From positions 1 to 45,787 of the forward strand of contig LBPR01000007.1 of the NCBI GenBank assembly GCA_000990305.1: a stretch of 45,787 nucleotides of DNA. The letters run 5' to 3'. The notes under the pieces are model-generated. The model was not told the DNA's origin and ran no database searches. It saw nothing but the letters and a program-made list of their open reading frames with translations. Position numbers and translations under genes: made by a program. How positions within the stretch are numbered: position 1 is the stretch's first letter; every line of letters begins with the position of its first letter. This document shows, one piece after another, positions 1 through 45,787 of this stretch. Source of the stretch: Candidatus Roizmanbacteria bacterium GW2011_GWC2_34_23 (GTDB taxonomy: Bacteria > Patescibacteriota > Microgenomatia > UBA1406 > GWC2-37-13).

Positions 1-1155
1 GGATTTTATGAAACTCAATCAAAAGAAGTATACGCTTGGCTGTATCCCAATTATCCACCACTGGCAAACCTTATTTTTTATTTAGTTTTTATTACAAAAC
101 AGCCTGTTTTTAATTTATTTTGGTGGCTAAATTTGAAAATCCCTTTTTTCCCTTCAAAAATATTTACATTTTTGGGTACAAGAGAATATACAGTTGGTTT
201 TTATAAAATACCGGCAATTATTTTTGATTTGATTCTGGCCTATTTGTGTTATTTATTTGCAAAGAAATTATTTCCAAAAGATAAACAAAAACACTTATTA
301 ATTATCGTTATGATTTTATTTAATCCCGTATTTATTTACATCAGTAGCCTTTGGGGGCAGATAGAAACAATTGTCCTGTCATTGTTCATGATTTCGATAT
401 ATCTTTTGGTCTATTCCAAAAAACCCGTTTCAAGTTTTGTCCTTTTCGTTTTATCTTTCTTAGTCAAACCGGTGGTTATAATCTTTTTACCAATATACCT
501 GATTTATTTTTTGAAAAACTACGGATGGAAAAAACTATTTTTTTCTTTAATTATTGGTAATTTAGTTTTTTGGTTATCATTTTTACCCTATTATAAAAAT
601 GGAAATATATTTATATATCCATATATTACTTACTTTCAAAAAATTCTATTAAGCCAAAGTATGAGTAATGTTAGTAATTCGGCATTTAACTTTTGGACGA
701 TCTTTCCAGGGTTAATGAATATGAAAGATACTATAAAAATTGTTGGGCCACTTTCTTATAAGGCTATTGGATTTATTTTGGTTTGTATCTCCTACATAGT
801 AATCACTAGTTTATATCTAAAAAAAGCTAAAAACATAACAGTGTTTTTTTACTCATTATTTTTAACCGGATTTAGTTACATTATGTTCGCAACCAGAATG
901 CATGAAAGATATTGGGTATATTTACTACCATTTTTGTTTTTGATAGGTTTAAAGGAAAGAAAATATCTTAAATGGACGATCTTTCTATCAATTTTATTTT
1001 TTTTGAATATATTTTATGCTTGGTCAGTCCCTTATTTTAACTGGATAAATTCGCTGAAAAATAATATTACTATTTTATTACTTTCCATAATTAATTTCTT
1101 ATCTTTTCTATATTTTCTATTCAAAATTAACAGTCGCTTCCTCATAAAGTCGTGA
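1..1155 (+). CDS. Polytopic membrane glycosyltransferase-like protein (GT39/GT87-like), 5' truncated by window edge
   Basis: Frame is open from base 1 (GFYETQSKEVYAWLYPNYPPLANLIFYL...) upstream of the listed ATG at 133; many TM helices; YPPL motif typical of polyprenyl-phosphate-sugar mannosyltransferases. Confidence 0.6.
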   Translation, partial: GFYETQSKEVYAWLYPNYPPLANLIFYLVFITKQPVFNLFWWLNLKIPFFPSKIFTFLGTREYTVGFYKIPAIIFDLILAYLCYLFAKKLFPKDKQKHLLIIVMILFNPVFIYISSLWGQIETIVLSLFMISIYLLVYSKKPVSSFVLFVLSFLVKPVVIIFLPIYLIYFLKNYGWKKLFFSLIIGNLVFWLSFLPYYKNGNIFIYPYITYFQKILLSQSMSNVSNSAFNFWTIFPGLMNMKDTIKIVGPLSYKAIGFILVCISYIVITSLYLKKAKNITVFFYSLFLTGFSYIMFATRMHERYWVYLLPFLFLIGLKERKYLKWTIFLSILFFLNIFYAWSVPYFNWINSLKNNITILLLSIINFLSFLYFLFKINSRFLIKS

Positions 1156-1950
1156 TCTTTTTTTGAGCAAAATTTTATCCTGCTCTTCGTTTTGTTCCTT
1201 TAATGATTTCCTATTATTAAAAAGACTTAAAGGAAGATCAATATTAAGAACGCGACCCTTAACTAAATGACGGGTAATCCCGGTTGGAAGTAAAATTCCA
1301 GACTTAGCTGATTCAATAATTTGCTGAGGAGTAAAGGTAGGAAAAATAACAATGACATTATCGTTCAGATATTGTTTAAAAAAATTTTTAATGCTGTCGT
1401 GATTCAAAGTATAAGGAAGAGCACCACGGGAAAGATTGTTTTTATAAAAAGAAACAAGATAGTTCATTCTTTTTATTTTTTCAGAAAAATTACCACCAGT
1501 TGAAATAAAAAAGACTTCCTTTTTATTAGTAACAATGGTACAAAGTCGTCCAAAATCTTTTTCCTTAATATACCGATGTCCAACCTGATCCATTTTGCCT
1601 TGACTGACAATTAAAGATTTATCTTTTTTAATAAAATTTAAAAATTCTTTTATATCACCTTTCAAAATATGAAGCCAAGAAGATAGCTCGATCTTTTCTT
1701 GATCATTGTAATCAACGATTTGAGCCGAAATGGTTTTTATTCCGAGGGTTTTAAAAGAATGGATTCGGTTCATACCATCTAGCTGAAGATATTTTTTTCC
1801 TCCAAGAGAAGCCACAATAATCGGATTACTGAGAGTTTGGCTTTTTTTGAGAAAATTAATCAACTCTTTACTATTGGAAGGATCCAGCTCTTCATGGACT
1901 AAGATGTCCTTAATTAAGATTACTTCTACCTGAAAGCGATCAGTTTTCAT
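1117..1950 (-). CDS. ParB/Srx-fold protein resembling SbnI/SerK free serine kinase
   Basis: N-terminal HEELDPSNSKELINFLKK..NPIIV..KYLQLDGMNRIHSFKTLGI followed by SSWLHIL, like the ParB-like serine kinase family; last gene of a tight operon with serA-like and class V aminotransferase genes. Confidence 0.6.
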   Translation of the reverse strand: MKTDRFQVEVILIKDILVHEELDPSNSKELINFLKKSQTLSNPIIVASLGGKKYLQLDGMNRIHSFKTLGIKTISAQIVDYNDQEKIELSSWLHILKGDIKEFLNFIKKDKSLIVSQGKMDQVGHRYIKEKDFGRLCTIVTNKKEVFFISTGGNFSEKIKRMNYLVSFYKNNLSRGALPYTLNHDSIKNFFKQYLNDNVIVIFPTFTPQQIIESAKSGILLPTGITRHLVKGRVLNIDLPLSLFNNRKSLKEQNEEQDKILLKKRSRLYEEATVNFE

Positions 1951-1954
1951 ATTA

Positions 1955-2816
1955 TTATTTTGATAAAATTTTTATAACCTCATCAATAACTGTTTTTGTC
2001 CCCTTTTTTAAAGCCTCACTGGTTGATGCGGCAATATGGGGGGTAAGAATAACATTGGGTAATTTCCTCCAAGGAGAGACAGGTGGTAAAGGTTCTTGCC
2101 AAAATACGTCAAGGGCAGCTCCGCTGATCTTTTTTTGCTCAAGTAATTTAAAAAGAACTTTTTCTTCAACTACCCCAGCCCGAGAAGTATTAATGAAAAA
2201 ACTGGTCGGCTTCATTAAAGAAAGCAAATCGTTGTTAACTAAATTTTTCGTAGTATTATTTAACGGCAAGTGAACGCTGATAATATCTGAATGTTTGAAA
2301 ATATATTTAAGAGAATTAGTTTTTTTGGTCCGGCTATAATAATCAACCTTAGCTCCAAAAGCCGTTAATATTCTTGCAACCCTTTTTCCTATATGTCCAA
2401 AACCTACTACTCCGACTTTTTTACCTTCAACTTCTTCCCCTTTAAGCTCTTTTTTTATCCAAAGACCAGAGTTCATTGAAGAATATGCAAGTGAAAGTTT
2501 ACGAAGTAATGATAATATTAAACCTATCGTAAGCTCTGTGACAGCTTCAGAATTGGATTCGGGAGATTGCCTCGGTGACATCAATGTTATCGAGACCACT
2601 GCCAACCCGAGCAATTACTTTTAGATTATGACCGCGATCTATAACGTCAGCAGTTACCTTGGTGCGGCTGCGGACAATTAACCCTTCGTAGTTTGAAATA
2701 ATTTTGATTAAATCTTGAGGGGTAATTTCTGGTTGATAGCTGAACGAGAATTTTGGATTCTTAATCTGACCAATAACATTTTTATCTACCTTGTCAGCGA
2801 TTAGAATTTTTAACAT
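1955..2816 (-). pseudogene. serA: D-3-phosphoglycerate dehydrogenase-like (2-hydroxyacid dehydrogenase), disrupted by an internal deletion/frameshift near 2567
   Basis: Two overlapping ORFs (2547..2816 and 1955..2614) give the N-terminal part (..VIARVGSGLDNIDVTEA) and the rest (SPESNSEAVTELTIGLIL..GVVGFGHIGKRVA..TPHIAAST) of one family; the intervening RGIxVxN motif is absent. Confidence 0.75.
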
Positions 2817-2819
2817 ATA

Positions 2820-3902
2820 TTAAACTTCTTTTAATGATTTTTTAAAAACATCTACGACTTGGTTAAGATCGGATTTTGTCACATATCCCATATGGGCGAC
2901 GCGAACGATCTTTCCTTTTAGATCTCCCATTCCTCCGGCAATCACCAAATTATATTTTTCTCTCAAAAGCTTTCTCCATGAAGCCTCATCAACTCCCTCA
3001 GGTGGCCAGATAGAAGTGACTGTGGGTGACGCTTCTTTATCAGTGACGACTAATTTTAAACCAATCTTTTTTATCTGTCCTCGAAAATAATCTCGAAGCT
3101 CAAGATGTTTTTTGAATATTTTTTCTCGGCCTTGTTTTCTCATAATCTCGAGAGCCGTTTTCAAGCTAAATAATACTGAGACCGCCGGTGTTGCTGGAGT
3201 CTGATTTTTTTGACTAAATTTTTCATATAAGGAAAGATCAAAATAATATTTAGGTATTTTTGAATTTTTTTGCCTTTCTTTGGCTTTTTCAGAAACGGCG
3301 ATCATAGAAATTCCAGGGGATGACATCCAGGCCTTTTGGGAAGCGGTAATCAGGACGTCAATCTTAAGATCATCCATCGGCAGGTTGACGCCGCCTAAAG
3401 CACTGACAGAATCAACTAATAACAATGGTTTTGAAGAATGAGCTTTAACAATCGGGGCAATTTCAAATAAATTATTTAAAACACCTGTTCCCGTTTCATT
3501 GTGGGTAATAAAAACAGCGGCGAGTTTTTTTATTTTTTGTAAAGTTTGCTGAACTATTTCTTTTTTAACTGCGGTCCCCTCAGGAAATTTGACTTGATTG
3601 ATATTCAAGTCATATCTTTTGCCTATCTCAGCCCAACGATTGCCAAATTCACCACAGGTAAAAAAGACAACCGTGTCCCCCGGGGAAAAAAAGTTGACAA
3701 CCGCCGTTTCCAGTCCAGCAGTTCCGGAGGCGGTCAAAAGATAGATAGGATTTTTGGTTTGAAAAAAATATTGGAGGTTATCAACCACTTCTTGATGAAT
3801 TTTTTCATAACTTTTGCCTCGATGACTAATTACTTGTTGGGAGAGTGAAGATAGAACTTGCGGAGGTAATGGAGTTGGTCCGGGGATCCTAAGGTTCGCC
3901 AT
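2820..3902 (-). CDS. Class V PLP-dependent aminotransferase (alanine-glyoxylate / serine-pyruvate aminotransferase family)
   Basis: RIPGPTPLPPQVLSSLSQQVISHRGKSYEKI, TASGTAGLETAV, DSVSALGGVNLPMDDLKIDVLITASQKAWMSSPG. Confidence 0.85.
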   Translation of the reverse strand: MANLRIPGPTPLPPQVLSSLSQQVISHRGKSYEKIHQEVVDNLQYFFQTKNPIYLLTASGTAGLETAVVNFFSPGDTVVFFTCGEFGNRWAEIGKRYDLNINQVKFPEGTAVKKEIVQQTLQKIKKLAAVFITHNETGTGVLNNLFEIAPIVKAHSSKPLLLVDSVSALGGVNLPMDDLKIDVLITASQKAWMSSPGISMIAVSEKAKERQKNSKIPKYYFDLSLYEKFSQKNQTPATPAVSVLFSLKTALEIMRKQGREKIFKKHLELRDYFRGQIKKIGLKLVVTDKEASPTVTSIWPPEGVDEASWRKLLREKYNLVIAGGMGDLKGKIVRVAHMGYVTKSDLNQVVDVFKKSLKEV

Positions 3903-3942
3903 AGTGAAGAAATAATACCGGAATTAGATTAAAATATCAATA

Positions 3943-5142
3943 ATGATCAACAAAATATTATTTTTTTTATTTCTTTTACTTCTTCCGTCCCAACTAGGTA
4001 AACACTTTTTTCTTGACTTTTCTTATCTTTCCGGAGTTCGGGTAGATTATCTTGCCCCAACAGTTTATCTAACTGACATAATTGTTTTTTTATTAACAGT
4101 TGTTAATCTAAAAATTATCCTCAAATTTTTTAAAAATAAAAAAGTTCTTTTGAGTTTACTTCTTTTAGTAATTAATATTTGGCTTTCACGTCTTCCAGTG
4201 ATTTCTTTTTATTGGTTTATAAAAATTATTGAGTTTTTGATAATTTTTTCCTTGGCTAAAAAAATATTAGTAACGTTGAAAGAAAAATATATTTTAGTTG
4301 CCTTACTTATATCAGGTTCATTTGAACTATTTTTATCTCTAATTCAATTAATTAATAAACATTCAGTTCAAGGAGTTTTTTATTATTTTGGTGAAAGGTT
4401 ACTTTCTCTTTCGACACCAGGAGTAGCCAAAGCCACAATCCAAGGAGTTGAGTTTTTACGACCTTATGGAACATTCTCTCACCCAAATTCCTTAGCAGGT
4501 TTTTTCCTGCTTTTATATTTTTTAGTTTTAACTTATAAAAAATTTAACCGTTATCTAGCTCTCAAATATTTGTTTTTATTCATCTCTAGTATTTTGGTTT
4601 TTATCTCTTTTTCCAAAGTTGCCATTGTGAGTTTTTTAATACTTACTACTTGCTACTTAATACTTAATACTAAACTCAGTTGCCGGCTATGTAAAATAGC
4701 CCGCGTACTTGTTTTATTCATTGTCTCATTAATCTTCCTGTCTGCGGCGACGGACCCTTTAACAGTTAACAAAAGAATCGAACTGATGAAAAATTCAGTA
4801 ACTATTATTCTTCGGTATCCGGTTCAAGGAGTCGGCTTAGGTAGTTATTTGATTGAACAGGCAAAATTTTCATCAAGATTCTATTTATTTTTTAACCAGC
4901 CGGTTCATAATATTTTTCTTCTTTTTATAAGTGAGATGGGTTTGATAATTGGAGGATTTTTGTTGTATCGATTAATCGATCAATTAATACAACGACGATT
5001 AACAAAAGGTCAATGGCTATTAATTTTTGTAATAATCTTTACAGGTTTCTTTGATCACTATTGGTTAACTTTACAGCAGAATTTCTTACTGATGGGATTG
5101 GTTATGGGAGTGATTCTATCTCGGACTTTACCTGTTGATTAA
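3943..5142 (+). CDS. O-antigen ligase/polymerase family membrane protein
   Basis: Multi-TM with RPYGTFSHPNSLAGFF and a C-terminal PVHNIFLLFISEMG motif. Confidence 0.75.
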   Translation: MINKILFFLFLLLLPSQLGKHFFLDFSYLSGVRVDYLAPTVYLTDIIVFLLTVVNLKIILKFFKNKKVLLSLLLLVINIWLSRLPVISFYWFIKIIEFLIIFSLAKKILVTLKEKYILVALLISGSFELFLSLIQLINKHSVQGVFYYFGERLLSLSTPGVAKATIQGVEFLRPYGTFSHPNSLAGFFLLLYFLVLTYKKFNRYLALKYLFLFISSILVFISFSKVAIVSFLILTTCYLILNTKLSCRLCKIARVLVLFIVSLIFLSAATDPLTVNKRIELMKNSVTIILRYPVQGVGLGSYLIEQAKFSSRFYLFFNQPVHNIFLLFISEMGLIIGGFLLYRLIDQLIQRRLTKGQWLLIFVIIFTGFFDHYWLTLQQNFLLMGLVMGVILSRTLPVD

Positions 5143-5695
5143 GATCAGATAACTGTGTCAAGGACTGATTTAATCCCTGCGGAAGGATTTTTATTAATTC
5201 TTCGATTAATTCCTTGTGTTTAGCATTGCTTAATTTTAAAGTTTCAACAAAACTGGAAGGAGCTTGAGCCCCTTGTTTTTTTGCAGATCTTAATAGCTCT
5301 GGTATCTTGAGAAAATATTTTTCTCCTTTAACAAAAGTATCGATTGCCAATTGGCTTTTTCCCTTTGAGGCAAGAACCAAAGACATAGACGTTCTTTTAT
5401 CAGAATATAGAAGATAAAGTTCAGCCTTTTTTAAATTATCTCGAGTCAAAAAGTCAGTAATTTTATCTCTCATAATTTTAGTTATATAAAGTGGGCTGTC
5501 CGGAAGAAGACCTGGATATGGCAAATTGTAAATAACTTTTTCTTGAGGAGTTTTTACTAATGTATCTGAAGCCCCTAAGACAAAGTATGTAACAAAGGGA
5601 ACAAGGACGACGAAAGAAATTAGCAAGATATAACGCCCAAAATTCTTCATAAGCATGTAACTATTATACAACAAATCCCTCACCATTAGTACCAT
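5102..5695 (-). CDS. DUF5667-like membrane-anchored protein
   Basis: N-terminal TM then LPYPGLLPDSPLYITKIMRDKITDFLTRDNLKKAELYLLYSDKR. Confidence 0.6.
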   Translation of the reverse strand: MVLMVRDLLYNSYMLMKNFGRYILLISFVVLVPFVTYFVLGASDTLVKTPQEKVIYNLPYPGLLPDSPLYITKIMRDKITDFLTRDNLKKAELYLLYSDKRTSMSLVLASKGKSQLAIDTFVKGEKYFLKIPELLRSAKKQGAQAPSSFVETLKLSNAKHKELIEELIKILPQGLNQSLTQLSDLNQQVKSEIESLP

Positions 5696-5718
5696 AAATA
5701 GTGAGGGATTATCCTAAA

Positions 5719-5991
5719 TCACTTAACCATTCTTTTCAAACTTTTTCCAGCGGTAAAACCAGGGGTTTTTGTGGCTGGGATTTGAATTTCAGCACCAGTT
5801 TGAGGATTTCTTCCTTTTCTGGCGGCCCGACGTCTGACCATAAAAGTACCAAATCCTGTCACAACTATTTTTTCACCTCTTTTCATTGCATCAGACATGG
5901 TGGAAAATACTGTGTTGACGGATTCTTTGGCGGCCTTAGCGGTTAGACCAGCTTTCTTAGCTACTTGGGCGATTAAATCTGCTTTTGTCAT
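5719..5991 (-). CDS. hup: HU-family DNA-binding protein
   Basis: MTKADLIAQVAKKAGLTAKAAKESVNTVFSTM...GFGTFMVRRRAARKGRNPQTG. Confidence 0.93.
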   Translation of the reverse strand: MTKADLIAQVAKKAGLTAKAAKESVNTVFSTMSDAMKRGEKIVVTGFGTFMVRRRAARKGRNPQTGAEIQIPATKTPGFTAGKSLKRMVK

Positions 5992-6167
5992 TTGATATCA
6001 CCTCCTTTCATTAGAATTTGTTTACGAATGTAATGAGTAACTGCAATTTTTTTTAACTATTATTATCAGTAATAGATTAGTGGTTTTTTGGCGTCCTGTC
6101 AATCTATATTTAAGATATCTTATTGTAACAATCTATATCAAATGTAGGGCGGTGGGACGAGGTAAAA

Positions 6168-6200
6168 TAGGGTCAGACCCTGTGTTAGGGTCTGACCCTA
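6168..6200. terminator. Perfect 14-bp inverted repeat (TAGGGTCAGACCCT-GTGTT-AGGGTCTGACCCTA) downstream of rny; terminator or REP-like hairpin
   Basis: Direct reading; each arm is itself a near palindrome. Confidence 0.6.
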
Positions 6201-6207
6201 GATAAAG

Positions 6208-7632
6208 TTAAATTTTAGTCGTAGCCTCAGCTCTAGTTTCCCGAATAACCGTGACTTTAATTTGACCCGGGAAAACTTCAAATTTTTGCTCCAATTCTTC
6301 TTTAATTTTTTCGGCAGTAATTAAAGCCTCATCATCAGTTATTTCATCAGGCCGGACAATTACTCTTAATTCTCGACCGGCCTGCAAAGCATAAGCTTCT
6401 TTGACGCCCTTTTTAGTTTTGGCAATATCTTCAATAGTTTTAATTCTTTTTAGATATTCACCAAAATCTTCGTGTCGAGCACCCGGTCGACCACCGGAAA
6501 CTGCATCGGCAATATAGACAACAACTGCTTCAAGACTGGTAAAAGGCACATCTTCATGGTGACTGGCGACGCAGTCAATCACTTTTTGAGGAAAGCGATT
6601 TTTTTTCAAAACTTCAACTCCGAGGTCAATATGGGATCCTTCCTTATCAGTAATGACTTTACCAATATCATGAAAAAGACAACCAAGTTTAACTAAGTTG
6701 ACATCAAGTTTTAATTCATGAGCTAAAGCAACTCCAATTCTAGTTTCCTCTAAGGTATGAGCAATCATGTTTTGTCCGTAAGAGAAACGGTATTTAAACT
6801 TACCTAAAAGTTGAATTAATTCAGTCGGTAAATTAAAAACACTAACACTGTGAGCTAATTCCTCACCGGCTTTGAAAATAATTTTGTCTACTTCCTCTCG
6901 GGTTTTTTTAACAATTTCTTCAATTCTTTCCGGCTGAATCCGACCATCTTTAATTAGTCGCTCAAGTGACATTCGGGCCACTTCACGACGGATGGCATCA
7001 AAAGAAGATAGTTTAATAACTTTTTCTTCTTCAAGATCAACATCAACTCCGGTGGCAATTTCAAAGGCTCTAATGTTGCGGCCTTCTTTACCAATAATTC
7101 TTCCCTTATAATCCTCACTTGGAAGGTTGATGACGGACAAAGTATATTCAGAAACATAGTCAATGGCGCCGTATCTAATTGCGTCAACTAATATTTGTTT
7201 GGCTTTATCATCGGCGGTAAGCTTAACTTCTTCTTCAGCCGATTTGATTTTTTTGGCTACTTCACCTTTTAATTTATCTTCCCAACCGGCAAGTAATAAA
7301 TCTCTAGCCTGATCTTTGGTTAATCCAGCTATTTTTTCCAACTTTTGTAATAACTGATCCTTTTTCTGTTCCAGTTCTTTTTTAATCGCTTCAACATTAT
7401 TTTTGACATCTTGGACGGACAGTCTTTCCCGATTAATAGCATTATCTTTTTCCTCAATCTGCTCTTCGCGATGGGCCAATCTCTTTTCTACTTCAATGGC
7501 ATCAGTAGCAACTTTTCTTACCTCTTCCTGGGCTTTGTAGGTAATAGTTTGTGCCTCTATTCGGGCTTTGGCTAATAGCTCGTCTCTTTCTTTCTTTAAC
7601 GAGGTAAACTTCTTAAAAAATTTCATTAACAT
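6208..7632 (-). CDS. rny: Ribonuclease Y (KH + HD domains), without N-terminal transmembrane helix
   Basis: Coiled coil, GRIIGKEGRNIRAFEIATGVDVDLEE (KH), HDIGKVITDKEGSHIDLG (HD), C-terminal FPGQIKVTVIRETRA. Confidence 0.93.
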   Translation of the reverse strand: MLMKFFKKFTSLKKERDELLAKARIEAQTITYKAQEEVRKVATDAIEVEKRLAHREEQIEEKDNAINRERLSVQDVKNNVEAIKKELEQKKDQLLQKLEKIAGLTKDQARDLLLAGWEDKLKGEVAKKIKSAEEEVKLTADDKAKQILVDAIRYGAIDYVSEYTLSVINLPSEDYKGRIIGKEGRNIRAFEIATGVDVDLEEEKVIKLSSFDAIRREVARMSLERLIKDGRIQPERIEEIVKKTREEVDKIIFKAGEELAHSVSVFNLPTELIQLLGKFKYRFSYGQNMIAHTLEETRIGVALAHELKLDVNLVKLGCLFHDIGKVITDKEGSHIDLGVEVLKKNRFPQKVIDCVASHHEDVPFTSLEAVVVYIADAVSGGRPGARHEDFGEYLKRIKTIEDIAKTKKGVKEAYALQAGRELRVIVRPDEITDDEALITAEKIKEELEQKFEVFPGQIKVTVIRETRAEATTKI

Positions 7633-7845
7633 AGGAATTTAAATGAAGCTTGGAGGCAAGAAAAATATCAAAGATTAAATCCGCCAACTAGCGGACAAAA
7701 ATCAGACCAACAAACTAATTCCTAAAAATTTAAGGAAAGAATTTGTGTTTTGGTCTGCCATTTTGAAAATTAATAATTAATATTTAACTTTTATAACTCC
7801 AGGCAATTTCTAATATATATATTTTACTCTTTATTTATTAAATCT

Positions 7846-9042
7846 TCAATTGTTTTTATTAAAAGAATAACTTTGCTTCATTTTTATAGCTAAATATATA
7901 ATTAGAGGTAGAGGCAATATTCCAGTAAAAAAATAAATCCACCTTGGGCTTGTTAATTCTACCAAAGGCCCTGACACTGCTACAATTATTGAGTAAATAA
8001 TACCCATTAATAAATTTAGAGCTGATAACGATGTAGCTCGATGTCTTGAATCAAAGACTTCATTAGTTAGTTTATTTAATAAGTTGAACCGTAAGGTTGA
8101 AGCAAACATTAAAGGTATTATGGCAATAACATTTAAAACGGGATTTGGGATAAGAGCAAATAAGCTTCCTACCCCCATTATGATTGGATGAATCCAAGCT
8201 CCATAAGCTCTGGTAAATTTAAGAATTTTTATAGCAATAAAACCAATTATCACTGCATTGACTATTCTGGCTGATGATAAAATAATTCCTTGGGTACTTT
8301 CCGCAAAACCAAGACTATTGATAAAAACCAAATTTATATAAGTCATCCATGACCAGGTAATTCCCGCAATTAACATAAAATAAATAGAAAGATATCTAGT
8401 ATAGGTATTTTTAAATAATTCTTTTACACCATTTTTTGTGTTATTAATGTAATCAGACCAAGAATACTTGGTACTGTCGAGACGAGGTTCTTTCATATTT
8501 AAATATAGAAAAACGGAAACAAAAATACTTATCCCTGAAAAAAGAAATGGTAACGTTGGAGATATTACATATAAAAAACCACCTACTAAAGTTGCAAATA
8601 TTAAAGCAATTTGAGTAAAAATCCCTTCTCTCGTTGCGATCGTAGTATATTCTTCTTCACGATTATTTTCTTTTAAAGTATCGTAAATTAGAGCTGTATT
8701 TGCTCCAGACATAGCACTTTCGCCAACAGCCCTGATTAGAGTTCCAACCACTATCCATAGACTACTTGGCATTAATACGATTAAAAATAATCCTAAAGCA
8801 TCAAATATTGCTCCAATCGCGCAGCTTATTCGTCTACCCCAAAGATCAGCAAAAACTCCAGTTGGTAATTCCATCAAAAACATCAAAATATAACGAACAC
8901 TCGCTAACAAACCCATTTGAGTCAATGTTAGATAATGATTTTGAAAAGCTACATAAATTGGAATAAAAAATAAAAGATTATTCAAAAATTCAGTCAGATA
9001 ATAAAAAAGGATATTTCTATCGACATAATTTTTTAATTTCAT
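7846..9042 (-). CDS. MFS transporter
   Basis: About 12 TM helices; LPTGVFADLWGRRISCAIG motif. Confidence 0.8.
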   Translation of the reverse strand: MKLKNYVDRNILFYYLTEFLNNLLFFIPIYVAFQNHYLTLTQMGLLASVRYILMFLMELPTGVFADLWGRRISCAIGAIFDALGLFLIVLMPSSLWIVVGTLIRAVGESAMSGANTALIYDTLKENNREEEYTTIATREGIFTQIALIFATLVGGFLYVISPTLPFLFSGISIFVSVFLYLNMKEPRLDSTKYSWSDYINNTKNGVKELFKNTYTRYLSIYFMLIAGITWSWMTYINLVFINSLGFAESTQGIILSSARIVNAVIIGFIAIKILKFTRAYGAWIHPIIMGVGSLFALIPNPVLNVIAIIPLMFASTLRFNLLNKLTNEVFDSRHRATSLSALNLLMGIIYSIIVAVSGPLVELTSPRWIYFFTGILPLPLIIYLAIKMKQSYSFNKNN

Positions 9043-9055
9043 AAAAATAAGAAAA

Positions 9056-9277
9056 TTATTTTTTCAAGAATATATTTTCGTTCAATCCAGTTTGTTTGAT
9101 AATACTTCGGAGTGTCCCCTGAGGGATATCTTTTGAATGAAAGGGAACAACGGTCGTTTTCTCACTTTTGAAATTATGATAAACCCGATGACTTCCAGTC
9201 TGTCTTTTAATCATAAAACCATTTTTGAGAAGAATCTTTTCCAAATCGCGAGGCTTAAATGATGGTAGTTTAACCAT
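9056..9277 (-). CDS. hicA: HicA-type mRNA interferase toxin
   Basis: LPSFKPRDLEKILLKNGFMIKRQTGSHRVYHN...VVPFHSKDIPQGTLRSIIKQTGL. Confidence 0.9.
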   Translation of the reverse strand: MVKLPSFKPRDLEKILLKNGFMIKRQTGSHRVYHNFKSEKTTVVPFHSKDIPQGTLRSIIKQTGLNENIFLKK

Positions 9278-9282
9278 ATTCT

Positions 9283-9555
9283 TTAATAAGCGAAACTGCC
9301 TGAAGGAAGATTGACTTCAATTTTTTTTGACGTGACGAAATAGTCATCACTATCTGGAGCAGGAATTGATTTTTTAAGTTCAATCGAGGTTTCAATATAA
9401 AGTTGCATCGCCTTTTTAACATTAGAAGTGGCTTCATCAACGGTTTTTCCAAAATCAGATATACCTAAAGAAGGAGCATATGCCACACAAAGAAAGCCTT
9501 TATTTTGTTTCTCTTTTTCAACAATGATTCGATAATTTAGAATAGTTGTTTTCAT
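9283..9555 (-). CDS. hicB: HicB-type antitoxin
   Basis: YRIIVEKEKQNKGFLCVAYAPSLGISDFGKTVDEATSNVKKAMQLYIE; immediately upstream of hicA. Confidence 0.85.
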   Translation of the reverse strand: MKTTILNYRIIVEKEKQNKGFLCVAYAPSLGISDFGKTVDEATSNVKKAMQLYIETSIELKKSIPAPDSDDYFVTSKKIEVNLPSGSFAY

Positions 9556-9559
9556 ATAT

Positions 9560-10045
9560 TTATATTATATCATTTTTCTCCTCAAATTTTTTAATGGTTT
9601 TCCGACTGATTTCAAAATTAAATCCTCTTCTTTGAAGTAATGACAGGGCTTTTTCAAAGCGTTTTTGTTTAGGCAGGGTCTTTATTATTTCCCAACGGCG
9701 AGTAAGGGCTTTCTTAGCTAATTTTTCTTCATTGATCTCTGTATTTGCAAAATATTTGTCAACTAGTTCTTTATCAATTCCAAATCTATTTAACTCTTGC
9801 TTAATGGCAAAGACTCCTTTAACCTTAGTCGCTGTCCTTGACCTGACTAGAAAATCTATAAATACTTTATCGTCTAAAAATTTTAGCTCTATTAAATGGT
9901 CAATTATCTTATCAACCGCCTCGTGAGACCAGTGGGTAGTCTTTACTTTTTTATAAAGATGTTCGCGGGTTTCCTTTATTGTTCGCGGACGGAATTTGAG
10001 ATAAAAGAAAGCAATGTTGAGAAGAGGTATTAAATCATTTTCCAT
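9560..10045 (-). CDS. recX: Regulatory protein RecX (ATG at 10045 preferred over the listed 10096)
   Basis: AFFYLKFRPRTIKETREHLYKK...DKVFIDFLVRSRTATKVKGVFAIKQELNRFGI; downstream of recA; the 51 nt before 10045 are repeat array. Confidence 0.8.
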   Translation of the reverse strand: MENDLIPLLNIAFFYLKFRPRTIKETREHLYKKVKTTHWSHEAVDKIIDHLIELKFLDDKVFIDFLVRSRTATKVKGVFAIKQELNRFGIDKELVDKYFANTEINEEKLAKKALTRRWEIIKTLPKQKRFEKALSLLQRRGFNFEISRKTIKKFEEKNDII

Positions 10046-10166
10046 AAATCTCAATAACCAATATGTCAAGTATTCCAAACAATAACCAATTACCAATAAT
10101 CAACATTCAAACCGTTTGATTAATTGAATATCGAAATTTGTTTGTTTCTTGGAATTTGGTTATTGG

Positions 10167-11150
10167 TTATTTCTTAATTAATTGTTTAAGTATTTGTTCC
10201 CGTACTTTCGCGTCTTTCATCAAAATTTCTTTTACTTCTTCTTTTCCATGCCCTAAAACTTTGTCATTGTATTTAATAAACGAACCGCTTTTAACTAAAA
10301 GCCCAGCGGCAATTGCGGCATCAATTATCCCCTCTTCTTTATCTATTCCTGTCGCGACGATAACAACCTCAGCTTCTTTAAAAGGCGGAGCTACTTTATT
10401 TTTAATTACCTTAACTCTGATTCTAGCTCCATAAACCATATTGTTCTTTTTTAATGTTTCAATTTTTCTGACGTCCATTCGAACACTGGAATAAAATTTA
10501 AGAGCCAGTCCGCCTGGCGTGGTTTCAGGATTACCAAAGAAAACCCCAATTTTTTGTCGAAGCTGGTTGGTAAAGACGATTGTTGTCTTTGATTTAGAGA
10601 CGATTCCGGTTAATTTTCTTAAAGCCTGGGACATTAAGCGAGCTTGAAGGCCCATCTGAGCATCTCCCATTTCGCCTTCAATCTCGGCTCTGGGAACCAA
10701 GGCGGCAACTGAATCAACTACAACCAGATCAATTCCTCCAGATCTGATTAAGGTTTCGGCAATTTCTAAAGCCTGTTCTCCAGTATCGGGTTGAGAGACT
10801 AAAAGATCTTCCAATTTGACCCCCAAAATCTTAGCCCAAGCCGGATCAAGTGCGTGCTCGGCATCAATAAAAGCAGCTGTTCCCCCGGCCTTTTGGGCTT
10901 CAGCAATTAAAGAAAGACAAACAGTAGTTTTTCCAGCTGCTTCCGGTCCAAAAATTTCAATAATTCTTCCTCTAGGAATGCCACCAACTCCAAGAGCCGT
11001 ATCGAGAGTTGGAATTCCGGTTGAGATAACATCAACTGGAACAACTGTAGATTGTCCTAATCTCATAATACTTCCACGTCCAAACTGTTTTTGAATCGCA
11101 TCAATCGCCGTTGTCACTGCCTGTCTTTTTTCTGAATCATTATTCTTCAT
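10167..11150 (-). CDS. recA: Recombinase RecA
   Basis: [59 protein letters not shown]. Confidence 0.98.
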
Positions 11151-11164
11151 ACTTATTAAATATT

Positions 11165-11280
11165 TAATTATTAACGAGTTTAGCGAGTTTAACGAGTTTT
11201 TAACTCGCTAAATAAATAACTCGTTAAACAGATTAATAATAAATAATTCAAATTAATTGTCAACCGCTTATAACCTACAA
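11165..11280 (-). promoter_or_regulatory. recA leader: element TTGTAGGTTATAAGCGGTTGAC plus iterated TTWRCGAGTT palindromes
   Basis: Direct reading; same architecture upstream of comM (23752-23846). Confidence 0.6.
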
Positions 11281-11354
11281 CCCATGAACCAGATTTATCT
11301 TCGATAAAACGGTTCAGGGTTGCCCTATACCCCACGTAGTATAGGGGCAAAAAC

Positions 11355-12293
11355 CTACAATAAATAAATCAAGCTAACCACGATTATCCCCCAGAGGGCA
11401 ATGGTCACGATTAGTGGAATATCGGTAGTAATTGTTCGCTCTGGCCTTTCTCCTTCAGCTTTTTCGTACAGTAACTGGGCATAGCGGGCTATTCCGTAAA
11501 CAACAAGTGGAATGGTAATCATTAACCATTTTCTTGCCTCAAATCCGGGGAACGTTTGATTAAAAAACTTAGAAACGATTGTTTCTGCCTGTGGTGGTCT
11601 TTCAACATAAGCATAAGTAGAGTAAGCAATGATTGTGGCTGTCCCAAAAGTATAGGTAAGAAAATCTAAAAAATGCTCGTTATAACGGTAAAGGGATAAA
11701 CGCGCTTTGATTCCATGAGCCACTAATTCAGCATGGCGTTTTACCGAAGCCATAAAAAGAGAGCCAAAAAAGATTGTTAAGAGAAGCCAAATAGGAATAT
11801 GATAACCGGTTGCTATTTCACCGGCAAAAGTTCTAATCATAAAAGAAAAAGAAATAGTAAAGATGTCAATAACAGGTCGTTTTTTTAAGGTGAACGAATA
11901 AAAAAAATGGAGAAGAATAAAAAATAAACTAAGGAAAAAAAACGGCAAGGAAAAAAATAAGGCTAATATTAAGGAAATTAAACTCAAAACAAAGACAATG
12001 AACGTAGCTTCAGGCATTGAAAGATCGCCGGAAGCAATCGGTCGGAATTTTTTTATTGGGTGCTTTGTATCATATGGATAATCGATGATATCGTTGAGGA
12101 CATAAGAGGTTGATGAGAGTAAACAAAAGATGATAAATGCATAAAAAGATTTTGTAAAAAGATCCAAATTGAAAAGCTGACCGGAAAAAATTATCGCTGT
12201 AAAAATAACAAAATTCTTTAACCAGTGATTAATTCGGAGAGCGTAAAAATATGTTCGCAGCTTATTATTTTTCATGACTATTGAATTATACAC
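11355..12293 (-). CDS. UbiA-family prenyltransferase, decaprenyl-phosphate phosphoribosyltransferase-like
   Basis: LRINHWLKNFVIFTAIIFSG, YVLNDIIDYPYDTKHPIKKFRPIASG, multi-TM. Confidence 0.85.
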   Translation of the reverse strand: MYNSIVMKNNKLRTYFYALRINHWLKNFVIFTAIIFSGQLFNLDLFTKSFYAFIIFCLLSSTSYVLNDIIDYPYDTKHPIKKFRPIASGDLSMPEATFIVFVLSLISLILALFFSLPFFFLSLFFILLHFFYSFTLKKRPVIDIFTISFSFMIRTFAGEIATGYHIPIWLLLTIFFGSLFMASVKRHAELVAHGIKARLSLYRYNEHFLDFLTYTFGTATIIAYSTYAYVERPPQAETIVSKFFNQTFPGFEARKWLMITIPLVVYGIARYAQLLYEKAEGERPERTITTDIPLIVTIALWGIIVVSLIYLL

Positions 12294-12317
12294 AATTTAT
12301 TAATATCATTAAACCCT

Positions 12318-13334
12318 ATGATTGATAGTAATAATTTAGTTCTAAAGTCAATAAATCTTTTTCCAGAACAAATCAAAGATTCGTTTGAAAAATCTTTAAC
12401 ATTAACCTTACCAAAAGAGTATCAACAAGTAAAAAATATAGTTGCTTGTGGAATGGGTGGATCAAGATTTCCTCATTACATTGTTAAAGAGCTTTTTAAA
12501 GAAGAGATAATTATTCCCTATTTAATTAATGATGATTATAATTTACCGGGTTTTGTTGATAATAATACTTTAGTGATTTTATCTTCGTATTCAGGAACAA
12601 CAGAAGAAGTTTTAACGGTCGGCCAAAAAGCTTATGAAAAAAAAGCAAAAATTATTGGTATATCTGATGGTGGAGAGTTAAAAGACTTCCTTGATAAAAT
12701 AAAAGCGCCCGGCTTTTTTTTTGATCCAGTTTATAATCCATCAGGTCAACCTAGAATTGGATTTGGTTACTTCGTTGGAGGAATATTGGGATTGTTATTA
12801 AACTTAAAAATATTAAATTATCCAAAAGACAAAATTATTTCTGCCATTAATGATATTAAAATTAAGGAAATAGAAAACGAAGCAGAACAGATGGCAAAAA
12901 AAATATTGAATAAATATCCTTATTACATTGTTTCAGAATTTTTAACTGGTGTAGGAAATGCGATTGCTAACCAAACAAATGAAACAGCCAAGTCAATTTC
13001 TTCTTTCAGAATTCTTCCTGAATTGAACCATCATTTGATGGAGGGATTAAGAAATCCTAAAGAGTTGGCAAAAATGTCTTTGTTTATTTTCTTTTATTCA
13101 AAATTATTTTCGTCCTCTATCAAAAAAAGATTTTTAATTACAAAAGAAGTTGTTGAAAAAAACAATATTGAAACCGTGTGGTATGAATTGAAAGGACAGA
13201 ATAAAGTTCAACAGACAATTGAATTAATGGCCTTTGGTAATTACTTGACTATGTACCTTTCCATGTTCTACGGAGAAAATCCTGCCACTGTCCCCTACGT
13301 CGATTATTTTAAAAAAAAGTTAAAAGAAATATAA
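12318..13334 (+). CDS. SIS-domain bifunctional phosphoglucose/phosphomannose isomerase-like
   Basis: VACGMGGSRFPHYIVKEL, SSYSGTTEEVL, PELNHHLMEGLRNP. Confidence 0.8.
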   Translation: MIDSNNLVLKSINLFPEQIKDSFEKSLTLTLPKEYQQVKNIVACGMGGSRFPHYIVKELFKEEIIIPYLINDDYNLPGFVDNNTLVILSSYSGTTEEVLTVGQKAYEKKAKIIGISDGGELKDFLDKIKAPGFFFDPVYNPSGQPRIGFGYFVGGILGLLLNLKILNYPKDKIISAINDIKIKEIENEAEQMAKKILNKYPYYIVSEFLTGVGNAIANQTNETAKSISSFRILPELNHHLMEGLRNPKELAKMSLFIFFYSKLFSSSIKKRFLITKEVVEKNNIETVWYELKGQNKVQQTIELMAFGNYLTMYLSMFYGENPATVPYVDYFKKKLKEI

Positions 13335-13362
13335 AAATAAAATTTAGACAGATAAGAGATTA

Positions 13363-14679
13363 TTAGATAAATTCAGATACCTGTTTGCCTAATTTGACAG
13401 CATAATTGGTTCCCCTGTCATAAGGATAGGTCATATCAAGATTGGCGATGAAAAAGTTTTTATCTGGTGTTTTAAACGTCGGCATATTTTTTTCAAAGTC
13501 CTGATCAAAAATAGGTTGTGCAAATGGCGCTTTAAACATATAAGAATTGAACAATGAAACAATGGAACAATTTGGATTAATTTTTTTTAAATGAGGAAAA
13601 ACCAACTTAACTAATTCATCCTTGTCCATTTTTAGCAATTTACTATCTCCATCAACATACCATCCAATATATGCTAAGTGATTGTTATTATAATTTTTTT
13701 TGTTAGCGAAATTTGTATGCTGGGCAAGAATCATAAAAGGAATTTTTTCAGTGCAGATATTAAGCCAATAAGTTTTATCAAGGATGGGTTTGTCTGTTTC
13801 TAATATTAAAGTAATCGCATGTAAATATTTTAGTTTATTAAAGTGGGATAAATATTTGGGAGAAAAAATATTTGTTGTTAATTTTGTCATGACAGGAGTT
13901 GGTAAAGTCGAGATTATTTTGTCATATGTCTGACCATCAATAATAAACTTCTCTCCCCGCTTTTCAATATTTTTAACCTCGTAGCCTTTTAATGTTTTAA
14001 CGTTTAAACGTTTTAACGTTGTTTCTAAATAGCTAATAAATATTTGAAACCCTCCTTCGACATAACCCAGGCCTTTAGTTCTCTTTTTGATTCTGGCCCA
14101 GATAAAAGAACTTGAAATAATTCCCGCATATTTGCCGAACTTTCCCCGAAAGAGCTGTTGCCATAGTGTATTCCAAACTTTAATTCCCATGTTTTTTTTT
14201 AAAAATTCTTCAGATGTCATCTTTTTATACATTGATAAAAAAGGAGATAGTTTGAGAAAAAGAATAACAAGACCAGCTCTAAGTTTATCAATAAATCCTA
14301 AAAGAGGAAATTTTAAGAGATCAAGAGGAGTGTCTAGGGGATAAACAGAAAAATTGTTCGATTGTTTCATTGCTTGCCCGTCGAAGCTCGAAGAGCGAAG
14401 TCGGATTTCATTGCCAAATAATGAAGATGTTTCTGGGGAACGGAAATAAATTTTATCAAAATCAATTTCTTTGGCGAAGTTCAAAATATCGTAGTCATTA
14501 GCAAAAAGATGATGATAGGCCCGCTCCAAATACCAATTCCAATTTTTGGATTTAAATCCAGACGCCAATCCACCTAAAACTTTTTCTTTTTCCAGAATAG
14601 TTACCTGATGACCGTCTTTAGCTAGATAATAGGCAGAGGTTAACCCGGTAATTCCTCCCCCCAAAATCGCTATTTTCAT
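13363..14679 (-). CDS. NAD(P)/FAD-dependent oxidoreductase (amine oxidase / protoporphyrinogen oxidase-like)
   Basis: MKIAILGGGITGLTSAYYLAKDGHQVTILEKEKVLGG; C-terminal DMTYPYDRGTNYAVKLG. Confidence 0.85.
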   Translation of the reverse strand: MKIAILGGGITGLTSAYYLAKDGHQVTILEKEKVLGGLASGFKSKNWNWYLERAYHHLFANDYDILNFAKEIDFDKIYFRSPETSSLFGNEIRLRSSSFDGQAMKQSNNFSVYPLDTPLDLLKFPLLGFIDKLRAGLVILFLKLSPFLSMYKKMTSEEFLKKNMGIKVWNTLWQQLFRGKFGKYAGIISSSFIWARIKKRTKGLGYVEGGFQIFISYLETTLKRLNVKTLKGYEVKNIEKRGEKFIIDGQTYDKIISTLPTPVMTKLTTNIFSPKYLSHFNKLKYLHAITLILETDKPILDKTYWLNICTEKIPFMILAQHTNFANKKNYNNNHLAYIGWYVDGDSKLLKMDKDELVKLVFPHLKKINPNCSIVSLFNSYMFKAPFAQPIFDQDFEKNMPTFKTPDKNFFIANLDMTYPYDRGTNYAVKLGKQVSEFI

Positions 14680-14737
14680 ATACAGTATGTATTAATTAAT
14701 TCCCGCATATTTAACGTGGAAAAAACGCAGAATAATA

Positions 14738-15724
14738 TTATCTTGTTTTTTTGTCAAATTTATTCACTTCTATCAGAATTGTTTCAATAAAAATTGCGGT
14801 TGGAATAGCGAGGATTACACCCATAATTCCGGCTAATTTTCCGCCAATCACCATAACAATCAATGTAACAATAGGGTGTAGACCAGTTGCTTTCTTCATA
14901 ACGATAGGAACGATGAGATTATTTTCAAGTTGTTGGATAACCAAATAGAGAATTGCGCAATATAAACCGAAGATTGGGGAATAAGAAAGACCGATTAAGA
15001 TAGCAGGGATTGATGATGTAATCGGGCCAAGATTAGGAATAACTTCAAATAATCCTGCTAAAACCGCTAAAGCGAGAGCATATTTCATACCAATAATACT
15101 GAGTCCAACATATATCATTGTTCCAACAACTATCATGAGAATAATTTCCCCCCAAAACCAGCCACTCATTCTTTTTTGAGCCCGTTCCGCAATTAAACTA
15201 ATTTGACTGAGTTCAATATCGTCAAAAAAATTATTTAATAACCTATTAAAAATATTTTTTTCCAAAATAAAATAAAAACCAAAAAATAAAGTCGAAGTAA
15301 CAAAGATAACATTGGAAAAAGCTGACTTTATTAGATTAATTGTTTCATTGGCAAGACTGGGAATATTGTTGGAAAGAAAGCCTAAATTGAAGTTAGTAGA
15401 GAATACTGGAGATATCTTACTAACAATATTAGGAAGATTTTTAAATAAAACAATCATTTCTCCAGCTAGAGGGGGAATAATTAAAATAAATAAATAAAAA
15501 ATACTAAAGATAAAAATAAAATAAATTATGAAAGAACTAATAGATCGATGTATTTTTTTATTTTCTAAAAAATCAACCGGTTGACGTAAAGCCCCAGCAA
15601 TGATAAAAGCAATAAATAAAGAAAAGATTAAATCTTTTATTAGCCAAATAACACTCAACAATAAAATAAAACCGACTGTAAAAATAATTGTTTTTGAAGA
15701 AATTTCTATTTTTTGTGGCTGCAT
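14738..15724 (-). CDS. AI-2E family transporter (putative permease)
   Basis: AGLFEVIPNLGPITSSIPAI, YLVIQQLENNLIVPIVMKKATGLHPIVTL. Confidence 0.88.
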   Translation of the reverse strand: MQPQKIEISSKTIIFTVGFILLLSVIWLIKDLIFSLFIAFIIAGALRQPVDFLENKKIHRSISSFIIYFIFIFSIFYLFILIIPPLAGEMIVLFKNLPNIVSKISPVFSTNFNLGFLSNNIPSLANETINLIKSAFSNVIFVTSTLFFGFYFILEKNIFNRLLNNFFDDIELSQISLIAERAQKRMSGWFWGEIILMIVVGTMIYVGLSIIGMKYALALAVLAGLFEVIPNLGPITSSIPAILIGLSYSPIFGLYCAILYLVIQQLENNLIVPIVMKKATGLHPIVTLIVMVIGGKLAGIMGVILAIPTAIFIETILIEVNKFDKKTR

Positions 15725-15756
15725 AAGTTTAATTATAACGGATTATTTTGTAATTA

Positions 15757-15782
15757 TAGGGCGAGAAGACCTCGCCCCTACA
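15757..15782. repeat. REP-like hairpin (minus strand TGTAGGGGCGAGGTCTTCTCGCCCTA)
   Basis: Inverted repeat GGGCGAG/CTCGCCC with GTAG foot. Confidence 0.6.
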
Positions 15783-15785
15783 AGA

Positions 15786-16487
15786 TTAACCTTTGGCTAA
15801 GGCTAAAACATAAACTTTTTTTACTCCGGCTTTTTTCAAAATTCTAGCCGCTTCTTTAACGGTTGATCCAGATGTGATCACATCATCAATTAATATTATG
15901 TTTTTGTTAGAGACGCAAAATTTTGCGTCTCTACATTTATTTTTGATGGCAAATACCCCTCTTGTATTAAAATACCTTGCCTTTTTGCTTTTTACTTGTG
16001 CCTGTGAAAGTATCTCCCTTTTTCGAACTAATAAATTAATAATAGGGAAATGAAGAAATTTTTGAAAAAATATACTAATGAGATTAGCCTGATTAAAGCC
16101 CCGCTCATTATATTTAATTTTTGATAGTGGAATTGGCTGCATAACGAAATCAGGAGAAAGCTTCTTATAGAAGCCTAACTTTTTAATTATTTGCGGTTCA
16201 ATGATCCTGTAAAATTCTTGCCAGACCTCGGTAGCCAATCGATATTTAATATTTTTAATAACTTTTTTTAATATTGGGTTGTAATAATAGATTGTGACCA
16301 ATCCATCAACGTATAATTTATTTATACAATTATGATGAGTTAGGCCGAAAAGAGAAGGCTTTTTACAATAAAGGCAGATATCTGATTCGATTGGTTTTAA
16401 TTTATTTTGACAAGATCGACAAAGATAGACCCCAATGTATCCACAACCAAGACAAAATTTTGGGAAAAGGAGATCGATGAGAAACAT
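15786..16487 (-). CDS. ComF-family phosphoribosyltransferase-like protein (start likely 16487, MFLIDLLFPKFCLGCG)
   Basis: N-terminal zinc-ribbon cysteines (CLGCG..CRSCQ..CLYCKK), RGFNQA, IILIDDVITSGSTV PRTase motif. Confidence 0.85.
   Translation of the reverse strand: MFLIDLLFPKFCLGCGYIGVYLCRSCQNKLKPIESDICLYCKKPSLFGLTHHNCINKLYVDGLVTIYYYNPILKKVIKNIKYRLATEVWQEFYRIIEPQIIKKLGFYKKLSPDFVMQPIPLSKIKYNERGFNQANLISIFFQKFLHFPIINLLVRKREILSQAQVKSKKARYFNTRGVFAIKNKCRDAKFCVSNKNIILIDDVITSGSTVKEAARILKKAGVKKVYVLALAKG
15908..15933. repeat. Perfect 26-bp palindrome TAGAGACGCAAAATTTTGCGTCTCTA inside the comF-like CDS (REP-like)
   Basis: Direct reading. Confidence 0.85.
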
Positions 16488-16491
16488 AATG

Positions 16492-16536
16492 ATTATAATC
16501 ATTATAATTGTTATAACGCTTATAAACATTATAAAT
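16492..16536. repeat. TTATAANNN tandem array, 9-nt period, 5 copies, upstream of comF-like gene
   Basis: TTATAA at 16493, 16502, 16511, 16520, 16529. Confidence 0.8.
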
Positions 16537-16686
16537 AGTTCACAAAATTAAAAGAATATGTTATTATCAGAAAATGAAAATATATTTTGAGGCTAAAATT
16601 CGCCAGCTGGCGGATTGATATGGTTTTGATATATTTTGACCTCTTGAAAACTGCCAGGTAGTGTTTTAAATTTAATATCGCACTAT

Positions 16687-17139
16687 ATGTTTTGTATTTT
16701 TTGTCAGCACCATGATACCGAGGTAATTGAAACAAGAGTATCTGAGGACGGAACAACGATAAGAAGGAGAAGATCATGCCCAAAATGTGATAAACGATTT
16801 ACAACGTACGAAAGACTGGAAGAATTACCCATAATAGTAATTAAAAGAGATGGAACAAGAGAAAGATTTGATCGGGAAAAGCTCAGAAGCGGCCTTTTCA
16901 AGTCATGCGAAAAAACGATTGTAACCGCTGAAAAAATTGATAAAATAATCAACGAAGTAGAAAGAGAACTAAAAGAGAAAGATGCAACAGAAATAGAAAG
17001 TAAAACAATTGGTAATTTAGCAGCCAAACGATTAAAAAAAATTGATAAAGTGGCCTATATAAGATTTTCCTCAGTCTTTAGAAGATTTGTTGATTTGGAT
17101 GACTTTGAGGAAGAGTTAAAAAAATTTAATCCCGATTAA
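16687..17139 (+). CDS. nrdR: Transcriptional repressor NrdR
   Basis: CIFCQHHDTEVIETRVSEDGTTIRRRRSCPKCDKRFTTYER + ATP-cone. Confidence 0.96.
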   Translation: MFCIFCQHHDTEVIETRVSEDGTTIRRRRSCPKCDKRFTTYERLEELPIIVIKRDGTRERFDREKLRSGLFKSCEKTIVTAEKIDKIINEVERELKEKDATEIESKTIGNLAAKRLKKIDKVAYIRFSSVFRRFVDLDDFEEELKKFNPD

Positions 17140-17154
17140 ATCGGGAGAAATAAT

Positions 17155-20100
17155 ATGAAATTAAAAGGAATTTCAGAAAAGGTTTTTTTGGATCGTTATT
17201 CATTAAAAAATAAAGAAGGTAAAGCGATGGAAAAACGACCGGAAGAGATGTGGGCGAGAATTGCTAAAGCTGTTTCAGTGGTTGAAAAAAAATCAAAACA
17301 AAAAAAGTGGGAAAAAGAATTTTATTCAGCATTAAAGGATTTCAAATACGTTCCGGGAGGCAGAATTTTATCCGGGGCGGGAACAGGTTACGATGTTTCT
17401 TTTTACAACTGTTTTGTTATCCCATCTCCAGAGGATTCAAGAGGGGGAATCCTTAAAACTTTAGGACAGATGGTGGAAATTATGGCTCGAGGTGGCGGGG
17501 TTGGAATTAATCTTTCATCTCTCCGTCCCCGAGGAGCAAGGGTAAAAAAAGTCAATGGTTTTTCATCAGGGCCAATAAATTGGGCCGAGCTTTTTTCAGT
17601 TGCCACGAGAGATATTATTCAGCAAGGGGGAACCCGTCGTGGAGCCTTGATGCTTATGCTTTGGGACTGGCATCCTGATATTGAAGAATTTATTACCGTC
17701 AAACAGGATTTATCAAAAATCAACGGGGCTAATCTTTCTCTTTGTGTTTCTGATACTTTTATGGAGGCAGTTGAAAAAGATTCCGACTGGCCATTAGTAT
17801 TTCCGGACATTAAAGATCCGGAATATGATCGAAAATGGACAGGCGATTTGGATGCTTGGAAAAAAATGGGTAAAAAAGTTATTGTTCATAAAATTGTTAA
17901 AGCGAGAAAACTTTGGGATTTAGTGGCAAGCGCCGCCTGGAAATCAGCTGAGCCGGGCGTCGTTTTTATGGAGAGATATAACAAACTTTACAATAATTAT
18001 TATTGGAATAAAATTATCTGTGTCAACCCTTGTGTTACCGGAGACACTTTAGTCAATACCACTAACGGATTGATTACAATGAAAAAACTTTATGAAAAGC
18101 GCTTGCCTTTTAGAGTTGTGGTTAACGGAAAAGATTACCTTTCGACTGCCGTTAAGTTGACTGGAAAAAAACAGATTTACCGTCTAATTACTAAAGAAGG
18201 ATATCAATTAAGATTAACAGCAGATCATAAGGTTTTTACTCCTTTTGGGAAAAAGTCAGCAGGCGAACTTAAAAAAGGCGAAAAAATTATTTTGGCAACA
18301 GGCGGATATTTTGGAACAAAAGGGACATTGGATGAAGGCAGAGTTTTAGGTTGGTTGGTCGGTGACGGATCAATAAAAAAGGATGTCGTTACTTTATATT
18401 TTTATCAAAAAGAAAAACAAGAACTGGCTCCCAGATTTGCTTTGATGGTAGAAAAAATGGTTGAAGGAGAACAGGTCGTTGCCCGGCCTTATCATATTGC
18501 TCCCCAGTATATTGAAAAAGAGAATAAGACTGTGATTGAGTCGGTAAGATTATGGCGAATTGCTTACCGATACGGTTTATCTCATGAAAATAAATATCAA
18601 GTACCGGAAGCGATTTTTGCCGGTTCGGAAGGCATTCAGAGAGGATTTTTACAAGGAATATTTTCTAGTGATGGAACAGTAATTGGGACGATAGAAAAAG
18701 GAGTTAGTATAAGATTAACATCAATAAAAAAATCTCTTCTTATTAGTGTCCAAAGATTACTTTTAAATTTTGGCATTTTTAGTAAAATCTATGAAAATCG
18801 TCGTCAAGAAGGAAAAAGGTTCTTACCTGATGGTCGAGGAGGACTAAAATTATATAATTGCCAAGCTTATCATGAACTGGTAATTTCCAAAGAAAACTTA
18901 ATAAAGTTTTCCGGATTAGTGGGATTTTTACAACAGGAAAAACAAAACAAACTACAATCTTTTCTTTCTTTATACCGTCGCGGTCCTTATAAAGAAAAGC
19001 CGGAGGCAACTTTCTTGAAATTAGAAAAAGAAGAAATTGAGGAAGTTTTTGACATTACTGTTGAAGGAATTCACGGCTTTTCCGCTAACGGACTATTGGT
19101 TTCTAATTGTGGCGAGGAAGGATTGCCTCCATGGGGCGTATGTAATTTAGGATCAATAAATTTATCAGCTTTAGTTAAAGGAAAAGATATTGATGAAAAA
19201 GGAAAATTTGATTTTAATGCTTTGAAAAATATTGTACGAATAGCAGTTCGTTTTCAAGATAACGTAGTTGATATGGATCCGTATATCTTTGAAGGTATTC
19301 GTAAAACTCAACTTGAAGGAGAAAGAAGGATAGGGCTTGGAACAATGGGATTAGGTGATACTTTGATTAAATTACATCTTCGATACGGCTCACCGGAATC
19401 TCTTGAGTTTATTGACTATGCTCGTGAAAAAGGAAGCTTTGTTAAATATGATAGAAAACTTTATTTAGAAGGAAAGTTTGTAGACCAACTACCTGATGAT
19501 GTCAAAAAATCAATTAAAAAGAATGGAATAAGAAATTCTTTACTTTTGATGCAAGCCCCAACTGGATCAACCTCTTTGATGGCTGGGACTACCAGTGGAA
19601 TCGAGCCAGTCTATGAATTTGAATTTATCAGAAAAGATAGAATTGGCACTCATATAATCCGCCATGATCTTTATGATTCTTGGTTTAAAAAACATTCAAA
19701 AGAAGTCGAAGCTGAAAAGGTAAAAAAACCAGAATGGTTTGTTTCTGCTAATGAGCTAACACCGGAAGATCATGTAAAAGTTCAGGGAGTGATTCAAAAA
19801 TATGTTGACGCTTCAATTTCAAAGACGGTTAATGCTCCAACTTCTCACACAGTTGAAGATGTCAAAAAACTTTATAATTTAGCTTATAAATTAGGATGCA
19901 AGGGAATTGCCTACATGAGGGATGGCTCTCGACCCGGCGTACTCGAGCGAAAACCTGAACCAGCTGAAGCCAAGACCAGCAAACAAGTAGTTTGCCCTCC
20001 TCCCTCTTACACTATTAAACCCCGCCCGATGGTTGTTCACGGCGCTACTTACAGAATTAATACACCGGTTGGAATTGCTTTTATTACCTTAAATACCAAT

Positions 20101-20565
20101 GGGGGCAATCCTCCGGAACCATTAGAAATTTTTATTAATGTTGGTAAGGCTGGAAGTGATGTCTACGCAATGGCTGAAGGTTTAGGAAGAATGATTTCGG
20201 TGGCTTTACGTTTTTCGTCTCATATTTCTGTTTTTGATCGTGTCAATGAAATTATTACCCAACTGCAAGGAATTGGAGGAGCAAGAACCATGGGATTTGG
20301 AAAGGATAGAATAAGAAGTCTGCCTGACGCAGTTGCCAAAGTACTATCGATGCATTATGGAATGAATGGGGAGGAAAAACCCAATGGAGTTGTTAAAGAA
20401 GACCCAAAATTAGTAACCGCAACGACTCAACCGTCATTGATTCAACCGGCAGTAGCTGTTGCCCGATCAACCTCTTTTGATATCTGTCCATCGTGTGGTG
20501 AGGTAACCTTAGTCCACGAAGAGGGTTGTAAGAAGTGCTATGGTTGTGGATACTCTGAATGTTAA
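17155..20565 (+). CDS. nrdJ: Adenosylcobalamin-dependent (class II) ribonucleotide reductase, intein-containing
   Basis: VPGGRILSGAG, SFYNCFVIPSPEDS, CGEEGLPPWGVCNLGSINL, LMAGTTSGIEP, C-terminal CPSCG..CKKCYGCGYSEC. Confidence 0.95.
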   Translation: MKLKGISEKVFLDRYSLKNKEGKAMEKRPEEMWARIAKAVSVVEKKSKQKKWEKEFYSALKDFKYVPGGRILSGAGTGYDVSFYNCFVIPSPEDSRGGILKTLGQMVEIMARGGGVGINLSSLRPRGARVKKVNGFSSGPINWAELFSVATRDIIQQGGTRRGALMLMLWDWHPDIEEFITVKQDLSKINGANLSLCVSDTFMEAVEKDSDWPLVFPDIKDPEYDRKWTGDLDAWKKMGKKVIVHKIVKARKLWDLVASAAWKSAEPGVVFMERYNKLYNNYYWNKIICVNPCVTGDTLVNTTNGLITMKKLYEKRLPFRVVVNGKDYLSTAVKLTGKKQIYRLITKEGYQLRLTADHKVFTPFGKKSAGELKKGEKIILATGGYFGTKGTLDEGRVLGWLVGDGSIKKDVVTLYFYQKEKQELAPRFALMVEKMVEGEQVVARPYHIAPQYIEKENKTVIESVRLWRIAYRYGLSHENKYQVPEAIFAGSEGIQRGFLQGIFSSDGTVIGTIEKGVSIRLTSIKKSLLISVQRLLLNFGIFSKIYENRRQEGKRFLPDGRGGLKLYNCQAYHELVISKENLIKFSGLVGFLQQEKQNKLQSFLSLYRRGPYKEKPEATFLKLEKEEIEEVFDITVEGIHGFSANGLLVSNCGEEGLPPWGVCNLGSINLSALVKGKDIDEKGKFDFNALKNIVRIAVRFQDNVVDMDPYIFEGIRKTQLEGERRIGLGTMGLGDTLIKLHLRYGSPESLEFIDYAREKGSFVKYDRKLYLEGKFVDQLPDDVKKSIKKNGIRNSLLLMQAPTGSTSLMAGTTSGIEPVYEFEFIRKDRIGTHIIRHDLYDSWFKKHSKEVEAEKVKKPEWFVSANELTPEDHVKVQGVIQKYVDASISKTVNAPTSHTVEDVKKLYNLAYKLGCKGIAYMRDGSRPGVLERKPEPAEAKTSKQVVCPPPSYTIKPRPMVVHGATYRINTPVGIAFITLNTNGGNPPEPLEIFINVGKAGSDVYAMAEGLGRMISVALRFSSHISVFDRVNEIITQLQGIGGARTMGFGKDRIRSLPDAVAKVLSMHYGMNGEEKPNGVVKEDPKLVTATTQPSLIQPAVAVARSTSFDICPSCGEVTLVHEEGCKKCYGCGYSEC
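18031..19107 (+). other. Intein (359 aa) with LAGLIDADG-type homing endonuclease domain, in nrdJ
   Basis: Starts C-VTGDTLVNTTNG, block-C-like GRVLGWLVGDGSI, block-E-like FLQGIFSSDGTV, ends VEGIHGFSANGLLVSN|C; splicing restores ICVNP-CGEEGLPP. Confidence 0.92.
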
Positions 20566-20566
20566 T

Positions 20567-21088
20567 ATGTCTATCTATACCCGCACTGGCGACTTTGGAA
20601 CAACCGGTCTTTTTGGTGGGAAAAGAATTTCAAAAGCCGACTGTCAGATTGAGACCTATGGATCAATTGATGAGTTAACCTCCTACATCGGTTTAGTCGT
20701 AGTTAAATTAAAAGATAAGAAAGATGCCGATTCTCTTGTCAAAATTCAAAAAGACCTTTATCAGATAATGGGATTTTTGTCCGGAGCAAAAACCGACTTA
20801 TTATTTTTAGAAGACAGAGTTTTAACTTTTGAAAAAAATATTGATCTGATAGAAAAAAAACTACCAAAATTGACTAAGTTTATTATCCCAGGTGGTAATG
20901 AAGTCTCCGCATTATTCCATATTCTAAGAGTAAGCTGTCGTCGTGCTGAAAGAATTTTTGTTGAATATTTTAATAACAATCGAACAATGAAACAATCAAA
21001 CAATATACTAATGTATTTAAATCGTTTATCTGACCTTTTTTTTACCTTGGCACGAAAGTATGGAAAAGATAATGAAGTTGTTTTATAA
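20567..21088 (+). CDS. Cob(I)alamin adenosyltransferase, PduO type
   Basis: MSIYTRTGDFGTTGLFGGKRISKADCQIETYGSIDELTSYIG...FIIPGG...RVSCRRAER. Confidence 0.9.
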   Translation: MSIYTRTGDFGTTGLFGGKRISKADCQIETYGSIDELTSYIGLVVVKLKDKKDADSLVKIQKDLYQIMGFLSGAKTDLLFLEDRVLTFEKNIDLIEKKLPKLTKFIIPGGNEVSALFHILRVSCRRAERIFVEYFNNNRTMKQSNNILMYLNRLSDLFFTLARKYGKDNEVVL

Positions 21089-21101
21089 TCACTAAGCTTA
21101 T

Positions 21102-21623
21102 ATGAAAAAAATCCAAACATTAATTTCTTACACGGTAATAATTTTGTTAGCGGTTTTTGCCAGATTAACTCCCCATGCACCGAATTTTGCTCCAATCGGA
21201 GGATTGGCTTTGTTTTCAGGTTCACACTTTAAAAAGAAAATTGCCTTGTTAATTCCAATAACCGCAATGTTTCTCTCTGATATATTTTTAGGTTTCCACA
21301 AAACCATTCCCTTTGTTTATTTGAGTTTTATTATTATTGCTTTAATCGGAGGATTAATAAAAACTAATAAATGGCAGTCGTTACTCAAAGCGAGTTTAGT
21401 TTCTTCAATTTTATTTTTTTTGATAACTAACTTTGGCGTTTGGGCAACCGGCACAATGTATCAAAAAAACTTAAGTGGTTTGATGCAGAGTTATGTAATG
21501 GGTCTACCATTTTTCCGAAACACACTCCTTTCTGATTTATTTTATTCCTTTTCCTTTTTTTATGGATATAGATTTTTATCAAATATTAATTTCAAAAGAC
21601 TGCTTGCTAGGCTCAATATCTAA
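21102..21623 (+). CDS. DUF6580-like integral membrane protein (putative transport protein)
   Basis: ARLTPHAPNFAPIGGLALFSGSHFKKK, multi-TM, 13 nt after the adenosyltransferase gene. Confidence 0.6.
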   Translation: MKKIQTLISYTVIILLAVFARLTPHAPNFAPIGGLALFSGSHFKKKIALLIPITAMFLSDIFLGFHKTIPFVYLSFIIIALIGGLIKTNKWQSLLKASLVSSILFFLITNFGVWATGTMYQKNLSGLMQSYVMGLPFFRNTLLSDLFYSFSFFYGYRFLSNINFKRLLARLNI

Positions 21624-21637
21624 TCTCAATAATATTT

Positions 21638-21685
21638 TGTCATAATAATCTAAAAGTATACTTTTGTAGGTTATAAGCGGTTGAC
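21638..21685 (+). repeat. Dispersed element copy: AATAATCTAAAAGTATACTTTTGTAGGTTATAAGCGGTTGAC
   Basis: Matches 23727-23768, minus strand 11259-11280, and the window end 45742-45787. Confidence 0.8.
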
Positions 21686-21716
21686 ATATAAATATATTTC
21701 AAATACACATTTTATA

Positions 21717-21750
21717 TGTAGGGAACAAATATTTTTGTTCCCTACAAAAA
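21717..21750. repeat. REP-like hairpin TGTAGGGAACAAATATTTTTGTTCCCTACA
   Basis: 12-bp inverted repeat just upstream of the REP-associated transposase ATG. Confidence 0.85.
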
Positions 21751-21752
21751 TC

Positions 21753-22316
21753 ATGAACGTTATAAAACATCGAAAACAAAATCGTTTAAACGGATTCAAT
21801 TATTCATCAAACGGATATTATTTTGTAACAATCTGTACAAAAGATCGAGAAAAATATTTTGGAAATATTATTGATAATAAAATGGTCTTAAATAATATTG
21901 GTGAAATTGTAAATACATGTTGGTTGGAAATACCAAATCATTTTCCCAATGTTGAATTAGACGAATTTCAAATAATGCCAAATCACGTACATATGATAAT
22001 TATCATCAATAATAAATCAAATACCAAAAACAAATCACCTGTAGGGAACAAATATTTTTGTTCCCTACAAAATATCAATATATCCTGGCAAACAAAATTA
22101 TCAGGATCATTATCATCTGTAATACGTGGTTTCAAAATCGGCGTAACCAAAAAATGCAGAACAAACAATAATAAAATTATTATTTGGCAAAAATCATTTT
22201 ATGACCAAATCATCCGAACAGAATATTCTTTATATTTTATCCGCCAATATATTCATGACAATCCATTAAATTGGGAGTCGGATAGAAATAATTTTAATAA
22301 TAAAAATAAGGTATAG
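21753..22316 (+). CDS. REP-associated tyrosine transposase (Y1_Tnp / IS200-like HUH)
   Basis: NGYYFVTICTKDREKYFG, FQIMPNHVHMIIII (HUH), SLSSVIRGFKIGVTK, WQKSFYDQIIRTEYSLYFIRQYIHDNPLNW. Confidence 0.9.
   Translation: MNVIKHRKQNRLNGFNYSSNGYYFVTICTKDREKYFGNIIDNKMVLNNIGEIVNTCWLEIPNHFPNVELDEFQIMPNHVHMIIIINNKSNTKNKSPVGNKYFCSLQNINISWQTKLSGSLSSVIRGFKIGVTKKCRTNNNKIIIWQKSFYDQIIRTEYSLYFIRQYIHDNPLNWESDRNNFNNKNKV
22040..22072. repeat. Second copy of the REP-like hairpin, inside the transposase ORF
   Basis: 33 nt identical to 21717-21749. Confidence 0.9.
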
Positions 22317-22329
22317 TATTTTTGAATTT

Positions 22330-22812
22330 TTACCCCAAAACCGGAAGAGGAAATTTTTCTTTTAGATATTTTTTATATAACTCTACAGCCTCTCCATGAT
22401 CAAAGGCGATCACTTCTTTTGCAGGTAATTTATCCAAATCAAACCACTGTAATTTAGTTACTTCTTCATCAGATTTACCGGTTCGTTTGACCGCATTGGC
22501 AATAAAGATAAAATCAACATTTTGACGATCTTCGTGAGGGCGATTTGGATTATCGTTAATCCTAAAAAGTTGCAGATTTTCAATTTCCCAACCGCTTTCT
22601 TCCATAACTTCCCGAGTGACAGCTTGAACAAGATTTTCTTTGTGATTAAAAAACCCACCAAGTAAGCCCCACTTTCCCGATTCAGATATTGGCTTACCAT
22701 TTAGAGTTCCTCGTTTCCCAAGAAGTATTTGATCATTCTTAATGACAATTGCATTGACGGTCACGTGACGAAGAAAAGCTTTATTATTATTTTCAAAATA
22801 ACAAGTGATCAT
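22330..22812 (-). CDS. NUDIX hydrolase
   Basis: GGFFNHKENLVQAVTREVMEESGW Nudix box. Confidence 0.9.
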   Translation of the reverse strand: MITCYFENNNKAFLRHVTVNAIVIKNDQILLGKRGTLNGKPISESGKWGLLGGFFNHKENLVQAVTREVMEESGWEIENLQLFRINDNPNRPHEDRQNVDFIFIANAVKRTGKSDEEVTKLQWFDLDKLPAKEVIAFDHGEAVELYKKYLKEKFPLPVLG

Positions 22813-22832
22813 AAGTGTATTATAATCAAATT

Positions 22833-23225
22833 ATGTCAAAAAAAAATTATACACCGATTGATGATTTATTGGGGGCCGGTCTCCCAAAAGAGGCCGAGCC
22901 GATTGCGACGGAATTTGAAATAAAAGAACCTGTGGAACACAGTCCTGAAGAAGAAGTAAGGCCGTTTGTCAGTCCAAGGGCGGAAACAATTGAACTGCCA
23001 CCAGATTTAAAAAAACTAGGACTACAGGCAGTTTCTCACTCCCAATTCCCCAGTTATAAAAATATTAAGTTACCGTTAAGCGACGAAAAAATTGTTGTTG
23101 GCCAAAAAGCACCTATCACATCATCCATCAGGTGGTTGGCAACTTTTGCCCTGTATATTCTTGCCCAAGCACATCTTGGGTTAAAGGTAGTTCACGGGCA
23201 TGTGATAAGAGTACTAAAACGATAA
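22833..23225 (+). CDS. Hypothetical protein (start ATG 22833 preferred over GTG 22815)
   Basis: ORF preceded by TATAAT 22821-22826, 6 nt before ATG. Confidence 0.6.
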   Translation: MSKKNYTPIDDLLGAGLPKEAEPIATEFEIKEPVEHSPEEEVRPFVSPRAETIELPPDLKKLGLQAVSHSQFPSYKNIKLPLSDEKIVVGQKAPITSSIRWLATFALYILAQAHLGLKVVHGHVIRVLKR

Positions 23226-23229
23226 ATTA

Positions 23230-23326
23230 GATAGAATCGGATGAAATCAGACGAAGTCAGATAAAATCAGTAAAAGCAAAACTGATTATATCCGATTAAA
23301 TCCGATTTGATCTGATTACATCCAAT
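23230..23326. repeat. GATNNNATC phased array A, 10-nt period, hairpin, between convergent stop codons
   Basis: 4 left-arm and 4 right-arm 10-mers. Confidence 0.85.
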
Positions 23327-23644
23327 CTAGATGGCTTTGTTTATTTCTGTTAAAAATCCTTCTTTGCTTTGTGCTCCAACGAATTGACCGACGACTTGGC
23401 CATCCTTAAAAATTAAAAAAGTTGGAATAGAAAAAACTTGATATTGAGAAGACAGCTCTTGATTTTGATCAACGTCAACTTTAACAAACTTTACATTTTT
23501 TACCTCTTCAGCCAACTGATCGATGATCGGTCCGGTCATTTTACATGGGCCGCACCAGGTGGCAAAAAAATCAACTAACACAGTTCCTTTATTTTTTAAT
23601 ACCTCTGCTTCAAAATTATTTTTATCAAGATGAGCAACTATCAT
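23327..23644 (-). CDS. trxA: Thioredoxin
   Basis: VLVDFFATWCGPCKMTGPIIDQLA...SIPTFLIFKDGQ. Confidence 0.96.
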   Translation of the reverse strand: MIVAHLDKNNFEAEVLKNKGTVLVDFFATWCGPCKMTGPIIDQLAEEVKNVKFVKVDVDQNQELSSQYQVFSIPTFLIFKDGQVVGQFVGAQSKEGFLTEINKAI

Positions 23645-23726
23645 AACTTCATATCTTAGTACGGGTAATTTTTAATGTCAAACGCAGATTATACGGCTGG
23701 TATCTATCGTCAAAAAAATCCCTTCT

Positions 23727-23846
23727 TAATAATCCAACTGCTCACTTTTGTAGGTTATAAGCGATTGACTAAAATAACACATTATTTATTATTTTATTTA
23801 GCGAGCTATTTATTTAGCGAGTTTTAAACTCGTTAAGCTCGCTAAT
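23727..23846 (+). promoter_or_regulatory. comM leader: dispersed element (TTTTGTAGGTTATAAGCGATTGAC) plus TTAGCGAG nested hairpin
   Basis: Same architecture as recA leader. Confidence 0.6.
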
Positions 23847-23849
23847 ATT

Positions 23850-25367
23850 ATGTTAGCAAAAATATTTTCAGGTACAGTCATCGGTCTAGATGGAATTTTA
23901 ATTGAGGTAGAAGTAGACGTTGCCTCAAAGGGATTTCCTGGTTTTACAATAGTTGGCCTTCCTGATAAAGCAGTTGGGGAAGCTAAGGAAAGAGTCAGGG
24001 CAGCCATTAATAATGCCTCATTTAAAATTCCCGATACCAGAATTACTGTCAACTTAGCCCCGGCCGATATTCCTAAAGTTGGTTCGGCTTTTGATCTGCC
24101 AATGGCAGTTGGGATTTTATCGGCAGGCGGAATAATTAAAAAAGAAATTCATGATAGTCTCTTTGTAGGAGAACTATCATTAAAAGGAGATGTCCGTCGA
24201 GTTCCTGGAGCTATTTCAATTGCACTTCTGGCGAAATCAAAAAAAATCAAGAAAATTTTTGTTTCTCGGGAAAATATATCCGAAGTGATTTTAGTTGACG
24301 GAATTGAAGTTTATCCAGTCGACAATCTTATAAATTTGATTTTACATTTGAATGAAGTTAAATTAATTTCTCCTTTTCCCCCTCAGGATTTTATCAGTCT
24401 TATAAAAGAAGAAAAATATGATTATTTGTTTGAAGATATCAAAGGCCAAGAGACAGCCAAGCGGGCGCTGGAAATAGCCGCCGCCGGATTTCACAATATT
24501 ATTCTTAAAGGTCCGCCGGGAACGGGTAAGACACTTTTGTCACGGGCTTTTCCATCGATTCTTCCTTCGATGGAAAAAGAGGAAATTCTTGAGGTGACAA
24601 AAATTTATTCGGTGGCAGGACTACTCCATAATCAAAGCTTTATTGCCAGTCGGCCTTTCCGTTGCCCTCATCACACAACCTCCAGAATCGGTTTGGTTGG
24701 CGGTGGTTCAAATCCCTCTCCTGGTGAAATTTCTTTAGCCCATCGGGGCGTTTTATTTTTGGACGAAATTCCCGAGTTTCCAAGAACAACTCTTGAAAGT
24801 CTTCGTCAACCCTTGGAGGATGGGTTTATTACAATCTCACGGGCATCGGGAACTTTGATTTTTCCTTCCCGCTTTTTACTTCTAGCAGCATCAAATCCCT
24901 GTCCATGTGGATATTTAGGGCATGAGACAAAACCCTGTCACTGTTTACCGGGGACAATTTTAAAATATCAAAAAAGATTATCAGGTCCGCTTTTAGATCG
25001 AATTGATCTTCATATTGATGTTCCTTCCGTACCGGAGGAAAAATTAACCAGTAATATTTTAAGTGAGTCTAGTCAAAAAGTGAGAAGTAGAGTGGTTAAA
25101 GCTCGGGAAATTCAAAAAAAAAGATTTAAGGATCTAAAAATTTTTACTAATGGAGAAATGTCTTCGGCTCAGATAAAAAAGTTTTGTCAACTGACTCCCG
25201 AGGCAGTTAATCTTTTAAAACAAGCAATTGCAAAGCTGTCTTTATCAGCGCGAAGTTATTTTAAGACGATTAAAATCAGCCAGACGATAGCGGACTTAAA
25301 CGGGGCTACTAAGATTGAAGCTTCCTATGTTTCCGAAGCCTTGCAGTTTAGGTCGCATGACGAGTAA
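23850..25367 (+). CDS. comM: YifB/ComM family Mg-chelatase-like AAA ATPase
   Basis: VEVDVASKGFPGFTIVGLPDKAVGEAKERVRAA, GPPGTGKTLL, RPFRCPHHTTS, LFLDEIPEF, AASNPCPCGY. Confidence 0.95.
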   Translation: MLAKIFSGTVIGLDGILIEVEVDVASKGFPGFTIVGLPDKAVGEAKERVRAAINNASFKIPDTRITVNLAPADIPKVGSAFDLPMAVGILSAGGIIKKEIHDSLFVGELSLKGDVRRVPGAISIALLAKSKKIKKIFVSRENISEVILVDGIEVYPVDNLINLILHLNEVKLISPFPPQDFISLIKEEKYDYLFEDIKGQETAKRALEIAAAGFHNIILKGPPGTGKTLLSRAFPSILPSMEKEEILEVTKIYSVAGLLHNQSFIASRPFRCPHHTTSRIGLVGGGSNPSPGEISLAHRGVLFLDEIPEFPRTTLESLRQPLEDGFITISRASGTLIFPSRFLLLAASNPCPCGYLGHETKPCHCLPGTILKYQKRLSGPLLDRIDLHIDVPSVPEEKLTSNILSESSQKVRSRVVKAREIQKKRFKDLKIFTNGEMSSAQIKKFCQLTPEAVNLLKQAIAKLSLSARSYFKTIKISQTIADLNGATKIEASYVSEALQFRSHDE

Positions 25368-25370
25368 ATG

Positions 25371-25454
25371 GATGAAATCAGATAGAATCAGACGGAGTTA
25401 GATAAAATCAGTAAAAAAACAAACCGATTACATCTGATTATATCCAATTAAATC
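25371..25454. repeat. GATNNNATC phased array B (hairpin)
   Basis: 10-nt period, homologous to array A including the loop. Confidence 0.85.
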
Positions 25455-25461
25455 TATTTTT

Positions 25462-25800
25462 ATGTTTGAGATAAAAGATTTGAGAATATATCAAAAAAGT
25501 TTGAGTTTAGTAAAAGAAGTTTATATTTTAATTAAAAATAATTATAAATTATCGAAAGATTATTCATTATGCGATCAGATAAAAAGAGCCTCAATTTCTG
25601 TTCCTGCAAATATATCAGAGGGTTTTTTTCGTTCGAAAAAATCTACCAAAAATTATCTTGAAATTTCTTCAGGTTCATCTAATGAAGTAGTAACTCATCT
25701 TAAGGTTATTTTTTTAGTTTACGAAATAAATACAGATAAATTACAGGAAGAATACATAATTCTAGGAAAACAAATTAATGCATTTTCCTCAAAATTTTAG
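25462..25800 (+). CDS. Four helix bundle protein (S23/23S rRNA-intervening-sequence protein family)
   Basis: FEIKDLRIYQKSLSLVKEVYILIKNN..LSKDYSLCDQIKRASISVPANISEGFFR. Confidence 0.88.
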   Translation: MFEIKDLRIYQKSLSLVKEVYILIKNNYKLSKDYSLCDQIKRASISVPANISEGFFRSKKSTKNYLEISSGSSNEVVTHLKVIFLVYEINTDKLQEEYIILGKQINAFSSKF

Positions 25801-25803
25801 ACT

Positions 25804-25848
25804 GATTATATCTGATTTTATCCGATTAAATCTGATTTCATCTAATCG
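25804..25848. repeat. GATNNNATC phased array C
   Basis: Four 10-mers GATTATATCT GATTTTATCC GATTAAATCT GATTTCATCT. Confidence 0.85.
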
Positions 25849-25888
25849 GCCTTGACACGGGCGAAAACATTCTCTATACTTTTTTCAT

Positions 25889-26239
25889 ATGTTAAACTTC
25901 TTAGCTAAGGCAGGAGATGTTGAGTATCCAAAGGTTGAACTTGGGTTTGCAATTCCTCAATTTAATGATGTGTTAACTTTTATAGTGAGGTTTTTCTTTA
26001 TTATTGCCGGTTTAGTTGCCCTTGTCTTTCTTCTGCTTGGAGCTTTGTCTTGGATTACGTCCGGAGGGAACAAAGAATCAGTTGATAAAGCTAGAGAAAA
26101 GATTCAGGCGGCGCTTGTTGGTCTGATTCTTATCTTCGTTGTTTTAGCAACGGTTGCAGTTATTGAAAACATCTTTTTCCCCGGCAATACAGGTTTAGGA
26201 ATTACCAAACCTATTGTTTTCCCGGGGTTGATTAATTAA
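25889..26239 (+). CDS. Small two-TM protein, VirB2/TrbC pilin-like
   Basis: Two hydrophobic helices with GALSWITSGGNKESVDKAREKIQAALVGLIL between. Confidence 0.5.
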   Translation: MLNFLAKAGDVEYPKVELGFAIPQFNDVLTFIVRFFFIIAGLVALVFLLLGALSWITSGGNKESVDKAREKIQAALVGLILIFVVLATVAVIENIFFPGNTGLGITKPIVFPGLIN

Positions 26240-26262
26240 GACCATCATTAAACTATTATTCT

Positions 26263-26640
26263 GTGTTTAATATATTTTTACCTCTTTTTACAGTTTCTGC
26301 TCAGATTCAGGATTGGGAAACAGGTCCATCGGGGAACTGTGTTGTTGATGGTGTCCCAACACTTAAATGCTTGGAGATAGTCTTTGGTAACATTCTTTTT
26401 ATGTCTTCTTTTTTTATAATTATTGTTTTATTTATTATGTTTGTCGTCGGCTCGTTTCGCTACCTGACTTCATTTGGTAATGCAGAGCGTATTAAAAAAG
26501 CCCAAGGAACTTTGAAGTATGCGCTGATAGGATTTATATTATTTGTCAGCGCATTTTTGATAATGACAATTATTCAAACATTATTTTTGGGAACGGGAAC
26601 AGACAAACCCAATTTGTTTGAATTTAAGTTGGGAGAATGA
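26263..26640 (+). CDS. Small two-TM protein, VirB2/TrbC pilin-like paralogue (GTG start)
   Basis: VVGSFRYLTSFGNAERIKKAQGTLKYALIGFILF parallels the preceding gene. Confidence 0.5.
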   Translation: MFNIFLPLFTVSAQIQDWETGPSGNCVVDGVPTLKCLEIVFGNILFMSSFFIIIVLFIMFVVGSFRYLTSFGNAERIKKAQGTLKYALIGFILFVSAFLIMTIIQTLFLGTGTDKPNLFEFKLGE

Positions 26641-26642
26641 CA

Positions 26643-26755
26643 GTAAATGTTAAATGTTAAAAAAATATTAAATAACAAAATATTAAACGTTTTTATGTTT
26701 AACAGTTTAAACTTTAATAGTTTATTTAACCTTTAATCTTTAAGATTTAATATTT
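26643..26755. repeat. Imperfect ~113-nt palindrome of TTTAA/TTAAA words, 7-8 nt spacing, between convergent genes
   Basis: GTAAATGTTAAATGTTAAA...TTTAATCTTTAAGATTTAATATTTAC. Confidence 0.75.
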
Positions 26756-26903
26756 ACTTTGAGGGTGTTACGAAGATTACCTTCACTCCTTTATCTTCCG
26801 GAATGGGCGAGGCCATTTTATTTTTTTCCTTAATAAAATTATAGGAGACAAATGCTAAGAGTGCGATTCCGATGGCGATTAAAACGATTCCTAATCCTTT
26901 CAT
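26754..26903 (-). CDS. 49-aa single-TM small protein MKGLGIVLIAIGIALLAFVSYNFIKEKNKMASPIPEDKGVKVIFVTPSK
   Basis: Below ORF-track cutoff; ATG overlaps the TGA of the upstream glycosyltransferase (ATGA). Confidence 0.6.
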   Translation of the reverse strand: MKGLGIVLIAIGIALLAFVSYNFIKEKNKMASPIPEDKGVKVIFVTPSK

Positions 26904-27829
26904 ATGTTTATTTTTTCTTTAATAATATATTTCGGTCTTTTCTGTACTTCCTGATATATTTTACCAATATATTCACCGATTATTCCAATCGTGATCAGTT
27001 GAATACCTCCAAGAAACATAATGGCCGTAAAAAGACCAGCCCAGCCAATGACAAACGATTGAGGGGAAATAGCTTTTCTGATCAGTTCATAGATAATTCC
27101 CAAGAAGCCAAATATACCGGACATAAACCCAAAGTAAGTTGCAATTCGGAGTGGTTTGACGGAAAAAGAAGTAATTCCCTCTAAGGCAAAATTCAACATT
27201 TTAAAGAAGCCATAATGAGTTTGACCTGTTAATCTTTTCTCTCTTTTAAAAAATACAAATTCAGTTGGGTATCCACCCCAAGATACTAAACCCCGCAAAA
27301 AACTTGGTCTTTCATGAAGATTGTTTAAAAATTCAACCACTTGTTTGTCAAGGAGTCGAAAGTCACCCACTTCTTGGGGAATTGGGGTGTCAGACAAAAA
27401 ATTAATTAGTTGATAAAAGATTGTTGCTGTAGTTTTCTTAAAAAAATTATCACCTTGTCTTTCATTTCTTTTTGCGTAAATGATCTTTGCGCCCGCTTGC
27501 CATTTATCAATCATCTGAGGGATAATTTCCGGAGGATCTTGTAGGTCGGCGTCAATCGTAATTACACAATCACCATGGGCGGCCCCATAGCCAGCAACGA
27601 GTGCCATTTGATGTCCAAAATTTCTATAAAAAGAAATTAATTTAATCCGATTATTTTTGTTGACTTGTTTTTTAACCATTTCCGGAGTTTTATCTTTTGA
27701 ACCATCATCAACAAAAATAATCTCATATTGATAATTTTTTAAAATCGGAATAAGACGTTTGAGCAACGGTTCAATATTTTGTTCTTCATTAAAGACGGGG
27801 ATGATGATGGAAAGTAAGAAGTTATTCAT
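26900..27829 (-). CDS. Glycosyltransferase family 2, polyprenyl-phosphate glycosyltransferase (GtrB/DPM1-like)
   Basis: SIIIPVFNEEQNIEPLL, FVDDGSKDKT, ITIDADLQDPPEIIP, two C-terminal TMs. Confidence 0.92.
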   Translation of the reverse strand: MNNFLLSIIIPVFNEEQNIEPLLKRLIPILKNYQYEIIFVDDGSKDKTPEMVKKQVNKNNRIKLISFYRNFGHQMALVAGYGAAHGDCVITIDADLQDPPEIIPQMIDKWQAGAKIIYAKRNERQGDNFFKKTTATIFYQLINFLSDTPIPQEVGDFRLLDKQVVEFLNNLHERPSFLRGLVSWGGYPTEFVFFKREKRLTGQTHYGFFKMLNFALEGITSFSVKPLRIATYFGFMSGIFGFLGIIYELIRKAISPQSFVIGWAGLFTAIMFLGGIQLITIGIIGEYIGKIYQEVQKRPKYIIKEKINI

Positions 27830-27897
27830 GAGTTTATTATATCATTTAGCCCGATTAAAAATAAAATATTTAGTATAATTTAAGAGCAAATTGACAA

Positions 27898-27968
27898 TAC
27901 GGGGTAGTGTACGGCTGCACAGGAGGCTCATAATCTCCTAGACCGCGGTTCGACTCCCGGCCCCGTAA
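27898..27968 (+). tRNA. tRNA with CAT anticodon (Met/fMet or Ile2)
   Basis: Acceptor TACGGGG/CCCCGTA, anticodon arm GGAGG-CTCATAA-TCTCC, T-loop TTCGACT; T-stem imperfect. Confidence 0.75.
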
Positions 27969-27970
27969 CA

Positions 27971-28312
27971 TCAATTTATTTTAAAATATAACTCCCACCA
28001 CTGTTTCCAATTGGGGGAGGGTGTTGGGGTAATTGAAACGGATGTTTTGATTGGAGCGGGGATGATCAAAGCAATTTCATTGTCTTTCAATAAATTAAGA
28101 TCGTTGCGGATGGTTTTTTCTATTTCCTCGGTGCTTTTTTTACGGACAGATTCAGTTTTTAGTTCGATATTGCGTTTTTTTTCTTTTTCAAAGTTTTGTT
28201 TAAATTGTTGGTAAAAGTCGAGTTTGCTTTTATAACCAAAAAGATTTTTAAGTAAGGAGGAAAAGAGAAATAAGAGGAGGAAGATAAAAATAATATTTTT
28301 GATCAATCTCAT
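27971..28312 (-). CDS. FtsB/DivIC-like septum formation initiator family protein
   Basis: N-terminal TM, coiled coil, EKTIRNDLNLLKDNEIALIIP. Confidence 0.6.
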   Translation of the reverse strand: MRLIKNIIFIFLLLFLFSSLLKNLFGYKSKLDFYQQFKQNFEKEKKRNIELKTESVRKKSTEEIEKTIRNDLNLLKDNEIALIIPAPIKTSVSITPTPSPNWKQWWELYFKIN

Positions 28313-28752
28313 GATTTCATTATACTTTGTAGCGTTTTCATTATTCTGCCTGGGTCGGCCTTTGATTTCAATTGCTTCATACAGATTCCAATAATGGCTT
28401 TCTGATTGTTATCAAAGACAACCTGATTTTCTTTTATTACCTTTTCAATTTCTTTTTTTAGTTCTTCATCGCCTATCTCTTTAGGTAAATAAGAAGAAGC
28501 AATTTCTAACTGTTTTTTATTATCCTCTGCCAGCTCTTTTCGTCCACCTTTTTCAAAAGCCTCAACAGACTCCTTCAATTCTTTGATTACTTTTCTCAAA
28601 ACAATCAATACCTCATCATCATTCAATTCTGATTTTTTATCAATCTCTTTATTCTTTATCTGTGCTAAAATGAAACGGAGAATACCAAGTTTGGTTTTTT
28701 CGCCCGCCTTAAGAGCGGTGACTTGATCATCTTGAAGTTTTTGTCTTAACAT
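28309..28752 (-). CDS. GatB/YqeY domain-containing protein
   Basis: LRQKLQDDQVTALKAGEKTKLGILRFILAQIKNKEID...LPKEIGDEEL. Confidence 0.92.
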   Translation of the reverse strand: MLRQKLQDDQVTALKAGEKTKLGILRFILAQIKNKEIDKKSELNDDEVLIVLRKVIKELKESVEAFEKGGRKELAEDNKKQLEIASSYLPKEIGDEELKKEIEKVIKENQVVFDNNQKAIIGICMKQLKSKADPGRIMKTLQSIMKS

Positions 28753-28773
28753 AGGATAATTATAGACTCTAAT

Positions 28774-29175
28774 ATGAAAAAAATAAACAAGGATATAATC
28801 TTACTTTTTGGAAACATTCAAAAAGTAATCTCCAGTAAACCGACCACTAATCAAATGTTTGAGGAGGTCCAGATGATGAAGTTTAAGATCAAACCAATCC
28901 AGGGAGATCTGATGTCTTTTAATTTAAAAAATCAACAGTTTATTGAAAGTTTATGGAGCTTAGGAAAGTTAGATGAATTTTTTTTTAGAGAAGTCCCTTC
29001 ACTTTCCAAAAAAGAAAAAGAAATTTTTATGAAATTTTTTGATAGTCTATATTTTAAATATCAGCAACAACTTAATCAGTCTAATCTTCAACAAAGAAGA
29101 CTGACTTTGAAAAGAACAGGCTTATTAGAACTGGAGATTTATAAAGAAAGAAAGTTGAAGAAAAAAGTTAATTGA
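28774..29175 (+). CDS. Hypothetical protein
   Basis: 133-aa ORF directly upstream of the exonuclease-like gene (1-nt gap). Confidence 0.5.
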   Translation: MKKINKDIILLFGNIQKVISSKPTTNQMFEEVQMMKFKIKPIQGDLMSFNLKNQQFIESLWSLGKLDEFFFREVPSLSKKEKEIFMKFFDSLYFKYQQQLNQSNLQQRRLTLKRTGLLELEIYKERKLKKKVN

Positions 29176-29176
29176 T

Positions 29177-29755
29177 ATGAAAAAATTTCCAGTCGTTATT
29201 GATTTAGAAACGAAATATACTTTTAGAGATTTTTCAGAACACGCTAAGCTTGGTATTACCGTTTTAGCATTATTTGATTATCGAGATAATTCACAAAAAA
29301 TTTTTACAGAAAAAGATCTTAACAATCTTTTTCCAATTTTGGAAAATTGCTCATACATAATTGGTTTCAATATTAATAGTTTTGATTTACCGGTCCTGCA
29401 ACCGTATTATCCGGGAGACATTAAACATTTTAAAACTTTTGACATTTTAGACGATATAAAAAAAATTCTAGGGAGAAGATTATCTTTGAATGATACGATC
29501 AGGGCGACTTTAGATAAAAAAAAGACCGGTCATGGACTGGAAGCGATTGATTTTTATAAAGAAGGAAAATGGGATGAGTTAAAAAAATATTGTATGGACG
29601 ATGTCATGTTGACAAAAGAACTTTTCGAATATGGAGCTAATAATAAAAAAATTTATTATTTGAATGAAAATGGGAAAGTCAATATCAAGGTTGACTGGGA
29701 AAAATACTTGGAAGATGAAGGAGGGGGGGAGATGCCTCTGACATTGCCATTTTAG
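29177..29755 (+). CDS. RNase H-like (DEDD / YprB-type) exonuclease domain protein
   Basis: VVIDLETKYTF, IIGFNINSFDLPVL, DLDK/KKYCMDDVMLTKELFEYG. Confidence 0.7.
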   Translation: MKKFPVVIDLETKYTFRDFSEHAKLGITVLALFDYRDNSQKIFTEKDLNNLFPILENCSYIIGFNINSFDLPVLQPYYPGDIKHFKTFDILDDIKKILGRRLSLNDTIRATLDKKKTGHGLEAIDFYKEGKWDELKKYCMDDVMLTKELFEYGANNKKIYYLNENGKVNIKVDWEKYLEDEGGGEMPLTLPF

Positions 29756-29762
29756 TTTATAA

Positions 29763-29793
29763 GGTAGGGAACAAAAATTTTTGTTCCGTACAA
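29763..29793. repeat. REP-like hairpin GGTAGGGAACAAAAATTTTTGTTCCGTACAA
   Basis: Same family as 21717 and 22040. Confidence 0.75.
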
Positions 29794-29799
29794 TAAAGT

Positions 29800-30378
29800 A
29801 TGACAACACAAAAAGAAATAATCAAAATCAGAAAGCCGCAGCCGGATTATCCAGTGATGAAGGCAATAAACGACCGATTTAGTCCAAGATATTTTTCGGA
29901 TGAGAAAGTTAAATCGAGCGATATTAATTTAATATTTGAAGCGGCTCGTTTTGCTCCATCAGGATGGAATTTTCAACCGTGGTATTTTTACTGGGCAAAA
30001 AAAGGAGACGCATCTTATGGTAAAATCATTTCCTGTCTGGCAAAGTATAATCGGTTTGCGAAAACGGCCCCGGTTTTGATAGTTGCCTGTTTCATTAAAA
30101 AATTTAAAGGAAAAAAAACTTATTACCGTCATGACCTTGGAGCGGCCGTCATGTCTTTGGTTCTTCAAGCGCAACACCTTGGTTATTACTGCCGGCAGAT
30201 GGGAGATTTTAATAAAAATAAACTGGTTAAATTATTTAACATTGACATAAATCATTTCCCTTTCGTTGTGATAGCTCTTGGGAAATTAGGAGATTATAAA
30301 AATATAGATAATAAATTGCTTAAGAGAGAGTTAGATCCAAGACCGAGAAAAAAGGATTTTGTAAAAAAATTAGATTAA
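29800..30378 (+). CDS. Nitroreductase family protein
   Basis: INDRFSPRYFSDEKV..INLIFEAARFAPSGWNFQPWYFYW..DLGAAVMSLVLQAQHLGY. Confidence 0.88.
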   Translation: MTTQKEIIKIRKPQPDYPVMKAINDRFSPRYFSDEKVKSSDINLIFEAARFAPSGWNFQPWYFYWAKKGDASYGKIISCLAKYNRFAKTAPVLIVACFIKKFKGKKTYYRHDLGAAVMSLVLQAQHLGYYCRQMGDFNKNKLVKLFNIDINHFPFVVIALGKLGDYKNIDNKLLKRELDPRPRKKDFVKKLD

Positions 30379-30391
30379 TTAAAACCTTCTT

Positions 30392-31345
30392 ATAAAAAAC
30401 ATAAAACCAATAATTGGACTGGCGCCGATGGACGGAGTGACCGATGCTCCTTTCCGCTACATCACTGATATCTACGGGAAGCCGGATATTATTTATACGG
30501 AATTTATTTCTGTTAAAGGGTTAATCTTAGGTAAGGCGGTTATACAAAGAATGTTATTACACCATAAAACAGAGACAACAACAGTTGCCCAGTTTTTCGG
30601 ATGCGAACCTGAATATTTTTATCAAGCAGCCTTAGTTGCGCTGGAAAAAGGATATGATGGAGTTGATATTAACATGGGTTGTCCGGATAAAAGTGTCTTT
30701 CACCGGGGAGCTGGAGCCGGTTTAATTCTTCAACCAAAGTTAGCTAAAGAAATTATTTTATCGGTAAAAAAAGGAGTCAAAGATGGAAAAGAAAAATATA
30801 ATATTGAGAGAAATATTACTGTTTCTATCAAAACAAGGACGGGCTATCGAGAACCGCAGACAAAAGAATGGATAAGTAATTTATTGGAGACGGAGCCGGA
30901 CGTCATCTGCATTCATGCCAGGACTTTTGCCCAAAAATATTCGGGGTTGGCTGATTGGAGCCAGATAGGAATTGCCGCCGATTTGGCAAAAAATACCAAG
31001 ACGAAAATATTTGGAAATGGAGATATAAAGAGTAAGAACCAAGCAATACAAAGAATTAAAGAATTTAATTTGGCAGGAGTTTTGATCGGTCGGGCAGCCT
31101 TAGGCAATCCTTGGATATTTAAAGGGGTTATTCCAACGACGAAAGAAAGATTTAAGGTACTTCTTGAGCATTGTAAAAAGTTCGTCGAATTTTTTCCAAC
31201 AGCCAACCTAAGCATCATGAGGAAACATTTGGGTTGGTATGCAAAAGATTTTCCCCATGCCGCTGAAGTTCGCAATGAACTGATGCAGGTAAACAGCATC
31301 GAGAACGTGAAAAAAATACTTTCTAAAACCCAAGAGTTTCTTTGA
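30392..31345 (+). CDS. dus: tRNA-dihydrouridine synthase (start uncertain, family motif begins before the first ATG)
   Basis: NIKPIIGLAPMDGVTDAPFRYI, DINMGCPDKSV, IHARTFAQKYSG, GNGDIKS; no ATG/GTG/TTG between upstream stop 30380 and ATG 30428. Confidence 0.88.
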   Translation: MKNIKPIIGLAPMDGVTDAPFRYITDIYGKPDIIYTEFISVKGLILGKAVIQRMLLHHKTETTTVAQFFGCEPEYFYQAALVALEKGYDGVDINMGCPDKSVFHRGAGAGLILQPKLAKEIILSVKKGVKDGKEKYNIERNITVSIKTRTGYREPQTKEWISNLLETEPDVICIHARTFAQKYSGLADWSQIGIAADLAKNTKTKIFGNGDIKSKNQAIQRIKEFNLAGVLIGRAALGNPWIFKGVIPTTKERFKVLLEHCKKFVEFFPTANLSIMRKHLGWYAKDFPHAAEVRNELMQVNSIENVKKILSKTQEFL

Positions 31346-31383
31346 CTAAAATCAATTTAATTCTGTTTGGTACCGCTTCTTTT

Positions 31384-31902
31384 TCAATAATTACCCACTT
31401 GCCAAAACCGCTTTTCATACCATAGATAATTTTGTATTCGAGCAAAAGCTTCTTCAAGATCGGCAACGATTTTATTGGCGCCGGCAACGATCAAAACATT
31501 TTTGGCAGCAAAAGGCAGGGCTCCGACCCGACTACCCGAAAAATCAACCGCTACCAACTTACCGTCCTCAGTAATAGCATTGACACTGGCTAAAAAATAA
31601 TCAGTTTCGGTTAAGGCCCTTCTTCTTAGGTCAGACTGTTTTCCATAGTCTTTTTCTTTAAGGATCTTTTCGTGTAAATTTTTCCATTTATGATTACCTG
31701 ATTTTAGTATTTCAGCAAATCCAACCTGTATCAGAGTCGTTGAAGATCCATTCATTATTTTCGAACCTTCAGGGACATTTTTTAATATTTCCTTAAGCGC
31801 CTGTTCCTTATTCTCAACAAAAATGACGTCAATTCCATGATTTTTAAGTGCGCCAATAGTTTTCTCTATTGTTTCATTATTTGGTATTTTTATATAATCC
31901 AT
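31384..31902 (-). CDS. LUD-domain (LutC-like) protein
   Basis: LKNVPEGSKIMNGSSTTLIQVG, DYFLASVNAITEDGKLVAVDFSGSRVGALPFAAKNVLIVAGANKIV. Confidence 0.85.
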   Translation of the reverse strand: MDYIKIPNNETIEKTIGALKNHGIDVIFVENKEQALKEILKNVPEGSKIMNGSSTTLIQVGFAEILKSGNHKWKNLHEKILKEKDYGKQSDLRRRALTETDYFLASVNAITEDGKLVAVDFSGSRVGALPFAAKNVLIVAGANKIVADLEEAFARIQNYLWYEKRFWQVGNY

Positions 31903-31951
31903 GCCTGTATACTAACAAACTTATAATTTATTTGCATTAAGACTGTTTATC

Positions 31952-32002
31952 ATCCCCGTGCTTTGCCAGCCGTAGTCTTGACAAAGGCTGGAAGACGGGG
32001 AT
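31952..32002. repeat. Compound hairpin ATCCCCGT..GCCAGCC..GGCTGG..ACGGGGAT
   Basis: Inverted repeats between two minus-strand genes. Confidence 0.7.
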
Positions 32003-32031
32003 CAAGATTAAATATACCTTTTTATTATATA

Positions 32032-32544
32032 TTAATGTGTTTTTAATTGACCCAAATTGTCCGGCAAGTGGTCTATTCCGCTAAATTCTTTAACTGTTAT
32101 TGAATGCACTTTTGCTTTAGCATCGCGGCTCATATGGGTATATGTCATTTTTTGCTTTCCACCAATACTTTCACAATCGTCCTCAATAAGAATATCTGGC
32201 ATTAGTTTTTCGGCAACATCTTTATAGTCCTCACCTTGTTGACGATATAACAAATTCTGGGAGTCTGGGAAACCATATTTTTGTAAAACATTCCCGATTG
32301 CTTCAATTTCACTTTTAACTCGTCGTGAAGAAAGGTAAAAAATAGTTGCTCCTTGTTTTTTCCATTTTTTAATTTTTTCTACGGCATTATAAACAGGAAT
32401 ATAACTTTGATAATTATGAATGCCATCCGGATCATCGATCAAAATTCTAAATTTTTTGCTTTGTTGGACGATTTCTTCACGAATTTTTCCTTTCGCAGAA
32501 CCGGGCATTAAAACTGTTCCCTCGGTGAAGATAAGAATAGTCAT
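32032..32544 (-). CDS. HAD-like hydrolase family protein (hypothetical)
   Basis: MTILIFTEGTVL..AVEKIKKWKKQGATIFYLSSRR..DILIEDDCESIGG. Confidence 0.5.
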   Translation of the reverse strand: MTILIFTEGTVLMPGSAKGKIREEIVQQSKKFRILIDDPDGIHNYQSYIPVYNAVEKIKKWKKQGATIFYLSSRRVKSEIEAIGNVLQKYGFPDSQNLLYRQQGEDYKDVAEKLMPDILIEDDCESIGGKQKMTYTHMSRDAKAKVHSITVKEFSGIDHLPDNLGQLKTH

Positions 32545-32598
32545 ACGTAAATTATACTGAATTATTTTTCCCACCTCAAAATAAAAAGATTGATGCGC

Positions 32599-33750
32599 CT
32601 AAAATCTATTTTGTTCCTTTTTACTAATAAACTGATTAATATAATCTTTGTACCAAAATTCTCTTCCGTACTCAACATTTTTGTCCCTCTGTTCTAAAAT
32701 ATTGATTTCTACAAGTTTTTTAACTAATTCATTAGCTTGAGGTCGAGATAATCCAGTCCACTCCTCAACTTTTTTAATATTTATAATTGGTAATTTGTAT
32801 AAATTCTCTAATACCGTTAGGGCTGTTTTAGTTCTTCTTCCAAGCATATGAATTTTTCTAACATCACGCTTACTTAATTCATTAATTTTTTTTGACGTTT
32901 CAATTGCCTCATTAGCAATTATTGCAACACCATCAAGAAAAAAATCCAACCATATAGATATGTCACCATTTTCACTATGGTAATTATTTAATGAATCATA
33001 ATAAGATTGTTGATTATTTAAAAAATATTCTGAGAGATACAGAACAGGTCTTTCTAGTACCCCCAATTTACAAAGATAAAAAGTAGTCAATAATCGTCCT
33101 GTTCTTCCATTACCATCTAAAAATGGATGAATAGTTTCAAATTGAGCATGAGCTAAGGCAGCTTTTATTAAAGGTGAATATTCATCTTCTACGTAGAGAA
33201 ATTTTTCAAAATCACCAAGTGATTGAACCATTTCATGAGGTGGAGGTGGGACAAACTTTGCCGTATTTGGAGAACCGCCGCCTATCCAATTTTGAGAAAT
33301 ACGAAAATCGCCGGGAGTTTTTCCAGGAGCATCTATTGTTTCTTCCAATAATACTTTATGAATTTCTCTTATAAACCTTAACGATAATGGAAATGTTTCA
33401 AGTCTTTTTAGACCGTATTCCATGGCTGAGATATAATGTAGGATTCTATCAACATCCTGTGGAAACTTATTCTCAATCTTTGCTTCGCTCTTAATTACAT
33501 CAATAATTGTGGCTTTAGTTCCCTCAATTTCGCTTGAGCGAGCCGCCTCTTTTCTTATATACATAAAAATAAAAAAATCAAGGTCAGGCAGTAATTGAGT
33601 AATTCCATCGAGTTTCCCTAGCATTAAATTAGCTTTTGCGTGTAGTTGTTGGGTCTTTGAATTTAAAGATATTAATTGCCCCGGTGGAAATTTATCCGGA
33701 ACGAATGCCTTATAACCAGCTGGTTGTTGAACAATATGGCCTATTTTCAT
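32599..33750 (-). CDS. Fic family protein with N-terminal inhibitory-like motif and C-terminal winged HTH
   Basis: SSEIEGTKATI, HPFLDGNGRTGRLL, C-terminal VEEWTGLSRPQANELVKKLVEINILEQ. Confidence 0.93.
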   Translation of the reverse strand: MKIGHIVQQPAGYKAFVPDKFPPGQLISLNSKTQQLHAKANLMLGKLDGITQLLPDLDFFIFMYIRKEAARSSEIEGTKATIIDVIKSEAKIENKFPQDVDRILHYISAMEYGLKRLETFPLSLRFIREIHKVLLEETIDAPGKTPGDFRISQNWIGGGSPNTAKFVPPPPHEMVQSLGDFEKFLYVEDEYSPLIKAALAHAQFETIHPFLDGNGRTGRLLTTFYLCKLGVLERPVLYLSEYFLNNQQSYYDSLNNYHSENGDISIWLDFFLDGVAIIANEAIETSKKINELSKRDVRKIHMLGRRTKTALTVLENLYKLPIINIKKVEEWTGLSRPQANELVKKLVEINILEQRDKNVEYGREFWYKDYINQFISKKEQNRF

Positions 33751-33771
33751 AAAATTTTATAACTATTAGAT

Positions 33772-33823
33772 GTTAGGATTGTACCATTAAAACCTAACAT
33801 ATGTCAAGTAGAAGTTAGGTTTT
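33772..33823 (-). promoter_or_regulatory. fic promoter with three GTTAGG/CCTAAC sites; TTGACA-N18-TACAAT
   Basis: -35 at 33807-33802, -10 at 33783-33778 (minus strand); AAAACCTAAC 33789-33798 vs GTTAGGTTTT 33814-33823. Confidence 0.7.
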
Positions 33824-33894
33824 AGAAATTATCTCATTTTTTCCACCTCGAAATAGAAAGATCAATGAGGTAGGGAACAATAGGTGCGTCGGGT

Positions 33895-35106
33895 TTATTT
33901 TTTAAGAAGAAAATATAAAAATTTATCTACTATATTTCTGATTGTAGCTACTCCTTTAACTTCAGGTGGAGGACCTGATGAAAAATTTTGTGGAGGAGGG
34001 CCTTGATTTTGTTCTGGCGGAGGACCCTGATTTGGGGGCGATTCCCGTCTTTTTTCCGATGGCTCCTGAAAATTTTCTGGAGGACGAAATTCTTCATCAG
34101 GCCGCTTAAATTCAGAGGAACCTTGTGGAGGACCTTGGCCCCGACATTTTTCTGGGTTCCCCTTGCAAAATTTTTCCATATCTTGCGGTTGTATATTTTC
34201 CGGTTTCATATTTTGGGGTTGTCCACCACCAAATTGTTCTTTACATTTCTCGGGATTTTCTTTACATAGTTTTTCCATTTCTTCCCGCTTCACTCCTTCC
34301 GGCGGTTTGTCTCGCTCTCCCTCTTTCCCTTCCGGGCCTGGTCCGAATTTTTGACATTCTGACGAATTTTTTTCACAGTATTCTCTACACGATGATTCGC
34401 TAGTACATCCACCTGGGCCTCGAAATCCTTCTTGCGACGGCCCATCACGGCGTTCCTGGCCTTCAGGCGGTTTAAATTTAGAACATTCATTAAAGTTATC
34501 AGGACTGGAACAAAATGTTTTGCAGGACTCTTCAGAATTACAACCACCTGGACCTCTTTTTTCCTCGCCCCCTTTTAATCCTGTTTGTTTGGCAAACTCC
34601 GAACATTTTTGTCGATTCCCCTCCTGCTCGCAGATTGATTTACAGGTTTGAGGTGAATCACACCCCAGAATTTCTTTTGCTTTCGTAAGAATCTCCTGAT
34701 TTTTTGGACTCAATATTTGCTCTTTCACCAACCCTGTTTTTTTGGCAAAGTTGGTACATTTCTCAAAATTTTCCTCTTTTTCGCATATATTTTTGCACTC
34801 AGTCTCTGAATTACAACCCAACTCTGTTTTTGCATGTATTAATATCTCATCGGTCTTTCGTTCCTCGTAAAATCCTTTTTGTTTAGCGTACTGAATGCAG
34901 GTGTCACGGTGAGTTTCGTCTTCGCAATAGTTGCGGCAGCTTGTGTAATCTGCGCAGTTCCCAAGACTTGCAATAGGATAGGTTACCCCGTATTTTTTAG
35001 CAGCCTCTTCATTTGTAGTCTGACCTTTTATTAAAGAAGGTGAATAGAAAAAGAAAACGGTAAATAATAAAAAAAGAAATAATTGACGGATTGATATGTG
35101 TTTCAT
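33895..35106 (-). CDS. Secreted Cys-rich repeat protein with Pro/Gly/Gln-rich C-terminal region
   Basis: Signal peptide; five modules like C-NSETE-C-KNI-C-EKEENFEK-C; shorter C-KENPEK-C motifs downstream. Confidence 0.8.
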   Translation of the reverse strand: MKHISIRQLFLFLLFTVFFFYSPSLIKGQTTNEEAAKKYGVTYPIASLGNCADYTSCRNYCEDETHRDTCIQYAKQKGFYEERKTDEILIHAKTELGCNSETECKNICEKEENFEKCTNFAKKTGLVKEQILSPKNQEILTKAKEILGCDSPQTCKSICEQEGNRQKCSEFAKQTGLKGGEEKRGPGGCNSEESCKTFCSSPDNFNECSKFKPPEGQERRDGPSQEGFRGPGGCTSESSCREYCEKNSSECQKFGPGPEGKEGERDKPPEGVKREEMEKLCKENPEKCKEQFGGGQPQNMKPENIQPQDMEKFCKGNPEKCRGQGPPQGSSEFKRPDEEFRPPENFQEPSEKRRESPPNQGPPPEQNQGPPPQNFSSGPPPEVKGVATIRNIVDKFLYFLLKK

Positions 35107-35399
35107 TTTAGATTGTCAAATGGATTGGTATTTTTGGAAAACGGGTTTTGATACTGGGTTTTATCGTTAAACGGATTTTCATATTTTGTCTCAATAGGAA
35201 CATTCATTTTGTTTTCAGCCTGAATGGTTGGTGTTGGAGAAAACGCACTGTTTTTCGTGGTCTGATTTTTTCTTATTATAAAAACAAGTAGACTAGTTAC
35301 TATAATAATAATAAAAATAAATGTCTCAATAAAAAGAATAAGTTTCAAACGACTGGGTTTTGTTGGCTGAGTAACTGGTTGAGTAACGTCATCCACCAT
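35103..35399 (-). CDS. Single-TM hypothetical protein with three NPF motifs
   Basis: Overlaps the next gene by 4 nt (ATGA); ENPFNDKTQYQNPFSKNTNPFDNLK tail. Confidence 0.6.
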   Translation of the reverse strand: MVDDVTQPVTQPTKPSRLKLILFIETFIFIIIIVTSLLVFIIRKNQTTKNSAFSPTPTIQAENKMNVPIETKYENPFNDKTQYQNPFSKNTNPFDNLK

Positions 35400-35483
35400 A
35401 GTATCACTATTACATAAGTAAACGGAGTTGTCAATTGGTCAAAAGTTGAAAACCAATGCCAAATCTGTTTTACTAAAATTAGA

Positions 35484-36119
35484 ATGAAAACAATCGTTTA
35501 TTATTCAGGGAAAATAGAAACAAAAGGCCGGGAGTGCTTCGTTGGGAATCAAAAAGTCGATTGTCCACAAACAGGTAAATCATTTACTATTGCGGGTGAT
35601 AAACTAAATCTTTTACCACAAATTCCTGTTTTAGAAAAACGCAGCGATCCGATTTTCTTCACAATTCTTCTGGTAATAATTATCTTCTTTTCCGTCTTAG
35701 TTGTATTTAAAATTAAAATTTTTGGCAAAACTTTAGAAGAATACATTAAGCCAATTTGGTATTTTATTCTTATTTCCATCGCGGCGGTCGCCTGGCAGTA
35801 TTTGTTTGGACTAAAGATTGATGATGGCTTAATGTCATTAAAGATTAGTCAGTTGGTTTGGGAAATTTGCATTGCCGCTTCAGCTTATAAATTAATCAAA
35901 ACAGCCAATTTCGGTTATGGCAACTTATTTTTCTTGGCAGTTTTGTATAGCCTAATTATTCATGGCCTAAAAGCAAGTGTCAGATATCTTTTTTACACCA
36001 AAACATTTTTATATTTGTTGGATCGGTTTTTATATGGCAGTCTTTTGGTGATGGTGATTGTTTTTATTGGAGGATCGATGTTTATTTTCTTCAGAAAAAA
36101 AGGGATTATTAAATTTTAA
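35484..36119 (+). CDS. Multi-TM hypothetical membrane protein
   Basis: About five hydrophobic segments. Confidence 0.6.
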   Translation: MKTIVYYSGKIETKGRECFVGNQKVDCPQTGKSFTIAGDKLNLLPQIPVLEKRSDPIFFTILLVIIIFFSVLVVFKIKIFGKTLEEYIKPIWYFILISIAAVAWQYLFGLKIDDGLMSLKISQLVWEICIAASAYKLIKTANFGYGNLFFLAVLYSLIIHGLKASVRYLFYTKTFLYLLDRFLYGSLLVMVIVFIGGSMFIFFRKKGIIKF

Positions 36120-36120
36120 A

Positions 36121-37959
36121 CTATTGAGCCGAACAGTCTTGAGGACAAGATTGTTTGCTTTCGTTTAAATTCGGTTCGCAAAAATCGTTACCACAAACAG
36201 CTTTGCCCGAGGGAGCGGTTTTTTCTAGCTTAAAAATATTCTTAATGAAATTTAAGATTATTTCCAGCAAACTCGGTTTCCGACCCCCCTGATCTACTAC
36301 TCCAAAATTGGCCATCAGTTGACTTTCCGGGGAAGGCTCAATGATGCTCGAGCAGTTAAAAGTTTTTCCTCGGTCTTGAGAAATATATGTTTCAAAAAAA
36401 TATACCGATCCGCCCGTACCGGCCGCAATATATTTTCCATTTGCCGAGATATCAATTTCTTCCAAGTATTCATTGAAAGGAACTTCAATGCCTGTTTTTT
36501 TGCCGCGGTCAAAAATATAAAGTTTGTTATCCGTTCCGCCTGCCGCAATAAAACTTCCGTCATCAGCAATATCTATTCCTCCCAGGGTAGTATTAACAGT
36601 CCAAGAAGTAATTGGCTGACTTGATTTGCTATCAAAAATATATGCCTGCCCGCCAAAAGTGGCCGCACCGATAAATTTTCCATCAGGTGTAAAATTTAAT
36701 GCTCTTACTGAACTGCCATTTTGCGTTGGGAATTTCCAAACAGGTTCTTTAGAATTTGCCTTAAAAAGAAAGACAGCTCCGGCATCAGATTCGCTGCCAA
36801 CGGCCATTAATGATCCATCAGCGGAATTTTTTGCTCTGTGTACCGGAGAATCACGGGTTAAAGGATCGCTTTTTATAAGTGGTTTATTCGAATCTTTTGA
36901 AAAAAGATAAAATCGCCTGTCCGGACAGCCCGTTGAACCGGTAATAAAACTTCCATCGCTGGAAAGCGAAACATCGTGAAAATTGCCGGATGAATGATAA
37001 CTCCACAAAGGCTTTTCGTTTTTATCGTTCCATAAAATTAAGAGGTTTGAATTTTTATCTGATTCTTCCCCGGCAGTTGCTGCTGCCATATATTTCCCAT
37101 CTTTAGAAATAGCAACGTTATAAGAAGAATTTTGAGCAGTATACATCCAAATGGGTTTTTTACTTGATTTATCAAATAGCGTAACTTTTTCTCCAAATGC
37201 GGCGATTATTTTAGAACCATCTCCTGAAATTGCGACTCCTCCTTTTACATCATCGCCAATTCTGCATTGCTCGCAAGCAAAAGACCAAAGAGGTTCTTTG
37301 GGTTTTTCGGTATCAAAAAGATAAACATGTTTTGAAGTTTTAGCAGCTAAATACTTTCCGTTGTCAGATAAAGAAATTCCTCCAACCCATTCTTTACCGG
37401 TTGAAAAGCTTAAGATTTTTTTACCAGATTGTTTACTGATTACAGCAATTTCATTTTTTTCAAATGCACTTTTGAAAAGAACGGGGCCATTGTCAGGCGA
37501 GTCGATAATTGCATCTCTTGTTTTTCCTAACCCGTTTGACGCTTCAAAATAATAGAAATTTGAGCCTAATTTATTTGGCACATATTTATAAAAGTATTTA
37601 ACGCCTTTTTTATAGTCATTATCTTTGGGATTTGCTTTTTGCATATTGATCATTTGACCGTTAAAATAAATCTTGACATACTCAGGCTTTCGTCCCTCTT
37701 TGTCAAAATAAATTACTGAATATGTGTATCGCTGGCAAACTGGTCCCCAACTTGGGTAAACATGTCCTTCGAGAAGCTGCGGATCATTTTGCGTTTTTGG
37801 AAGTTTTGGAATCATTCCGCTTGGAGTATTTTTATCCTCGGCAAAGATAGAATTGAAAGAAAATAAAGAAAAAATTATGATAAGACTAACAATGATAAAA
37901 TTTCTTACTTTCATAAAGAGCCTTAATTTAATTGAAGCAGAAAATGGTTTATAAAGCAA
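36121..37959 (-). CDS. Secreted beta-propeller (WD40/PQQ-like) protein with C-terminal Cys motif
   Basis: Signal peptide; repeated SxDGxYxAAGTxxxxxYxFD blades; C-terminal CGNDFCEPNLNESKQSCPQDC. Confidence 0.82.
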   Translation of the reverse strand: MLYKPFSASIKLRLFMKVRNFIIVSLIIIFSLFSFNSIFAEDKNTPSGMIPKLPKTQNDPQLLEGHVYPSWGPVCQRYTYSVIYFDKEGRKPEYVKIYFNGQMINMQKANPKDNDYKKGVKYFYKYVPNKLGSNFYYFEASNGLGKTRDAIIDSPDNGPVLFKSAFEKNEIAVISKQSGKKILSFSTGKEWVGGISLSDNGKYLAAKTSKHVYLFDTEKPKEPLWSFACEQCRIGDDVKGGVAISGDGSKIIAAFGEKVTLFDKSSKKPIWMYTAQNSSYNVAISKDGKYMAAATAGEESDKNSNLLILWNDKNEKPLWSYHSSGNFHDVSLSSDGSFITGSTGCPDRRFYLFSKDSNKPLIKSDPLTRDSPVHRAKNSADGSLMAVGSESDAGAVFLFKANSKEPVWKFPTQNGSSVRALNFTPDGKFIGAATFGGQAYIFDSKSSQPITSWTVNTTLGGIDIADDGSFIAAGGTDNKLYIFDRGKKTGIEVPFNEYLEEIDISANGKYIAAGTGGSVYFFETYISQDRGKTFNCSSIIEPSPESQLMANFGVVDQGGRKPSLLEIILNFIKNIFKLEKTAPSGKAVCGNDFCEPNLNESKQSCPQDCSAQ

Positions 37960-37968
37960 GAAGTGAAA

Positions 37969-38277
37969 TTATTTTATCCATTGGGAACGAGAAAGATCAA
38001 CCTTGTTATTTTTGAAAGATACTCCTTCATCAATTAACATTTTTTTCTTTTGAGCAATTCCACCAACTCCCGAATATCCTATTAGTTTTCCATCTGATGC
38101 AACGACCCGATGGCAGGGAACAATCGGAGCATCAGGATTGTTTTTCATGAAAACACCGACGGCTCTTGCAGCTTTTGATTTTCCAGCGAGTTTAGCCAGT
38201 TGTCCATAGGTGGCAACCTTGCCTTTGGGGATATAGCTACAAATTTTATAAACTTTGGTTTTAAAATTACTTTTCAT
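37969..38277 (-). CDS. MGMT/Ogt-like DNA-binding domain protein
   Basis: VYKICSYIPKGKVATYGQLAKLAG..VGVFMKNNPDAPIVPCHRVVASDGKLIGYSGVGG. Confidence 0.9.
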   Translation of the reverse strand: MKSNFKTKVYKICSYIPKGKVATYGQLAKLAGKSKAARAVGVFMKNNPDAPIVPCHRVVASDGKLIGYSGVGGIAQKKKMLIDEGVSFKNNKVDLSRSQWIK

Positions 38278-38300
38278 ATATAAAGGTAATTATAGTCTGG

Positions 38301-38320
38301 ATTCCCTCCTTCGAGGGAAT
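38301..38320. repeat. Hairpin ATTCCCTC-CTTC-GAGGGAAT
   Basis: 8-bp perfect inverted repeat in a GGATTCCC..GGGAATGAC context. Confidence 0.6.
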
Positions 38321-38429
38321 GACAAATGAATTAATTTTATACTAGGAAAACAGTAAATATTAGCTTTTATAGCTGAAAAAATCAGACTTTTTTGATAAAA
38401 TGTACTTGCTCCTTAAAATATTTGGTTTC

Positions 38430-38464
38430 ATTGAAAATTGTAAATTGATAATTGAAAATTAATT
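38430..38464 (+). repeat. 7-nt period array ATTGAAA ATTGTAA ATTGATA ATTGAAA ATTAATT abutting the tRNA
   Basis: Direct reading. Confidence 0.8.
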
Positions 38465-38540
38465 TCCCCTGTAGCTCAATCGGTAGAGCAGGATCCTGTT
38501 AAGATCAAGGTTAGAGGTTCGAGTCCTCTCGGGGGAGCCA
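38465..38540 (+). tRNA. tRNA-Asn (GTT), CCA encoded
   Basis: TCCCCTG TA GCTC..GAGC, anticodon loop CTGTTAA, AGAGGTTCGAGTCCTCT, CGGGGGA G CCA. Confidence 0.93.
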
Positions 38541-38637
38541 GCACTGTTCTTAATATAACCTTTCGTCTCACAGTATTGACAAATACGTCTCATTTTGAAC
38601 CGATTTTACTTCAAAAAGATACAATATATATCTTAAA

Positions 38638-38680
38638 TTGATAGTTGACAGTTGACAGTCAACTGTCAACCTGATATAAT
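38638..38680 (+). promoter_or_regulatory. Consensus promoter TTGACA-N17-TATAAT embedded in 27-bp palindrome GTTGACAGTTGACAGTCAACTGTCAAC
   Basis: -35 38652-38657, -10 38675-38680; palindrome 38644-38670. Confidence 0.8.
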
Positions 38681-38688
38681 ACTTCCAT

Positions 38689-39630
38689 ATGGTTACAAAC
38701 AAGCAAGTTACGTCGAAACAACTGGCTAAATATCTGGGTATATCCAGGCAGGCCTTGTTTAAACATTTGCCCAAGCTACTTGAAGAAGGCAAGATTGGTA
38801 AAATAGGAAGACCTCCGGTTGTATATTATTTTATTAAAGATCAAATAGTTTCAACTATAAAATCTCAAGATAATCAAATAGAATCTCAAATTATTGAAAA
38901 AAATTATTTGATAATTACTCCGACTGGAGAAAAATTGATAGGAATGGAAGGTTTTAAGTATTGGTGTGATAAAAATAAACTACCTCTAATAAAAACGATT
39001 ACAGAATATGAAAAAACCTTTCAAAAATATGATAAATATAAAAAGGCTGGCTTGATTGATGGAACTTATAAATTAAAACACAGTTTCGATAAAGTCTATG
39101 TAAATAAAATATTTTATCTTGATTTTTATAGTATTGAGAGATTTGGTAAAACTAAGCTAGGTTGGATGCTTCTTTATGCTAAACAGAGTCAAAATAAAAT
39201 TTTGATTAAAGAAATCTGTGAAAGCATTCAAAAAAAAATTAACGAACTTTTGGTTAAATATAATATTAACGCTGTGAGTTTTGTACCGCCTACGGTTAAA
39301 AGAGAAATACAACTGATGGCAGAAATAGAAAATAATTTGAATATCCATCTACCGATTATTAATCTGCAAAAAATTAAAACGGATTTGATAGTTCCTCAAA
39401 AGACGCTCAGTAAGATTGAAGATAGAGTTGAAAATGCCAGACAAACAATTATGGTAAACAATACTAGAAGCTATGACAATATTCTTTTAATTGATGACGC
39501 AATCGGTTCAGGAGCAACTATAAATGAAACAGCTAAAAAAATTCGAGAGAAAAAAATAGCAAAGAATAGAATTTATGGTTTGGCAATTACAGGGAGTTTT
39601 AAAGGTTTTGAAATAATAAGTGAAGTTTGA
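38689..39630 (+). CDS. HTH + phosphoribosyltransferase-domain protein (putative regulator)
   Basis: SKQLAKYLGISRQALFKHLPKLLEEGKI (HTH), NILLIDDAIGSGATINETAKKI (PRPP-binding loop). Confidence 0.8.
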   Translation: MVTNKQVTSKQLAKYLGISRQALFKHLPKLLEEGKIGKIGRPPVVYYFIKDQIVSTIKSQDNQIESQIIEKNYLIITPTGEKLIGMEGFKYWCDKNKLPLIKTITEYEKTFQKYDKYKKAGLIDGTYKLKHSFDKVYVNKIFYLDFYSIERFGKTKLGWMLLYAKQSQNKILIKEICESIQKKINELLVKYNINAVSFVPPTVKREIQLMAEIENNLNIHLPIINLQKIKTDLIVPQKTLSKIEDRVENARQTIMVNNTRSYDNILLIDDAIGSGATINETAKKIREKKIAKNRIYGLAITGSFKGFEIISEV

Positions 39631-39696
39631 GTAAATTCAAGTAATTGGAAGCAAGGCACATTTAAAAACTATTTTTTAGCAGTATAATAAAAATAT

Positions 39697-40116
39697 ATGG
39701 ACAACTTACAAATAGTTCGTGAATATATTGAAGAAGTAGAAAATAAAGGGAAGATAGATCAATCCGATAAATATTTAACTCCTCATTTTCAAATTCACAG
39801 TTTGCATCTAAATCCCAAACCTGTTGGAGATACACAGCCTAAAACTTATAAAGAGGCTTTACAACAATCTCAAGAAGCGCTATCAAATTCTCACAAAACA
39901 ATAAATGATATTTTTATGCAAGGAGATAAAGTTGTTGTTTTATGGACTACAGAAGCTATTAACACGGGAAAGTTTATGGGAAATCCACCCACCAATAAGA
40001 AAGTTACATACTCAGGAATGACAATATTTAGATTAGAAAATGGCAAAATAGCAGAATATTGGTATGTTTGGGATAGATTAGGTCTCTATCAACAACTAGG
40101 TATCATTAAATCCTAA
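39697..40116 (+). CDS. SnoaL-like/ester cyclase-type protein (NTF2 fold)
   Basis: VREYIEEVENKGKIDQSDKYLTPHF..NPPTNKKVTYSGMTIFRLENGKIAEYWYVWD. Confidence 0.82.
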   Translation: MDNLQIVREYIEEVENKGKIDQSDKYLTPHFQIHSLHLNPKPVGDTQPKTYKEALQQSQEALSNSHKTINDIFMQGDKVVVLWTTEAINTGKFMGNPPTNKKVTYSGMTIFRLENGKIAEYWYVWDRLGLYQQLGIIKS

Positions 40117-40248
40117 GATAATAATCTAAACTATTGTTCGAAACATTCCCTCAAAGCTAACCTGCTGAGAAATAAGGCGAAATTCGTCCATAAGCTTGTT
40201 TTTGGGTCTTGGGAGCAGATTGTTAATATTTTTTGATATCATATATTT

Positions 40249-40614
40249 ATGAAAATTATAAATATAAAAGATGTTTTAAAAGAAGAATTTACTAACCTAC
40301 CACTTTTTACTGGCAGAATAATGAGACAATCTCCTCTAAAGGATATTACAAGTTCAGACCTCAGTGTAGACTATATTAATTTTGCTAAAGGAGTAAAAAA
40401 TAAACTCCATATGCATTCAAATGATCAAGTCTTGATTGTTACAAAAGGTCGAGGAATTATTGCAACCGAGGAAAAAAAATTTAAAATTAAAGAGGGTGAT
40501 ATTATATGGGTTCCTGCAGGAGAAAAACACTGGCATGGAGCAGTTCCAGGATCTAAATTTACACACATTTCGATAACAAAAGCTCACTCTAAACTTACAC
40601 AGCTTGAAAAATAA
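40249..40614 (+). CDS. Cupin-domain protein
   Basis: KNKLHMHSNDQVLIVTKGRGIIATEEKKFKIKEGDIIWVPAGEKHWHGA. Confidence 0.88.
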   Translation: MKIINIKDVLKEEFTNLPLFTGRIMRQSPLKDITSSDLSVDYINFAKGVKNKLHMHSNDQVLIVTKGRGIIATEEKKFKIKEGDIIWVPAGEKHWHGAVPGSKFTHISITKAHSKLTQLEK

Positions 40615-40822
40615 AACTATAATTTCTTCATATATGAAGCAAAAAATAGAACAAATAAATAATAATGTCGAAGATCCGCTTTTACAGGAGGTCTTTGATT
40701 ACCTTCATAAATTTGATTTTCATCTGGCCTTATTTATCCAAAGAAAATTTAAGATCGGATTTTCCAGGGCAGAGAGGATTCTTAAACAAATTGAAGCAAA
40801 AAAATTAATAAATTTACTTTAA
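40604..40822 (+). CDS. Standalone FtsK gamma-like winged-helix protein
   Basis: DPLLQEVFDYLHKFDFHLALFIQRKFKIGFSRAERILKQIEAKKLI resembles FtsK gamma (DPLY..SxxxxQRxxxIGYNRAxRxIExME). Confidence 0.65.
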   Translation: MKNKTIISSYMKQKIEQINNNVEDPLLQEVFDYLHKFDFHLALFIQRKFKIGFSRAERILKQIEAKKLINLL

Positions 40823-40911
40823 TTAATTAAAGTGCGGAATCATCTTATATTGGGTAAAGCAGAGTCATGATGGCATTTGGTTTGAGGAAATAGTCTTGAT
40901 ATAATAATCTC

Positions 40912-41226
40912 ATGAAAATAGGAATTATTATCAGTCAAAATAATCCCGAGACAGTTTGGAACGCATTTCGTCTTGCTAATTTTTCGTTGAACAAAAACCA
41001 TACTGTCAAAGTCTTTCTTATTAATAAAGGTGTTGAATGTAAGGAAATAGAAAGTCAACAATTTAACGTAAAAGAACAGATTGATAAATTTATTGCGCTA
41101 AATGGAAAAATATTTACCTGCGGTACCTGTCTTAAATTTAGAAAAAAAGAAGGAGTTTGCCCAATATCAACTATGGAAGATCTTCTCCTGATTATTGAAG
41201 AATCGGATAAAATTCTTTCGTTTTAA
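40912..41226 (+). CDS. DsrE/DsrF-like protein
   Basis: MKIGIIISQNNPETVWNAFRLANFSLNKNHTVKVFLINKGVE..ALNGKIFTCGTCLKFR. Confidence 0.8.
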   Translation: MKIGIIISQNNPETVWNAFRLANFSLNKNHTVKVFLINKGVECKEIESQQFNVKEQIDKFIALNGKIFTCGTCLKFRKKEGVCPISTMEDLLLIIEESDKILSF

Positions 41227-41289
41227 TTTAGTTCCCGACCAAGTTCTGTTGCAAATAGAAATGAACGATAGTAATATAACATCAACGCT

Positions 41290-41793
41290 ATGGAAATAAC
41301 TCCGACTAAGTCTTTCAAAATGAACCCGTTTGTTGCTATTGTAATTGGAAGTATTATTGTGTTTTTTGTGATAAGTTTAGCAATAAATTTTTTTGCAAAA
41401 AAGAATATTAAAAAAGGAAAAGTTACTTTTACCGATACTAAAACCGGTCAAACAATTAACATTGGAGGAGAAAAATTACCAGATACATTTCCTAAAGATT
41501 TTCCAATATATCCAGGGGCTAAAGTAGTTTCTTCCGTATCCAACATCCAGCAAGGAAAGGGAAACGGGCTTCTCGTCACATTTACGATTCCGAGTGGACA
41601 GGGACTTAATAAGGTAGTTCCGTTTTATAAGAATGGACTAAACACAAGCGGATGGACAATCACGTCTTCTTTTGACTCGGACACTATTCAAACCTGGGCG
41701 ATTGCCAAAGGCTCCACAGAGGGCAGTGTTGCTATAACAACCTTCGAAAGTGACCCAATGACGATTGTTGTGACACTTGGAGATAAAGAATAA
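41290..41793 (+). CDS. Single-TM anchored hypothetical protein
   Basis: N-terminal TM, then PDTFPKDFPIYPGAKVV. Confidence 0.55.
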   Translation: MEITPTKSFKMNPFVAIVIGSIIVFFVISLAINFFAKKNIKKGKVTFTDTKTGQTINIGGEKLPDTFPKDFPIYPGAKVVSSVSNIQQGKGNGLLVTFTIPSGQGLNKVVPFYKNGLNTSGWTITSSFDSDTIQTWAIAKGSTEGSVAITTFESDPMTIVVTLGDKE

Positions 41794-41815
41794 AATTATA
41801 AAAAACATTTTTTTT

Positions 41816-43033
41816 ATGATGCAAAGTGCCCTTGACAGACTGACAAAAGTTCATCCGGAAATGGAAATCTGGTGGGATTCTTCTCCTCTTATTTTTAAGT
41901 CTTGGGTAAAAAAGATGATCGACGCTGCGCCTTCAAATAAAAAATCTTCTTTAAAGGAACAGCTTAACCGTATCTACAATATTTCCGATCCGGCAAAAAG
42001 CTTGATCCGCGGTTGTACTACCAATCCTCCTTTGTCACTTGCCGCAGTCAATAGTGACCTGCCCTTTTGGAATAAGTGGGTTGACAACATGATTAAGACA
42101 AATAAAGGCTTGAGTCGTTATGAATATTTTATGTTGACTTATAAAGAAGTGATAAGACGAGGGGCGGAAATGATGTTACCGATTTGGAAAGCGACCGATG
42201 GAAGATATGGATATATCTCCGGACAACTTGATCCGCGCCTGATCACCGAAACGGAAAAGATGATTAAAATGGCTAAAGAAATTAGAGCGATTGCCCCAAA
42301 CGTGATGATTAAAGTTCCAGCCAGTACAGAAGGAGTTGAGGTTGTTAAAGTTTTATCATCATTGGGAATCCCAACCAACGTTACCACTTGTTTTTCACTT
42401 CCACAAATTTGGGCAGTGGCCAAAGCCGCTAAAGAAGGGATGGAGTTGGGACTAAAAAATAAGGTTGATATGAGCAAATGGCGGGCCGTTATTACAATGA
42501 TGATCGGCCGACTGACCGAACATCCGGTTCTGGATCAACAAGCGGAAAGACGGGGGATAAAATTATCTTGGAGTGATAAACATTGGCTAGGTATCTATGT
42601 TTTTCGAAAAGCTTACCAATTACTTGAAGAAAACGCCATGCCAAGCAAAATGTTGGCGTGCTCAATGCGCGACGGACCAATGGTTAATGGTAAATATCAT
42701 TTCTGGGACGTGGAAAAAATTGCCGGCAATATTGTCTACACGATGCCTCCATATGTCTTGGAACCGCTTTTTAAACGCTGTAGCGATTTGAATTTTAGTG
42801 AAGAGATTTTATTAAATGATATTCCAAAAGAAGTCTTATTTAAGATGAGTAAAATTCCATATATCCAACAGGCATGGGATGAAAATGGTATGGAGGTTGA
42901 CCAGTTTAATACTTTTCCAGCAACGGTTGCCACAGCCGAATTGTTTTCACAGGCTTCTGCTGGATTGGAAAATTATGTAGGAGAGAGAATGTCCAAATTA
43001 AAAATTAATCCGCCAGCTGGCGGAAAAAAATAA
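41816..43033 (+). CDS. tal: Transaldolase family protein
   Basis: RGCTTNPPLSLAA, GYISGQLDPRL, VMIKVPASTEGVEVV, NVTTCFSLPQ. Confidence 0.88.
   Translation: MMQSALDRLTKVHPEMEIWWDSSPLIFKSWVKKMIDAAPSNKKSSLKEQLNRIYNISDPAKSLIRGCTTNPPLSLAAVNSDLPFWNKWVDNMIKTNKGLSRYEYFMLTYKEVIRRGAEMMLPIWKATDGRYGYISGQLDPRLITETEKMIKMAKEIRAIAPNVMIKVPASTEGVEVVKVLSSLGIPTNVTTCFSLPQIWAVAKAAKEGMELGLKNKVDMSKWRAVITMMIGRLTEHPVLDQQAERRGIKLSWSDKHWLGIYVFRKAYQLLEENAMPSKMLACSMRDGPMVNGKYHFWDVEKIAGNIVYTMPPYVLEPLFKRCSDLNFSEEILLNDIPKEVLFKMSKIPYIQQAWDENGMEVDQFNTFPATVATAELFSQASAGLENYVGERMSKLKINPPAGGKK
43012..43026. repeat. Palindrome CCGCCAGCTGGCGGA; related copies near 7681 and 16600
   Basis: Direct reading; here it encodes the PPAGGK C-terminus of transaldolase. 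Confidence 0.7.
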
Positions 43034-43035
43034 AT

Positions 43036-44110
43036 ATGAAAAAATCAATGGATAATTATTTCGTTCCGTGGATTAAACCATTAAAAATGTATGTCTCAAA
43101 TCACATTGAATTAGCTTGGAAGAAGCCATCTCTTCACCGGATGATGTCTAACGAAAATCCGATCCCGCCTTCGGCAAAAATTCTAAAAACAATAGAAAAA
43201 TACAGCAAAATTGCCAACCGTTATCCTGATCAAGGGTTGGTTATTCGCGGTAAGCTTGCCAAAATGAATGGACTTGAAAGTGCGGAAAACGTTGTTATTG
43301 GCAACGGGTCAAGCGAAATTTATGATATGGCCTTTCGGACTTTTCTTATGCCGGGAGATGAAGTCATCCAACAAACACCATGTTTTGGCATTTATAAATT
43401 ACGATGTGATTTATTGGGTGGGAAAATAATCTCCGTTCCGATGGAATATCGAGATAAAAAAATGGTCTATGCTCCTGAAGGAATTTTAAAGGCGGTTACC
43501 AGTAAAACAAAGATCATTGTTATTGCCAATCCAAATAATCCAACCGGTAATTTTATGGATGAAAAAGATTTTGTCCGGATTGCAGGGCTAGGTATTCCAT
43601 TTGTGATTGACGAAGCCTACATTGAATATGCTGGTTTTAAAAAGTCACAATCACGACTAATTAAAAAATATAAAAACGTCATCATCACCAGAACCATGTC
43701 TAAAGCTTATGGCTGACCGCGAAGTGGCCATGAAAATTGCCGCCACTTTACTACCATGGAATGTGGGAACAATTACGATGTGGGCGGCCTTGACAGGACT
43801 GGAAGACCAAAAAGGTTTGGCTAAGCGAGTTAAATTTAACAATGATCAAGCGGCTTTTATTGAAAAAGAAATGGCTAAGATTCCTGGAATGGTAGTTTTT
43901 CCAACGAGAGCTAACTATGTTTTGTTTGATGCCGGGCCAACTGGAAAAAAAGGCGAAGATGTCCTAAGTTATGCACAAAAAAAAGGAATAATTCTGCGGG
44001 GTGAAAAAGCAAAACACGGGAGTGATGGTTGGTTTAGAGTGACAATTGGATTAAAAGAAGAGAATAAATTGTTTCTTAAGGTTATGAAAGAATTTTTTTC
44101 TAGGAAATAA
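43036..44110 (+). pseudogene. HisC-like class I/II aminotransferase disrupted by a deletion/frameshift near 43713
   Basis: ORF1 ends TRTMSKAYG*, ORF2 continues ADREVAMKIAATLLPWNVGTITMWAALTGLED; the LAGLRIGY-type segment is missing. Confidence 0.8.
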
Positions 44111-44176
44111 GTATTTTTCAAAAAATGCCCTTGAATTACTCTAAACATCTGTTTATAATGAGGTTTTTATAAATCT

Positions 44177-44455
44177 ATGGCAGAAAAACCAGCACTAGTC
44201 CCAACAGGTTCAGGTTGTTTAAGTTTGTTTCTCAGATTTATTGGATTAAAGATTGTTTTTGAACCTCCAAAATTAACTAATGAACCACTTGTTGAAAAAG
44301 TTGATCTAAAATCTTCATCGAGACACCAAGCTATTACTGGACCAGATTTGAGATATGTTCATCCAGAGTTAGTCCCAAGTCAACCAGAGTACATACAACA
44401 AAATGGAGGAAAAACAGAAAGAGTTTATAATGGTCAAGATCGAAGAGGAGGTTAA
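44177..44455 (+). CDS. Hypothetical protein
   Basis: 92-aa ORF in an intergenic position. Confidence 0.4.
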   Translation: MAEKPALVPTGSGCLSLFLRFIGLKIVFEPPKLTNEPLVEKVDLKSSSRHQAITGPDLRYVHPELVPSQPEYIQQNGGKTERVYNGQDRRGG

Positions 44456-44519
44456 AGTAATTTAATATTCATAAACTTCATATTTCTCTATCACAAAAAA
44501 TTACGATATAATTTAGGCA

Positions 44520-45749
44520 ATGAAAAAGAATATTCTGGTTGGTGTCTGTGGTGGGATTGCTGCATATAAAATACTTGATTTAATAAAATTACTAAAAAAC
44601 GAAGGTCATGAGGTGTTTGTTATTATGACCAAAGGGGCGGCGGAAATGATCTCCCTTCGTGATTTTGAAAAAGCTTCCGGAAACAAGGGCTACACAAATT
44701 TATTTGAGAAAAATTTTGATTATAAAGAAGTTTTAAAGAAAAGAAAAGTTGAACATATTGAACTGGCTGATAAGACTGATGTGATGGTAATTGTTCCGGC
44801 CACCGCCAACATCATTGGAAAACTATCTCACGGAATCGCTGATGATTTTTTGACAACGACCGCTTTGGCAATTACAGCTCCAATTATTATCTGTCCCTCC
44901 ATGAACGTCAATATGTGGGGGAATCCGCTTGTTCAAGAAAATCTTGCAAAATTAAAATCAGTCGGCTATCAAATTATTGAACCAACGTCAGGAATGTTAG
45001 CCTGCGGATATGAAGGAGTTGGTCGACTGGAAAAAATTGAAATTATTAAAGACGAAATTTTAAAACAATTAAACAGAACGAATTCCTTGAAAGGTAAAAA
45101 GGTCATTGTTACCGCCGGAGGGACGATTGAAAAAATAGACGAAGTAAGATTTATAACGAATAGAAGTTCCGGGAAAATGGGAGTGGCCATTGCTGAAGAA
45201 TGTTATCTTCGCGGGGCTGATGTTCTATTGTTTCGAGCCAAAAGTTCTGTTCGCCCAAGGTATTTAATCAAAGAAAAAATATTTAATACCGCAGAAGAAT
45301 TACTTTATTTAATTAAAGTGAACATTAAAAATACGGATTTATTTTTTCAAACAGCGGCGATTTCCGATTTTAAAGTTGCAAAACCAATTAGCGGAAAATT
45401 ATCAAGCGACCGGTCAATTAATTTAAGACTAACTCCTCAAATAAAGATTATTGATCAAATAAAAAATATGTCACCTAAGACTACACTAGTTGTCTTTAAG
45501 GCAGAGTACGGTTTGTCAGAAGAAAAGTTAATTGAAGAAGCAGTAAAAAAATTAAAAGATTCAAAAGCGGACTTTATCATCGCCAACGATATTAGTCGTG
45601 CTGACCGTGGTTTTGAATCGGATGATAATGAGGTCTATATTATTTCAAAAAATGGAAAGGTAAAAAAAATTTCTTTGACTTCGAAAAAGGAAATTGCGAA
45701 GAAGATCATTGATTCTCTGTTTGTCATTCCTGACACCTATCGTCAATAA
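44520..45749 (+). CDS. coaBC: Bifunctional phosphopantothenoylcysteine decarboxylase / phosphopantothenate-cysteine ligase
   Basis: VGVCGGIAAYKILDLIKLLK, CPSMNVNMWGNP, VTAGGTIEKIDEVRFITNRSSGKMG, DFIIANDIS. Confidence 0.95.
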   Translation: MKKNILVGVCGGIAAYKILDLIKLLKNEGHEVFVIMTKGAAEMISLRDFEKASGNKGYTNLFEKNFDYKEVLKKRKVEHIELADKTDVMVIVPATANIIGKLSHGIADDFLTTTALAITAPIIICPSMNVNMWGNPLVQENLAKLKSVGYQIIEPTSGMLACGYEGVGRLEKIEIIKDEILKQLNRTNSLKGKKVIVTAGGTIEKIDEVRFITNRSSGKMGVAIAEECYLRGADVLLFRAKSSVRPRYLIKEKIFNTAEELLYLIKVNIKNTDLFFQTAAISDFKVAKPISGKLSSDRSINLRLTPQIKIIDQIKNMSPKTTLVVFKAEYGLSEEKLIEEAVKKLKDSKADFIIANDISRADRGFESDDNEVYIISKNGKVKKISLTSKKEIAKKIIDSLFVIPDTYRQ

Positions 45750-45787
45750 AATACTTTCTTAACAATCTAAAAGACTAATTTTGTAGG

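Follow-up and report, generated by a model that had tools for sequence, protein, structure and literature searches.

Short tandem-word arrays as probable ends of very small mobile elements encoding 23S rRNA intervening-sequence proteins

The window analysed here, a stretch of 45,787 nucleotides from Candidatus Roizmanbacteria bacterium GW2011_GWC2_34_23, contains arrays of short, degenerate words repeated at exact periods of 7 to 10 nt. We propose, with a probability of about 0.8, that a class of very small mobile elements accounts for these arrays, which would be the ends of the elements and their derivatives without a gene. The elements would encode the 23S rRNA intervening-sequence protein (IVP, or S23), a four-helix-bundle protein. 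An element of this kind would consist of an array of about four tandem words, an IVP gene and an inverted array, with each IVP lineage having its own word and its own spacing (7-10 nt).

Arrays were scored as ungapped self-matches (+1/-1.5). At periods 6-11 the window has 10 arrays that score 14 or more, compared with 0.33 in fourth-order Markov copies. The whole genome, 707,712 bases rebuilt from stretches, gave 40, 12, 12 and 7 spacer arrays of score 14 or more at periods 7, 8, 9 and 10 respectively. The Markov control predicts 0.1-0.2 for each of these periods, an excess of 50-200 fold for intergenic arrays genome-wide, and the neighbouring periods (4-6 and 11-13) are near-empty, with 0-2 spacer arrays at the same score. 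Coding sequence across the genome contains 61 arrays of period 7 against 4.4 after synonymous shuffling, a count in which some arrays may really be spacer because the open reading frame calls are crude. Chance or base composition as the source of the arrays is ruled out by the Markov, synonymous and codon-order controls.

A preliminary description of the window had named a Markov control as the check on its arrays, and they passed it both in the window and genome-wide. Most of the arrays that it listed lie where it placed them and have the periods it gave, whereas two or three are at chance level when taken individually: CGAAGNN x3 at 14382 (score 8, for which around 25 are expected per window), ATTGTT x3 at 14353 (score 7.5) and TTGGTTA at 10149 (score 9), not significant alone, opposite which CAATAAC forms an inverted array at 10080 (score 12). 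Its view that each locus has its own word did not hold, as loci throughout the genome have words in common, which form families and mostly occur in inverted pairs. These families are AAATNNN at period 7, ATTGTTNN/AACAATNN at period 8, TATAANNNT, AATTRRYCT and GAGTTTAAC at period 9, and AATCAGATNN at period 10.

The IVP gene of the window (25462..25800, + strand) encodes 112 amino acids. It belongs to PF05635, with an E value of 5.9e-23 and 81.6 bits against a cut-off of 33.8, and the protein matches PDB 2GSC (E 1.3e-6), the structure of XCC0516, which has five chains in the crystal. On its left lie period-10 arrays of AATCAGATNN followed by the inverted word (25371..25455, + strand), and on its right a period-10 array of the inverted word closes the element (25802..25846, - strand, score at least 14). 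The genome has six IVP loci, five of which score above the PF05635 cut-off, and read by eye all six are bracketed by, or contain, arrays of their own word. The words are GTTAACGG (period 8), AATCAGATNN (period 10), GTTATATG (period 8) and AAATAAC (period 7) at four loci, and the remaining two have arrays of period ~9 in or beside longer IVP-like genes, again by eye.

Orthologous sites in related genomes indicate how the window element came to lie where it does. At least nine relatives have the pilin promoter directly after the comM stop codon, with no element and without the left arrays (an empty allele), and the boundary between the right array and the pilin promoter matches these empty sites. 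The array-IVP-array unit is present between comM and pilin in our genome (G000) and in one relative (G002). From this comparison of orthologous sequences we show that the arrays and the IVP gene were inserted as one unit, with empty alleles. A single spot in the comM 5' UTR also varies in its content. In our genome it carries period-9 inverted words AGCGAGTTT (23796..23848, with a weak score of its own of 8), in G002 and G007 the period-9 word AAAGTCYAT, in G009 the period-7 word GTATAAC, in G004 and G008 other words, in G013 and G015 whole IVP genes, and in several other relatives no array. Within a coding sequence, the period-8 AACAATNR array of the cobalamin adenosyltransferase gene (20974..21005, + strand; score 14.5 for 20975-21005) is an in-frame insertion in a variable loop, which is missing from most orthologues and has other sequence in the few that possess it. 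The comparison of orthologous loci that the preliminary description had suggested thus identifies arrays as insertions in all three settings: different words in one 5' UTR, empty comM-pilin alleles and the in-frame adenosyltransferase array. No target-site duplication was recognised by eye at the comM-pilin sites or at dispersed copies, where the spacers have diverged.

Copies of the ends are also found without a gene. A period-10 inverted-array hairpin at 23235..23326 (array 23284-23317 strong) belongs to the word family of the window IVP element and is 78% identical over 96 bp to its left arrays, which have further solo relatives elsewhere in the genome at 71-78% identity. In the recA 5' UTR, the period-9 inverted arrays ACGAGTTTA (11171..11227; score 15 for 11171-11199) are 82% identical to the region C13:12341-12469. 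The recX-recA spacer contains the period-7 inverted arrays CAATAAC and TTGGTTA (10044..10171, scores 12 and 9), probably a gene-less element, and another gene-less element with period-7 AAATGTT and TTTAAAC arrays (26640..26756; 26725-26756 strong) lies 3' of the second pilin gene. The other arrays of the window lie within genes or close to them. At period 7 these are TACTTAA in the O-antigen ligase gene (4636..4675, + strand, score 19.5), ATTGNNA directly before tRNA-Asn (38430..38464; 38430-38460 strong) and TTGACAG with its inverted word (38638..38672; 38638-38670 strong) closely upstream of the gene at 38689. At period 8, TTTTAANG lies in an amine-oxidase-like gene (13987..14020, score 18.5), which has a second, weaker array of this period at 13550-13573, and at period 9, TTATAANNN extends across the start of a phosphoribosyltransferase-like gene (16486..16535, score 18.5).

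Comparison of the genome with itself revealed copies of 120-146 bp that lack the gene, are as much as 97% identical and lie scattered in unrelated flanks. At eleven other loci the two arms of the C4 IVP element are found together without the gene, at a distance of 4-54 nt from each other, which is the pattern of autonomous and non-autonomous elements. As with MITEs, there are dispersed near-identical copies, ends shared with a gene-bearing copy and an empty orthologous site. The gene-less copies could be old. A period-7 gene-less family in the same genome has an internal palindrome, CCTGCCTGCCGGCAGGCAGG, near one end (C6:20421-20566, C20:12392-12535 and C16:5028-5167).

Arrays are abundant only in genomes with IVP genes, among 13 genomes of one order (the present genome taken whole, twelve relatives sampled, N runs excluded). 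Array density is 8.8-32 per 100 kb in the seven genomes that have IVP genes and 0-1.9 in the six that lack them (Mann-Whitney p 0.0015; Spearman 0.85). The GC ranges of the two groups overlap, with the IVP-free genomes leaning higher.

The association extends well beyond the genome. Across the order, essentially every IVP gene is bracketed by inverted arrays with one period per locus (30 loci, comprising 28 from relatives and two of the present genome). Arrays also bracket ten cyanobacterial IVP loci, plasmid ones included, one Azospirillum 23S rRNA intervening sequence (IVS) and one Riemerella locus. A broad sample of 80 IVP loci from ~15 phyla, biased to one IVP subtype, gave 78 with both flanks available. 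At least one flank scored 13 or more at 63 of the 78 and both did so at 36, compared with 3.4% of 913 control windows. Period 7 predominates in this sample, with some loci of period 8 and 9, and at about one fifth of the loci no array is clear at this threshold, an outcome to which truncated contigs and the strict score contribute. Three of the cyanobacterial plasmid IVP genes (L080, L083 and L087) sit with their arrays inside CRISPR-Cas operons, in the cas10/cmr3 gap or the cas6/cas4 gap.

The similarity of array words tracks the identity of the IVP proteins (Mantel r 0.46, with a maximum of 0.21 in 500 permutations), and does so in cross-phylum pairs alone (r 0.49, null maximum 0.20). At the level of sequence, the array word goes with the IVP and not with the host. 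The period likewise follows the IVP tree, as judged from 13 period changes compared with at least 19 in 300 shuffles. Units have a fixed internal structure; the common heptamer conserves A, G and A at positions 1, 2 and 4 and leaves positions 3 and 6 almost free. The commonest arm has four units.

These properties bear on a different reading, in which the arrays are independent short tandem repeats that arise by slippage and serve IVP genes as safe or hairpin-like targets for insertion. Arrays do greatly outnumber IVP genes, and strains of Coxiella differ in the number of tandem heptamers (PMC4990558). Furthermore, the unit number of the arrays varies and very long perfect arrays occur in cyanobacteria, so slippage does act on them. 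However, slippage alone would leave a product whose decay spares no particular position of the unit, which the conservation of fixed positions argues against. It also sits poorly with a word that goes with the IVP protein across phyla, with IVP-free genomes that lack arrays and with gene-less copies that have both arms of an IVP element; we regard this origin as improbable. The preliminary description had set aside both simple slippage and CRISPR, an interpretation that our data support, and it had suggested that the arrays share a generating process or form a class of structured elements. That suggestion is borne out, although the partner shared by the arrays, the IVP, had been missed.

The conserved motif ACTTTTGTAGGTTATAAGCGGTTGAC, whose end is a -35-like TTGAC, has 31 sites genome-wide and three in the window (11259-11280, - strand; 21664-21685 and 23748-23769, + strand). 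It precedes recA, comM, a comEA-like gene (SLBB + HHH) and all six Y1 transposase genes, as well as four IVP, six TrpR-like and two Gp49-like genes and one PaaX/Cas2-like gene. This set is a candidate DNA-uptake or damage regulon joined by mobile elements. Between the motif and the start codon, the Y1 (RAYT-like) genes contain a perfect palindrome such as GGGTCGGACCCTCC..GGAGGGTCCGACCC (window 21686-21760; C8:9385-9445, C22:8758-8815 and C24:5998-6057), which resembles a REP unit in the gene's own leader.

The positions of the arrays raise the question of a host function, as terminators, RNase III stems or translational control elements, with the IVP as a host regulator using them. Many arrays begin within 10 nt of a stop codon, or are located between the shared promoter motif and a start codon, and the inverted arms are able to pair. 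The right arm of an element beats most arms of the same period in in-phase pairing with its left arm (median rank 6%), but is the single best partner in only 27 of 78 cases, and the in-phase fit thus mostly reflects shared words. Selection for an RNA stem, looked for as a sense-strand G.U bias, was not seen (114 sense vs 125 antisense). Given that one and the same 5' UTR differs between close relatives, with words unrelated to each other, an IVP gene or nothing in it, that copies also lie in frame within genes and that the IVP count ranges from 0 to 7 per genome, a regulatory origin appears distinctly improbable. Mobilisation by the resident Y1 (IS200-like, RAYT-like) transposases after the manner of REP/BIME, with the IVP as accessory or passenger, is highly improbable, for although Y1 genes share the promoter motif of several IVP genes and often have their own 5' UTR palindrome, these 5' UTRs hold no tandem words, and Y1 transposases are neither needed nor enough, as G001 and G004 have IVP loci with arrays and no Y1 match and G020, with four Y1 genes, is free of arrays over 82 kb.

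For mobile IVP elements, the preferred reading, a mechanism can be outlined. The IVP would bind the array of its own word, roughly one unit per subunit; such binding is suggested by the correlation of word and protein, the five-chain 2GSC relative and the published homology to Avd. The bound array may then single out the element, either as DNA or as a single strand in hairpin form, to be copied or inserted. The IVP element codes for no nuclease, recombinase or polymerase, and host replication or recombination enzymes would carry out these steps, while gene-less copies would probably be mobilised in trans by the IVP. Copying by a resident reverse transcriptase was considered and rejected, with no RVT_1 match in the 19 genomes of the genus searched. 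In transcripts the inverted arms could pair into a stem, by which the version in 23S rRNA would be tolerated and cut out by RNase III.

Several known systems share parts of this organisation. IVSs with an S23/IVP open reading frame are known in 23S rRNA and their origin has been called unclear; that of Coxiella burnetii has heptameric repeats, GACAGAT, beside the open reading frame and is cut out by RNase III (PMC4990558). Like the window element, they have a PF05635 open reading frame within inverted-repeat ends, and in Azospirillum heptamer arrays flank both sides as here. In contrast, the window IVP element lies between comM and a pilin gene, and no element of the window is in rRNA. The present elements occupy spacers, UTRs and in-frame positions within genes, at periods of 7-10, and have lineage-specific words and abundant gene-less copies.

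Heptamer arrays in Beggiatoaceae, cyanobacteria, Bacteroidetes and Xanthomonas have been described without a mobile partner (PMC4679880, PMC4692102), among them TAACTGA in Beggiatoaceae (PMC4679880) and GGGNATC in Xanthomonas and Nostoc (PMC4692102). A heptamer-built stem of unresolved origin is found in the Nostoc trnL intron (PMC4476775). These STRR arrays resemble ours in being degenerate, mostly heptameric, intergenic and sometimes inverted, and four units are commonest in Xanthomonas (PMC4692102) as they are here. They were described without a protein partner, whereas our work adds periods of 8, 9 and 10 nt and the link to IVP, which for STRR was tested in cyanobacteria and not in Beggiatoaceae or Xanthomonas. 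In the one Sphaerospermopsis genome examined, AGGAGTC, GGTAATT, CGTAATT and AATTGAC (either strand) rank among the commonest dispersed heptamers and also bracket its own IVP genes. No paper that connects IVP genes with heptamer arrays in general emerged from a search of open-access text.

Avd of the diversity-generating retroelements is a homologous four-helix-bundle protein (PMC10053308), and matches to the IVP-family HMM adjoin reverse transcriptase genes in two relatives (G022 and G024). The genus of the present genome differs in having no reverse transcriptase in the 19 genomes searched, and the two Avd genes of this type that were checked, in two relatives, have no flanking arrays. In the Avd-like genes L232 (G024) and L233 (G022), the open reading frame contains a (CA)n run close to its start, coding for alternating His and Thr. 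MITEs and REP/BIME are likewise small, gene-less and dispersed with inverted-repeat ends, and the dependence on a protein in trans would be shared. They differ in that the ends described here are tandem word arrays rather than simple terminal repeats, and the partner is the non-enzymatic-looking IVP rather than a DDE or Y1 transposase.

More broadly, we see an even chance that IVP elements form a transposable-element class of their own that spans phyla. On this reading an oligomeric four-helix-bundle protein, whose word and spacing differ by lineage, would read the tandem-array ends; the elements would move without a nuclease or polymerase of their own and would be the source of the bacterial heptameric repeats and of the 23S rRNA IVS. 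The link between IVP and arrays in many phyla may account for the seven-base repeats of cyanobacteria and other bacteria, which have long lacked an explanation. One answer may then cover three puzzles, namely these degenerate heptamers, the origin of the 23S rRNA IVS and the role of the very common 'four helix bundle protein'. The claim is directly testable because each IVP gene has a predicted word and spacing beside it. If true, it would mean that a natural code links a small protein family with short nucleic-acid words, and that elements of this kind spread without an obvious enzyme of their own.
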